A DNA stretch of 44,660 bases from Terriglobia bacterium (GTDB taxonomy: Bacteria; Acidobacteriota; Terriglobia; JAIQFV01): the NCBI GenBank assembly GCA_020072965.1, contig JAIQFY010000042.1:1-44660 (forward strand), in the 5' to 3' direction. Position numbers and translations under genes: made by a program. This document shows positions 1 to 44,660 of this stretch, piece by piece. The notes under the pieces are model-generated. The model was not told the DNA's origin and did not search any database. It saw only the letters and a list, made by a program, of their open reading frames with translations. Within the stretch, counting starts at the first letter, position 1; the number at the start of each line of letters is the position of its first letter.

Positions 1-48
1 TTGAATCTTCATGGCCCGCTCCATCGCGCGCTCCGGGTAGAGCTTCAT
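1..48 (-). CDS. Transposase N-terminus (partial, runs off left edge)
   Basis: The minus strand opens with ATG at 48, preceded by a strong AGGAGGA ribosome site, and reads MKLYPERAMERAMKIQ before the window ends. From memory this opening (ERAMK-Q) resembles helix-turn-helix transposases of the ISNCY group. Only 16 residues are visible, so the family is a guess and intactness cannot be judged. If correct, an insertion sequence borders the window on the left. Confidence 0.5.
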   Translation of the reverse strand, partial: MKLYPERAMERAMKIQ

Positions 49-154
49 GTCTTCCTCCTGACAAAAGCCCCACCTTACGCCGCTTCGAGCGGACACTTCA
101 TTTGCTATTTACACCGGACATATCATGTGCTAACGACAGTCGTGGCCGTCGTAC

Positions 155-183
155 TTGACCTGCAAAATCAACTATGCTATAGC
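155..183 (+). promoter_or_regulatory. Sigma70-like promoter of the hsp20 gene
   Basis: TTGACC at 155-160 and TATAGC at 178-183 are separated by 17 bp, 44 bp before the hsp20 start. No CIRCE-type inverted repeat is visible. The leader contains CCTC-AAG-GAGG over the ribosome site, a very tight possible hairpin. Confidence 0.45.
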
Positions 184-227
184 GTTAACGAGGTCGAGCT
201 CTTCCCAGCCTCAAGGAGGTTGCCATT

Positions 228-569
228 ATGCCGGAAAACCGGATTAGGGTTGCGCCCAATACAGTAGCGTATGCTGACGAGGAGAACCTCAAGCTAGTAG
301 TGGAGTTCGCCATCCCAGGAGCGCCGACGGATACCATCGATCTGAAGATCCTGGAAGACAGCGTCCACCTGACAGCGCCAGCAAGGGACATCGAGTATGT
401 TTCAGCACTGGCTCTAGCTTGGGCAGTGAAACCTGACAAAGCCGAAGCGATCTACGAGCACGGCCTGCTCCGAATCGAGGTGCCCTTCAAAGATCCTATG
501 GAAGATGCTGTGAAGGTCGCCATCAAAGCGGGTCGCGGGGACACCCCAGTCAAGAAAATCAAAGCCTGA
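228..569 (+). CDS. Small heat-shock protein, Hsp20/alpha-crystallin family
   Basis: A 113-residue protein made almost entirely of an alpha-crystallin domain. Hsp20 proteins are ATP-independent holdases that keep unfolding proteins soluble in the cytoplasm. The family signature near the C-terminus is present as HGLLRIEVPF (about residues 78-87), matching the usual A-x-x-x-n-G-v-L pattern. The N-terminal arm is very short and no clear C-terminal IxI/V tail is seen, so the oligomer may be small or atypical. The start is fixed by AAGGAGG ending 9 bp before the ATG. It stands alone, with a plausible promoter at 155-183. Confident in the family; clients are unknown. Confidence 0.85.
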   Translation: MPENRIRVAPNTVAYADEENLKLVVEFAIPGAPTDTIDLKILEDSVHLTAPARDIEYVSALALAWAVKPDKAEAIYEHGLLRIEVPFKDPMEDAVKVAIKAGRGDTPVKKIKA

Positions 570-834
570 TGACCCGGTAACTCGAAAGAGTCTCTTCCCG
601 TCCAACGAGGGGATGACCTTCGATTCATCAGGTCGGACACTACCGCCGCAGGTACCACCCGTGTTTGAGCGGTGCGTAGCGTCCCCACGAAGGACTACGA
701 ACGTCCACCAACGCCGATACCCTTGCCTCTGCCGCCCGTCATCGCGGAACCGGGGGGAAGCTTGCCCCTCCCCCGGCTCCCACACCACCGCACGTAACTT
801 TCGCTTTTCGAGATGGATTCGACCCCAGCATGTT

Positions 835-1059
835 CTATGACTTCTTCCTCGCGCCTACGACCAGCAAGGCCACCCCGCCAGCTAAAACCAGTCCTCCAAG
901 TATTGGAGAAAGGGAAATTCGGTCGTGCTTCTCCACCGTGGCATGGATCGGTCCCACATCAAGTACCTTTTCTTGATGGGTATAGGTGAAACCTTGGTAG
1001 GCAAGGGCCAGCACACCCAGAATGACCAACACAATCCCTATCAGAGTGATCGATTTCAT
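835..1059 (-). CDS. Small two-helix membrane protein
   Basis: A 74-residue protein starting at ATG 1059 behind GGAGGCAAATAAC, a good ribosome site; the frame stays open upstream but that part has no start signal. Two hydrophobic segments (about residues 4-22 and 50-70) flank a polar loop holding KVLDVGPIHATVEKHDRI. This layout resembles small conserved membrane proteins common in acidobacteria and proteobacteria that I cannot tie to a numbered family with certainty. It ends in basic residues (ARKKS), suggesting an inside C-terminus. Function unknown. Confidence 0.7.
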   Translation of the reverse strand: MKSITLIGIVLVILGVLALAYQGFTYTHQEKVLDVGPIHATVEKHDRISLSPILGGLVLAGGVALLVVGARKKS

Positions 1060-1490
1060 GTTATTTGCCTCCGCTGTTATCCGAGAACCCTTCGGCCTTG
1101 AATAATCCTGATGAATAGTGAAGAACCCCGGAGCGGTGAGATGAAGCAAATGAATTGATGACCGGAGTCCTCATAGGAATGCGTTACCGTTCCTCATCTT
1201 CCTCCCCCCTCATGAAGCACGTTACAAGCGATGAAGAAAGATGTCTGTTCACTTAGGAACACCCTCGTCCTAAAAAACCAGATTGCAGGCTCTGCGTGAG
1301 AAGGTAGAGCGGCCAGGGTTTCCAACATAAGAAGGTCCTTCATCGAATGTCCCACTCCGATGCATTGGAGTTCGCCACCCGACCTAACCCCAGGGCTGGT
1401 CGACGATGGTCAATTCTGAACAGACGTCAGGGCGTTCTAATGCGATCATGAGGTTGACTTCCTGATTCTTCATGAAAGGGGGCTCTGACA
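1060..1490. other. Intergenic region with one shared motif
   Basis: No gene is supported here. The only notable item is TGGTCAATTCTGAACAGACG at 1407-1426, which recurs almost unchanged at 5681-5700 upstream of the DUF3309 gene and partly resembles the -35 side of promoter element C (CTGAACAGACA). It may be a diverged member of the same promoter class, but no convincing -10 follows. Confidence 0.3.
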
Positions 1491-1580
1491 ATGGGCACAA
1501 ATAAAAAGCCATGCTGCATGAGCAAACGCGAATTCGTTTGTGTCCCGGCCCCGGCAGGATACAACGTATGCCCCTTTTAG
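1491..1580 (+). CDS. Tiny Cys-rich ORF (29 aa)
   Basis: ATG at 1491 follows an AAAGGGGG purine run about 8 bp upstream and reads 29 codons, beginning MGTNKKPCCMSK and ending NVCPF. It has four cysteines in 29 residues, including an adjacent pair. I do not recognise it. The ribosome site and the paired small ORF just downstream argue for translation, but at this length chance is a real alternative. Confidence 0.3.
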   Translation: MGTNKKPCCMSKREFVCVPAPAGYNVCPF

Positions 1581-1589
1581 GAGGGGCCC

Positions 1590-1664
1590 ATGATAGAGAA
1601 TATTGTAGTTGGGTTAACGATGGCGTTCTGGAGTCTGGGAGACCACAGCAGCCCGGCTAGGTGA
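1590..1664 (+). CDS. Tiny ORF (24 aa) behind a strong ribosome site
   Basis: TAGGAGGGG ends a few bases before ATG 1590; the ORF reads MIENIVVGLTMAFWSLGDHS and four more residues. It begins 10 bp after the Cys-rich ORF stops, as if the two were co-translated. It is short and partly hydrophobic with no recognised family. It could equally be a leader peptide for the response regulator gene at 1762. Confidence 0.25.
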   Translation: MIENIVVGLTMAFWSLGDHSSPAR

Positions 1665-1761
1665 CAAGACAACATCTCTGATGAGAGCGCGACTGGCAGT
1701 TCAGCTTGGTGCCGTCGCCGAAGTGCTTTAAGTCGCCTCTTGACCGAGAGGAGTATCCCAT

Positions 1762-2145
1762 ATGTCGAGTTTGCAACCGCGTCTCTTAATTGTCGACGAC
1801 GAGCCCATCATGAGGGAAGCCGTATCCGAACTCCTGGCGTTCAAGGGTTACGAGGTTTTGACGGCGCGGGATGGCTTGGATGCATTAGATCGGTTGGTGA
1901 TGTTCCTGCCTGACGTGATCATAACGGACTTGATGATGCCCCGGATGTCGGGATTTGAATTCCTATCAGTCGTCCGCGATCGTTTTCCCCAAGTTCCGGT
2001 GATTGCGACGAGCGGTGGGTTTATGGGGAACGAGGTGCCGCCTGGAGTTCTTGCGGACGCCTTTCTACCGAAAGGGGGCTATACAGCCGACCAGTTGTAC
2101 GGAAAAATCACGGAACTCATGTCAGCGCCTCCAATGAGGCCGTGA
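1762..2145 (+). CDS. Single-domain response regulator (CheY-like receiver)
   Basis: A 127-residue stand-alone receiver domain. The acidic pocket is D12-D13, the phospho-accepting aspartate is D56 in IITDLMMPRMSG, the switch serine or threonine lies in ATSGG (residues 82-86) and the conserved lysine is K104 in FLPKGG. No output domain follows, so it probably acts by protein contact, as a phosphorelay intermediate or a CheY-type switch. No kinase is adjacent; the nearest histidine kinases lie at 28.5-32 kb on the other strand. The start has GAGAGGAG upstream. Confidence 0.85.
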   Translation: MSSLQPRLLIVDDEPIMREAVSELLAFKGYEVLTARDGLDALDRLVMFLPDVIITDLMMPRMSGFEFLSVVRDRFPQVPVIATSGGFMGNEVPPGVLADAFLPKGGYTADQLYGKITELMSAPPMRP

Positions 2146-2239
2146 TCGGGTTCAATCGGCGTTGCGCCCTGCTTTATCCGGCGTGCCGATAAAAAGCCAG
2201 GACCGGTCGTATGAACAGTCCTGGCACATCACGACGAAC

Positions 2240-3028
2240 ATGAACATGAAGAATTCGATGCACTTCCGTCTCGCTTCTCTAACATGGCTGCTCCTGATCT
2301 TCGTGGGGCTGCGACAGCCTGCATTCGCGCAACAATCGGATCCCCTGCCCCCTGCCGCTCCTGCTCCGCTGAACGCCGGGCAGTTGGTACAAAACCTGGT
2401 TCGGATGAACCTCGAACGGGCTCAAGCATTGCGTGCCTATCAGGGAACCCGAATCTATCGTCTTGAATATCGCGGTTTTCCAGGCACCCGGAGTGCGGAG
2501 ATGGTCGTGGATGTCAAGTACGAGTCACCCGGAACCAAGGAATTTACCATCCTGTCCGCCACCGGATCGAAGCTGATCATTGACAAGGTATTTAAGAAAC
2601 TCTTGCAGAGCGAAAAGGAAGCCCTCGAGGCGGACAACCAAAAGCGCACGGCCCTCAACGGCGATAACTATGTCTTCACGTTGATCGGATACGAGAGCAC
2701 GCCCACCGGTTCAATCTACCTGCTTTCGGTTGAGCCCAGAACAAAGGACAAGTTCCTCTACCGCGGACGAATCTGGGTGGATGCGGAAGACTTTGCGGTG
2801 GTAAGGATGGAAGTGGAGCCTGCGAAGAACCCTTCTTTCTGGACAAAAAACACCGAAGTCGAACAGGCCTACGTTAAAGTGAGTGGTTTCTGGCTCCCCG
2901 TACAGCATCATAGCCTCTCCACAATTCGCCTCGGCGGACGCGCCGATTTCACAATTGATTACAAGGATTATCAGATCACGGGCGCGAGTTCGTTGAGTAA
3001 TGTCAGTAGTGCCGCAAACTCTCGCTAG
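2240..3028 (+). CDS. Secreted/periplasmic LolA-like protein
   Basis: I chose ATG 2240 (262 aa), which gives a clean signal peptide: basic start, hydrophobic core LTWLLLIFVGL, and a likely cut after AFA before QQSDPLPP. The frame is open back to 2162. The mature part is a beta-rich domain with alternating strands such as RIYRLEYRGFPG, RIWVDAEDFAVVRMEVEP and FWLPVQHHSLS. This pattern resembles LolA/LolB-fold outer-membrane lipoprotein-sorting proteins, common in acidobacteria. It probably binds a lipid or lipoprotein in the periplasm. The start lacks a strong ribosome site, so the exact N-terminus is uncertain. Confidence 0.6.
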   Translation: MNMKNSMHFRLASLTWLLLIFVGLRQPAFAQQSDPLPPAAPAPLNAGQLVQNLVRMNLERAQALRAYQGTRIYRLEYRGFPGTRSAEMVVDVKYESPGTKEFTILSATGSKLIIDKVFKKLLQSEKEALEADNQKRTALNGDNYVFTLIGYESTPTGSIYLLSVEPRTKDKFLYRGRIWVDAEDFAVVRMEVEPAKNPSFWTKNTEVEQAYVKVSGFWLPVQHHSLSTIRLGGRADFTIDYKDYQITGASSLSNVSSAANSR

Positions 3029-3138
3029 TAGCTTCATGATAGATATATTTCAAGGCAAGCAGCCGAAGCCCTTTCATTCTCGCCAGTAGTCCTATTTGAG
3101 CGACTGGGAGTTCAAGAAGAAAATTCGAGGTTGTATAA

Positions 3139-4773
3139 GTGACTGGGGAGTGTTCCACGATATCTGCAGAGACCCGCGCGGACGGGGCCCGCACACCAGG
3201 ACAGCGGCGGCTGCTTGGGCGCTGGTGGCTGATCACTGGAGCTTCGCTCATTGTCATCGCCGGCATCGTGCTGATCGTGTTGGCCTGGAACTGGCCATTC
3301 ACGCAACAGGCTGTCACGACAGCGCTCGAGCACCGCTTCGCCCGAACTGTCCAGATTCAGAGCTTCCGCAAAACCTACTTTCCACCGGGGTGTGTGGCTG
3401 AAGGGGTCAGTTTCCTGCACCGGCAAGGCGAGGACCTGCCCCCCCTGATCAGGGTCCAGACGCTGATCATTCGGGGGAGCTACTATGGCCTTCTCCGAAT
3501 TCACAAGCACGTGGATGACGTCCAGGTGAAAGGTTTGCACGTATTAATAACGCCGCCGGCTCCGAGCGGTCGGCCGCATAACGTAATCCCGCTGACGACC
3601 AGCACCTCGGGCAATTCGGTCTCGATTGGTGAAATCACCGCGGATGACGCTCTGTTGGAGTTTATGCCCAGGCAGCCGGAGCACGAACCTTTCAAGCTGC
3701 GAGTTCATCGGTTGACATTCGACCATGTCAGTGAGGGACGGTCCATTCCCTACCATGTAACGTTGTTAAATCCAGAGCCGCCAGGGGAAATTCGGTCGGA
3801 CGGTGAAATCGGCCCCTGGGATGAGGATGACCCCGGTAGTACTCCAGTGACAGGTTCCTACACTTATGAGCATGCGAACCTGGCTGTGTTCGAGGGTATC
3901 GCAGGGAGTCTAACGTCCCGCGGCAAGTTCAGCGGCACCATCGGCCATATGGATACGAATGGCGAAACCGACGTGCCCGACTTCCACTTATCCGGAAGCA
4001 GCCATACCGTTCACCTGACTTCAAAATTCCAGGCAGTAGTGGACGGAACGAATGGAGACACGTATCTTCAAAACGTGCAGGCGCATTTTCAAGGAACCAC
4101 GGTGACGTCGAGTGGCAGCGTAGCGGGGCACCCCGGCCAGCACGGAAAGGCAGTTCAACTGGAGATGGCCGTGAATGGAGGCCGCATTGAGGATTTGTTG
4201 TACCTTTTTACGGAGGAGAAACACTCGTCGATGACCGGCAGTATCAACCTGCGCGCGAAAGTGCAAGTGCCGCCGGGGCCGCCGGGATTCTTGAGGAAGC
4301 TGGATCTTGCAGTCAGCTTTGGCATTGGCGGCGGACGGATAACGGACACAGACGTCCAGCAGTCGGTAAATACATTAACTCAGAGTGCGCGCGGCGAGAA
4401 CAAGAAACAGCAAGCCGAGGACCTGGAAACGGTGCTCTCGAATCTTAAGGGTCAGATTTCGGTGAACAACGGCGTCGCAACGCTGTCCAACGTCTCCTTC
4501 AGCGCTCCGGGTACGCTCGCCCAGCTTCACGGCACTTACAACTTGCTGGACCAAAAAGTTGATCTCCACGGAATTTTGCACACCAACGGAAAGTTATCCG
4601 ACACCACGTCGGGATTCAAAGCGCTGGTGTTGAAGGCCGTCGGTCCATTCCTGAAAGAGAAGTCTGTGACGGTGGTTCCCTTCACGATTACCGGCACATC
4701 TTCCGATCCTTCTTTCGCGTTGGATCTTGCTGGAAAAAGCCGGGAGCCCTCTCTCCCTCCGCCCGGCCGGTGA
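3139..4773 (+). CDS. AsmA-like inner-membrane protein
   Basis: A 544-residue protein with a GTG start 8 bp after TTCGAGG. A basic N-terminus precedes one membrane helix (about residues 29-51) and a long beta-rich periplasmic region. ALEHRFARTVQIQSF after the helix fits the AsmA pattern (small helix, then a strand). The C-terminal part, with GTYNLLDQKVDLHG and PFTITGTSSDPSFAL, fits the end of AsmA/YhdP-type domains. AsmA-like proteins are bridge-like lipid transporters or envelope-assembly factors in diderms. The gene follows the LolA-like gene by 110 bp on the same strand, consistent with a shared envelope role. Family level only. Confidence 0.7.
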   Translation: MTGECSTISAETRADGARTPGQRRLLGRWWLITGASLIVIAGIVLIVLAWNWPFTQQAVTTALEHRFARTVQIQSFRKTYFPPGCVAEGVSFLHRQGEDLPPLIRVQTLIIRGSYYGLLRIHKHVDDVQVKGLHVLITPPAPSGRPHNVIPLTTSTSGNSVSIGEITADDALLEFMPRQPEHEPFKLRVHRLTFDHVSEGRSIPYHVTLLNPEPPGEIRSDGEIGPWDEDDPGSTPVTGSYTYEHANLAVFEGIAGSLTSRGKFSGTIGHMDTNGETDVPDFHLSGSSHTVHLTSKFQAVVDGTNGDTYLQNVQAHFQGTTVTSSGSVAGHPGQHGKAVQLEMAVNGGRIEDLLYLFTEEKHSSMTGSINLRAKVQVPPGPPGFLRKLDLAVSFGIGGGRITDTDVQQSVNTLTQSARGENKKQQAEDLETVLSNLKGQISVNNGVATLSNVSFSAPGTLAQLHGTYNLLDQKVDLHGILHTNGKLSDTTSGFKALVLKAVGPFLKEKSVTVVPFTITGTSSDPSFALDLAGKSREPSLPPPGR

Positions 4774-4846
4774 GCCACCACAATTCTGATTGAGGGGGTC
4801 ATCTCCCGAGGGCTGTTGCTTTAACCACCGAGGATATACGGGGACA

Positions 4847-4885
4847 AAAGGGGTCAGGTCGCGAAGGGCTGTTGCCCAAGTCGCT
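4847..4885 (+). repeat. Solo end of a GGGGTCAGG repeat element
   Basis: AAAGGGGTCAGGTCGCG followed by GGGCTGTTGCCCAAG matches the left end of the element at 14938-15166 (GGGGTCAGGCCGCGACGG, CTGTTGCC). The matching right end is absent, so this is a truncated copy. GAGGGCTGTTGC also occurs just upstream at 4808-4819. Confidence 0.5.
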
Positions 4886-4961
4886 CTCTTTCAGTGTTAT
4901 GTTGTTCAGGGCCGGTGATATTACGCGGACCAAGAAAATCAATGTCAGCCGAGCAGAGAAT

Positions 4962-5363
4962 ATGAATAGAAACTTAATCATTGTAGCCATCACAACTGTC
5001 CTTGCTGTGACGATGCTCCTTGCTGTAGATACAAGTGCTCAGAAAGATACAGACGAGACAATTGCTTATCTGCTCGCTTTCGTCGCCAACTCCGATTGTA
5101 CCTTTATTCGGAACGGCCAATCCTATACCGGCAAGCAAGCCTCGGATCATTTGAATAGCAAGTATCGGTATTACAAGGACAAGATTGCGACACCGGAAGA
5201 TTTCATCCGGCTTGCTGCCACCAAGAGTATGCTCTCAGGTAAACCCTACCTGATCAGGACGGTGGAAGGAAAAGAATTACGTAGTGACGAGTGGTTGAAA
5301 CAGATCCTGGAGGAGTACAGAAAAACCAGGAAAGACAAGGAAGAAAAGAAAACGGGCGGCTAA
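4962..5363 (+). CDS. DUF5329 family secreted protein
   Basis: A 133-residue protein from ATG 4962, chosen because it starts a signal peptide (IIVAITTVLAVTMLLAVDTSAQ) that upstream codons would mask. The mature domain has the hallmarks I associate with DUF5329 (YfeK-like): ETIAYLLAFVANSDCTFIRN, then a G-x-x-Y-x-x-x-x-A-x-x-H-L stretch (SYTGKQASDHL), then ATKSMLSGKPYLIR. The tail is strongly charged and Lys-rich (RKDKEEKKTGG). Function unknown, probably periplasmic. Its upstream region carries the truncated repeat at 4847. Confidence 0.75.
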   Translation: MNRNLIIVAITTVLAVTMLLAVDTSAQKDTDETIAYLLAFVANSDCTFIRNGQSYTGKQASDHLNSKYRYYKDKIATPEDFIRLAATKSMLSGKPYLIRTVEGKELRSDEWLKQILEEYRKTRKDKEEKKTGG

Positions 5364-5779
5364 CAACGGCATCCCGGACGATGCCGTCCATCGGGCTTTG
5401 GGATGTAGGCTCTCCGAGAGGGCTGTGCCCGATACTCCGCGATGCACCCGACTGTCGAGATCCATTAACCGATCCTCAATTCCCTTCTCACACTCTTCCC
5501 ATCTCACCCCCTCCACGCCGGGAGTCGCTTGACGCTTTAGGGCGTAGAAGCCTACCCGGAGGAGGGACGGCGTGAGGTGGTGGAGTCAGGCCGTAAACTG
5601 CTTCTTGCTCCTCCCCCCCGTCGCTGTGGGCTCCTGCATCTGCGAATTTATGCCGGTTTATCTCGGCGATCTGGAAGCCCTGGTCAAATCTGAACAGACA
5701 GCTCGTTGGTGTCCTGTTAACTTGTTTTGGGCGCGAGCGCTAATATTCAGAACACATTCAGAAGAAAGGAAGGTCCACA
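5364..5779. other. Intergenic leader of the DUF3309 gene
   Basis: No gene is supported; the open frame covering 5572-6096 is a shadow of the DUF3309 gene. TGGTCAAATCTGAACAGACA at 5681-5700 repeats the motif at 1407. If CAGACA (5695-5700) is a -35 box, TAACTT lies 17 bp further on, a weak candidate promoter. Confidence 0.3.
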
Positions 5780-5935
5780 ATGTTGCTACTCATTGTCGTT
5801 TTGGTGTTGGTTTTGGGTGCCGGTGGAGGGTATTACGGCCATACCCGCTGGGGATACCAGGGAGGCGCAGGCATAGGGCTGGGTACCATATTAGTGATTC
5901 TCCTCATAGCCTACCTGTTGGGGTTTTTGCACTGA
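5780..5935 (+). CDS. DUF3309 small membrane protein
   Basis: A 51-residue protein behind AAAGGAAGG. It starts MLLLIVVLVLVLGAGGG, has a short central loop HTRWGYQGGAGIGLG, and ends in a second hydrophobic stretch and FLH. Two helices joined by a W-G-Y-x-G/P-x-G-x-G-L-G loop are typical of DUF3309, a family of tiny membrane proteins often found near stress genes. A second copy lies at 25776 with a more canonical N-terminal half (LGALPRW). This copy has GGYYGHTRW there instead, so the two are paralogues rather than recent duplicates. Function unknown. Confidence 0.75.
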   Translation: MLLLIVVLVLVLGAGGGYYGHTRWGYQGGAGIGLGTILVILLIAYLLGFLH

Positions 5936-6040
5936 GGCGAAGCCCGCCACTCAGCGCTCCGCAACGGCTGGTGCTAACTTGTGGCGCAAGGGAGCAGCTT
6001 GAATGCGGGCTCCCAACAATGCACGACGAGAGGAGAACTC

Positions 6041-6781
6041 ATGAGCACTACCAAAGCTTCACCTGTCACATTGTCCAAATTCCTGAGCCGGCATGAAGTC
6101 GCCGAACGCACCATGGCCTTCCGCTTTGAAAAGCCATCGAAGTGGACATTCAAGGCGGGCCAGTTTCTCGACATGACCTTGCTCGATCCTTCAGAGACGG
6201 ATGCTGAAGGAAATACACGCACATTTTCAATCGCGAGTGCTCCCCACGAAGAAACCCTGATGGTGGCTACCCGGATGCGCGATACGGCATTCAAGCGAGT
6301 GTTAAACACGATGCCGCTCGAATCCGTGGTCAAGATCGAAGGTCCGTCCGGCAACCTGACACTCCATAGCAATGTGAAGCGGACGGCCGTGTTCCTGGCG
6401 GGCGGTATTGGCATCACGCCGTTCCGAAGCATTGTGTTCCATGCGGCCAAGGAGAAGCTCCCTCACCGGATCTTCCTTTTCTACTCGAACCGCCGGCCGG
6501 AGGACGCTCCGTTTCTCGATGAGCTTCAGGCTCTGGAAAAAGAGAATCCGAATTACAAGCTCATCGCGAGTATGAATGAAATGGTGAAATCGAATCGCCC
6601 CTGGCACGGCGAGGTGGGTCTGATCGACAAGGAAATGCTTTCGAAGTATTTGAAAGATGCGGTCTCGCCCATCTACTACGTCGCCGGGCCGCCGGGGATG
6701 GTGAAGGGCCTCCACACAATAATCAATGAGGCCGGAGTCGGCGATGACGACATTCGCGCGGAAGAGTTTGCGGGCTACTGA
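6041..6781 (+). CDS. FAD/NAD(P)H oxidoreductase, ferredoxin-NADP reductase type
   Basis: A 246-residue flavoprotein starting at ATG 6041 behind GAGAGGAG. The FAD half holds R60-T-F-S63 (the RxYS-like flavin motif). The NAD(P) half begins GGIGITPFRS (121-130) and ends with YYVAGPPGMV (212-221). It stops right after the nucleotide domain, so no 2Fe-2S domain is fused. It would move electrons from NAD(P)H to a separate acceptor such as a ferredoxin, or the reverse. No partner ferredoxin or oxygenase lies next to it. The reaction partner is unknown. Confidence 0.8.
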   Translation: MSTTKASPVTLSKFLSRHEVAERTMAFRFEKPSKWTFKAGQFLDMTLLDPSETDAEGNTRTFSIASAPHEETLMVATRMRDTAFKRVLNTMPLESVVKIEGPSGNLTLHSNVKRTAVFLAGGIGITPFRSIVFHAAKEKLPHRIFLFYSNRRPEDAPFLDELQALEKENPNYKLIASMNEMVKSNRPWHGEVGLIDKEMLSKYLKDAVSPIYYVAGPPGMVKGLHTIINEAGVGDDDIRAEEFAGY

Positions 6782-7609
6782 TCGCCCATTTGAAAAATGG
6801 GTCTTCCGGAAATTGTGTGCGGCGTTTAGAAGGTGCAAGGGTCACCTTCCATGAAGTGCTCACACATAGCCGCCAAAGGCGGGCGGTAGAGTCGTAGCCT
6901 GAGGCGCCAGCCTCAGGAAAGGGAGCGCCCACAAAATAGAGATGAGTCCGCCTGGGCGGACGACATAACAACCCAACGGGGAGAAGGTTCAACCCCCACG
7001 GAGTTCGGTTAGACAAAGCGTGCATTCGAACATGAACGAGGCCCCTATCTCGTCCGCCCAGACGGACTGAACGCTCATTTGCTCGCCGGAGATTCGCTGC
7101 GGCGGACTACGATTATTTTGCCGCAATAAATCAGGCTTGGATACAAGCGGTCATCACGCGTGAGGACAAGAACTGGAGCGGCAACTCTGGGCCGGGTACG
7201 CACACAAAGGCCGGAAGCGCCCGAAAAACAGGGACCGCCAAAAATGTTGGGACTGAACCCGGTGGCTGTCCGATTCGAACCGCAAGATCAGTGACGGGCC
7301 CACAATTCCGGAGCGGGCGATCAGTATGTCGGCAGGGATTCCTTACCGGTAGGATGTGAGCTTCACTCAAATCGCGAAGGAATTTTTAGACTGGCGACAA
7401 TAACGGCACAACGTCTACCTTCGCCCCGCAGAAGATATTTGTCGACATCCACGGATTCGACCCACCCAATAGGCGCGAGCAGTTGTAATGCGGGTGCATG
7501 GCAGCGGGTCAGGGGATGTCAAATGGGGTCCAAAACGGTCCATGTCCTCACCATGCGCGGGGCGATTTCCCAAACTTCCTGAGGCAAAGAAAAGCGAGGA
7601 GGAAGCCAC
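6782..7609. other. 830-bp gap before the efflux operon
   Basis: I see no supported gene. A small hairpin, CCTGAGG (6898-6904) with CCTCAGG (6911-6917), lies near the start. A frame from about 7080 to 7360 is open but lacks a start and any family resemblance. The region may hold decayed sequence. The efflux gene ribosome site (GCGAGGAGGAAG) lies just before 7610. Confidence 0.4.
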
Positions 7610-8917
7610 ATGCATCTCAATAAAAAAGTAATCGTCGTCATCGGCCTGGTGGCGGTGACCGCCGTGACGGCGCTGCTCATCCGTCATTTTGTGTCCGCGC
7701 AGCAGGCGCCCGCGTTCCGCTTCACGACCGTGCAACGAGGTGACATCCAAGCCCTCGTCTCGGCGACCGGGACACTTAATGCCGTCACGACCGTCAGCGT
7801 CGGCACCCAGGTCTCAGGACAGGTCTCCGCGCTGCTGGTCGACTTCAACGACCACGTCAAAAAGGGACAACTCCTCGCCCGCATCGACCCGACGATCGCG
7901 CAGCAAGGGGTGGCCGATGCACAGGCGAACCTCGAAAAGGCGCAGGCGCAGGCGAACCAGGCCTCACGCGATCAGAATCGCAACCGCGAGCTCTCGTCGG
8001 ACGGGCTCATTGCGCGAAGCACGCTCGAGCAGGGCCGATCTGCACTGAAGGTCGCGCAAGCCGATGTGAAATCGGCCAGTGTCGCCCTGCAGCGGGCGAA
8101 ACAGAACCTGTCGTTCACCTCCATTTACGCACCCATCGATGGCGTCGTCGTCGAGCGAAACGTCAACAACGGACAGACGGTGGCGGCAAGTCTCTCCGCT
8201 CCACAGCTGTTCCTCATCGCGAACGATCTCTCTCACATGCAGATCCTCGCGCAGGTAGGGGAGAGTGACATCGAGCAAATCAAGCAAGGCCAGTCAGTGA
8301 AGTTCACCGTGCAGGCCTTGCCGGGCCAGACGTTCACGGGCACCGTACAGCAGGTTCGCCTGCAGTCGACAACGGCGGACAACGTCGTGAATTACACCGT
8401 CGTCGTGACGTTGGAGAATCCCGACGGCAAGCTGCTGCCGGGAATGACGGCACGGGTCGACTTCCTCGTGAAATCGGCGACGAATGTCCTCAAGGTCTCG
8501 AACGCCGCACTCCGCTACAAGCCGAGCGCCGAGATCCTCGCCCAATTCGGCGCTGCCACGGCGTCCAAGGATGCGACGACGACTGCCGGCTCGAACCCCG
8601 CTGCAGCAAGCGGGGGCAGCGGCGATGCAATGCGCGCTCGCAGAAGCCAGGGAAGTGGCGCCGCCAGCGGCAATGGCTTCGGCACGCTGTACTTCCTCGA
8701 AACAAAGGGTAAGTTGCAGGTCGCGCGCGTTCGCGTGGGCATCAGCGACGGCGCATCGACCGAGGTTCTGGAGCAGCAGAGCGTGACTGAAGGCATGAAG
8801 GTCATCGACGGCCTCGCGTCGACGACGGCCTCGACCTCTCAGAAACCCGCAGCAACGCCGAACAATCCGCTCGGCGGCGGCCAGCCGAGTGGCGGCGCCC
8901 GTGGCCGCGGATTCTAA
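7610..8917 (+). CDS. macA: Efflux periplasmic adaptor, MacA-type (membrane fusion protein)
   Basis: A 435-residue adaptor with an N-terminal membrane anchor (residues 7-29). A biotinyl-lipoyl half follows (SGQVSALLVDFNDHVKKGQ, 69-87), then a coiled hairpin (about 98-165), the second lipoyl half (YAPIDGVVVERNVNNGQTV) and a beta-barrel domain (ILAQVGESDIEQIKQGQ). A low-complexity Gly/Ala/Ser insert and a Gly-rich tail (GGGQPSGGARGRGF) are unusual. It would link the ABC transporter encoded downstream to an outer-membrane TolC-type channel. The three genes lie tip to tail (14 bp, then an ATGA overlap). This block reads more GC-rich than its neighbours. Substrate unknown; macrolide, peptide or lipid export are the family options. 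Confidence 0.85.
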   Translation: MHLNKKVIVVIGLVAVTAVTALLIRHFVSAQQAPAFRFTTVQRGDIQALVSATGTLNAVTTVSVGTQVSGQVSALLVDFNDHVKKGQLLARIDPTIAQQGVADAQANLEKAQAQANQASRDQNRNRELSSDGLIARSTLEQGRSALKVAQADVKSASVALQRAKQNLSFTSIYAPIDGVVVERNVNNGQTVAASLSAPQLFLIANDLSHMQILAQVGESDIEQIKQGQSVKFTVQALPGQTFTGTVQQVRLQSTTADNVVNYTVVVTLENPDGKLLPGMTARVDFLVKSATNVLKVSNAALRYKPSAEILAQFGAATASKDATTTAGSNPAAASGGSGDAMRARRSQGSGAASGNGFGTLYFLETKGKLQVARVRVGISDGASTEVLEQQSVTEGMKVIDGLASTTASTSQKPAATPNNPLGGGQPSGGARGRGF

Positions 8918-8931
8918 GGGAAGAGCACGAA

Positions 8932-9675
8932 ATGAACGACATCGTCATCCAGACTGACAAGATCACGAAGACCTATGGGAGCGGCACGACCGAGGTGCAT
9001 GCCTTGAGTAATGTGGACTTGACCATCAGGCGGGGCGAGCTCGCGGCTATCATGGGTGCCTCGGGCTCCGGAAAGTCGACGCTGATGAACCTCCTTGGAT
9101 GTCTCGATACGCCGACGTCGGGGTCGTACACGCTGGATGGCGTACGGGTCGACGGACTCGGGAAGAACGAGCTCGCGAGGATTCGCAACGAGAAGCTTGG
9201 TTTCGTCTTTCAGGGATTCAACCTGCTGGCGCGGACCAGCGCCGTGGAGAACGTTGAGCTGCCGATGCTGTACGACCGCAGCGGCCGCAAACGGGACACC
9301 CGTGCGCTCGCCGTCGCGGCGCTCGAGCGCGTCGGACTGGGCAGCCGTCTCGATCACCAGCCGAGCGAGTTGTCCGGGGGTCAGCAACAGCGGGTGGCCA
9401 TTGCCCGAGCCCTCGTGACGGAGCCGGCACTCGTCCTGGCCGACGAGCCGACCGGCAACCTCGATACCCACACGTCGATCGAGGTGATGGCGCTCTTCCA
9501 GCAGTTGAACGAGCAGGGCATCACCATCGTTGTCGTCACGCACGAGCCCGACGTAGCCGTCTACGCGACGCGCATCATCCAGTTGCGCGATGGCCAGATT
9601 TGCCGCGACGAGCCGGTCAAAAACCCGCAGACCGCAGCCCGCGACCTGGAGAAACTCGACAGGAGTTCGGCATGA
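8932..9675 (+). CDS. ABC transporter ATPase, MacB/LolD type
   Basis: A 247-residue ATPase. Walker A is GASGSGKST (42-50), the signature [15 protein letters not shown] begins at 147, Walker B is [11 protein letters not shown] (168 onward) and the switch histidine is H204 in [26 protein letters not shown] is characteristic of the MacB/LolD branch. It powers the FtsX-type permease encoded next, which begins inside its stop codon. In classical MacB the two are one polypeptide; here ATPase and permease are separate genes, a common variant. Confidence 0.9.
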
Positions 9676-10889
9676 AATCGTCGACCCTGATCCGCCTCGC
9701 CTCGCAGAGCATCCTCAGGAACAGGATGCGGTCAATACTCACCATGCTCGGGATCATCATCGGCGTAGCCGCCGTGATCGTCATGGTTGCCGTCGGCTAC
9801 GGAGCCCGCTCCCGGATTCATGAACAGATCAACAACCTCGGCACCAACATGATCGTCATCACGCCCGGGGCGAGTACTACCGGCGGGGTGAGCCAGGGCG
9901 CCCAGGCCTTCGCGACGCTGACGGTCGAGGATGCCGACAAGATCCGCAACGAGTCGCAGAACGTCGCGGCCGTTTCGCCTGTCATCGTCAGCCGCAGCCA
10001 GGTCATCGCGCCGGGTGGCAACTGGCGCACCATGATCAACGGCGTTGATACCGACTACCAGATGATCCGTGCCTGGCAGACAGATTCCGGCACATTCTTC
10101 GGACCCGATGACGTTTTCGCAGCGCGCAGCGTGGCCATACTTGGCCGAACGGTCGCACAGCGCCTCTTCGCCGACAGCAACCCCGTCGGTCAGGAGATTC
10201 AGATTGCGGCACTCCGCTTCAAAGTCACGGGCGTCCTGGCACCGAAGGGACAGACTGCAAGCGGCAGCGATTCCGACGATGTGATCCTGATCCCCTACAC
10301 GACTGCAGCGACCCGTCTCACGGGCAAGCCCCGCATTCCGCAGATTCTCGCCAGCACCGCCTCGGAAGGCGAACTCTCGGCGGCGCAGGACGAGATCAAA
10401 ACGCTGCTGCGTGAGTCGCATCACATCACCGGCGATGATGAGGATGATTTCACGGTCCGCAATCAGACCGACCTCGCCACCGCTGCAGAGAGCAGCACCC
10501 GCGTGATGACGCTGCTGATGGCGGCGATCGCTTCGATCTCACTGCTCGTCGGCGGCATCGGCATCATGAACATCATGCTGGTGTCGGTCACGGAGCGGAC
10601 GCGCGAGATCGGCATTCGTCTCGCGCTCGGCGCGCGCGGCTCGGACGTGCTGACGCAGTTCCTCGTCGAAAGCATCGTGATGGGCGTCCTCGGCGGCATC
10701 GGCGGTCTCGTTCTCGGCATCACGAGCGCGAAGGTGCTCGCGCACTTCACGGGATGGGAAACAACCATTTCGCCGCTCGTGATGATTATTGCCGTCGGCT
10801 TTTCCGGCGCAGTCGGCGTCTTCTTTGGCTTCTACCCGGCGCAGAAAGCGGCAGCGCTTCGTCCGATCGAGGCCTTGAGGTACGAGTAG
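9672..10889 (+). CDS. ABC transporter permease, MacB/FtsX type
   Basis: A 405-residue permease starting at ATG 9672, overlapping the ATPase stop by four bases with AGGAG upstream; the upstream in-frame extension lies inside the ATPase gene. One N-terminal helix (SILTMLGIIIGVAAVIVMVA) is followed by a large periplasmic MacB_PCD domain. Three C-terminal helices include LLVGGIGIMNIMLVSVTERT and EIGIRLALGARGSDVLTQFL, the usual FtsX-domain signature. It transmits ATPase movement to the periplasm to push substrate through the adaptor and an outer-membrane channel. No outer-membrane protein gene follows. Confidence 0.9.
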   Translation: MKSSTLIRLASQSILRNRMRSILTMLGIIIGVAAVIVMVAVGYGARSRIHEQINNLGTNMIVITPGASTTGGVSQGAQAFATLTVEDADKIRNESQNVAAVSPVIVSRSQVIAPGGNWRTMINGVDTDYQMIRAWQTDSGTFFGPDDVFAARSVAILGRTVAQRLFADSNPVGQEIQIAALRFKVTGVLAPKGQTASGSDSDDVILIPYTTAATRLTGKPRIPQILASTASEGELSAAQDEIKTLLRESHHITGDDEDDFTVRNQTDLATAAESSTRVMTLLMAAIASISLLVGGIGIMNIMLVSVTERTREIGIRLALGARGSDVLTQFLVESIVMGVLGGIGGLVLGITSAKVLAHFTGWETTISPLVMIIAVGFSGAVGVFFGFYPAQKAAALRPIEALRYE

Positions 10890-10897
10890 GCGCATTT

Positions 10898-11128
10898 GGT
10901 CGACGTCCCGTTTCACAACAGAGACTCGCCAATTCGTCTGCTTGGGTAGCCGTGATCCGTCCGCTCTTTGGCGGATCACGGGCCCTTGCGCCCGGAAGGG
11001 AAAAGCCCGCGATCCCAAAGAACGGGATCACGGCTACCAATGCTCGAACCCATCAGTCTTAGTGCACTACAACTGTCACTATATTTTGAAATCCTCTGTA
11101 GGTCGACGTCCCACTCCACAACAGATAC
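10898..11128. repeat. Direct repeats bracketing an inverted-repeat element
   Basis: GGTCGACGTCCC followed by CACAACAGA occurs at 10898-10925 and again at 11101-11128 (about 24 of 28 bases alike). Between them lies an inverted repeat at 10942-11040: its left end TTGGGTAGCCGTGATCCGT pairs with the right end, whose complement begins TTGGTAGCCGTGATCCCGT. Inside is a smaller GATCCG/CGGATC palindrome. It looks like a small non-coding mobile or palindromic element, possibly inserted into or next to a duplicated segment. Confidence 0.55.
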
Positions 11129-11354
11129 AATACTTTCGACGAAAGATGCCCTGATCGTTTTACGCCAGTGCCTGCGGCGCGCTCCAAAACGGACTACGCC
11201 GTACGGGTAATCCGGCGCGACGACAGTGTTGGGGTTCCCCCGCATTCCGCTCGAATTCTTTGACAGCCCCGCCGATTTGAAGTCACCAATGCTTCTTATC
11301 AACCTTTCAACAAGACCGGGACGATCTATCACTCAGTCGAGGCATGATTCGTGT

Positions 11355-11564
11355 ATCGAAAGCCGGGCGAGTCGCCCACTGATCCTCACTTCAACACTCG
11401 TCGTCGCGGTGGGCGGTTCGCTGACGGTTTCGCCGCTGGCAAAAACGCTCGGCTTTGTCCCGCTCCCGCCGCTGTACTGGCTGTTTCTGGCCATCATGCT
11501 GCTGGGTTATGCGATCCTGACCCAAGTGGTGAAGACCCCGTTTATTCGCAAGTTTGGCGAATGA
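11355..11564 (+). pseudogene. mgtA: Relic: C-terminus of Mg2+-importing P-type ATPase
   Basis: The last ~70 codons of this frame read IESRASRPL, LAKTLGFVPLPPLYWLFLAI and TQVVKTPFIRKFGE, which I recognise as the final helices of MgtA/MgtB-type Mg2+ P-type ATPases. Nothing upstream in any frame shows the phosphorylation motif DKTGT or the rest of the pump. The upstream reading frame to 11226 is unrelated. This is a decayed 3' end left by a large deletion. Confidence 0.7.
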
Positions 11565-11630
11565 GGGCGGTGGCGGGTAGAGTGCATTCATTGAGCATGA
11601 AATCACAACATGGTATTCCAGGAAGGTGAC

Positions 11631-13118
11631 ATGAGGACAGATACGAACGACAGGCAACACCGCTCTATCCTGCGAGGAATTGCCCATCGGGCGATGCTTG
11701 AACGAGGACTTGTCCCGGATTTTCCGCCCCGGGCGCTCGCCGAACTCGACGGAATCCACGGGCCAGCAACGCACCCTGAAGAATCGACGCGCGATCTCAG
11801 GAACCTTCTCTGGTGTTCCATCGACAACGACGATTCGCGTGATCTCGACCAGCTGACCGTTGCCGAATCCCTCCAAGGCAGCACCAATGGGGCCGTCAAG
11901 GTCCTGGTCGCCATTGCCGATGTGGACGCGTTCGTCAAGAAGCGGTCGGCACTTGACGATCATGCGCGGCAAAACACCACCTCGGTCTACACGGTGGCCG
12001 AGACGTTTCCGATGCTGCCCGAGAAACTCTCTACGGATCTGACCTCTCTCAACTTTGAGTCAGACCGCCTGGCCATCGTTGTTGAAATGGTTATCGCCGG
12101 GGATGGATCGCTTCAGAGTTCGGACGTTTATGCGGCGACGGTGCGCAGCCGTGCCAAGTTGGCCTACAACAGCCTCGCCGGCTGGCTGGAAGGGAACGGG
12201 CCGATGCCGCCAGGGATCGGGGCGGTCACCGGTCTCGACGAGAATCTTCGACTCCAGGACCGCGTGGCCCAGAAACTGAAAGCGCTCCGGCACCTCAACG
12301 GTGCGCTTGATCTCGAAACAATCGAAGCACGCCCGGTCTTTGATGGAGATGAGCTCAAAGACCTGGAAGCCGATAAAAGGAACAAGGCGAAAGACATTAT
12401 TGAGGACTTCATGATCGCTGCCAACGGCGTGATCGCGCGATTCCTCGCGGCGAAAAAGTTTCCGTCGCTCCGGCGTGTCGTCCGCATACCCAAACGCTGG
12501 GACCGGATCATGGAGCTTGCCGCGGAGCACGGCTCGACGTTGCCCAGGGAACCCGACTCCAAGGCCCTGGATCACTTCCTGGTATCGGCGAAAGCCGTGG
12601 ATCCTCTCCGCTTTCCCGATCTCTCTCTCAGCATCATCAAGCTCCTGGGTGCGGGTGAATACGTCGTCGAAATTCCGGGAGCGAGTGTCGCCGGGCACTT
12701 CGGTCTTGCGGTCAAGGACTATGCTCACTCCACCGCCCCAAACCGCCGGTATCCCGATCTGATTACACAGCGGTTACTGAAAGCAGCCGTGGCAGGACGT
12801 TCCCTGCCCTATGAAAACGACGAATTGGATGCGCTCGCCAAGCACTGCACCGAAGAGGAAGACGCCGCGAAGAAAGTTGAACGGCAGGTCACAAAATCCG
12901 CAGCCGCGATGCTGCTGGAATCAAGGATCGGCGAGCAGTTTGATGCCATCGTCACCGGCGCGTCGGACAAAGGCACGTGGGTCCGTCTTCTGCATCCGCC
13001 CGTTGAGGGAAGACTGGTGAGCGGTCTTGAAGGCATGGACGTCGGCCACCGGCTCCGCGTGCAACTGGTCCGCACGGATGTGGAGCGCGGATATATTGAC
13101 TTTAACAGAGTGGCGTAA
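11631..13118 (+). CDS. RNB-domain exoribonuclease (RNase II/R family)
   Basis: A 495-residue protein starting at ATG 11631 behind AGGAAGGTGAC. The catalytic RNB region has CSIDNDDSRDLDQL (62-75), carrying the aspartates that bind Mg2+ in RNase II. The second hallmark is HSTAPNRRYPDLITQRLL near residue 370, with the conserved R-R-Y-P-D. A short S1-like barrel ends the protein. It lacks the N-terminal cold-shock domains of RNase II and R, so it belongs to the shorter RNB group often called ribonuclease II-like. It would degrade RNA 3' to 5'. It appears intact although relic genes lie on both sides. Confidence 0.85.
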   Translation: MRTDTNDRQHRSILRGIAHRAMLERGLVPDFPPRALAELDGIHGPATHPEESTRDLRNLLWCSIDNDDSRDLDQLTVAESLQGSTNGAVKVLVAIADVDAFVKKRSALDDHARQNTTSVYTVAETFPMLPEKLSTDLTSLNFESDRLAIVVEMVIAGDGSLQSSDVYAATVRSRAKLAYNSLAGWLEGNGPMPPGIGAVTGLDENLRLQDRVAQKLKALRHLNGALDLETIEARPVFDGDELKDLEADKRNKAKDIIEDFMIAANGVIARFLAAKKFPSLRRVVRIPKRWDRIMELAAEHGSTLPREPDSKALDHFLVSAKAVDPLRFPDLSLSIIKLLGAGEYVVEIPGASVAGHFGLAVKDYAHSTAPNRRYPDLITQRLLKAAVAGRSLPYENDELDALAKHCTEEEDAAKKVERQVTKSAAAMLLESRIGEQFDAIVTGASDKGTWVRLLHPPVEGRLVSGLEGMDVGHRLRVQLVRTDVERGYIDFNRVA

Positions 13119-13136
13119 GAAGAGGCGGATTGCAGA

Positions 13137-13256
13137 ATGACGAAGGAGCCATCCAAGAAACCCGCTCACCCTCGCATCCTGGCAATCAATGGCGGCTCGT
13201 CGAGCATCAAGTTCGCGCTGTTCGAGGCCGGTGACTCGGTCCGACGGATTCTGTAG
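13137..13256 (+). pseudogene. ackA: Relic: N-terminus of acetate kinase
   Basis: The 39-codon ORF contains RILAINGGSSSIKFALFEAG (14-33), the N-terminal phosphate-binding strand of acetate kinase (usually ILxINxGSSSxKF). It then hits TAG at 13254. Acetate kinases are about 400 residues, so over 90 percent is missing. Reading through the TAG, the frame continues without another stop into the phosphoketolase fragment that follows, so the two relics form one frame with a single amber. Confidence 0.75.
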
Positions 13257-13856
13257 GGCGGGATTTCAGCGACGGCCAGCCGGGTTGCGGTCCGCGTCAT
13301 TCGCGCGCAGTGGGCCAGCAACGACCAGGGCGTTGCCCCCGACGTGGTCATGGCCTGCTGTGGCGACGTGCCGACGCTGGAGACGCTCGCCGCCGTCGCC
13401 ATGATGCACGAACATCTGCCCGACCTGAAGATCCGGGTGGTCAACGTCGTCGACCTCATGAAGCTCCAGTCGCAAACCGAGCACCCGCACGGGTTGAGCG
13501 ACATGGATTTCGACGAGCTCTTCACCCGGGACAAGCCGGTCATCTTCGCCTTCCATGCCTACCCGTGGTTGATCCACCGGCTCACCTACCGCCGCACCAA
13601 CCACGACAACATCCACGTCCGCGGCTACAAGGAAGAGGGCACCATCACCACGCCCTTTGACATGACGGTGCTGAACGATCTGGACCGCTTCCACCTCGTG
13701 ATGGACACCATCGACCGCCTGCCGCAGACCGGCGGCAAGGGCATCTACCTGAAGCAGCAGCTCAAGGACAAGCTCATCGAGCACAGGCAATACATCAACA
13801 AATATGGCGAAGACCTGCCGGAGATTCGGAATTGGAAGTGGGACAACTCAAAGTAA
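13257..13856 (+). pseudogene. xfp: Relic: C-terminus of phosphoketolase
   Basis: From 13308 the frame reads [20 protein letters not shown], then [50 protein letters not shown] and the end [13 protein letters not shown]. These are the well-conserved C-terminal ~185 residues of xylulose-5-phosphate/fructose-6-phosphate phosphoketolase. The thiamine-diphosphate-binding parts are missing, so it cannot be active. The surviving part has no stop or frameshift, so the truncation looks fairly recent. Phosphoketolase and acetate kinase usually work in sequence (acetyl phosphate to acetate) and are often neighbours, but here the kinase start precedes the phosphoketolase end. Confidence 0.85.
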
Positions 13857-13950
13857 TCGGCCCGCAGAGTTCTCGGTTACCCGTTGCCTGGACAGGACAT
13901 TCAACATGAAAATCGACCCCAGAGACTTCTGCGTTCCGGGCGCGAAAACA

Positions 13951-14106
13951 ATTAGTCACTTATCAATAAAATTCGTGTTTTTACTGGCAAAAGAAATCTT
14001 TCATGAGCTGAATTCGACCCTTTATTTATGCTGGCCTCGGGCCTCTTAGAAAAACGTCCACCTTATGCAAATTAGTCCTGTTTGGTTCCAGCTTGTTCGG
14101 GTTAGG
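13951..14106 (+). repeat. 155-bp direct repeat, left copy
   Basis: This segment (ATTAGTCACTTATCAATAAA onward to TTCGGGTTAGG) is repeated with moderate divergence at 14429-14580. The best-kept part is CACCTTATGCAAATTAGTCC. No protein is evident in either copy. The two copies bracket a run of hairpins. Confidence 0.65.
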
Positions 14107-14166
14107 AAATTGAGAGTGACGGCCGGGAAACGAGAGTCCCCTTCGAGGGGACTTGTATTAATACAG

Positions 14167-14367
14167 CCCGCCGCTTCAGCGGCGGGACCTGGCGGGCGGG
14201 AAGTGCCACCCCGATTCATCGGGGTTGGTGGGGAATGGGTCGGTCGTTAACGGCCGACCCGGGGCGCAGGTCAACCCCGATGAATCGGGGTGAAAAACCT
14301 AGGGCGCGTCTCCTTTCCCGCCGGTAAACCAGCGGGCTGTACGCAACCAAGCCCGCCGAGGCGGGCT
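14167..14367. repeat. Cluster of nested hairpins between the direct repeats
   Basis: Several perfect or near-perfect stems lie in 200 bp. They include CCCGCCGC-TTCA-GCGGCGGG (14167-14186) and CCCCGATTCATCGGGG near 14210 with its exact inverted copy CCCCGATGAATCGGGG near 14275. GGTCGG...CCGACC lies between those, and GCCCGCC-GA-GGCGGGC (14351-14366) is followed by TTT, which could terminate transcription. No coding sequence is seen. It may be a structured RNA or a composite of palindromic repeats. Confidence 0.5.
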
Positions 14368-14428
14368 TTCATCCTGCGCACGGGTCACGATCTGGCCCAT
14401 GAGTCCTGCTGACCGGCTCAGAGTAGGG

Positions 14429-14580
14429 ATTAGGCGCTTATCAATAAAGTTTGCGTTTTTGCTCGCACTAACCTTTTGCGAGGTGCTTTCGGCCCTTTTT
14501 TATGCTTGCCTCAGGTCTCTCTGAAAAACCTCCACCTTATGCAAATTAGTCCTGTTTGCTTCCGGCTCGTCCGGGTTAGG
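14429..14580 (+). repeat. 155-bp direct repeat, right copy
   Basis: The second copy of the segment at 13951-14106, same orientation. CACCTTATGCAAATTAGTCC is identical in both; the middle parts differ by substitutions and small indels. It ends about 140 bp before the small hypothetical gene at 14722 and could carry part of its leader. Confidence 0.65.
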
Positions 14581-14721
14581 CCAAAGAAATGGGCAACCAA
14601 CATGAAACCGCTTTACAAGCCAGATCCCGAGAAGGCGACTCTTCATTCCCCATCCGAGATTTCTGGCACCGAACAGCGTATACTCGCGACACACACTGAT
14701 CTCTCCTGAAGGGATATAAAA

Positions 14722-14928
14722 ATGCCAGACGGAGAGTGGATCAAAACACTTGAAGACGGCAGAAGAGTGAAATTCACCTACCAGGAACTGCCGGAAGACG
14801 GGGCATTTATCACCGCACAGATTGCAGGGAACGAGGTCGTCTATTCGGTCGTATTGATCAAAGCAAGAAACCCGCTGAGTCGTGAAGATGTTGAAAGTCA
14901 TTTCAAGGGCGAGCTTTCGAAGAAGTAG
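14722..14928 (+). CDS. Small hypothetical protein (68 aa)
   Basis: A 68-residue soluble protein starting at ATG 14722 behind TCCTGAAGGG. It begins MPDGEWIKTLEDGRRVKFTY, has a likely beta-rich core (ITAQIAGNEVVYSVVLIKA) and ends in a charged helix (REDVESHFKGELSKK). Codon use is ordinary and the frame has a good ribosome site, so I think it is real. I do not recognise the family. It sits between the direct-repeat island and a REP-like element that starts 10 bp after its stop. Confidence 0.5.
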   Translation: MPDGEWIKTLEDGRRVKFTYQELPEDGAFITAQIAGNEVVYSVVLIKARNPLSREDVESHFKGELSKK

Positions 14929-14937
14929 GGCGCGCAC

Positions 14938-15166
14938 AAGGGGTCAGGCCGCGACGGACTGTTGCCTAAATCAAATCGCCGGGTCGGGGGACCCGGCCTA
15001 CAACGCAGAATCATGGGCTTAGGTTGTAGGCCCGGTGCCCTCACCGGGCGGTCTCGGGATTGGGCAACAGCCCTGCGACCATCGACAATTGAGAAACCCG
15101 CGGCATGGAGAGCAACCCCACCCACTCATCCTTGTCCGGTTTGTCGATGGTCGCCGCCTGACCCCT
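14938..15166. repeat. Composite GGGGTCAGGC...GCCTGACCCC element
   Basis: The outer ends AAGGGGTCAGGCCGCGAC and CGCCGCCTGACCCCT are inverted. Inside, a second inverted pair (CTGTTGCCTAAATC with GATTGGGCAACAG) encloses a third (CCGGGTCGGGGGACCCGG next to AGGCCCGGTGCCCTCACCGG). The right 90 bp, from CGACAATTGAG to the end, resembles the right part of the element at 15967. So a nested palindrome sits inside a simpler element. These ends resemble the non-autonomous repeats mobilised by REP-associated (Y1) transposases. Confidence 0.65.
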
Positions 15167-15265
15167 GTGACCTTTGTTGGCCTAGTATGAAAGAGAACCC
15201 TTTGCTGAAGCTGGAACACTTCCCCGGCGGTGTCAACAGCAACGAGCTGATTGGTACATGAGAGC

Positions 15266-15877
15266 ATGGAGTCAATCGTTTTCCTTAAAGGACTGATTAT
15301 TGGATTTGCGATGGCGGTGCCGATTGGACCGGCCGCAATCATGTGCATCCGCAAGACCCTGGCTGAGGGCCACTCCCGCGGTCTGATCGTCGGCCTGGGG
15401 GCTGCAACCGCAGATTCGCTGTACGGCAGTATCGCAGCGTTCGGTCTCACGTTTGTGTCGGATGTGATCGCCAGCCAGCAGAATTGGCTCCGCCTGGTTG
15501 GAGGAGGATTACTCTTGTTTCTTGGAATAAGGACATTTCGTGTTAAGCCCAAGGATCCTATCCTCCGCTTCGACCGCAAGGGATTGTTGGGAGCTTACGT
15601 CTCCGCCCTTCTCCTCGCGTTTACCAATCCAGTAACCTTCTTTGCCTTTGTTGCAGTGTTCGCTGCTTTTGGGCTGGGATATAGGCTGACGATCATCACG
15701 GCGTGCATTCTTGTCCTCGGAGTGTTGTTAGGTTCGTGTCTATGGTTTCTGACTCTTGGTTACGTTGCGACATTCTTCAGAAAAAAGCTGGACTCCGGTG
15801 GATTCAGATGGGTCACCAGGATTTCCGGCGTCTTGATCATCTTATCCGGGGTTGCTGCCTTCGTGAGTCTGATTTGA
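15266..15877 (+). CDS. LysE/RhtB family exporter
   Basis: A 203-residue inner-membrane protein. I chose ATG 15266 over the upstream TTG because it starts right before the first helix. The N-terminal signature GFAMAVPIGPAAIMCIRKTL matches the LysE family (P-G-P near the end of helix 1). About six hydrophobic segments follow, with AFTNPVTFFAFVAVFAA in the middle, the conserved N-P of the family. LysE-type proteins export amino acids or other small solutes by proton exchange. Substrate not predictable. It lies between two REP-like elements with no operon partner. Confidence 0.8.
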   Translation: MESIVFLKGLIIGFAMAVPIGPAAIMCIRKTLAEGHSRGLIVGLGAATADSLYGSIAAFGLTFVSDVIASQQNWLRLVGGGLLLFLGIRTFRVKPKDPILRFDRKGLLGAYVSALLLAFTNPVTFFAFVAVFAAFGLGYRLTIITACILVLGVLLGSCLWFLTLGYVATFFRKKLDSGGFRWVTRISGVLIILSGVAAFVSLI

Positions 15878-15966
15878 CGTTTGCAACCATCAATCTATCT
15901 CTCAGCACGCTTTTAAGAAAAGCACGCGCATTGCGATCGTGACGGCGATGACCCATGGGGAAGCAC

Positions 15967-16075
15967 AAGGGGTCAGGCTGCGACATTCGACAATTGAAAG
16001 ACTCATGGCACAGACAGCCACCCCCACCCTTTCATCCTCGTCCGGTTTTGTCAATTGTCGTAGCCTGACCCCTCT
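15967..16075. repeat. Simple GGGGTCAGGC...GCCTGACCCC element
   Basis: A 109-bp element with terminal inverted repeats: left AAGGGGTCAGGCTGCGAC, right GTCGTAGCCTGACCCCT, complementary except for one base. A second inner inverted pair, CGACAATTGA with TCAATTGTCG, lies beneath them. The interior (about CTCATGGCACAGACAGCC to CCTCGTCCGG) matches the right part of the 14938 element. It is a good candidate for a non-autonomous repeat of the REPIN/MITE kind. Confidence 0.7.
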
Positions 16076-16229
16076 TTTCCCCAAGCCATGATTCATTACC
16101 GGACGCTTTTTGAGGAGCTGGTCGCCGAGCCAGAGGTGGCGCTTAAATAAGACTCGAGATTCCTGCCCGTCCTCCCTTCCCGGAATGGAGTTCGCTCCTT
16201 GAAATTCGGGACTGTCGCAAATTTACCGC

Positions 16230-16925
16230 TCACACCACTGTTCCGAACAGTGACCCGACGCCGGCGGTCAGCGCCATGGCTAGCGCACCCCAGAGCGTGA
16301 CGCGTATTGCGCCCTTCGTCACTGCGGCGCCACCTGTGCGCGCAGCCAGGCCGCCTAGAAGCGCGAGGAACGCCAATGAAGTTCCAAAGACAAGAGGGAT
16401 CAAACCCGACGCCGGGGCCATGGCAGTGACCAGAAGAGGCATGGCGGCCCCAACAGCGAAGCTGCCCGCCGAAGCCAACGCCGCCTGAATTGGACGCGCC
16501 CGGAGAGTCTCGGAGATGCCGAGTTCGTCGCGGGCATGTGCACCTATCGCGTCATGGGCCATCAGCTGCTCGGCCACCTGTTTCGCGAGCGATGGATCGA
16601 GCCCGCGATCGACGTAGATTGCCATCAGTTCCTTGCGCTCGCCCTTGGCGTCTGTTTTGAGTTCCGCGCGCTCAAGCTCGAGTTCGGCCTGTTCGGTGTC
16701 TGCCTGGGAGTGGACAGACACGTACTCCCCGGCAGCCATCGACATAGCCCCAGCCACCAGGCCGGCGACCCCTGCGACCAATACGTTGCTATGAGTCGCA
16801 TGCGCCGCTGCGACACCGAGCACCAAACTCGATGTTGAAAGGATGCCATCGTTTGCGCCGAGTACCGCCGCGCGGAGCCAGCCGATGCGTCCTGTGCGGT
16901 GCCGTTCCTTGTTGCTTGCAGGCAT
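16230..16925 (-). CDS. VIT1/CCC1 family iron/manganese transporter
   Basis: A 231-residue membrane protein. ATG 16925 is the start because AAGGAGGT, inside the longer open frame, forms its ribosome site. The family signature is LGANDGILSTSSLVLGV in helix 1, and helix 2 with AGAMSMAAGEYVSVHSQADT. A charged segment follows (ELERAELKTDAKGERKEL), the cytosolic metal-binding helices that in plant VIT1 collect Fe2+. Three further helices end the protein. Bacterial members are thought to export or detoxify Fe2+ or Mn2+. The Nramp-type transporter lies directly upstream on the same strand, so the pair may balance the same metals. Confidence 0.85.
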   Translation of the reverse strand: MPASNKERHRTGRIGWLRAAVLGANDGILSTSSLVLGVAAAHATHSNVLVAGVAGLVAGAMSMAAGEYVSVHSQADTEQAELELERAELKTDAKGERKELMAIYVDRGLDPSLAKQVAEQLMAHDAIGAHARDELGISETLRARPIQAALASAGSFAVGAAMPLLVTAMAPASGLIPLVFGTSLAFLALLGGLAARTGGAAVTKGAIRVTLWGALAMALTAGVGSLFGTVV

Positions 16926-17148
16926 TCTTGAAACCTCCTTCATCGGAAACTGCTACAAAGCACGAAACACCCTCTTGTTCGAGCGCCCGGCTATGGGCAA
17001 AAAGTGAATTCGGTCAAACGTGTTCCGGGATCCCGAAGATATTGTCTCCAGCGTGGCCCAAGAAAGCGCTGGAGGTCGAACGCCATGTGGGATTCGTGGC
17101 AGCCCGATCGTTACGATGATGCAGGTCTCTCACTCGCACCTGAATATT

Positions 17149-18447
17149 TCAAGTTGTAATGATCATCCCTACCGCTGCCGCAGTCATGACACCGAAGGTA
17201 GCCCAGCCTAAATACTTAAGTAGCGGCGGGTTCACGCGCTTACCCATTACTTTGCGGTTACTGGTGAGGAGAATGACAAGCAGGATCAGAGGCGGCGCCA
17301 GAAGGCCATTGATTACCGCCGACCAGAACAGCATTTTCACTGCGTTGAAACCCAGGTAATCCAGCACGAGGCCCAACGCCATCGCAACTCCCATTACGGC
17401 GTAGAATTTGCGCGCGCTTCCTGGCTTGTCACCCATCGAGCCACGCCACGCTGATCCTTCTGCCACCGCATAAGCGCAGGATCCTACGAGGACTGGCACG
17501 CCCAACATTCCAGTGCCGATCAAGCCCAGCGTGAAGAGCAGGTAGGCCCCACGGCCGGCAAGTGGACGCAACGCTTCGGCGGCCTGCCGGGCAGATGTGA
17601 TGTCCGTTTGCCCATGGGCATGTAAAGTGGCAGCAGTGGTCAGAATGATGAAATACATGATTAAATTTGAGAAAAACATACCCACAATCGTGTCGGCGCG
17701 CGCGCTTCTCAATTCCCCTGCAGTCGCGCCCTTGCGCTTGGCGAGCGTTCGGCCCTTGGTCCGCTCTTCTTCGACTTCCTCGGCTGCCTGCCAAAAGAAG
17801 AGATAGGGAGAAATCGTGGTCCCCAGAATTGCCACAAGCACCGCCAGGAATCCGCGTGACCACTCCAGATGGGGAACGAACGTCACCGCCAGCGCGTGTC
17901 TCCAATCGACGTGAGCGTAAAACGAAGCGAACACATAGGCGAACAAGACAACCGTCATCCACTTGAAAATCCGCGTGATCAACTTGTACGAACTCCAGAA
18001 CAACAGCCCAATGATGAAGAACGCATAAACGGGAATCCAGATGAGTGATCGAATCCCGGTGATGAGCTCGGTCGCCTCCGCCATCCCGCCGAGATCAGCA
18101 CCGATGTTGATGAGGTTTGCGACGACAAGAATCGAGCAGGATCCCCAGAGCACCCAGCGTGGATAGTACATCCGCACCGCGGCTGCCAGCCCGCGCCCCG
18201 TAACCATCCCCAGCCGCGCGCACATGAGTTGGATCGAAACCATCAGTGGAAACGTGAGCAGCGCGATCCACAGCGTGGCATATCCGTACGCTGCTCCCGC
18301 AACGGAATAGGTTGAGATTCCCGACGGATCGTCGTCGGCCGCCCCGGTAATCAGTCCGGGCCCCAGGATCCCGAAGGATCTCTTCAGAATCTTGGATCCT
18401 TTGCCCTTTTCAACATTCTGGGTTAACACATTTTTTCTCGCCGTCAT
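17149..18447 (-). CDS. Divergent Nramp (SLC11) family transporter
   Basis: A 432-residue protein with about eleven hydrophobic helices and the Nramp order. In helix 1 the canonical D-P-G-N is D40-P-S-G43 here, within ITGAADDDPSGISTYS. In helix 6 the canonical M-P-H is S213-P-Y215 (GTTISPYLFFWQ). The helix-1 Asn and the helix-6 Met that bind Mn2+/Fe2+ in classical Nramps are therefore both replaced. Loss of the Met is known in Nramp-related transporters with altered selectivity, including Mg2+. I would not call this MntH. A charged loop EEVEEERTKGR follows helix 6. It lies about 220 bp upstream of the VIT1-type gene, same strand. Confidence 0.8.
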   Translation of the reverse strand: MTARKNVLTQNVEKGKGSKILKRSFGILGPGLITGAADDDPSGISTYSVAGAAYGYATLWIALLTFPLMVSIQLMCARLGMVTGRGLAAAVRMYYPRWVLWGSCSILVVANLINIGADLGGMAEATELITGIRSLIWIPVYAFFIIGLLFWSSYKLITRIFKWMTVVLFAYVFASFYAHVDWRHALAVTFVPHLEWSRGFLAVLVAILGTTISPYLFFWQAAEEVEEERTKGRTLAKRKGATAGELRSARADTIVGMFFSNLIMYFIILTTAATLHAHGQTDITSARQAAEALRPLAGRGAYLLFTLGLIGTGMLGVPVLVGSCAYAVAEGSAWRGSMGDKPGSARKFYAVMGVAMALGLVLDYLGFNAVKMLFWSAVINGLLAPPLILLVILLTSNRKVMGKRVNPPLLKYLGWATFGVMTAAAVGMIITT

Positions 18448-19251
18448 ATCCGCCGGAAGCGCTGCTCTCGATCAAGGGTGTTCATCGAGTCCGTATGACA
18501 CTGCAGCGCTGAATTTTCCAATGGGAGAGTAATACTTGCAAGTTTAATCGCTGCCGCGAGTCTTTGCCCGAACGAATTATTCCTGAATCGGAATTCCGAA
18601 GTTGTGGATTATATTGGAGGGATGAAATTTGATAAGTGCCTCAGGAGAAAACGGTGGCAAAGGTCTCGGCGTAGAAGCATTCAACGTTCTCGTCGCTGTT
18701 TCAGGCCGGCATGATTCGCCGGTTGAATTCCCGGCGTAGGAGGGTTTCCGGCCTCCCGCGAAGCGCGATTGCTTATGCTAACTCACAGGAAAGTCCATGA
18801 TCTCAAATTTAAAATTTCAAATTGAAAGAGCCAGAGGCCTTGCTTGTAAATCATCGACCGATAGAAAAGAGTCAGCCCCCTATCCTTTCCAGTCCAGACC
18901 TCGTACGGCGGGACAGTTCCATTCTTCCTTCATTCCATCACAATTGACTTGCATGGAAAAACCTAACGCCTAGTTGACACCCTTGAAGTCAGAATCCAGG
19001 CTGAATCGCTTGACGGAGGGAGAGGGGAAGGATCTCGCTTCCCGTTATCAGCCCTTCCTGGTCGCTTTCATTCCTCGGCCCCTTGGCTTTGGCAGGGATG
19101 CTGACAAAACAAAAGCGGCCGTGATTAGCGAGGCACGGAAACAGCCCCCTGGCGCCGGGCATTCAATCCAGGATATTCGATAATGCGGCAATATTAACTC
19201 CCTGTTCAAGAGTGAACATCGCTGCTTCGGACTTGATGCTATCCTCAGGCT
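18448..19251. other. 800-bp region without a supported gene
   Basis: The first ~100 bp should hold the Nramp promoter (minus strand). The rest has AT-rich patches (ATTTAAAATTTCAAATTGAA near 18805) and several short frames without ribosome sites or family resemblance. I see nothing further to annotate. Confidence 0.4.
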
Positions 19252-19398
19252 ATGACAAAAACTAAACATAAAAAAGAATCTTACAGAGCACTTCTTGCCG
19301 GCATCGTAAATGAAATGGCGCAGCCCCGCATGGCCGAATCCGTGCAAAAAGAAGCTGATAAACAGCAGACAGCAAAGGGTGGGAAGCCCGCCCCATAG
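19252..19398 (+). CDS. Small basic hypothetical protein (48 aa)
   Basis: A 48-residue frame beginning MTKTKHKKESYRALLAGIVN and ending with a Lys/Gln-rich tail (QKEADKQQTAKGGKPAP). Composition is protein-like and hydrophilic, and the tail resembles the Gln/Lys-rich genes downstream. No ribosome site is clear. I cannot name a family and give it as a possible gene only. Confidence 0.3.
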   Translation: MTKTKHKKESYRALLAGIVNEMAQPRMAESVQKEADKQQTAKGGKPAP

Positions 19399-19560
19399 GA
19401 AAGATCGTCTGCCTATGACGTCGAATGCGCTGCGAGCGAGTTTGGATCAAAGGCCTAAGCTTTCAAGGCTACGCTTGCTCTCTGAATGCGATAGCTGTTC
19501 AATCCTTCTGGATCAAGAACAAAAAGGGTCGGCTCGTTTCCAAGGCCGAACCCTTGCAGG

Positions 19561-19670
19561 ATTCCACCAGCCCTACCCTGTACTCCCTCCTCGTCAACTC
19601 GAGTGAGCACTTTTGACCAAACGTGTGAGCAGTACTGGGCTGACTGGCAAATTACTCCGGCGTATTAATA
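19561..19670 (+). promoter_or_regulatory. Promoter element, copy A
   Basis: One of six copies of a shared upstream element. TGAGCA is at 19604 and again at 19626 (22 bp apart), -35 CTGACT at 19640-19645, and a degenerate -10 TATTAA at 19663-19668 (17-bp spacing). The upstream part TTCCACCAGCCCTACCCTGT also belongs to the element. It lies 155 bp before the first Gln-rich gene and has the weakest -10 of the six. Confidence 0.65.
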
Positions 19671-19822
19671 GTAGTACCCTGAGTCGTTAGGCAGGATCTG
19701 GTTTGAGCCGGCTGGCAGAATAAACAAGTGGTTGCGTCTCTCATCCTGCTTACAGGGATCCTCACGGCCTCTCTTGTGGGGCTACATCCAACATAGCGAC
19801 CGCATTTCTAAGGAGGTGTGCA

Positions 19823-20662
19823 GTGAATGTAAATATCTTGAACCGGATGGTGGTGGCGGCTGCAATCGGCGCGGTGTCGTTGGTGGGAATGAGCCTATCG
19901 ACCCACGCCCGGCAAGAACCCCAGCAAGAGCAACACCCGCAGCAAGACAAGAAAGAGCAAAAAAAGGAGCAACCGCCGGCGCAGAAACAAGAGAAGCAAG
20001 ACCAGAACAAGCAGCAGCAACAGCACGGTAAGCAGCAGGGCCAGAATAAACAGCAGCAAGAGAAGGCCCAGCAGCAAGACCAGAACAAGCAGCAGCAACA
20101 GCATGCCAAGCAACAGCAGCAAGACCAGAACAAGCAGCAGCAACAGCACGCCAAGCAACAGCAGCAGGACCAGAACAAACAGCAGCAACAGCATGCCAAG
20201 CAACAACAGCAGGACCAGAACAAGCAGCAACAACAGCACGCTCAGCAACAGCGTCAGCAGCAGGTCAACCAGCCCTCACAGCAAGGGCAACGTGTGCAGC
20301 AAGGCGAGCAACGGGTCGTGTGGCAGCAGCATCGCGCACAAAGCTGGCAGGCCGAACACCGCACCTGGCAGCAACGTGGCGGTTACAACGGCTACCGTAT
20401 TCCTGACGACCGGTTCCGTGGCTATTTTGGTCCGGGTCACGGGTTCCGCGTCCACAGCCTCCCTTTGATAGTTGTTGGCGGGTACCCCCGCTTTCAGTAC
20501 GGTGGGTATTGGTTCAGTCTCATTGACCCGTGGCCAGAATATTGGTCAGACAACTGGTACGACAACGACGATGTGTATATTGACTATTCCAATGGCGGAT
20601 ATTATCTGCACAACCGGAGGCATCCCGGCGTTGGAATTACAATCAGTGTCTTCCTGAACTAA
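19823..20662 (+). CDS. Secreted Gln/His/Lys-rich repeat protein
   Basis: A 279-residue protein with a GTG start 6 bp after AAGGAGG. A signal peptide (MVVAAAIGAVSLVGMSLSTHA, residues 9-29) precedes about 120 residues made of Gln, Lys, His and Asn. This includes near-exact 15-residue repeats of the form KQQQQDQNKQQQQHA. A folded C-terminal domain follows (RIPDDRFRGYFGPGHGFRV, PRFQYGGYWFSLIDPWPEYW, DYSNGGYYLHNRRHPGV), rich in Tyr, Trp and Gly. That domain looks like a conserved acidobacterial secreted domain I cannot name. The repeat is likely extended or coiled and could bind metal through His. Paralogous in its leader to the gene at 21099 and driven by the same promoter element. Confidence 0.75.
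   Translation: MNVNILNRMVVAAAIGAVSLVGMSLSTHARQEPQQEQHPQQDKKEQKKEQPPAQKQEKQDQNKQQQQHGKQQGQNKQQQEKAQQQDQNKQQQQHAKQQQQDQNKQQQQHAKQQQQDQNKQQQQHAKQQQQDQNKQQQQHAQQQRQQQVNQPSQQGQRVQQGEQRVVWQQHRAQSWQAEHRTWQQRGGYNGYRIPDDRFRGYFGPGHGFRVHSLPLIVVGGYPRFQYGGYWFSLIDPWPEYWSDNWYDNDDVYIDYSNGGYYLHNRRHPGVGITISVFLN
20064..20245 (+). repeat. 45-bp tandem coding repeats
   Basis: Within the Gln-rich gene, four near-identical 45-bp units (15 codons, ending CAGCATGCC or CAGCACGCC) follow one another. They differ at a few silent sites. The array keeps the frame and likely changes length by slippage. Confidence 0.8.
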
Positions 20663-20697
20663 GAGTTCATCGAGTACGATGCCATCGAAACTGCCCG

Positions 20698-20787
20698 GCG
20701 GTGACTACTACGAGACGAATCAATACGGCGCCACTTTGCTTCGGGCGGCCGTGAAATGCGGTTATCAGCAAGGCTTCCTGGCCGCGC
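20698..20787 (+). pseudogene. Relic copy of the 3' part of the second Gln-rich gene
   Basis: GACTACTACGAGACGAATCA and the next ~70 bp closely match 21996-22082 inside the downstream Gln-rich gene, coding YYETNQYGA and GYQQGFLA. No start or further coding sequence is attached. It shows that the tandem pair arose by duplication of a unit that once carried this C-terminal domain, followed by partial deletion. Confidence 0.75.
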
Positions 20788-20838
20788 CAATTTGCCTCCT
20801 GAGGATTGTCGCGGCCTGATCCCTCCTATTCGTCTGAA

Positions 20839-20946
20839 CTCCACCAGTTCCACCCTGTATTTCCCCCTCGCCAACTCGAGTGAGCACTTTTGACCAAACG
20901 TGTGAGCAGTACTGGGCTGACACGCAAATTACCCTGGGGTATAAGT
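20839..20946 (+). promoter_or_regulatory. Promoter element, copy B
   Basis: The best-preserved copy together with D. TGAGCA at 20881 and 20903, TGACCA between them at 20891, -35 CTGACA at 20917-20922, -10 TATAAG at 20940-20945, spacing 17 bp. It lies 154 bp before the second Gln-rich gene, leaving a long leader as in copy A. About 100 bp is nearly identical between A and B, so these two share a recent duplication. Confidence 0.75.
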
Positions 20947-21098
20947 ACTATATCCCGAGTCGCCAGTTCGGATCCGGTGCGAGCCGGATGGCACAAGAGA
21001 CAAGGGGTTACGATTCTCATCCTGTTAACTGGGGACCTCGCGGCCTCTCTTTCGGGGCTAGATCCCATATAGCGACCGCATTCCTAAGGAGGTGTGCA

Positions 21099-22331
21099 GT
21101 GAATGTCAATATCTTGAACCGGATGGTGGTGGTGGCTGCAATCGGCGTAGGGTCGTTAGTGGGAATGAGCCTACCGACCCACGGCCGGCAAGAACCGCAG
21201 CAAGAGCAACAGCCGAAGCAAGACCAGAAGCAGCAGGACAAAGAGAAAAAGAAACAGCAACCGGCGGCGAAGAAACAACCGCCGCAAGACCCAAATAAAC
21301 AAGCCCCGCAAGGCCAGAATAAACAGCAACAGCAGGACCAGAATAAACAGCAGCAACAACAGCGCGCCCAGGAACAACAGCGCGTCCAGCAACAGCAGGA
21401 CCTAAATAAGCAGCAACAACAGAAGGCCCAGCAGCAGCAACAGATTAACCAGCAGCAACAGCAGAACCAGAACAAACAGCAGCAACAGCAGCGCGCTCAG
21501 GAACAACAGCGCGTCCAGCAACAGAACGCCCAGCAGCAGGAACAGATCAAACAGCAGAACCAGAACAAACAGCAGCAACAGCAGCGCGCTCAGGAACAGC
21601 AGCGCGTCCAGCAACAGAACGCCCAGCAGCAGCAACAGCGCGCCCAGCAGCAACAATGGCAGCGGGACCAGGATTGGCAACAGCGCGTCCAGCAACAACG
21701 GCAACAAGACCAGGATCAGCAGCAAGCCCGTCTTTCACAAGAGCGTCAGCAGCAGCTTATTAGGGAGCAACAGCAGCGTCTGACGCAGTACAGTCAAAAT
21801 CTAGATCAGCGGCAGCGTGTCTGGCAGCAGCATGAAGCAGCGCTTCAGCAACAAAAACGCATGGCGCAGTACCGTTATCAGCAGGAGTATGTGGGGCACT
21901 TGCGTGAGCAGCACACGCGTCTCCTGAATGAGCGCCACGATTACAATAATGATCCATATTTCTACACGGCTTGGAACTATCGTTACAACCGTGGCGGCCG
22001 CTACTACGAGACGAATCAATACGGCGCCAATTTGCTTCGGGAGGCCGTGAACTACGGTTATGAGCAAGGCTTCCTGGCCGGACAGGCAGACCGGCAGGAT
22101 CGCTGGCGTTACAACTACCAAGACTCTTATGCCTATCAGGACGCGAACTACGGCTATGGTGGTTATTATGTGCCCCAGGGGGAATACAACTATTACTTTC
22201 GCCAGGGTTTCCGCCGCGGCTATGAGGATGGCTACTACAGCCGCTATCATTATGGTAGCTATTCGAGCGGCAAGTACACCATCCTTGGCGCCATTTTGGG
22301 GTCAATCCTCGACATGCAGTCGCTTCGTTAA
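21099..22331 (+). CDS. Secreted Gln-rich coiled protein with Tyr/Gly-rich domain
   Basis: A 410-residue protein with a GTG start behind AAGGAGG; the longer frame to 20880 crosses the promoter and is rejected. A signal peptide nearly identical to the neighbour's (ILNRMVVVAAIGVGSLVGMS) precedes ~230 residues dominated by Gln with Arg, Lys and Asn, repeating units like QQRAQEQQRVQQQ. This is likely a long helix or coiled coil. The C-terminal domain has NLLREAVNYGYEQGFLAGQA and YFRQGFRRGYEDGYYSRYHY, a duplicated G-Y-x-x-G-F/Y-x-x-G pattern. It ends in a hydrophobic segment (YTILGAILGSILDM) that could insert in a membrane. Envelope-associated stress protein by context; function unknown. Confidence 0.75.
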   Translation: MNVNILNRMVVVAAIGVGSLVGMSLPTHGRQEPQQEQQPKQDQKQQDKEKKKQQPAAKKQPPQDPNKQAPQGQNKQQQQDQNKQQQQQRAQEQQRVQQQQDLNKQQQQKAQQQQQINQQQQQNQNKQQQQQRAQEQQRVQQQNAQQQEQIKQQNQNKQQQQQRAQEQQRVQQQNAQQQQQRAQQQQWQRDQDWQQRVQQQRQQDQDQQQARLSQERQQQLIREQQQRLTQYSQNLDQRQRVWQQHEAALQQQKRMAQYRYQQEYVGHLREQHTRLLNERHDYNNDPYFYTAWNYRYNRGGRYYETNQYGANLLREAVNYGYEQGFLAGQADRQDRWRYNYQDSYAYQDANYGYGGYYVPQGEYNYYFRQGFRRGYEDGYYSRYHYGSYSSGKYTILGAILGSILDMQSLR

Positions 22332-22487
22332 AGACTGCGACGGTGGCGTCCAAAACAAGCGCCTGGCTCCTTTGACCGAGGAGAGTCAGTAGAGTCGGGC
22401 CGCACCCCGGTTGCGGGATGGGGGCCGCTGGTCACGTCCATGGAAAACGGACGTACTCTCAATTCCCGAGGAGCGGACCGATAGGCG

Positions 22488-22509
22488 CCTCCCTTCGAAG
22501 ATAGGGAGG
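22488..22509 (+). promoter_or_regulatory. Hairpin covering the ribosome site (broken Thivi_2564 gene)
   Basis: CCTCCC (22488-22493) can pair with GGGAGG (22504-22509), which is the ribosome site of the gene at 22520. The intact paralogue at 26230 has a matching hairpin with a 5-bp stem and a different loop. The stem is kept while the loop differs, which suggests translational control. Confidence 0.45.
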
Positions 22510-22519
22510 TCATTAGATC

Positions 22520-22711
22520 ATGCTTTTAATGTAAATTTTGGCGGCGTTGGTCGTGGTAAGTGTTCACCTCTGGCTCGTCAACAGCTTCATACCGATGGCG
22601 GGCTCTATTAACTCGATCTGGAACGCCGTTGTGGTCATCGCGGTAGTTTTGTGGCTCCTAAGAGTATTTGGATTGATGAATTCTCTCTCCAGGATCCACC
22701 TGGGAAGGTAA
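22520..22711 (+). pseudogene. Thivi_2564-type membrane protein gene with early stop
   Basis: The 64-codon frame aligns end to end with the intact paralogue at 26230 (LWLVNSFIPMAGSINSIWN; VLWLLRVFGLMNSLSRIHL). Its fifth codon is TAA, where the paralogue has AAT, caused by a small local rearrangement of TTAATTAATG. The rest has no stop and keeps hydrophobic character. Either it is a young pseudogene, or translation starts at TTG codon 7, although the ribosome site is placed for the ATG. Confidence 0.7.
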
Positions 22712-22721
22712 AGGAACTTAT

Positions 22722-24164
22722 ATGAAGACGGGAGGGAATTACACCATGCCTCCGAGCGAACTTGCACAACAAAGTAAGAGCGATGCCAAACCATCAAGGC
22801 CATGTCTGGCAACCCCCCTGGGTGCTGCCTCACTGCCAAACGTTTTGGCCAAATGTTGGCGCCTGCTTTCTTTCCGTGTGGCGGCACTCCTTCTCACCGT
22901 GCTGATGGGCAGCGGTGGCTTGTTTGCATATTCCGTTCTGACGCACGAGCAAATCGTAGACCTGGTCTGGACCAGTGAGATCCGCCCCCTCCTTCTTAAG
23001 CGATTTCCGGGTCTGTCGGAAGACCAGCTCAATGAGGCGCATGCCTACGCCTATGGAGGCGCCGTCATCCAGGATCTCGGTTACTACCCCTTCGGCAAGG
23101 TGGAATTCAGCAACCTGGCGCATTACGTTCGCAGCGGAGACTTCGTTCGCGAGCTACGGCTGGAAAGCCAGGATGCCAACGAGTACGCCTTCGCCCTGGG
23201 TGCCCTGTCCCACTATGCTTCGGATATTGCCGGCCACCCGGCTGTCAACCAGGCTGTCTCGGTCCACTACCCGAAGCTACGGGCGAAGTATGGCATGTCG
23301 GTCAGGTATGCGCAGGACAAGACGGCCCATCTAAAGACTGAGTTCGGGTTCGACATGGTCCAGGTAGCGAAGAATCGTTATGCGTCGGAGCAGTACCACG
23401 ATTTCATCGGGTTTAAAGTGTCCAAGCCCCTGCTGGAGCGGGTCTTTCCCGTCGTTTACGGAATGGAGTTGAAAGACGTGCTTCCTAACGTGGACATGGC
23501 GATTGGCTCGTATCGTTTCTTTATCAGTCGGCTGATTCCGGAAATGACCCAGGTCGCCCTGAAGACCCATAAGAAGGACATGATGGGCGAGATGCCTACT
23601 GCCGCGAAACAAAAGTTCCTGTACCGGCTTTCGCGCTCCGATTACGAAAAGGAGTGGGGAAAGGACTACCATAAGCCCGGATTCGGCATCCGGTTCCTGT
23701 CAGCGCTCTTGCACTACTTTCCGAAAATTGGCCCCTTCAAGGCGCTGGCGTTCAACAACCCGACCCCGCAGACCGAGGAACTGTATTTCAAAAGCATCAA
23801 TACCTCCTTCGATCAATACCGGGCTTTCCTTGAACAAATACGTGCAGATGTGCTCCTGGTTCCCAATCGTGATTTGGATGATGGCAAGGGGACCAAGGCC
23901 GGGGAATATTCGCTGACCGACGACGCGTATGCAAAGTTGCTGGCCAGGCTGTCGGAGGGGAGGTTTGAACTGACCACCTCAGACCTGCAGGCGAACATCC
24001 TGACCTTCTATTCGGACCTCTCTGCACCGCTGGAGACGAAAAAGGACACGGCTCGCTGGCAGAAGGTGCTGACACAGCTGGATCAGTTGAAGTCGGTGAC
24101 TCTGGTTCCGACTCTTGCGGTCAGTCCACCACAAGCCCTGGCGCTAGTCCCGCACCAGCCCTAG
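22722..24164 (+). CDS. Zn-dependent phospholipase C-like protein
   Basis: A 480-residue protein. ATG 22722 is kept, but ATG 22746 has GGGAGGG at a good distance and may be the true start. One hydrophobic helix (RVAALLLTVLMGSGGLFAYS) anchors or exports it. The domain after it shows the Zn-PLC/S1-P1 pattern: THEQIVDLVW with an N-terminal His, then HAYAYGGAVIQDLGYYPFG, and FALGALSHYASDIAGHPAVN with H-x-x-x-D-x-x-G-H metal ligands. Members hydrolyse phospholipids, and some are uncharacterised envelope proteins. The C-terminal half (about 250 residues) has no motif I know. A phosphoesterase fragment lies just downstream. Confidence 0.7.
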   Translation: MKTGGNYTMPPSELAQQSKSDAKPSRPCLATPLGAASLPNVLAKCWRLLSFRVAALLLTVLMGSGGLFAYSVLTHEQIVDLVWTSEIRPLLLKRFPGLSEDQLNEAHAYAYGGAVIQDLGYYPFGKVEFSNLAHYVRSGDFVRELRLESQDANEYAFALGALSHYASDIAGHPAVNQAVSVHYPKLRAKYGMSVRYAQDKTAHLKTEFGFDMVQVAKNRYASEQYHDFIGFKVSKPLLERVFPVVYGMELKDVLPNVDMAIGSYRFFISRLIPEMTQVALKTHKKDMMGEMPTAAKQKFLYRLSRSDYEKEWGKDYHKPGFGIRFLSALLHYFPKIGPFKALAFNNPTPQTEELYFKSINTSFDQYRAFLEQIRADVLLVPNRDLDDGKGTKAGEYSLTDDAYAKLLARLSEGRFELTTSDLQANILTFYSDLSAPLETKKDTARWQKVLTQLDQLKSVTLVPTLAVSPPQALALVPHQP

Positions 24165-24202
24165 CGCTCGCTCAAGCGCCAGCCGCAGTGCCAGCCCTCG
24201 TT

Positions 24203-24343
24203 GTGAGGACTGGGAAGCATCTCGCTCGTGTGCTGATTATCGTGCTCGAAAACCAGAATTACAGTTCGGCCATAAAAGACCCATTCCTGGCACAGCTAAC
24301 AGGGCCGAGGGCCAGCTCCAGCAAATTGGATGAGCAATTGTGA
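24203..24343 (+). pseudogene. Relic: N-terminal piece of a phosphoesterase
   Basis: The frame reads ARVLIIVLENQNYSSAIKDP and FLAQLTG before ending inside promoter element C. LIIVLENQNYS is the characteristic N-terminal strand of the phosphoesterase (acid phosphatase/phospholipase C, AcpA-like) family, whose members are over 250 residues long. Only about 30 residues remain. The break falls where element C begins. Confidence 0.6.
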
Positions 24344-24396
24344 CCAGACGCGTGAGCCATGCTGAACAGACAGGCGAATCAGCCCGGGGTATAAAG
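24318..24396 (+). promoter_or_regulatory. Promoter element, copy C (csbD)
   Basis: TGAGCA at 24331, TGACCA at 24341, TGAGCC at 24353, -35 CAGACA at 24367-24372 and -10 TATAAA at 24390-24395 (17-bp spacing). The spacing of all boxes equals the other copies. The far-upstream C-rich part is missing, replaced by the phosphoesterase relic. It lies 183 bp before csbD. Confidence 0.65.
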
Positions 24397-24577
24397 ATCA
24401 TAAACACAAAGGGCAGGGGACTCGCGAGAGTCTCCAACTGAGTAGAACCGATAGAAGGAATTTCTTGAGAGGGAGGTCAGGTGTTGCATCCTCCGCTCAA
24501 ACCAATAGATGTACGCACTTTCTCCGGTGGATCGCAGTGGGGCTGCGGCCTGGAATCCCGCCAAAGGAGCAACTGTG

Positions 24578-24757
24578 ATGAAGCCAAGCACCAAAGATAA
24601 AGCCAAAGGCAAGTTTCACGAATTGAGGGGCAAGGTCAAACAGAAAGCAGGACAACTGACGAACAATCCCGGTTTGGAAGCCGAGGGCACTGTTGAAAAG
24701 GCGGCCGGGAAGGCGCAAGGGATAATCGGCAAGGTGGAGAAAGCAGTCCAACAATAG
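24578..24757 (+). CDS. csbD: CsbD family stress protein
   Basis: A 59-residue, highly charged protein. ATG 24578 follows AAAGGAGC; the longer frame to 24509 lacks a start signal. The CsbD pattern is clear: KDKAKGKFHELRGKVKQKAG, then LEAEGTVEKAAGKAQGIIGK. CsbD proteins are abundant, largely helical or disordered small proteins induced by general stress (sigma-B-controlled in Bacillus); the molecular role is unknown. It is downstream of promoter copy C, tying that element to a known stress gene. The SYLF gene follows 85 bp later. Confidence 0.9.
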   Translation: MKPSTKDKAKGKFHELRGKVKQKAGQLTNNPGLEAEGTVEKAAGKAQGIIGKVEKAVQQ

Positions 24758-24842
24758 CACCACCGGCTCGCAGTCCTACGGTTCTGAATGGGAACTGCGG
24801 ACACGCCGGTCAGTGAGTTTGAGGGCAAAAAAGGAGCTCAAG

Positions 24843-25526
24843 ATGAAAAGGCTTAGTCTGATTTTTCTGTTGCTGACTTTCTGTACAACGGCATTTGCCG
24901 GTGAGAGCCAACTGCAAAAGGCAACCAACGTTGTGAACGAGATCATGGGGACTCCCGACAAAGGCATTCCTGAAGAGTTGCTGGAAAAGGCCGTGTGTGT
25001 CGGCATCATTCCTTCGGAGGTGAAGGTTGCCCTGGGAGTCGGTGGTACTTATGGACGCGGCATGCTGGTGTGCCGCAGGGGCGGGAACGGTGTGTGGGGT
25101 GCGCCTTCCATGTTCACCCTCGGCGCCGCGAGCGTTGGATTTCAGATCGGCGGTAAGGCCACGGACATCGTCTTCGTCGTCATGAATCCCGACGGCGCAA
25201 GGAAGCTGGTCCAGGACAGCGTCAAGTTGGGTGCGGAAGCATCTGCCGCAGCGGGACCCGTAGGTCGCTCTGCGGAGGGCGCGACTGACGCTCAACTCCA
25301 CGCCGAGATTCTCAGCTACTCGCGCACCCAGGGTCTGTTTGCCGGGCTATCGCTCGACGGCGCCGTGGTAAAGCAAGATAGAGATGACAACGAGAAGCTC
25401 TATGGACGCAAGGTGAGCGCGAAAGAAATTCTGATCGATGGCACAGTGCGCACTCCTCCGGCGGCTCGGGGCTTGACCAACACGCTGACGAAATACTGTC
25501 CCAAGGGTGGACAAGCGTTCAAATGA
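24843..25526 (+). CDS. SYLF (Ysc84-like) domain protein, secreted
   Basis: A 227-residue protein from ATG 24843 behind AAAGGAGC. A signal peptide (LIFLLLTFCTTAFA, cut before GESQ) precedes a full SYLF domain: PEELLEKAVCVGIIPSEVK, GVGGTYGRGMLVCRRGG, WGAPSMFTLGAASVGFQIGG, ATDIVFVVMNPDGARKL and SYSRTQGLFAGLSLDGAVVK. SYLF domains bind phosphoinositides in eukaryotes; bacterial exported versions probably act on envelope lipids. It may share the csbD transcript, which would place it under promoter element C. Confidence 0.85.
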   Translation: MKRLSLIFLLLTFCTTAFAGESQLQKATNVVNEIMGTPDKGIPEELLEKAVCVGIIPSEVKVALGVGGTYGRGMLVCRRGGNGVWGAPSMFTLGAASVGFQIGGKATDIVFVVMNPDGARKLVQDSVKLGAEASAAAGPVGRSAEGATDAQLHAEILSYSRTQGLFAGLSLDGAVVKQDRDDNEKLYGRKVSAKEILIDGTVRTPPAARGLTNTLTKYCPKGGQAFK

Positions 25527-25775
25527 GTATAAGCGCTAACCAGGGCAGGAGGGGGATTGTCGAGATCATCTACATCGCCCTCTGAACTGTGCAGGCGCGT
25601 GGTTCCCGGCCTTTCATCGGGTTGGGCGCCGCCCAGCGCGCTGCGTTTGATTGAGAGAAAGGGATGTTGGGCCTGAGCTTGGCCTCGCTCGGTTTCGCTG
25701 CCAGTCCTGCCGAAGAGAAACCGGCGGTTTAGCATTGGCAGGATATTACGAAAGTGCAAGAAAGGGGGTAGCGAC

Positions 25776-25931
25776 ATGCTCGGAACTGTTTTGATCGTGG
25801 TTGTGGTTTTGATGTTATTGGGAGCCCTGCCCAGATGGTCGCACAGCCGAAGCTGGGGTTATGGACCTAGTGGAGGGCTAGGCCTAGTCCTGGTGATTCT
25901 GCTCATCCTGCTCCTATTGGGTCACCTTTAA
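25776..25931 (+). CDS. DUF3309 small membrane protein
   Basis: A 51-residue protein behind GAAAGGGGG. It has the typical layout MLGTVLIVVVVLMLLGALPRW, a loop SHSRSWGYGPSGGLGL, and a second helix LVLVILLILLLLGHL. This is the more canonical of the two DUF3309 genes in the window (the other is at 5780). No copy of the shared promoter element is seen upstream. Function unknown; the family often sits among stress genes, as here. Confidence 0.85.
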   Translation: MLGTVLIVVVVLMLLGALPRWSHSRSWGYGPSGGLGLVLVILLILLLLGHL

Positions 25932-26201
25932 AGGCCCGGTACCTGGGCAACGATGACGAGAATCCCAAGGCAGACTCGAGGGAAAATGACTCCTGGCTTT
26001 GCCTGGTCGAACATGCCGCACTGTAAGACCGACCTGTGGATTTGACTCCAGGTCAATGCCATCCTTGCCAGTTCCCGACTGATCAGGCTGAACGCCCGGG
26101 ATTCCCGCTCGCTCTGGAGGACTCGACCTTGACTGCCCTCACAGAAAAGCAGCAGGCGATACTCATCAGTGCAAAACGGGGAGCCGACGCATAGGCGTCT
26201 G
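25932..26201. other. Leader region of the Thivi_2564 gene
   Basis: No gene is supported. Its last 40 bases (GACGCATAGGCGTCTGCCTCC) resemble the sequence before the broken paralogue (ACCGATAGGCGCCTCCC), so a conserved leader of at least 50 bp exists, ending in the hairpin at 26202. Confidence 0.35.
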
Positions 26202-26219
26202 CCTCCGAAAACAAGGAGG
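26202..26219 (+). promoter_or_regulatory. Hairpin covering the ribosome site (Thivi_2564 gene)
   Basis: CCTCC (26202-26206) pairs with GGAGG (26215-26219), the ribosome site, across the 8-base loop GAAAACAA. The ATG is 10 bases further on. The same arrangement occurs in the broken paralogue at 22488, with a 6-bp stem and a different loop. Confidence 0.45.
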
Positions 26220-26229
26220 TCAACAAATC

Positions 26230-26421
26230 ATGCCTTTAATTAATGTATTCGTGGTTCTGATCGTAGTGGGTGTTGCGCTCTGGCTGGTGAATCGCTTCAT
26301 ACCCATGGCAGGATCCATTAAGTCGATCTTGAATGTGGTCGTGGTCATTTTCGTGGTTTTGTGGCTCCTGAATATCTTTGGATTTCTCCATTCTCTCTCC
26401 CGGATGCACATGAGGTTATGA
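26230..26421 (+). CDS. Thivi_2564 family membrane protein
   Basis: A 63-residue protein with two helices: NVFVVLIVVGVALWLVNRFI, then PMAGSIKSILN, then VVVVIFVVLWLLNIFGFL. The W-L-V-N-R-F-I-P-M loop is what I associate with the Thivi_2564 group of small membrane proteins. Function unknown. A disrupted paralogue lies at 22520. The strong ribosome site can be hidden in a hairpin, so expression may be switched at translation. Confidence 0.8.
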   Translation: MPLINVFVVLIVVGVALWLVNRFIPMAGSIKSILNVVVVIFVVLWLLNIFGFLHSLSRMHMRL

Positions 26422-26580
26422 AGGAACCCAATTCGGAGATGGGGGGACCAGTCAGTGAGTTTGCCAAAGCACCTATAAGACTGATCGAGGCTCCTGGGCT
26501 TGGATTTCTCCAGTCAAGGAGCTTCCTTGTGTCTGCCCATCCTGAGATTGAACTCTAAGCTCTTCAGCGCGGAGGCAACC

Positions 26581-27153
26581 ATGAGAATGATGCTAAGGTC
26601 GGGGGTCATGCTGGCTGCCTTGTTCCTGATGCTGGCTGGTTGCAGTCGAAAGCCATCCGACGAGAGCTCAAGGAGCGAAAGCGCCAAGCCTCAGGCCACG
26701 CAAGCGAAAAGCCAAACGGCATCTCAGGGCACTTCGCCCGCCGCAGAAAAAGCGACCGAGTCCCAAGCAGCCAGTGCGACCCCGCACCCGCCGGCGAAAA
26801 CGGCGCCTGCTGAGCCGAAGAAAGTTCCTACCCGGGACGTCTTCATACTGCGAGATTCACCGCTCGGCGTAGTGAAGTTCGAGCACAAACTTCACCAGGA
26901 ACGGGCCGCCAACAAGTGCGAGACGTGCCATCACACGTCCAGGCCGGAAAAACCCGCCAAGGCGGCCCAGCAATCTTGCTTTGACTGCCACACCAAACCT
27001 CCTCAGCCGGGGATGAAGACGGGACGGTTGGGGGCGTTTCACATTCCTACGGCCCAAGCCGGCACCTGCATCGATTGTCACAAGACGCAGAACGCCCAGG
27101 GCAAAAAGGCGCCGACGAAGTGCATGGAATGCCACAAGAAGGAAAATACCTAG
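26581..27153 (+). CDS. Tetraheme cytochrome c lipoprotein (cytochrome c3-like)
   Basis: A 190-residue lipoprotein from ATG 26581 behind GGAGGC. The lipobox LMLAGC places the lipidated Cys at 21. A low-complexity Ser/Ala/Pro/Lys linker (about 22-82) leads to a domain with four heme sites: C113-x-x-C-H117, C133-x-x-C-H137, C163-x-x-C-H167 and C181-x-x-C-H185. Extra histidines (H102, H105 in FEHKLH; H118; H154) can serve as distal ligands, as in class III cytochromes. It probably moves electrons at the periplasmic face or outer membrane. No oxidase or reductase gene is adjacent, so its partner is unknown. Confidence 0.85.
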   Translation: MRMMLRSGVMLAALFLMLAGCSRKPSDESSRSESAKPQATQAKSQTASQGTSPAAEKATESQAASATPHPPAKTAPAEPKKVPTRDVFILRDSPLGVVKFEHKLHQERAANKCETCHHTSRPEKPAKAAQQSCFDCHTKPPQPGMKTGRLGAFHIPTAQAGTCIDCHKTQNAQGKKAPTKCMECHKKENT

Positions 27154-27212
27154 TTCTATGTCTGATTGACGTTTCCCCTAAAAGCTAGTCCAGCGGAAGG
27201 GTGAGATTTCCG

Positions 27213-27246
27213 GCAAAACCCCATAAGTACGAGGGGGGTTTTGCCG
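27213..27246 (+). terminator. Hairpin after the cytochrome gene
   Basis: GGCAAAACCCC (27213-27223) and GGGGTTTTGCC (27236-27246) form a perfect 11-bp stem with a 12-base loop. There is no long T-run after it. It lies 60 bp past the cytochrome stop and between convergent genes, so it may end transcription from either side. Confidence 0.45.
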
Positions 27247-27397
27247 ATGAAGATGAAGAGCCCGTAAAGTGACTCGCTTCCTGCCCTGCCCTCCGTTAAC
27301 GACGCCCTAGAGAATTGCAATCGTCTCATCCACAGCGCGGCTGAAGCTAATAGCGGCGCCATGGATCCTTGTCATCCAGGTTGCGGCTTCGGCCGCC

Positions 27398-27547
27398 TCA
27401 GACCGTAGATCTTCGCCCAGTGAGCAGGTTCCACACCAACACAACCACTGCAACCACGAGCAATGTGTGGATGAGGCCCCCGCCAACGTGAAGTCCAAAG
27501 CCCAGCAGCCACAGAATCATCAGAATCACGAAAATGGTCCAAAGCAT
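27398..27547 (-). CDS. lmo0937 family small membrane protein
   Basis: A 49-residue protein too short for most gene callers. ATG 27547 follows GGGAGGAGG. It reads MLWTIFVILMILWLLGFGLH, then VGGGLIHTLLVVAVVVLVWN, then LLTGRRSTV. This matches the lmo0937 family (M-L-W-T-I at the start, G-G-x-I-H-x-L-L-V-V-A in the second helix, a basic end). Function unknown; the family is widespread and often near stress genes. It is the only gene of this neighbourhood on the minus strand and has its own copy of the shared promoter (D), 64 bp upstream. Confidence 0.85.
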   Translation of the reverse strand: MLWTIFVILMILWLLGFGLHVGGGLIHTLLVVAVVVLVWNLLTGRRSTV

Positions 27548-27609
27548 GTTGATCCTCCTCCCTAACATCCGTCTCTACGCAGATCCTGGCTGAAAGCCAG
27601 GCGCACCAT

Positions 27610-27720
27610 ACTTATACCCTTGGCGTAATACGCGTGTCAGCCCAGTACGGCTCACACGTCTGGTCATATTTGCTCATCCCGCGTAATGAAGGGAACTACA
27701 GGGGGTCGGTGAAATTTACG
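27610..27720 (-). promoter_or_regulatory. Promoter element, copy D (lmo0937)
   Basis: Read on the minus strand: TGAGCA at 27676-27671, TGACCA ten bases later, TGAGCC at 27654-27649, -35 CTGACA at 27640-27635 and -10 TATAAG at 27616-27611 (18-bp spacing). Upstream AATTTCACCGACCCCCTGTA resembles copy E. It faces the lmo0937 gene, so the element follows gene orientation, as a promoter should. Confidence 0.75.
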
Positions 27721-27880
27721 AAGGGTTCGACATGGATACAGGCGAGTGCACTCTTTGGGCAGCTGAGAAAGGCGCCATTGGGGCTATTCACCCGTTGTAG
27801 GCACCGGCGGGGTGAAATTCGACGTTGTGATTCGAAGCAGCTTCAGATTGGCAGCTGCCATTATTGGATTCTGGAACGCC

Positions 27881-28537
27881 CTAGAACTGCACAATCTTAT
27901 TGCGAAGGGCATAGCGAATCAGGCCGCTCAAGGAATGCGTACCGAGCTTGCGCATGATGTTGCTTCGGTGGGTTTCTGCCGTGTGAACACTGAGCCCCAG
28001 GGTTACCCCGATCTCTTTATTACTCTTCCCTTCTGCCAGGAGCTGGACAACTTCCCGCTCGCGAGGGGTCAGCAAGTCACGATTGCGGTTCGTTCTGCCG
28101 GTTGACTGGCCCGTTTTCAGGTGGCTCTCCACCACGAGGGTGGCTACCTTGGATGAGAAAAAACCTTTGTGCCGGCTAAGCGCTGCCACGCCCTCCACCA
28201 GGCTTCGTCCTGCGTCGGACTTCAGGACGTACGCACGAGCGCCTGATTCGACCACCCTCCGTACTAACTGTTCGGACTCATGAAGGGTCAGGATAAGCAC
28301 CTCGGTTCTGGGGAGGGCTTTCAGGATTTGTCGAGTGGCTTCCAAGCCATTCAATTCCGGCATGCTGAGATCCATCACCACGACGTCAGGCTTCGTCTCT
28401 TTTGCCAGTTCAATAGCCTCCCGGCCATTGGCCGCCTCTGCACAAACTTCCCATCCGGGATGGACCTCCAGAAGTGCTCGCATTCCCTGCCGAACGACCT
28501 CGTGATCATCCGCCACCAGGATACGAAGCGGCTTCAT
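27881..28537 (-). CDS. NarL/FixJ-type response regulator
   Basis: A 218-residue regulator from ATG 28537; the longer frame upstream lies inside the kinase gene. The receiver domain has D10-D11, phospho-acceptor D56 (VVVMDLSMPELNG) and K106. A C-terminal LuxR-type helix-turn-helix holds LTPREREVVQLLAEGKSNKE and VHTAETHRSNIMRKLG. Its start codon overlaps the stop of the upstream HisKA_3 kinase (ATGA), so the two are translationally coupled and very likely partners. It would bind DNA as a phosphorylated dimer. Targets unknown; the nearest downstream promoter-bearing gene is lmo0937. Confidence 0.9.
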   Translation of the reverse strand: MKPLRILVADDHEVVRQGMRALLEVHPGWEVCAEAANGREAIELAKETKPDVVVMDLSMPELNGLEATRQILKALPRTEVLILTLHESEQLVRRVVESGARAYVLKSDAGRSLVEGVAALSRHKGFFSSKVATLVVESHLKTGQSTGRTNRNRDLLTPREREVVQLLAEGKSNKEIGVTLGLSVHTAETHRSNIMRKLGTHSLSGLIRYALRNKIVQF

Positions 28538-30351
28538 GGAACGACCTCGGAATGCGGGATCACCACTCGGACGGTCGTGCCTCGCCGGCTTGAAGCGATT
28601 TCCAGCCGACCCCCGAGTTGTCTGGCTCGCTCGCGCATACCCATAATGCCAACTCCAAGCTGTCCGGCATGCGAATTGCCCAAGTGGATGGTCTTCGCGG
28701 ACATCCCCTGGCCTTTGTCCCTTATTTCTAACTCCACTCCAGTCGAGCGCCGCGAAAGCCGTATCATGGCGGTGGGGCTCTTGGAGTGACGGTGGACGTT
28801 CGTAAGGCTTTCTTGCACGACGCGAAAAAGGGTCGTCTCTGCCTCCTGAGGCAGCCGGCCAAAATCGGGAGACACTTTGAGGTCGACCTTGATTCCGCTC
28901 CGCTCGGCAAACCCTTTCACGTACCAAGCCAAGGCTGAAGCCAAGCCATCTTCATCAAGCAGCGGCGGGTGTAACAAGTAGGAGAGGGTACGCATCTCGT
29001 TCAAGGACCGCTCCGCCACCTCAAGACTTCCCGATAGGGCCTTGCGTGCTTTCGGATTAAGTTTGCCCGCCGACCTTTGCGCGAGGGTGAGGTTCGTCAC
29101 CAGACCGACGAGGTTCTGGCCTATGGCGTCGTGGAGTTCCCGGGCAACGCGCCGCCGCTCTTCATCCTGCAACTGCAGCAGACGTGTAGAAAGCCCGCGG
29201 AGGGCCTTTTCACCTTGCTTGCGTTCGGTAAGGTCTCTCATGACGGCCAACATGCAACTGGCACCCGTCTCATCAGCAATCGGGGCCGCGTAAGACTCGA
29301 CCCACCTCCGCGTCCCTTTGAACCCGACAATCTCGAATTCCAAATTGGTTCGGTTTCCGCTGCACACTCCCCGCAAGAACGCTTTGAACGCCGGTGTGTG
29401 CTCAGGGATAATCAAGGGAAGGACTGACTTTCCACGAACTTCGGCAAAGCTCTCAGCCTCGATCATGGCCAGGCCCGCCGGGTTCATTTGAAGGAGGTCT
29501 CCGTTTGACGCGACTTTCACCACACATTCCGGCTCAGTTTCAACGATGGCACGCAAGTGACTTTCACTTTGCCGCAGCGCTTCCTCCGCCTCCTTGCGCA
29601 GGGTAATATCGATGATGGTCCCCAGGATGAACGGTTGTCTGCCGGCCTCCCCTTCGATCAGATTCTCGTTAACCAGAACCCAAACCGGGCTGCCGTCTTT
29701 TCGCTTCAGCCGCATTTCCAAATTCGAGAGGGTCCTTTCCGTCCTGATGCGGGCCACGATGGCCTCCGGCTCGCGGGGATCAAAGTAAAGGTCCTGCACG
29801 GGATGAGCTAAGATCTCTTCACGAGAGGCATATCCGAAGACCTTGACGAAAGCCTCATTACAGTCTGTGATGCGGCGGTCCAGGGCAGTGCGGTATACCC
29901 CGGCAAGGTTTTTTTCAAAGAGCAGGCGATACTGCTCCTCGCTTCTCTCCAGAGCTTCCTTCCCTTGCACCCGCTCAACCGCATAGAGGATGGCGCGGCA
30001 AAGCCACTGACTATCGACCTTTCCTTTGATCAGGTAATCTTGCGCCCCCTCCCGAACTGCTTGAAGGCCCAGCTCTTCATCGGTAAGACCGGTCAGCACG
30101 ACAATAGGCGTGCGAGGGAATTGATTGTGCAGCTTCACAAATGTGCTGATGCCCTGGCTGTCGGGGAGCCCAAGATCCAATAACACCGCGTCGATTCCCT
30201 CCTTTGCCAGGCGCTCGACCGCCGTCGTCAGGCTTGGGGTATCCTCCAGGGCAGCCAGGGGGGTCTTCGATTCCTTCAACATTTCCCGGATCAGCCGGAC
30301 ATCTCCCGGATTGTCCTCCACCAGCAAGACCTTAATCGCCTCGGATGTCAT
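28534..30351 (-). CDS. Receiver-PAS-PAS-HisKA_3 hybrid histidine kinase
   Basis: A 605-residue soluble kinase from ATG 30351, overlapping the preceding stop (ATGA). In order: an N-terminal receiver domain (acceptor D59 in [13 protein letters not shown]), two PAS domains (about 130-260 and 265-385), a HisKA_3 dimerisation domain with the phosphorylated His in [14 protein letters not shown] (around 410), and an HATPase_c domain ([21 protein letters not shown]). A receiver at the N-terminus suggests it receives phosphate or a signal from the upstream pair before activating the NarL-type regulator. No membrane helices, so the signal is intracellular. Confidence 0.9.
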
Positions 30352-30797
30352 GGCGTCTTCCCTTGCGGAAGTTTCACGATAGTCAACCAAAAATCTTCAA
30401 TCGACTTCACAACCTTGACAAACTGTTCCAGGTCGACCGGCTTGGTCACGTAACAATTGGCATACAGGCTGTAGCTCTTGGCGATGTCTTCTTCGGCCTT
30501 CGATGACGTCAGTATCACGACCGGGATGAGCCTTAAGCCGGGGTCAGCCTTGATTTCCGCCAGGACTTGCCTGCCATCCTTCTTGGGCAAGTTCAGGTCG
30601 AGCAAAATGAGGTCTGGCCGCGTGGCGTGGGTGTATCTGCCGGTCCGGCGAAGCAGATCCAGTGCTTCAACGCCGTCGGCGGCGACGGTCAAGGAATTGC
30701 AAACCTTGGTTTCCTTCAGGATTTCCATCGTCAGGCGTACATCGGCTGGATTATCTTCGACGAGCAAGATTTCAATGGGCCTCCCAGTGATCTCCAA
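30348..30797 (-). CDS. Rcp1-type single-domain response regulator
   Basis: A 149-residue receiver. [19 protein letters not shown] near the N-terminus and the longer loop before [19 protein letters not shown] (D67) are typical of Rcp1-like regulators, which pair with phytochrome-like kinases. The conserved K-P is in [20 protein letters not shown], and EDFWL near the end is also typical. It lies 33 bp after the PAS kinase gene and overlaps the next kinase. With no output domain it probably relays phosphate between the two kinases. Confidence 0.9.
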
Positions 30798-30830
30798 TTT
30801 CGCCTCCTTCGACCCCTCGCCATGGATGGT

Positions 30831-31955
30831 TCAAGCCGGTATCGTAAAATAAAATGTCGACCCCTTTCCCACCTGCGATTCGATCCAAATCTTCCCTCCG
30901 TGCCGCTCGACTATCTTCTTGCAGATCGCCAAGCCGATCCCCGTGCCGGAACGCTCACCCTTGCCGTGCAGGCGTTGAAATATCAAGAAAACGCGCTCGA
31001 AGTGCTCGGGGTCCATGCCAATGCCATTATCCCGCACCGAGAAGAGCCATTCGTTTTCATTTCGTCGGGCTGAAACATGAACGACGGGCGGATCCACCGC
31101 GCGAAACTTGATCGCATTGCCGAGCAGGTTTTGGAACAGGCGGCTCAGTTGGTCCCTGTCGGCCATGACGGTCGGCAACGGATCGTGAGTCACCGTCGCC
31201 CCGTTTTCCTCGATCGCGCTTCCCAGATTCGCGACAGCAGCAGCCAGAATCTCCTCGCAGTTGGAGGGCGCAAATTCCGCGCGATGGGAACCCAGGCGCG
31301 AATACGCCAGCAAGTCGTTAATCAGTCGGTGCATTCGAGCGGCGCCGTCTACGATATAGGTGATGAACTCATCGGCATCGGAATCAAATTTTCCCTTATA
31401 GCGTTTTGCCAGAAGCTGCGTGAAACTTGTCACCATGCGCAACGGTTCCTGGAGGTCGTGGGAGGCCACATAGGCAAACTGTTCGAGGTCCGCATTGGAT
31501 CGCTCCAATTCCTTCGCATGGAGTTCGAGCGCCCTTCCGATTTCCTTGCGTTCAGTGAGGTCTTCTATGGCGAGGAGAATCATCGGCTGGTCCGTCTCGG
31601 GCTGGATTCGACGGGCGTTGAGGATCATGAACCTCCGGCCGATGCCGGCGAAGTCGCGCTCTACCTCGAAGTCCTCGATCGGCATGTCGTCGACGCAAAC
31701 CTTATCCAGGAGTAGGCGAAGCTTGGGAATGTTCCACTGGCCGTCCCCCAGTTCAAAGATGAGTTTGTTCTCGGTCTCCTCGGGCTTGACCCGGAAGGTT
31801 CGGTAGAAAGACCTGTTGGCCATTTTCACCCGTAGAGCGACATCGAGAATCAAGAGGGGTTCCCGCATCGTATCGAGGATAGTCTGTGCGAGGATTTGGG
31901 GTACGGCTGAAAGACTCTCTGCATGCTCGCGCTTGCTCTTAGTGACACCACCCAT
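30831..31955 (-). CDS. PAS-containing HisKA histidine kinase
   Basis: A 374-residue soluble kinase. A PAS domain (about 20-135, ending in [12 protein letters not shown]) is followed by a helix and the HisKA domain with H166 in [17 protein letters not shown]. This is the form found in phytochrome-like and CheR/PAS kinases. HATPase_c boxes are [18 protein letters not shown] and [13 protein letters not shown]. It is the first gene of a four-gene minus-strand operon (kinase, Rcp1 regulator, hybrid kinase, NarL regulator). The signal is unknown; no heme or flavin motif is evident by eye. Confidence 0.9.
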
Positions 31956-32226
31956 CAGAGTTCAGGAGCCTCCTTATCTTCACAACCACGATTGGTGACG
32001 CCCAAATCCCACACGATTCGCCTAAAATAGCACACACAGACCCGATAAGAAACTTTCTCTGAAGGATTCTCAAATACCGGGAGGCTGAGTGGCAGCTTGA
32101 GGTTCTATCTGACCATGATCAGGCTTCAGCTCGGATCAATACAGCCCCTTCTCTCTACTGTGGATTCTGTAGAAACCTCCAGCGATCTAGCGCTCAAATG
32201 TACTGTCGGATACTCAATCCGAATAA
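31956..32226. other. Divergent intergenic region
   Basis: This region separates the two-component operon (minus) from the first Crp/Fnr gene (plus) and should carry both promoters. I see no small gene and no clear TGTGA-N6-TCACA Crp-type site. Confidence 0.35.
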
Positions 32227-32255
32227 TTGCGCCGGCTCCCGTCAAAGCGTAGCAT
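32227..32255 (+). promoter_or_regulatory. Degenerate promoter of the first Crp/Fnr gene
   Basis: TTGCGC (32227-32232) and TAGCAT (32250-32255) are 17 bp apart. The region matches the promoter of the second gene at 33164-33192 (both contain CCGGCTCC just after the -35) and has a poorer -10. The following ~100 bp (GGGGAATATCCTGATC) is also shared by the two leaders. Confidence 0.4.
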
Positions 32256-32361
32256 GGAGCGGAGAGTTTATTGTCCCGGGGAATATCCTGATCCTCTATG
32301 AAAAAGCGGTAATCTCCCTTGCAATCCTCGGCTCCTCTCCGGCAAGCAGAAGGGGGTTGTC

Positions 32362-33117
32362 ATGGCAAGCAAAAGAATTCCTATCGATGGACCCACCCTC
32401 AGCAAGATGGGGGATGCTGTTATGGCGCAAAACAAAAGCCGGCCTGGGGTTATTACGGCAAATCAGAAAAAACAGCCTGTCGATTGGGAAGCCCTCCTCG
32501 CTGGAATCAACGGGGGGAAGACCGTTCTAGAATACACCGCGAACCGCGTCATCTACCGGCAAGGAGACCCTGCGGATTCCATCTTCTACCTCCGGCGAGG
32601 CAAGGTGAAGCTCGCGGTTACTTCCCAACAGGGCAAGGAAGCGATCGTCGCCATTTTGGGTCCCGGTGAGTTCTTCGGCGAGGGATGCCTGGCAGGCCAA
32701 CTGTTGCGCGTTTCAACGGCTACTGCAATGACCGATTGCTCCTTTGCCAGGATTGAGAGGCCGCGGATGGCGCGCATGCTCCACGAGCAGCACGACATTT
32801 CGGAATTGTTCGTCACGCACCTGCTTTCACGCAACATCCGATATGAAGAGGATCTCGTCGACCAGCTTTTCAACTCCAGTGAGAAACGCCTGGCCCGGAT
32901 TCTCTTGCTGCTGGCTCATTTTGGCAAGGAAGGTCGATCCGAAACGGTCGTTCCCAGAGTCAACCAGGAGAACTTGGCGCAAATGGTGGGCACTACCCGG
33001 TCGCGGGTCAGTCATTTCATGAACAAGTTCAGGGACCTTGGCTTTGTCGATTACGACGGTCCCACCGGCGGGTTGATGGTCCATAGTGGACTGCTCAGCG
33101 TGATCCTGCACGACTAG
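32362..33117 (+). CDS. Crp/Fnr family transcription regulator, paralogue 1
   Basis: A 251-residue regulator starting at ATG 32362 behind AGAAGGGGG. A ~35-residue N-terminal extension not found in paralogue 2 precedes the cyclic-nucleotide-type barrel (IYRQGDPADSIFYLRRGKVK, GEFFGEGCLAGQ). A dimer helix (SSEKRLARILLLLAHFGK) and a winged helix with QENLAQMVGTTRSRVSHFMN follow. No four-Cys cluster of FNR type is present, so it is unlikely to be an oxygen sensor of that sort. The effector is unknown. It and the next gene share the same recognition helix, so they should bind the same sites. Confidence 0.9.
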   Translation: MASKRIPIDGPTLSKMGDAVMAQNKSRPGVITANQKKQPVDWEALLAGINGGKTVLEYTANRVIYRQGDPADSIFYLRRGKVKLAVTSQQGKEAIVAILGPGEFFGEGCLAGQLLRVSTATAMTDCSFARIERPRMARMLHEQHDISELFVTHLLSRNIRYEEDLVDQLFNSSEKRLARILLLLAHFGKEGRSETVVPRVNQENLAQMVGTTRSRVSHFMNKFRDLGFVDYDGPTGGLMVHSGLLSVILHD

Positions 33118-33163
33118 CCTTGTGTAACCCAAGTTTGAGTCAAATCGTAGTTAATCTGAAGAA

Positions 33164-33192
33164 TTGTACCGGCTCCATTTGAAGTATATAAT
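33164..33192 (+). promoter_or_regulatory. Promoter of the second Crp/Fnr gene
   Basis: TTGTAC (33164-33169) and a perfect TATAAT (33187-33192) with 17-bp spacing, about 110 bp before the start. It is duplicated from the promoter of the first gene but much stronger by sequence, so the second paralogue is probably more highly expressed. Confidence 0.55.
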
Positions 33193-33302
33193 CCCTCGGG
33201 AAGAGAGTTCACTGTGCTAGGGAATATCCTGATCGTCGATGACAAATCGGCAATCTACCCCGCGACGCTCGGCCCCTCACCAGCAAACAGAAGGAGTTTG
33301 TA

Positions 33303-33962
33303 ATGGCAAGTAAGAAACAGGACCCTGTCGATTGGGAAGCCTTCCTCGCTGGTTTTTCCCGCGGCAAGACCGACATAGAGTACCACGAGGGCCGTAAAAT
33401 CTTTCGTCAGGGGGATCCTGCGGATTCCGTGTTTTATATCCGACGAGGCAAGGTGAAGCTCTCGGTGACATCCCAACAGGGCAAGGAAGCGATCGTCGCC
33501 ATTTTGGACGCCAATGAGTTCTTCGGCGAGGGATGTCTCGCAGGTCAGCCATTGCGCATCTCAACGGCTGTCGCGAGGACGGATTGCGCTCTTTCCCGGA
33601 TTGAGAAGCCGCTGATGGCACGCGTACTGCACGAACGGCACGGGATCTCGGAATTGTTCGTCGTGCATCTACTTTCACGCAACATTCGATTCGAAGGAGA
33701 TCTCGTCGACCAGCTTTTCAACTCCAGCGAGAAGCGTCTGGCCCGGATTCTCTTGCTGCTGGCTAATTTTGGCAAGGAGAGCCGGACCGAAATTGTGCAT
33801 CCGCGAATCAATCAGGAACACCTGGCACAAATGGTCGGCACCACGCGATCGCGGGTCAGTCATTTCATGAACAAGTTCAGGACGCTTGGGTTTGTCGAAT
33901 ACACTGGCGATGGTGGGTTAACGGTTAACAGCGGCCTCCTCAGCGTGGTCCTGCACGACTAG
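33303..33962 (+). CDS. Crp/Fnr family transcription regulator, paralogue 2
   Basis: A 219-residue regulator behind AGAAGGAG, closely similar to the preceding gene along its whole length, minus the N-terminal extension. Shared blocks include DPADSVFYIRRGKVKLSVTS, FFGEGCLAGQPLRISTA and TTRSRVSHFMNKFRTLGFVE. Differences gather in the sensor part (DANEFFGEG against GPGEFFGEG; SRTEIVHPRIN against RSETVVPRVN). The pair arose by tandem duplication including the leader. Different sensor parts with equal DNA-binding helices suggest two inputs for one set of targets. Neither shows FNR cysteines. Confidence 0.9.
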   Translation: MASKKQDPVDWEAFLAGFSRGKTDIEYHEGRKIFRQGDPADSVFYIRRGKVKLSVTSQQGKEAIVAILDANEFFGEGCLAGQPLRISTAVARTDCALSRIEKPLMARVLHERHGISELFVVHLLSRNIRFEGDLVDQLFNSSEKRLARILLLLANFGKESRTEIVHPRINQEHLAQMVGTTRSRVSHFMNKFRTLGFVEYTGDGGLTVNSGLLSVVLHD

Positions 33963-34153
33963 CCTCGTATAACCGAAACAGCAGTTACCGGCGCCCTTGG
34001 CCTGATGTGCTGAGCGGTGTATCGCGAAGCGAAGCATCTCGTTTGCATGGAATGCTCCGAAAGGGAAAACCTTCGCTCAGACTCAGAAAGACAGCCCACG
34101 CTTTGTGCCCTTTTCTTACGTAACGAAACACCAGTATCCATGTCAAACCCTCG

Positions 34154-34266
34154 GTAATTTCCACCGGCCCCAAACTGCAGTTTCCCCTCATCAGCTGGGA
34201 TGAGCAATTCTGGCCAGAGGCGTGAGCAGGATTGACCTGACCCCGAATTACCCCCAAGGTATAAGA
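34154..34266 (+). promoter_or_regulatory. Promoter element, copy E
   Basis: TGAGCA at 34201 and 34223, -35 CTGACC at 34237-34242, -10 TATAAG at 34260-34265, spacing 17 bp. The far-upstream part GGTAATTTCCACCGGCCCC matches copy D. It lies 59 bp before a truncated gene whose better-preserved relative follows copy F, so promoter and gene were copied together. Confidence 0.7.
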
Positions 34267-34323
34267 TATGCACCCCCAACCGCCAGTCAGAATTCAGTGG
34301 GAGGCGGACGTCGGGGGTGCCCT

Positions 34324-34428
34324 ATGTTCGCACGAGCGGTTTCCATCAAGGTGAAACTTGATTGTGATGCGGAACTTACCAGGATTTTCGAGCAGGAGGT
34401 GATCCCGCGGGTGTGCCGCGCGTGCTGA
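34324..34428 (+). pseudogene. Truncated monooxygenase-like gene (ABM type)
   Basis: The frame reads MFARAVSIKVKLDCDAELTR then IFEQEVIPRV and ends eight codons later. The N-terminus matches the gene after promoter F (LARAALINVKPGCDTKLTGT, LEHEVLP) and resembles a small acidobacterial protein of antibiotic-biosynthesis-monooxygenase (dimeric alpha-beta barrel) type, usually about 100 residues. After about 30 codons the sequence switches to a manA fragment. Not functional as it stands, though still behind an intact-looking promoter. Confidence 0.6.
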
Positions 34429-34580
34429 TATGCATCGAGGGCACGGGGCAGGTCGAGCACGGCGGCGCCACTGATGCCATCGGAAAAGACGACGTATCGC
34501 TCTTGCCCGCGGGGGTCGGAGCGCGTGCTTTTCGGCCGTCTGGCGCAGTGAGCTTGTTGGAAATAGCGCTACCGGAATAG
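34413..34580 (+). pseudogene. manA: Relic: C-terminus of mannose-6-phosphate isomerase
   Basis: In a frame overlapping the end of the truncated gene the sequence reads VLICIEGTGQVEHGG, then DDVSLLPAGVGARAF and RPSGAVSLLEIALPE, then a stop. This is the C-terminal cupin strand set of type I phosphomannose isomerase. About 55 residues of some 320 remain and the catalytic zinc-binding N-terminal part is missing. It joins the monooxygenase-like gene at about 34411. The next gene is a HAD-IIB hydrolase. Confidence 0.65.
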
Positions 34581-34661
34581 TTTACATGCGGGCAACCGTG
34601 GGATGGTGGGCAGGGCCGGAGACTCTAATTGAGATCGCAAGATTTCAGAGGGGGAAGGATA

Positions 34662-35438
34662 GTGAAAAAGCTAATTGTTTTTGATCTGGACGGCACACTT
34701 GCCGAAAGTAAGTCGTCTCTCGATGCCGAAATGTCGGCACTGCTGCATGACCTTCTCGGTGTCGTCAAAGTGGCCGTGATTTCCGGAGGCGATTGGCCAC
34801 AGTTTGAAAAACAAATGCTCTCCAATCTTCCCCATGACGAACGCCTGACGAATCTATCCCTCCTTCCTACATGTGGAACAAAGTTCTTTCAATACTCAGG
34901 GGATTGGAAAAAGATCTATTCAGAAGATTTCACCGCGGATGAAAAAGAGAAAATCATCAGGTCTCTAAAGAAGGCGCTCGGAGTAGCGGGCTTCAAGGTC
35001 GAAAAGGTCTGGGGAGAGGTAATAGAAGACCGGGGAAGCCAGATAACATTTTCCGCATTAGGTCAGCAGGCCCCCTTAGAAGAAAAGAACAAATGGGACT
35101 CCGATTTCACCAAGCGGAAGAAGATCAAAGCGATCCTTGACACTTTTATTCCCGAGTTTTCTGTCCGAATGGGTGGCGCGACATCCATTGATGTCACCAA
35201 ACTTGGCATTGACAAAGCCTACGGAATCAGAAAGTTGCGAGACCTCCTGGGCATTTCATTGAAAGAGATGATTTTCATAGGGGATGCCCTGTTCGTGGGA
35301 GGGAACGACTATCCAGCTGAAGAAGCAGGTGTTGTTTCTATCCCCGTTCGAGGTCCCAATGAGACTAAACCGGTTACCGAGGCAATCATCGCTTGTTTAG
35401 ATCGTGATCAGCAGGCGTGGACTTGTGAGAGGATTTGA
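34662..35438 (+). CDS. HAD-IIB family phosphatase
   Basis: A 258-residue hydrolase. I chose GTG 34662 because GGGGGAAGGA lies just before it and the Rossmann strand starts at once: LIVFDLDGTLAESKS with nucleophile D8 and acid D10. Motif II is the Ser in VAVISGGDW. The cap (about 85-185) has the alpha-beta pattern of the C2B type. Motif IV is MIFIGDALFVGGNDYPAEEAG, where the D-x-x-x-x-D of sucrose-phosphatase and phosphomannomutase relatives is recognisable. The substrate is probably a sugar phosphate. It precedes zwf and follows a manA relic, consistent with a carbohydrate island. Confidence 0.8.
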   Translation: MKKLIVFDLDGTLAESKSSLDAEMSALLHDLLGVVKVAVISGGDWPQFEKQMLSNLPHDERLTNLSLLPTCGTKFFQYSGDWKKIYSEDFTADEKEKIIRSLKKALGVAGFKVEKVWGEVIEDRGSQITFSALGQQAPLEEKNKWDSDFTKRKKIKAILDTFIPEFSVRMGGATSIDVTKLGIDKAYGIRKLRDLLGISLKEMIFIGDALFVGGNDYPAEEAGVVSIPVRGPNETKPVTEAIIACLDRDQQAWTCERI

Positions 35439-35465
35439 TGAGTGGATTTAAGTTGCAGCGCCTAG

Positions 35466-35588
35466 CTGCCCGCCAATCTCAACCAGGCCCAACGGGATTA
35501 CTTCGGCGCGCACACCCTTGGGGGGATCGATGCAAGGGCACGTTTCGCATGGAATGGGAGAAGGCGTGAGCATCACGAAAAGGAGTGA
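35466..35588 (+). pseudogene. gnd: Relic: C-terminus of 6-phosphogluconate dehydrogenase
   Basis: The frame LPANLNQAQRDYFGAHT is the highly conserved end of decarboxylating 6-phosphogluconate dehydrogenase (normally followed by YERxD...FFHTNWTG). Here it degrades into LGGIDARARFAWNGRR and runs into the start of zwf in another frame. The preceding ~450 residues are gone. gnd and zwf are successive steps of the oxidative pentose-phosphate route and often adjacent, so this is a broken gnd-zwf operon. Confidence 0.65.
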
Positions 35589-37110
35589 CCAACTCGAACC
35601 GACTGTGTTCATCATTTTTGGCGGAGCTGGTGACTTGACCTGGCGGAAACTCGTGCCGGCCTTGTTTGACCTCTCCCACGACCGAAGTATGCCCGCCCAT
35701 TTTTCGGTTATCGCGGTGGATCGCGTTGACTTGAGCGACGAAAAGTTGTGCCGGCGTCTCCACGACGGCGTTAAAAAGTTCTCGCGCCAGGGAATGGTGA
35801 AAACCGGCGAATGGGGCGAGTTTGCCGGCCATATCCGCTACCAGCAGGGCGATTTCAAGAAGCTGCAAACTTATGCGGCCCTGGCCGAACAATGCGCGAA
35901 GCTGGAAAAGGAATGGGGCGCCAAAGTCCACCGCATCTTTTACATGGCTACACCGCCGAGCATGTTCGGCCAAATTCCAAAATACCTCGGCAAGGCCGGA
36001 CTGGCGCGTGACCGGCAATGGACGCGGATTGTGGTCGAGAAACCGATCGGCTATGACCTGGAATCCGCCCGCGCCCTGAATGCCATCCTCGCCGCCAATT
36101 TCGAAGAATCTCAAATCTTCCGCATCGACCACTATCTGGGCAAGGAAACGGTGCAGAACATTCTGGCGTTCCGCTTTGCCAATCCCCTCTTTGAGCCGCT
36201 CTGGAACCGGCGTTATGTGGATTACGTGACTATCACCGCTGTCGAAGCTGTCGGTGTCGAACATCGCGGCGGCTATTACGACCACGCGGGAGCGCTGCGC
36301 GACATGGTGCAGAATCACCTCATGCAACTCCTTTGTCTCGTCGCGATGGAACCGATGGTCTCCTTCGAGGCCGATGAGATTCGCAACAAGAAAGTAGACG
36401 TCCTCCACGCCGTTCGTCCGATTCACGCTGACGCCGTCCATCATTGCGTGGTGCGCGGGCAATACGGCCAGGGTTGGGTCGGCGGCAAGAAAGCGCCTGG
36501 TTACCGCGAAGAAGACGGCGTATCGCCTGATTCCCAGACCGAGACATTTGTGGCGTTAAAGCTGTTCCTTGACAATTGGCGCTGGCAGGACGTGCCTTTC
36601 TACCTTCGGACCGGAAAGCGGCTCGCCCGGCAGACCTCCGAAATTGCCATCCAGTTCCGCGGCGTCCCGCATCAGTCGTTTCCGCCCGAGTCGGGCCGCG
36701 ATTGGCATCCATCTCGGCTCGTCCTGTCGATCCAACCAGAGGAAGGAATCGTGCTGGGATTTCAGGCCAAATATCCGGGGCCAAAGATGCTGTTGCGGAC
36801 GGTGGACTTACGGTTCAATTATCGTGAGAGCTTTGCCGCACCATCTCCCAATGCGTATGAGACGTTGCTCTGGGACGTAATGAAGAACGACGCCACGTTG
36901 TTCATGCGCGCCGACCAAGTCGAAGCGGCCTGGCGGTTGTTGATGCCGGTGCTCGACGTCTGGGCGGTAGCTCCGCCCAGTGACTTCCCCAATTACGCCG
37001 CCGGCACCTGGGGACCCGAGGATACTCAGGGGCTGCTGGCTCACGGACACAGCTGGCCCGAGCCGACCGAACTGGTGGGACAGCGTAAGAAAAAGGGAAA
37101 GAATTCGTGA
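35566..37110 (+). CDS. zwf: Glucose-6-phosphate 1-dehydrogenase
   Basis: A 514-residue enzyme making 6-phosphoglucono-lactone and NADPH in the cytoplasm. The nucleotide motif is FIIFGGAGDLTWRKLVPALF, and the active-site signature RIDHYLGKETVQNILAFRFA is complete. GTG 35566 is preferred: GGGAG lies 5 bp upstream, and the longer in-frame part (to 35518) overlaps the gnd relic and looks derived from it. ATG 35530 and 35554 remain possible. The enzyme appears intact while its usual partner gnd is broken upstream and a glucokinase is broken downstream. Product could still feed the Entner-Doudoroff route if those genes exist elsewhere. Confidence 0.93.
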   Translation: MSITKRSDQLEPTVFIIFGGAGDLTWRKLVPALFDLSHDRSMPAHFSVIAVDRVDLSDEKLCRRLHDGVKKFSRQGMVKTGEWGEFAGHIRYQQGDFKKLQTYAALAEQCAKLEKEWGAKVHRIFYMATPPSMFGQIPKYLGKAGLARDRQWTRIVVEKPIGYDLESARALNAILAANFEESQIFRIDHYLGKETVQNILAFRFANPLFEPLWNRRYVDYVTITAVEAVGVEHRGGYYDHAGALRDMVQNHLMQLLCLVAMEPMVSFEADEIRNKKVDVLHAVRPIHADAVHHCVVRGQYGQGWVGGKKAPGYREEDGVSPDSQTETFVALKLFLDNWRWQDVPFYLRTGKRLARQTSEIAIQFRGVPHQSFPPESGRDWHPSRLVLSIQPEEGIVLGFQAKYPGPKMLLRTVDLRFNYRESFAAPSPNAYETLLWDVMKNDATLFMRADQVEAAWRLLMPVLDVWAVAPPSDFPNYAAGTWGPEDTQGLLAHGHSWPEPTELVGQRKKKGKNS

Positions 37111-37137
37111 TTGACACAATCTGAAATATCCTCTGCC

Positions 37138-37323
37138 ATGATAATTCCAGGCATCAAGATTGGCGGCACCCACGTGAAAGTGCGGGAGGGAGGCAATGCC
37201 AGACTGCTCAAGAAACTTCCGCCCGGCCCGCGCCGGGGAAACAATTCCAACGCATTCCAAAGCGGACATCGCCTTTGGACCAAGCTTTACAGCGGCTCAA
37301 CTCATAAGCGGTTCGTCCATTGA
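37138..37323 (+). pseudogene. Relic: N-terminus of a ROK/polyphosphate glucokinase
   Basis: The frame starts MIIPGIKIGGTHVKV, matching the phosphate-binding strand of polyphosphate glucokinases (typically LVIDIGGTHVKVLATG). KKLPPGPRRG follows where the family has x-F-x-S-G-P. After about 30 residues similarity ends and the frame continues as unrelated sequence to 37323. The family is about 240-260 residues. It lies between zwf and a HAD gene, where a glucose-phosphorylating enzyme would fit. Confidence 0.55.
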
Positions 37324-37326
37324 CTC

Positions 37327-38049
37327 ATGAAAAGAAAAACTACCAAACGTTCGGTTCCCCCCAAAATCGTTTTTCTGTTCGACGTGGACAACACGTTGCT
37401 CGACAATGACCAGGTCATCGCCGACCTCAGCAAATATCTCAAGCGCGAGGTCGGGCCCGAGCGGGCGCGGTGTTACTGGACCATTTTCGAGCAGTTGCGA
37501 GCCCGGCTGGGTTATGCCGATTACTTGGGTGCCTTGCAGCGTTACCGAAGCGAGTATCCACATGACCTGGGTCTGCTGGCCATTTCACGTTTCCTCATAA
37601 ACTATCCCTTTGCCAACCGCCTCTTCCCCAACTCACTTGACGTTATCGAGCGCGTCAAGCAATGGGGAGCAGCCGTCCTTCTGACTGACGGCGACGTCGT
37701 TTTCCAACCCCGCAAAGTGGACCGCTCCGGACTTTATGAAGCGGTCGATGGGCGCGCGTTGATTTACGTGCATAAAGAGCACGAGTTGGCCGACGTGGAA
37801 GCGCAGTATCCAGCGGATCATTATGTCATCGTGGACGACAAGCTGCGCATTCTCGCTGCCATCAAGAAAATCTGGGGCCGGCGGGTGACGACCGCCTTCG
37901 TGCGGCAGGGGCACTACGCGCTGGATCCAAAAATTCTGGCCACCTACCCGGCCGCTGACGTGAGCATCGAGCGGATCGGCGCTTTGTTGAACTACGGCCG
38001 GCAAGACTTTGTTCCGCGGACTGCCCAGGTTGCCCGCGGAAACGTATGA
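37327..38049 (+). CDS. HAD family hydrolase
   Basis: A 240-residue HAD protein. Motif I is FLFDVDNTLLDND with D19 and D21; motif II is LLTDGD (residues 118-123); motif III/IV is HYVIVDDKLRILAAIKKIWG. The helical region after motif I (about 30-95) is a C1-type cap. Asn replaces the usual Gly after the second Asp (DVDNT), a common variant in phosphoglycolate-like phosphatases. Substrate unknown. It is 9 bp upstream of the GH15 gene, so the two are probably co-transcribed with zwf. Confidence 0.8.
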   Translation: MKRKTTKRSVPPKIVFLFDVDNTLLDNDQVIADLSKYLKREVGPERARCYWTIFEQLRARLGYADYLGALQRYRSEYPHDLGLLAISRFLINYPFANRLFPNSLDVIERVKQWGAAVLLTDGDVVFQPRKVDRSGLYEAVDGRALIYVHKEHELADVEAQYPADHYVIVDDKLRILAAIKKIWGRRVTTAFVRQGHYALDPKILATYPAADVSIERIGALLNYGRQDFVPRTAQVARGNV

Positions 38050-38058
38050 CATCCTGAT

Positions 38059-40467
38059 ATGAATCCAACTGCACACTCCGCCGCATTCGGCGCGCCCGGA
38101 ATCGAACCGCGTTGGACGTCCAGTGCCAAAGAAGGTCTCGGTACCGCCTATCATACCAGCTGCCGGCTCTGGTTCACCCTCAGCCACGGCATCGTCAACG
38201 AAATCTACTACCCGACTGTCGACCAACCGAGCACTCGCGATTTTCAGTTCCTGATCAGCGATGGTAAAACATTTTGCCACGAGGAAAAGCGCGACCTGAA
38301 TCACCGGATCGAATACCCGGAACGGGATTGTGTCTTCTACCGCCTCATCAACTCAGAACCCAACGGGCGCTACCGGCTGATCAAGCATATCCTCGCCGAT
38401 CCGCACCGGTCGGTACTGCTTGTGCACACCAGAGTCGAAGTGCTCGACGAGTCGCTGCGTGGCAAGTTGCGTCTCTACGCACTGCTGGCTCCGCACCTTG
38501 CGCGTCATGGCGCGGGCAACTCCGGTTGGTGTTCTGAAATCGGCGGTAACAACCTGCTCCATGCCGAACGCAAGGGTGTGCACCTGGTCATGGGATGTAG
38601 CCGCGGATTTTCGCGGCGATCCATCGGATATGTCGGCGCCAGCGACGGTTGGCAGGATTTGATGAACAATTTCAGGATGGACTGGGAATTCCGCGCAGCC
38701 GGGCATGGCAACATTGCGCTGACTGGCGAAATCGATCTTCAGGGCGGCGATGAGTTTGCGATCGCAATTGCGCTCGGGAGGAGCTGCCAGAGCACAGTGG
38801 CGAAGTTGCTGCAATCGCTGGCGGAGCCGTTCGAGGTTCATCGCGAAGCCTATGTCCGCCAGTGGCAGCGCACGCTGGTCAATCCGAAGTATGATTTCAG
38901 CCAGCACACACTCGACGGCGGTCACATGTACCGGCTGAGCCGATGTGTCCTGCTCGCCCACGAAGACAAATCGTTTCAAGGCGCGCTGGTGGCGTCAATG
39001 AGCATCCCTTGGGGCGAGACAAAGGGCGATAATGATCTGGGCGGTTATCATCTCGTCTGGACACGCGACCTGGTGCAGAGCGCAACCGCACTTCTGGCCA
39101 CCGGCCAGACCGGGACTCCCCTGCGCGCTCTGATCTGGCTCGCCGCCATTCAGCGGACGGATGGCAGGTTCCCGCAAAATAGCTGGATCAATGGAAATGC
39201 GTATTGGTCGGGTGTGCAACTCGATGAAATTGCCGCTCCCATCCTGCTGGCCTGGCGTTTGCATCGCGAAGGCGTCACGCTGGGCCGATTCGATCCGTGG
39301 GTCATCATTTTGCGTGCCGCGGCCTATCTCATTCGGCAGGGACCAGTAACCGCACAGGAACGCTGGGAGGAGAACGCCGGTTATTCTCCCTCGACGCTCG
39401 CCATGGTGATCGCCGGCCTGGTTTGTGCCGCGGAGTTTGCCAAACAGGGCAATGAAACGGGCACGGCGGATTTTATTTTGCAGTATGCGGACTGGTTGGC
39501 GGCGCACGTTGAAGAATGGACCGTCACCACCACCGGTGAATTGGTCGAAGGGTTCCGGCGCCATTATATTCGTATCAATCCCACTGATCCTGAGGTGCCC
39601 GATCCGCACGCCGACCCGAACACAACGATGCTCACCGTCGCCAACGGCGGCGGCCTCCATCCGGCAAGGAATGTTGTCGGCGGCGATTTTCTTCACCTGG
39701 TGCGGTTGGGCATCCGTGCAGCGGACGATCCCCTCGTGCGGGATTCGATCGCGGTCATCGATCGCTTGCTCAAGCTCGATCTGCCGCAAGGTCCGGGCTG
39801 GCGCCGCTACAATCATGATGGCTATGGGCAGAAAGAGGACGGCGGCGCGTTCGACGGCACGGGCGTCGGCCGCTCCTGGCCGATTTTGACGGGCGAGCGC
39901 GGCCATTACGAGCTGGCGGCCGGGCACGATCCAAAGCCGTTTATTGCCACGATGGAAAAGTTCGCCAACGAAGGTGGCATGATCAGCGAGCAGTTGTGGG
40001 ACTCCGAAGACCTGCCGGAGAAGGGAATGAGCCGTGGGCTGCCCACGGGTGCGGCCATGCCGCTGTGCTGGTCACATGCGGAATATGTCTCCCTCGTGCG
40101 CAGTGCTCATGACGGCATCTGTTTTGATCGAGTCGAGCCGGCCTTCCAGCGTTATGTCGTCAACCCGGTGGCGAGCCGACATGAAATCTGGACCTTCCGC
40201 CACCCGCTTCGCCGAATGCCTCATGGCAAAATCCTGCGCCTCATCGCTGCGGCAGAGGCAACCATCGTCTGGTCCGCCAATGACTGGGCAAGCACCAACA
40301 AAGCGGACGCCACTCATATCAGCGCACTCAATTTGTGGTTCGCCGATCTTCCAACGGAGAACTGCGCCGGCGGTTCGGCAATCGAGTTCACCTTTTTCTG
40401 GAAAGAAGCTCAGCGCTGGGAAGGCAGGAATTATTCAGTCGCTGTCAGCGGGCCAAAGCGATGGTGA
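38059..40467 (+). CDS. Glycoside hydrolase family 15 (glucoamylase-like)
   Basis: An 802-residue enzyme with no signal peptide, so cytoplasmic. An N-terminal beta-sandwich domain (about 1-275; SCRLWFTLSHGIVNEIYYPT, YALLAPHLARHG) precedes the (alpha/alpha)6 barrel. Catalytic features are the general acid in ERWEENAGYSPST (E437/E438) and the general base E644 in MISEQLWDSE. GDNDLGGYHLVWTRDLVQ (323-340) forms substrate sites as in bacterial glucoamylases. It would release beta-glucose from the ends of alpha-glucans, such as internal glycogen or maltodextrin. Glucose would then need phosphorylation, but the neighbouring glucokinase is a relic, so another kinase must do it if the route to zwf operates. 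Confidence 0.9.
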   Translation: MNPTAHSAAFGAPGIEPRWTSSAKEGLGTAYHTSCRLWFTLSHGIVNEIYYPTVDQPSTRDFQFLISDGKTFCHEEKRDLNHRIEYPERDCVFYRLINSEPNGRYRLIKHILADPHRSVLLVHTRVEVLDESLRGKLRLYALLAPHLARHGAGNSGWCSEIGGNNLLHAERKGVHLVMGCSRGFSRRSIGYVGASDGWQDLMNNFRMDWEFRAAGHGNIALTGEIDLQGGDEFAIAIALGRSCQSTVAKLLQSLAEPFEVHREAYVRQWQRTLVNPKYDFSQHTLDGGHMYRLSRCVLLAHEDKSFQGALVASMSIPWGETKGDNDLGGYHLVWTRDLVQSATALLATGQTGTPLRALIWLAAIQRTDGRFPQNSWINGNAYWSGVQLDEIAAPILLAWRLHREGVTLGRFDPWVIILRAAAYLIRQGPVTAQERWEENAGYSPSTLAMVIAGLVCAAEFAKQGNETGTADFILQYADWLAAHVEEWTVTTTGELVEGFRRHYIRINPTDPEVPDPHADPNTTMLTVANGGGLHPARNVVGGDFLHLVRLGIRAADDPLVRDSIAVIDRLLKLDLPQGPGWRRYNHDGYGQKEDGGAFDGTGVGRSWPILTGERGHYELAAGHDPKPFIATMEKFANEGGMISEQLWDSEDLPEKGMSRGLPTGAAMPLCWSHAEYVSLVRSAHDGICFDRVEPAFQRYVVNPVASRHEIWTFRHPLRRMPHGKILRLIAAAEATIVWSANDWASTNKADATHISALNLWFADLPTENCAGGSAIEFTFFWKEAQRWEGRNYSVAVSGPKRW

Positions 40468-40641
40468 GCCGGCAATGCGGAAATCTATCAAAAATGAGCA
40501 CGCCTGGAATCAATGCTAAGACCCCGGGTCCCGGAGGAAGAAAAGAACCACGACCGGAACCTTCGCCAACTGCACTGACGATTGGGCATTCCACACGGAC
40601 GGCTAGGAGTGGATTCTGGCTCCCCCACCAGCTCGTGCCCC

Positions 40642-40737
40642 CCACCTGGAACCTCCCCTCATAGACTGGCGTGAGCAACTTTGAACAACCGCATGAGCAG
40701 GACTGAACTGACATGCGAATCACCCCCGGGGTATAAG
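40642..40737 (+). promoter_or_regulatory. Promoter element, copy F
   Basis: TGAGCA at 40672 and 40694, -35 CTGACA at 40708-40713, -10 TATAAG at 40732-40737, spacing 18 bp. The upstream CCACCTGGAACCTCCCCTCA matches the C-rich part of copies B and E. It lies 65 bp before a monooxygenase-like gene. Confidence 0.75.
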
Positions 40738-40801
40738 AGGTGTGCTTGAAGCTCCCAGTCTGGTTTGGCTGGGAGGCAGGTGTCAGAAACGGAGGAGTGG
40801 C

Positions 40802-41131
40802 GTGTTGGCTCGGGCAGCTCTCATCAATGTGAAACCTGGTTGTGACACGAAACTGACCGGGACCCTTGAGCACGAAGTCCTCCCGCTGTTTCGAAGCGAA
40901 AAGGATTTCCGAGGGGCCATCGCTCTCATTTTTCCGCAGGGAACGCGAGCGCTCTTATTAAGCCTGTGGGGTCAAACGGGAAATGCGGGTGCAAACTGTG
41001 CAACCAGTTTGAGCGCGCGGGTAGCCTGGCAAGAGTGGTCCTGGGAACTCGGCTGGTTCAAGTCGAGGTGGTTTCTCGAATCTTCCAGTTCAAACCATCG
41101 ATCCGATGGCGGGCCAGGGGAAAGTTATCGA
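40802..41131 (+). pseudogene. Frameshifted monooxygenase-like gene (ABM type)
   Basis: GTG 40802 follows GGAGGAG. The first frame reads LARAALINVKPGCDTKLTGT, LEHEVLPLF and IFPQGTRALLLSLWGQTGNA, as in small dimeric alpha-beta-barrel proteins (I recall EVIPLLRKQKGF and SLWDQKENAEAY in intact relatives). At about 40970-41000 the coding moves to another frame, which reads LARVVLGTRLVQVEVVSRIF and ends near 41131. One frameshift separates the halves. Together they would cover the usual ~100 residues. Either a young pseudogene or a sequencing error. Confidence 0.6.
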
Positions 41132-41320
41132 CGCGATTCTTGATTGATCATAGGATTCGGTCGAATTTTCGATCCGCCCTGGCAAAGGGCCGGCCGCGCG
41201 GCGAAGGGGGGCGAAAGGTACCGGCAGGTGTGATGTCTCTATAGTTCACTTGATAGGTAGTCCGATTATGTTTGCAACGGGGCAGAACCGATCTCCCCAA
41301 GAAAGACAGAGGAAATACCA

Positions 41321-42016
41321 ATGAAAAAAACATATCTCTACACAGCCATAGCGATGATCTTCTGCATAGGCCTGGCTCTAACGTTTCTGTCCACCAGTTC
41401 GAGGGCCGGCGAGTGGGACAGGAAAACCGTCGTGAACTTCAGTGCGCCAGTCGAAGTTCCAGGTGTGGGCGCTCACAATTTGCCGGCGGGCACATATGTC
41501 TTCAAGATCTTTGATTCACTATCGGACCGCCACATCGTCCAGATCTTCAGCGAAGATGAAAAAACCGTGTTGACAACCATCCTTGCTATCCCCAATTACC
41601 GTTTGAAGACGACCGACAAAACGGTAATGACGTTTAGGGAGAGGGCGGAAGGGCAGCCGGAAGCCATCCGGGCGTGGTTTTATCCGGGGCGTCAATGGGG
41701 CGAGGAATTTGTATATCCCAAGTCAAGGGCTATCGAGCTGGCAAAGATAACAAATCAGCCCATTCTCGCGACCCCGATCGAACTGGATACAGCGCCCATC
41801 GAGGCTTTGAAGACGGCGCCGGTCATAGCTGTTGCCCCTACGGGAGAAGTGGTAGAAGTAGCTAAGGTGGTTGAGACTCCGCCGGTTGAGGTGGCTGCTG
41901 TACCCACGAAGAGCATGCCCCAAACGGCCAGCTCATTGCCGCTAGCGGGATTGATTGGGCTGCTGTCGCTGGGCGCAGGCCTTGCTCTCGTGGTTATTTC
42001 GCGGCGAGCTGCCTAA
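41321..42016 (+). CDS. Exported protein with LPXTG-like sorting tail
   Basis: A 231-residue protein behind AGAGGAAA. A signal peptide (YTAIAMIFCIGLALTFLS, cut after SSRA) precedes a beta-rich domain (about 30-135; VPGVGAHNLPAGTYVFKIFD). A Pro/Val/Ala-rich stalk follows (150-195). The C-terminus is MPQTA (199-203), then a 24-residue hydrophobic helix (LPLAGLIGLLSLGAGLALVV), then ISRRAA. This motif-helix-positive arrangement is that of a sortase substrate. A sortase gene lies 1.5 kb downstream on the same strand. The first residue of the motif is M instead of L. Function of the globular part unknown. Confidence 0.75.
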   Translation: MKKTYLYTAIAMIFCIGLALTFLSTSSRAGEWDRKTVVNFSAPVEVPGVGAHNLPAGTYVFKIFDSLSDRHIVQIFSEDEKTVLTTILAIPNYRLKTTDKTVMTFRERAEGQPEAIRAWFYPGRQWGEEFVYPKSRAIELAKITNQPILATPIELDTAPIEALKTAPVIAVAPTGEVVEVAKVVETPPVEVAAVPTKSMPQTASSLPLAGLIGLLSLGAGLALVVISRRAA

Positions 42017-42312
42017 GTCAGGCAAGTCTGTGTTTGAGTGGGCCACGCGTCAGGAGCACCGTCTTAACCCGGAGTGAAGTTGACGGGACTCCGGGAGATT
42101 GTGGGGGCGGAGGTTGATACACGAATACAACCTCCCCTGGCGGGCGATAGAGCCCGCCATCACCCGAACATGGGAACTTGAACACTGTTCCGATTTCATC
42201 AATGACTGGACGGGTCACGGATCAACCTGCAACGGCACAGCCTTCATAACCAAGGACAGGCCTAAGACTTGTCAGCGGTCCAACTTGATACGAGGAGAAA
42301 AACATAAAGAAT

Positions 42313-42510
42313 ATGCCCACACTTGGTGAATTTTCCGTTTCTTTGCTTGCCGCTTTGTGCGTTGTAACGCTACTCTTTGGCGTCTATGTGATGTGCCTCG
42401 TGCTCAAACAGGGTGGCAGTCTCCTGGGACGCCGAGCGCAAGCGCTTGCGAGTGGCGCCATTAAACTGAAAGGAAGATGGGTGGCCGATAAGGTTTCTTC
42501 ACGCGAGTAA
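42313..42510 (+). CDS. Small single-helix membrane protein (65 aa)
   Basis: A 65-residue protein with one N-terminal helix (FSVSLLAALCVVTLLFGVYV) and a basic C-terminal part (LLGRRAQALASGAIKLKGRW). GAGGAG lies about 15 bp upstream, rather far. No family recognised. It is between the sortase substrate and the VWA gene on the same strand and may belong to that set. Confidence 0.45.
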   Translation: MPTLGEFSVSLLAALCVVTLLFGVYVMCLVLKQGGSLLGRRAQALASGAIKLKGRWVADKVSSRE

Positions 42511-42588
42511 CAGTTCGCCTTCATCGGGGGGTGGAAGCTGAGGGCCGTGGGATTATTCAGAATCGGAGCACACTACAAGAGGGATTGT

Positions 42589-43560
42589 ATGGTCACTCGC
42601 CGATGTCTGGTCGCACTGTTCTACCTGATTTTTCTGTCCAGCGTTGTTTGTCCTCAAGTAGGCCCACCGGCAGAGAGCCGCCAAACCGATCCGTACACGA
42701 TTCGGATGGACGTTGAAATGGTCATCCTGCGCGCAACCGTGCAGAACCACAAGGGCGTTCTGGTTTCAGGACTGGGGAAGGACGACTTTCACGTCTATGA
42801 GGACGGGGTTCTCCAACAAATCACGTATTTCACCCACCAGGATATTCCGGTCACAGTCGGCTTGGTTGTCGACAATAGTGGAAGCATGAAGTCGAAGCGT
42901 GCTGAAGTTATTGCCGCCGCCCTGGCGTTCGCACAGTCCAGTAATCCGGAGGACCAGATGTTCGTGGTCAATTTCAACGAACACGTTTCCTTTGGCCTTC
43001 CAGCCGACACGGTGTTCACGGACCAACCGGCTCAATTGGCGGTCGCCCTTTCCCGAATTGCCGCAAACGGCGAGACGGCGCTCTACGACGCTATGGCGGC
43101 TGCGCTCGAGCACCTGAAGAAAGGTAATCGGGACAAGAAAGTGCTGATTGTGGTCAGCGATGGGGGCGACAACGCCAGCAAGCACACCGTGGAACAGATC
43201 ATGGCATTAGCGATGAGGTCCGATGTCATCATCTATACCCTGGGTCTATTTGAACCCGATGATCCCGACAAGAACCCCCATGTCCTCCATCAGTTTGCAA
43301 AGGCCACCGGCGGAAAGGCTTTTTTGCCGGATAGGTTAAAGGACGTGGTCCCCACTTGTGAGCAAATCGCGCATGATATTCGTAACCAATACACCATCGC
43401 TTATTCATCCACCAATGAAAAGCGGGATGGGAAGTATCGGGTCGTAGCGGTGAAGGCTGCGGCTTCGGGTGATGGACGCCTCATCGTTCGAACTCGTCCC
43501 GGTTACTATGCGCCCGACAAACCTCAACCCTCGCCGACCAGGCTGAGCAACAAACCATGA
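42589..43560 (+). CDS. VWFA-related domain protein (acidobacterial type)
   Basis: A 323-residue exported protein from ATG 42589 behind AGAGGGA. A signal peptide (CLVALFYLIFLSSVVC) precedes a small beta domain (VEMVILRATVQNHKGVLVSG, DDFHVYEDGVLQQITYF) seen at the front of acidobacterial VWFA-related proteins. A von Willebrand A domain follows with a complete metal site: D95-N-S-G-S99, T164 (NGETALYDAM) and D192 (SDGGDN). It probably mediates metal-dependent protein binding outside the inner membrane. Its stop overlaps the sortase start (ATGA), so the two are co-translated. No LPXTG-like tail of its own. Confidence 0.85.
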   Translation: MVTRRCLVALFYLIFLSSVVCPQVGPPAESRQTDPYTIRMDVEMVILRATVQNHKGVLVSGLGKDDFHVYEDGVLQQITYFTHQDIPVTVGLVVDNSGSMKSKRAEVIAAALAFAQSSNPEDQMFVVNFNEHVSFGLPADTVFTDQPAQLAVALSRIAANGETALYDAMAAALEHLKKGNRDKKVLIVVSDGGDNASKHTVEQIMALAMRSDVIIYTLGLFEPDDPDKNPHVLHQFAKATGGKAFLPDRLKDVVPTCEQIAHDIRNQYTIAYSSTNEKRDGKYRVVAVKAAASGDGRLIVRTRPGYYAPDKPQPSPTRLSNKP

Positions 43561-44240
43561 TCCCCAGAATCGGAGCGCACAATTCTCGTCGACGAGGCCA
43601 ATCGATCCTCCATTGGAGCCGAAACCTCTTTCTTGTCATTGGCACTCTTCTGTTGGTTTACGTCGGCTATGTGATGATCGATACGAGGATGTATCAGTCT
43701 CACGAAACATATCTATTCGAGCAGGCCTCGAAGAGTTTGAAGGTGTCCGCCGACGGCGATAAGAACCCTCCCCCGTCGCCCCTTGTGGCTCCCCTGGAGG
43801 AAGCGAACAGCGTGAAAGCCGTGGGCCCTGCCACAGCTGTTCACAGAGGCTTTCCAGTGGGGCGAATCGAGATCAGTACAATCGGCCTTGAGGCAATGAT
43901 CATGGAAGGTACTGACGGAGGGACCCTGCGACGCGCCGTCGGGCATCTTCCCGGCACCCCGCTGCCGGGCCAACGAGGGAACGTTGTGATCACGGGACAC
44001 CGGGACACGTTCTTCAGAGGACTGCGCAAGGTCACCAAGGATGATGAGATTACGTTGACGACGTTGGACGGCTCCTTCCGCTATCGCGTGGACTTCACCG
44101 GGGTCGTCGACCCCGATAATGTTTCAGTGCTGGAGGATTCCGAGGACGCTACTCTGACCCTCGTGACCTGTTTCCCATTCTATTATGTGGGTCCGGCTCC
44201 CAAGCGATTTGTCGTCCGTGCGCACAGGATTACTGGTTGA
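43557..44240 (+). CDS. Sortase, class D-like
   Basis: A 227-residue membrane-anchored transpeptidase. One N-terminal helix (LFLVIGTLLLVYVGYVMI, 24-41) precedes a linker and the sortase barrel. The catalytic set is complete: H148 in VVITGHRDTFFRGL, C205 in TLVTCFPF (the TLxTC motif) and R217 in APKRFVVRAHRI. Class D is my best guess from GHRDTFFRGL and the C-terminal FVVRA. Sortases cut at LPxTG and join the protein to an amine. The likely substrate is the MPQTA-tailed protein at 41321. Its presence in a probable diderm is notable. Confidence 0.88.
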   Translation: MIPRIGAHNSRRRGQSILHWSRNLFLVIGTLLLVYVGYVMIDTRMYQSHETYLFEQASKSLKVSADGDKNPPPSPLVAPLEEANSVKAVGPATAVHRGFPVGRIEISTIGLEAMIMEGTDGGTLRRAVGHLPGTPLPGQRGNVVITGHRDTFFRGLRKVTKDDEITLTTLDGSFRYRVDFTGVVDPDNVSVLEDSEDATLTLVTCFPFYYVGPAPKRFVVRAHRITG

Positions 44241-44299
44241 GGCAAGACTCACTCCACTTATATAGGCCTCAAGATGGATTGCGTTTGGAGGGAAACCTT

Positions 44300-44491
44300 A
44301 TGAACAACAGAGGGATCAATGGATGGATTCACACACCTCAACCTTGTGTGGCCCCATTGATTTCCTTCCCGCCAGAAAGTCAGGACGAAGTTGGCCGGCT
44401 TTCAATGCGCGGTCAGATCCGACTTTTCAATGATTATCGTACCGCAGAGGGACAAAAGACGGGGAGGACACAAGTTTCCGGGGTGGGGTGA
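44300..44491 (+). CDS. Small hypothetical ORF (63 aa)
   Basis: ATG 44300 follows TTGGAGGG at a fair distance and reads MNNRGINGWIHTPQPC onward for 63 residues, ending RTQVSGVG. It is hydrophilic, with no recognised motif. It lies in the gap after the sortase gene. The start signal is its only support. Confidence 0.25.
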   Translation: MNNRGINGWIHTPQPCVAPLISFPPESQDEVGRLSMRGQIRLFNDYRTAEGQKTGRTQVSGVG

Positions 44492-44526
44492 TAGCAGAAG
44501 CAGCGACAGTCCCTCATGCCTGGCCC

Positions 44527-44660
44527 TCATTTCAATCCTTCGACGAGGTAGAGGTCGGAGAGGCTTCGAATGTAGCCATACATGAAGTTCTTGCCGTCTG
44601 GAGTCACAAAGATAGGACCGATGACGTTGATGCCGGCAGAGTCGGCGGGCAGGAGCTCCT
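44527..44660 (-). CDS. C-terminus of a TolB/WD40-type protein (partial)
   Basis: On the minus strand the last 43 codons of a gene enter from the right edge, reading NVIGPIFVTPDGKNFMYGYI, then RSLSDLYLVEGLK and TGA. PDGKxxxYxYxRxLSDLYLVEGLK is the usual end of acidobacterial serine/threonine kinases with a TolB/WD40-like beta-propeller, or of the propeller alone. The kinase part, if any, lies outside the window. Confidence 0.65.
   Translation of the reverse strand, partial: ELLPADSAGINVIGPIFVTPDGKNFMYGYIRSLSDLYLVEGLK

Follow-up and report, generated by a model that had tools for sequence, protein, structure and literature searches.

The window, that is, the whole stretch of 44,660 nucleotides that was analysed and at the same time the entire contig, carries six copies, A to F, of one promoter-like element. 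All six were read directly and aligned, and their boxes are arranged as follows:

Element A, 19604..19668 (+): sites 19604-19619 and 19626-19641; -35 box 19640-19645, CTGACT; -10 box 19663-19668, TATTAA; spacer 17 bp
Element B, 20881..20945 (+): sites 20881-20896 and 20903-20918; -35 box 20917-20922, CTGACA; -10 box 20940-20945, TATAAG; spacer 17 bp
Element C, 24331..24395 (+): sites 24331-24346 and 24353-24368; -35 box 24367-24372, CAGACA; -10 box 24390-24395, TATAAA; spacer 17 bp
Element D, 27611..27676 (-): sites 27676-27661 and 27654-27639; -35 box 27640-27635, CTGACA; -10 box 27616-27611, TATAAG; spacer 18 bp
Element E, 34201..34265 (+): sites 34201-34216 and 34223-34238; -35 box 34237-34242, CTGACC; -10 box 34260-34265, TATAAG; spacer 17 bp
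Element F, 40672..40737 (+): sites 40672-40687 and 40694-40709; -35 box 40708-40713, CTGACA; -10 box 40732-40737, TATAAG; spacer 18 bp

The full architecture reads TGAGCA-N4-TGACCA-N6-TGAGCA-N4-TGRAC, followed by a -35 box CTGACA, 17 or 18 bp, and a -10 box TATAAG. Counted from the T of the first TGAGCA as 0, the second half-site at +10 is TGACCA in A-D, TGGCCA in E and TGAACA in F, the third at +22 is TGAGCA or TGAGCC in all six copies, the fourth starts with TG at +32 in all six, and the -35-like hexamer lies at +36, in the versions listed above. The original prediction of six recurrent copies with fixed geometry is confirmed, including the 22 bp between the first two repeats it recognised, the 14 bp from there to the -35, the spacer of 17 or 18 bp listed for each copy and a TGACCA half-site 10 bp after the first in most copies. 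It had the six places right, but its numbers were rough block starts, 13-66 bp off the first TGAGCA (19604, 20881, 24331, 27676 on the minus strand, 34201 and 40672); the three half-sites of its parse are present, but the fourth was overlooked. A and B sit within a genuine tandem duplication of promoter and Gln-rich gene.

The genes and open reading frames of interest around the elements are:

19823..20662 (+): Gln-rich secreted-looking protein, putative target of A, one of a family with 14 members that follow elements
21099..22331 (+): Gln-rich secreted-looking protein, putative target of B, from a downstream-ORF family
24578..24757 (+): CsbD-like gene (PF05532), the first recognised gene after C
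24843..25526 (+): Ysc84/SYLF-domain protein (domain match; downstream-ORF family), probably in one operon with csbD
27398..27547 (-): lmo0937-family/DUF5670 membrane protein, putative target of D
27881..28537 (-): NarL-type response regulator, a candidate general activator that was rejected
32362..33117 (+): crp1, Crp/Fnr-family regulator, candidate activator by its Pfam domains (cNMP-binding and HTH_Crp_2) and co-location
33303..33962 (+): crp2, Crp/Fnr-family regulator, candidate activator, 77% identical to crp1
34324..34428 (+): short ORF after E; compared by eye, it looks like a shortened relative of the one after F
34662..40467 (+): possible operon following E, with genes for HAD/PMM-like, glucose-6-phosphate dehydrogenase, HAD and GH15 proteins
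40802..41143 (+): ORF after F; its 150-aa relatives follow elements at two other loci (L071, L072)
41321..44240 (+): genes for a 231-aa protein, a small protein, a VWA-domain protein and a sortase, a set also met near elements in other genomes

The element is common to scattered Acidobacteriota, and its recurrence across the phylum is real. Among 84,980 genomes, the exact pattern without the -10 box matched 44 stretches, 39 of which are labelled Acidobacteria, Acidobacteriota or Terriglobia, whereas a viral contig collection searched with the element pattern gave no match, and the loci around three isolated matches with 3 mismatches (L051-L053) gave no match to the model. Copies had been expected in related genomes, and 114 distinct ones, identical elements removed, were gathered. 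Matches in Streptomyces (L086) and Pseudomonas (L090), with 16-19 bits and no -10 box, were treated as chance; they are included in the totals of 114, 63 and 109 given here and excluded from the information content, covariation, ORF clusters, matrix and +22 spacing count, and the duplicate loci L061, L064, L068, L101 and L103 were removed from the ORF-cluster and spacing counts. The copies are mostly intergenic: 28/114 have most of their length within an ORF of 180 aa or more, against 72% of random positions at the same loci. Even where the search pattern omitted it, the TATAAG-like -10 box of the original prediction is enriched at its position (44/63, or 40/58 minus the window's own copies, against 36/7683 control positions). 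Of the 114 elements, 83 have a recognisable -10; the spacer measures 17 bp in 62 of these and 18 bp in another 17. Out of 99 occurrences of the first site, 88 are followed by the second at exactly +22. Information content is high in the boxes; beyond -20 and past +13 from the -10, it mostly stays under about 0.4 bits.

Specificity is equally sharp within the genome of origin. A search of its 5,917,101 bases with a 34-bp pattern, allowing up to 3 mismatches, gave six matches, all in the window, and none with a reversed control pattern. A matrix derived from 92 elements that lie outside the genus of the window scored the six copies at 45-66 bits and no other position in the window above 15 bits, the best of 100 mononucleotide shuffles reaching 1.5.

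The genes downstream recur as well. On the 3' same-strand side, 62/109 ORFs, picked by a home-made score rather than a gene caller, fall into families of at least 3, against 18/111 on the control side, where 15 of the 18 form one family, read as an antisense ORF of crp. The predicted enrichment of downstream families was borne out, and the families are largely of stress type; the reading as a stress regulon is supported, and the testable outcomes that had been named as contrary to it did not appear.

No activator had been named in the original prediction, and a candidate is added here. crp1 and crp2 lie between elements D and E, the latter beginning 239 bp past the crp2 stop codon. The N-terminal cyclic-nucleotide-binding-type domain (PF00027) scores 73.2 bits in crp2 and 79.9 bits in crp1 (cut-off 27.5), and the C-terminal HTH_Crp_2 (PF13545) scores 40.9 bits in crp2 (cut-off 27). 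The predicted structure (pLDDT 72.7, pTM 0.56) has the Crp fold, and the 50 PDB matches listed by Foldseek are CRP/CAP, GlxR, NtcA, Vfr or Clr (best E 9e-15), with TM of only about 0.44-0.55 and rmsd of 11-15.5, perhaps because the domain orientation differs. No NCBIfam equivalog cut-off for the named Crp/Fnr subfamilies (CRP, NtcA, FNR, FixK and others) was reached, the best scores being 57.3 of 245 bits for NtcA and 55.9 of 266 for CRP. With regard to cAMP, the aligned proteins mostly show GE...R-x-[S/A/G]-[T/S]; E. coli has R-S at the corresponding position. In a tree, Crps from loci or genomes with the element fall into one well-supported clade, plus a small second one; five of them (L133 and L135-L138) come from DNA stretches without an element, though their genomes have one. 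At the helix position matched to R185 of Crp, His stands in 27 of the 29 Crp rows sharing an element locus (28 genes, since one crp gene is in both L098 and L134), and Phe in 24/28 paralogs sampled outside the islands. For 18 of the 29 rows, the same strand carries an element no more than 400 bp further 3'.

Furthermore, these regulators and the element occur together across genomes. In the class sample, elements were found in 14/16 genomes with a Crp ortholog of at least 68% identity among the matches listed, a limit picked after this sample had been seen, against 4/283 others (Fisher p 9e-19). In the phylum sample, which partly overlaps the class sample and from which only the genome of origin was taken out, the figures are 8/8 against 2/387 (p 3e-15); both element searches used stricter filters, by which weak matches were lost. 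The six element-bearing genomes that go against this in the two samples were checked singly; G159, which counts among the four of the class sample, has a Crp fragment of 73% identity beside its element. Two genomes with an ortholog, G087 and G099, gave no element match under the strict class search, G099 having a weak match of 22.7 bits; G003, with a Crp relative of 66% identity, had no element. When the ORFs at element loci were clustered across 23 genomes, no cluster was spread more widely than that of Crp (17/23). Co-location by itself could stem from island inheritance.

From these observations a model was proposed, which we consider likely, that each element is a sigma70-type promoter (-35 cTGACA, 17/18 bp, -10 TATAAG) with a composite two-site operator fixed to it and read by a Crp/Fnr regulator from the same island. 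In the window, crp1/crp2 would bind as dimers to both 16-bp sites, TGAGCA-N4-TGACCA and TGAGCA-N4-TGRAC(T/A), which are of Crp length; they stand 22 bp from each other, and the second one overlaps the -35. The centre of the downstream dimer would fall at about -41.5 with a 17-bp spacer and -42.5 with an 18-bp one, a class II position given by geometry alone with the start site assumed from the -10. This dimer would touch RNA polymerase in class II fashion, assisted by the upstream dimer at about -63.5. A presumed stress signal would then co-induce CsbD, lmo0937/DUF5670, SYLF, BON, YtxH, ActD/YflT-like, RcnB-like and Gln-rich proteins and the VWA-sortase set, and in some genomes the clustered regulon would take in a crp gene itself.

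The consensus left and right half-sites are unlike (TGAGCA versus TGACCA or TGRAC), a poor fit to a symmetric homodimer; complementarity holds for 5/8 pairs in site 1 and 5/8 in site 2, with a sixth pair, 22/37, in 19/105 elements. It is conceivable, though doubtful, that a Crp clade devoted to this task governs the general stress response in scattered Acidobacteriota lineages by way of an obligate composite promoter, whose two asymmetric Crp sites are locked 22 bp apart, in which case the strict left/right difference would point to a heterodimer of two Crp paralogs or to head-to-tail binding; we know of no such arrangement in any Crp-family member.

Alternatively, an unlinked or unrecognised factor might read the elements, the Crp genes being mere island passengers or perhaps targets, as their position downstream of elements at L073, L102, L076 and, less clearly, L063 would allow. 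A few genomes indeed hold elements with no close Crp ortholog: G073, G081, G147 and G475 (best identities 29%, 44%, 47% and 27%) and G529 (no Crp relative at E 1e-10) have one or two matches each, and a gammaproteobacterial MAG (G300, four matches) and G299 (one strong match) have no Crp relative at E 1e-20. Against such passengers, which we regard as improbable, the association is limited to one Crp clade with the recognition-helix His, other island families reach at most 10/23 genomes, and site length and position suit Crp.

A response regulator bound head-to-tail, either OmpR/PhoB-like on a tandem box or the NarL-type protein at 27881-28537, is quite improbable. TGAnC is common to all four half-sites when they are taken as direct repeats, a reading that fits equally well as the dyad, and covariation between half-site positions gave no signal for dyad versus direct repeat; besides, the NarL-type regulator and two kinases adjoin element D, and receiver-domain ORFs lie downstream of four elements. 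Yet among the matches listed, NarL regulators of at least 68% identity occur in 3 genomes (G000, G001, G103) against 18 element-bearing ones in the same sample, too few for a general activator; the OmpR-type box was rejected because of the half-site spacing 0/10/22/32; and among the 30 most widespread, partly annotated ORF clusters at element loci no DNA-binding response regulator was recognised. Extremely improbable, and rejected, is a mobile or recently duplicated repeat with no regulatory role, for which the duplication around A and B could speak, but against which stand near-background information outside the boxes, the lack of copies elsewhere in the own genome, the 3' same-strand families and, in place of the random orientation and gene-internal copies named in advance as its mark, intergenic placement.

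Acidobacteriota are abundant in soils, and little regulatory genetics exists for them. Six shared promoters with a likely Crp-type regulator alongside make a little-known stress programme testable: its DNA signature, a candidate for its regulator and a list of its targets are at hand. Many small uncharacterised proteins (lmo0937, Gln-rich, VWA-sortase set) gain a possible function by association, and a Crp specificity is proposed that combines the TGAGCA half-site with the recognition-helix His. In the open-access PMC literature no description of the element or its candidate Crp regulator was found.

Among known systems, CsbD, YtxH, YflT-like and BON/OsmY-type genes are typical of the SigB regulon of Bacillus and the RpoS regulon of Escherichia, and the element-linked families are of the same stress kinds; unlike in those regulons, the common signal here is an activator-type site with sigma70-like boxes and not an alternative-sigma promoter. 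The tandem half-sites in a 22-bp arrangement beside the promoter resemble Pho boxes, but PhoB boxes are uniform 11-bp repeats, whereas the element alternates 10/12/10, keeps its -35 and has no linked OmpR-type regulator that was recognised. The nearest solved relatives of the candidate Crp are GlxR of Corynebacterium glutamicum and CRP of Mycobacterium tuberculosis, which share its two-domain architecture over about residues 15-210 at 25-28% identity, the recognition helix being TRSRVSHF versus SRETVNKA in the GlxR alignment. The half-site of E. coli Crp is TGTGA, unlike the TGAGCA of the element. For Crp-dependent promoters of E. coli the usual centre of the site is -41.5 in class II and -61.5 in class I (PMC2859248). 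The 16-bp site that overlaps the -35 at about -41.5, next to sigma70-type boxes, is like class II; the other site, held 22 bp further upstream, is centred at -63.5 and thereby differs from class I.

The six copies of the promoter element in the window, elements A to F (starts 19604, 20881, 24331, 27676 on the minus strand, 34201 and 40672), were read and aligned with the T of the first TGAGCA as position 0. Half-sites start at 0, 10, 22 and 32, followed by a CTGACA-like -35 box at 36 and a TATAAG-like -10 box at 59 or 60. The original prediction described the first three half-sites, all of which are present, but overlooked the fourth, whose TG at 32 is invariant in all six copies. These six are the sole matches with at most three mismatches in their own 5.9-Mb genome, where a reversed control pattern gave none at the same tolerance, and a sequence model built from them (R1) recovered only the same six at E values up to 10. 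Furthermore, a matrix derived from 92 elements outside the genus picks precisely the six in the window.

The distribution of the elements is patchy but broad, and more copies do exist in related genomes, as had been predicted. With up to three mismatches, matches were found in 15 of 61 genomes (its own and 60 relatives). Clusters occur in its own genome (six matches), G001 of the same genus (eight matches, seven on one contig), G002 of the same family (nine), G016 (six) and G013 (three); the remaining ten genomes have one isolated three-mismatch match apiece, and the control pattern gave six single matches across the whole set. At E 1e-4, R1 located elements in 18 of the 299 class genomes and in 11 of 396 genomes sampled from the phylum, with 1 to 14 per carrier genome. 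The exact pattern without the -10 box occurs in 44 stretches of an 84,980-species collection, 39 of them titled Acidobacteria, Acidobacteriota or Terriglobia, and had no match in 2.9 million viral contigs.

Among the 114 distinct elements collected, 83 have at least five of the six letters of TATAAG; the spacer measures 17 bp in 62 of these and 18 bp in another 17. Circularity was avoided by testing the -10 box on 63 elements fitting a pattern that lacks it: the box lies at 17 or 18 bp in 44 of them (40 of 58 outside the window) versus 36 of 7683 control positions. In 105 elements matching 20 or more of the 23 anchor letters (loci L086 and L090 excluded), information content is close to 2 bits across the core, whereas past -20 it mostly stays under about 0.4 bits; a similar drop follows about +13 on the 3' side of the -10 box (74 elements). 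When only the first 16-bp site was used as the anchor (99 places), the second was found at exactly +22 in 88, at -22 in 3, elsewhere in 2 and not at all in 6, a rigidity somewhat overstated because many loci were retrieved by a pattern containing both sites.

The elements are mostly intergenic: just 28 of the 114 have most of their length within an ORF of at least 180 aa, versus 72% of random positions, which speaks against the mobile repeat that the original prediction named as the alternative. A downstream ORF could be assigned for 109 of the 114, and 62 of these fall into 11 families of at least three, for which one member per family was scanned.

Families of ORFs downstream of the element
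Gln-rich family: 14 ORFs
lmo0937/DUF5670 family: 8 ORFs
Ysc84/SYLF family: 6 ORFs
Family whose scanned member is above the Pfam cut-off for ActD and below it for YflT: 6 ORFs
Family with an OmpA-domain member: 5 ORFs
Family containing Crp genes: 5 ORFs
231-aa type preceding VWA-sortase: 4 ORFs
Receiver-like family: 4 ORFs
Family just below the RcnB cut-off: 4 ORFs
F-type ORF family: 3 ORFs
BON family: 3 ORFs
Smaller groups: YtxH, 2; Cpn10, 1

When the search was mirrored to the 5' side, 18 of 111 ORFs fell into families, 15 of them into a single one read as a probable antisense of crp.

Downstream of the first Gln-rich gene lies an 88-nt stretch (20697-20784) that is 91% identical to 21993-22080 within the second and is left over from the tandem duplication of these genes. 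A small membrane protein region exists in two copies, 73% identical; that at 26177-26427 codes for a 63-aa Thivi_2564-family protein, and that at 22467-22717 has an early stop and appears decayed. The ORFs right after E (34324-34428) and F (40802-41143) appear truncated or diverged compared with 150-aa relatives that follow elements in loci L071 and L072, with E and F themselves intact.

Three regulators encoded in the window were considered as activators.

32362-33117, plus strand: crp1, Crp/Fnr family
33303-33962, plus strand: crp2, Crp/Fnr family
27881-28537, minus strand: NarL-type response regulator, beside element D

The NarL-type regulator reached the 68% identity limit in three genomes among the matches listed and was rejected as the general activator because it is too rare. 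When ORFs were clustered across the element loci of 23 genomes, the Crp cluster was the widest (17 of 23; the next, 10), equalled by that of its antisense ORFs (17 of 23). Homologs of crp2 at E 1e-30 occur in 114 of the 299 class genomes, 16 of them at 68% identity or more among the matches listed; elements are found in 14 of these 16 versus 4 of the 283 others (p 9e-19). In the phylum sample all nine genomes at that limit, its own included, have elements, versus 2 of 387 others, and the association holds without its own genome (p 3e-15). One exception, G159, has a 73%-identical Crp fragment adjoining the element on the same contig; the other five of the six exceptions checked have no close crp2 ortholog.

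In a 61-member Crp tree, the proteins from element loci or element genomes group in two clades, a small one of 3 and a large one of 30 (support 100/96) that includes two members lacking elements besides the 28 associated with them. The recognition-helix residue that aligns, by eye, with E. coli Crp R185 is His in 27 of 29 rows from loci bearing elements, as it is in all 7 additional orthologs; among 28 sampled paralogs, 24 have Phe there. An element lies within 400 bp of the crp 3' end, on the same strand, in 18 of the 29 rows. The regions upstream of crp1 and crp2 (32262-32372 and 33203-33313; 111 nt, 78% identical) have no element inside, so both genes seem to use a promoter of another kind in this genome.

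Element matches without a close ortholog occur in G073, G081, G147, G475 and G529, one or two in each, and, outside the phylum labels, in G299 and G300. The latter, a Gammaproteobacteria MAG (loci L203 and L204), has four, and no Crp relative was found in it at E 1e-20. Conversely, orthologs without a clear element occur in G087, G099 (weak match) and G003 (66%). Incompleteness of several of these MAGs may account for part of the exceptions. A contig labelled Methylococcaceae (L062:3302-5348) combines an overlapping pair of divergent elements with an ActD/YflT-like gene and part of a Crp relative, reflecting either transfer or misbinning. The second, divergent Crp clade lies in islands (L076:4967-5695, L067:5520-6224, L093:2122-2739), where an element precedes the gene itself (L076) or a receiver gene immediately 5' of it (L067 and L093), and another element follows 59 bp 3' of the gene, an arrangement suggestive of a possible cascade.

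The candidate activator is assigned to the Crp/Fnr superfamily by its domains, nearest solved chains and a fold modelled with moderate confidence; it reached no named equivalog cut-off. Searches of the open-access PMC literature listed no description of the element or regulator. A Crp site is 16 bp, arranged 5-6-5, and each site of the element has this length. With the first base of the -35 box set as -35, the first site is centred at -63.5 and the second at -41.5 (17-bp spacer). From this geometry we infer that two Crp dimers would occupy the two candidate sites. The fourth half-site ends TGRAC(T/A), not TGACCA, which would be expected were it constrained by the -35 TGACA. A weak point of the two-dimer model is that left and right half-sites are unlike in both sites, and covariation favours neither a dyad nor a direct repeat. 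The downstream dimer would act as a class II activator, class II Crp sites being usually located at -41.5 (PMC2859248).

Follow-up and report, generated by a model that had tools for sequence, protein, structure and literature searches.

A class D-like sortase and its dedicated substrate are encoded in one small cassette at the end of the DNA stretch analysed here (the window: 44,660 nucleotides, one whole contig, G000:C71, of the 5.9-Mb genome of a soil member of the Terriglobia, Acidobacteriota). As judged by sequence comparisons, this is a true dedicated sortase-substrate pairing and not a chance association, and it recurs across the Acidobacteriota. We consider it probable that the system works in the periplasm and joins its single substrate to peptidoglycan, most likely at the amine of meso-diaminopimelate (meso-DAP).

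The final 3.3 kb of the window carry four genes on the + strand, in the order substrate, small membrane ORF, VWFA protein and sortase. All the elements named by a sequence-only reading of this DNA were found where it had placed them, including the overlap between the sortase and a VWFA-related gene, in which the VWFA stop and the sortase start share the four bases ATGA. LptD is present in the genome, hence the host is a diderm, as that reading had considered probable. It did not mention the small ORF (42313..42510, +), which encodes a 65-aa membrane protein with one predicted helix; ORFs of like size and place and of variable sequence occur between substrate and VWFA genes in five close relatives and are absent elsewhere. 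An Rfam scan of the window returned no RNA, and promoter and terminator scans gave results near chance level.

The substrate gene (41321..42016, +) has a good ribosome-binding site (RBS) and encodes 231 aa, with a signal peptide (aa 1-29), an unannotated beta-rich domain (about aa 30-150), a flexible V/P/A-rich linker and a C-terminal sorting signal. Its AF2 model has a mean pLDDT of 88.5. The domain has no Pfam or PDB match by sequence, and DUF2911 matches 5 of 53 relatives weakly (best E 0.077), which is no more than a lead. Since Foldseek with the AF2 model returned nothing at E<=0.001 and the best VIA-align Z was only 4.8, no fold is named. The family set used below comprises 199 distinct relatives. 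When 84,980 species genomes were scanned, the 80 matches listed were all from Acidobacteriota by title save one, titled Planctomycetota (L168, JABDGM010000028.1). The cassette at this locus is the acidobacterial one, and in the VWFA tree it falls among Acidobacteriota; the record is probably mislabelled or misbinned.

The protein had been described as exported and ending MPQTA-helix-RR, and each of these parts is present. The sorting signal, MPQTAS-SLPLAGLIGLLSLGAGLALVVIS-RRAA (41915..42013, +), consists of MPQTA (aa 199-203, nt 41915-41929), a hydrophobic helix (aa 208-226) and RRAA. A strict [LM]PxT[AG]S-helix-basic tail is found in this protein only among the 238 window ORFs of at least 60 aa, and shuffled C-termini yielded one such tail per 156,900. 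We built a tail model (A1) from 25 sortase-adjacent proteins. Across these, the motif's P and T never vary, and the S, P, L and G of TASxxPLxGLLG are each conserved in at least 90%. The signal is a variant captured by none of the models tested: the motif, helix and basic end of the LPXTG anchor signal TIGR01167 are present, with a score of 11.4 to 13.0 below the cut-off of 15.9 bits; the tail scores 15.3 to 16.2 with NF058670 (LPxTATN signal; cut-off 32 bits), and the substrate 10.6 with TIGR03788 (VIT-VWA target; cut-off 551.65).

The M in place of L had been suggested to be an altered recognition motif. This idea did not survive comparison with close orthologues, which carry L: in the two nearest relatives, this gene encodes LPQTA and LPHTA. 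The first position is L in 22 and M in 3 of the 25 sortase-adjacent proteins; among the 80 loci listed, all 77 with a complete C-terminus are xPxT-tailed, with M at this position in 3 and A in 1. M recurs on separate lineages (3/25 and 3/77 relatives). From these alignments M is best read as a recurrent, tolerated variant that carries no new specificity.

The sortase gene (43557..44240, +) encodes a protein with an N-terminal membrane helix and a catalytic domain (aa 45-227) predicted to be extracytoplasmic. PF04203 matches it at E=5e-31 (107.4 bits, cut-off 26.6). The three catalytic residues noticed previously, His148, Cys205 and Arg217, are indeed all found, and they are invariant across 49 aligned relatives. 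The best curated match is NF058671 (class D, LPxTATN-specific), passed with 146.2 bits against a cut-off of 140; the scores for NF033746 (class D; 127.9, cut-off 165) and TIGR03784 (class GN; 94.8, cut-off 158.25) are below the respective cut-offs, and the class C model cut-off is not reached. The 49 relatives all match NF058671 at E<=1e-5 and all match both class D models; the class GN, C and E models match them too, with lower best scores. Among solved structures compared by sequence, 2ln7, which we take to be B. anthracis SrtC, is best by E-value and 4d70 (C. perfringens SrtD) second. In a fold comparison of the AF2 sortase model (pLDDT 87, N-terminal helix 8-67), 4d70 came top (Z 22.2, rmsd 2.3 over 153 residues), any row whose Z differed by no more than 1 being counted as a tie. 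The window sortase is class D-like by sequence and predicted fold, as had been proposed; we write 'class D-like' rather than 'class D' because one class D cut-off was missed. Membership of class GN was rejected, since the protein falls below the TIGR03784 cut-off and lies apart from the class GN clade in the sortase tree.

The VWFA gene (42589..43560, +) encodes an exported protein that matches TIGR03436 (220.6 bits, cut-off 81.25) and has an intact MIDAS-like set (DNSGS/TALYDA/SDGGD). The start listed for it, GTG 42547, is probably wrong; ATG 42589 was preferred as judged from the sequence around it, which offers a better RBS followed by a signal peptide. The C-terminus has neither a sorting motif nor a helix. 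The layout substrate-VWFA-sortase is the commonest among the loci compared; it is seen, for instance, at L062 in Bryobacterales F-183 (AP025252.1), where the substrate tail is MPATAS. VWFA is absent from some sortase-substrate pairs, and loci of Bryobacterales often have an inserted gene, malic-enzyme-like as read from its sequence. The genome carrying the window has more than 20 TIGR03436 matches. In the VWFA tree, 39 of 40 sortase-linked copies nevertheless form one clade (97/94) that excludes 20 unlinked copies from this genome; the VWFA of L056 sits on a long branch outside it. Since the sortase-linked copies form their own clade despite the abundance of VWFA genes in the genome, VWFA is a co-inherited partner and not a chance neighbour.

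If the pairing is real, tails of this kind should accompany the sortase in related genomes, a check proposed in the sequence-only reading, which would have been contradicted by sortases devoid of such tails. We examined 61 genomes (the window's own and 60 relatives), calling sortases by PF04203 and tails by A1 at E<=1e-3; the genome-wide tail counts are A1 matches and not a full proteome scan. A tail was found in 24 of 26 genomes with a sortase and in none of 35 without (Fisher p=5e-15, relatedness ignored). The two sortase genomes lacking a match are G054, which has a sortase fragment, and G057. Across 197 genomes of the phylum, a tail occurred in 32 of 40 with a sortase and 0 of 157 without (Fisher p=1e-29, or p=6e-27 minus the genomes used for model building, relatedness ignored in both). 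Most sortase genomes thus carry a tail, and several of those without an A1 match have a divergent one adjacent to the sortase, e.g. LPRTG, MPVTAG or APTTG.

Gene linkage gives a similar picture. A tailed protein adjoins the sortase at 25 of 31 class-level sortase loci, and the sortase lies downstream on the same strand at 59 of the 80 loci listed; at 9 of these 80 there is room downstream yet no sortase nearby. In the window's own genome, A1 finds exactly two tails, and each is adjacent to one of the two sortases. In three genomes of one family (f3; loci L049, L058 and L060), the sortase adjoins a substrate-domain protein lacking tail and helix, and tailed copies are found elsewhere in the same genomes. 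These tailless proteins keep VYPK, and their C-termini are basic, with the sequence QTARRKPQ in two cases. At another locus (L355:2851-4491), a sortase reading frame is overlapped by the gene for a tailless 546-aa protein that has the substrate domain and a long stretch rich in Pro and Cys.

The second pair of the genome, absent from the sequence-only account, is located on contig C82 (L035:7301-8811), where the overlapping partner of a sortase is a 265-aa protein with an LPKTGS tail, its C-terminus reading LPKTGSYLPLIGLLG. No Pfam family matches this protein above cut-off, and it is not related to the first substrate; pairs of this type recur at L052, L057, L059, L255 and L257. In the sortase tree, the enzymes paired with this second type of substrate make up one clade (100/98) and those of class GN pairs with VIT-VWA targets another, and the class D-like sortases form a lineage of their own, apart from class GN. 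This sorting by substrate type supports dedicated pairing. The class GN pairs found in Acidobacteriota are at L242:4704-7363 and L247:4633-7448, which both pass TIGR03784 and TIGR03788, and at L064:6506-9405, where the sortase passes TIGR03784. In addition, at L245:2497-5266, a tailed protein of 711 aa (MPVTAG), which contains a PG_binding_1 domain, lies beside a sortase scoring about equally as class D and class GN.

For cleavage, acceptor, location and the role of VWFA, we infer the following route. The signal peptide would direct export of the substrate, and the C-terminal helix would keep it in the inner membrane. Cys205 of the membrane-anchored sortase would attack the Thr of (L/M)PxT|A, freeing the helix, and the enzyme would transfer the substrate to an amino group, most likely that of the meso-diaminopimelate side chain of the peptidoglycan stem. 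The long flexible linker would then tether the beta-domain to the wall, and the co-inherited, exported VWFA may bind metal and act as partner to the tethered domain or to the envelope ligand of that domain.

Between periplasm and surface, both left open by the sequence-only reading, indirect evidence favours peptidoglycan in the periplasm. MurE of this genome carries DNPR, the signature of the meso-DAP type. In genome G019 (L287:1805-2728), the substrate domain is fused to an OmpA domain (PF00691, E=4.5e-11, 43.4 bits), a type that binds peptidoglycan non-covalently; this fusion, a single case at a contig end, points to the wall as destination. No sortase was found in G019 (92% completeness). 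In B. anthracis, SrtC cleaves LPNTA at the T-A bond and links its substrate to m-Dpm (PMC3297441).

The acceptor could instead be an amine of a lipid or a glycan, or a different protein of the envelope, and the substrate might then be displayed at the surface. Nothing observed fixes the acceptor, and the separation of the class D-like lineage from class GN leaves room for such a target. We nevertheless regard it as unlikely, as no outer-membrane export signal was seen, peptidoglycan with meso-DAP offers the usual amine, and the OmpA fusion points to the wall.

Less likely again is a pilus-like polymer, in which the sortase would join the Thr of (L/M)PxT to the lysine of FVYPK in the next subunit, giving a periplasmic or surface fibre with VWA as partner. 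The motif EFVYPK (aa 129-134; 41705..41722, +), at the end of the beta domain, presumably resembles the Gram-positive pilin motif. When columns were compared between tailed and tailless paralogues, its lysine was the one best separating the two groups (54/69 versus 5/22 after redundancy removal, p=4e-6; before it, among the 199 family members, 141 of the 159 tailed proteins in which the column could be read versus 5 of 27 tailless), and the other invariant, structural residues of the domain showed no such difference. The genes for VWA, subunit and sortase are also grouped as in pilus operons. However, the motif was noticed after the fact, and the lysine is missing from about one in five tailed proteins, sortase-linked ones among them, with R often in its place. 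A tree-based test of the lysine-tail association gave one supported independent pair only, so that relatedness may explain the pattern. Moreover, the VWFA has no sorting tail, in contrast to a pilus VWA tip protein with its own signal, and the sortase misses the class C model. If true, this reading would mean a pilus-like covalent fibre outside Gram-positives, in or on a diderm envelope. That the tail is a mere membrane anchor, the sortase being unrelated to it or solely a protease, is very improbable: some tailed proteins do sit far from any sortase gene, but the 157 plus 35 genomes free of sortase yielded no tail, and the invariant P and T are needless in a plain anchor.

Attachment of the substrate to peptidoglycan remains our preferred reading. 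In diderms, the known cases of covalent attachment to the wall are mainly Braun's lipoprotein and some outer-membrane proteins joined by L,D-transpeptidases (PMC8263019). Anchoring by a class D-like sortase that serves one dedicated substrate would add a second route, based on a sortase. The earlier remark that diderms rarely need wall anchoring has to be qualified as regards the rarity of sortases in diderms, since dedicated Gram-negative sortases (TIGR03784) have already been described (PMC3237569) and class GN pairs occur in this phylum. In openly accessible papers on sortases and Acidobacteria or Acidobacteriota (most subscription papers lay outside the search), we found no account of the system; the only related trace was a line in a table that gives the number of sortases in Solibacter. 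Dedicated Gram-negative sortases are known as a general idea; in the papers searched, we came across neither this lineage nor its substrate nor the VWFA partner. Acidobacteriota rank among the most abundant phyla in soil, about one in five of the sampled genomes has a sortase, and the substrate family has no Pfam name. The long-open role of sortases in two-membrane bacteria becomes directly testable in one small cassette.

Among known systems, the class D sortase SrtC of B. anthracis with BasH and BasI is alike in its LPxTA signal, its few dedicated substrates and a meso-DAP wall (PMC3297441). It differs in belonging to a monoderm spore-former and in having unrelated substrates. To our knowledge, it has no VWFA partner. 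With the NF058671/NF058670 pair, the likeness is on the enzyme side: the window sortase passes NF058671, whereas the tail, (L/M)PxT[AG]S-xPL and not LPxTATN, fails NF058670. Gram-positive sortase-assembled pili share the grouping of subunit, VWA and sortase and presumably the VYPK motif, but here the VWA has no sorting signal and the sortase is not class C by model. Finally, the class GN system (TIGR03784/TIGR03788) is also an adjacent dedicated pair in diderms, with one target and a VWA domain involved; there the target itself is the VIT-VWA protein, whereas here the VWA is a separate, untailed gene and the sortase belongs to another clade.
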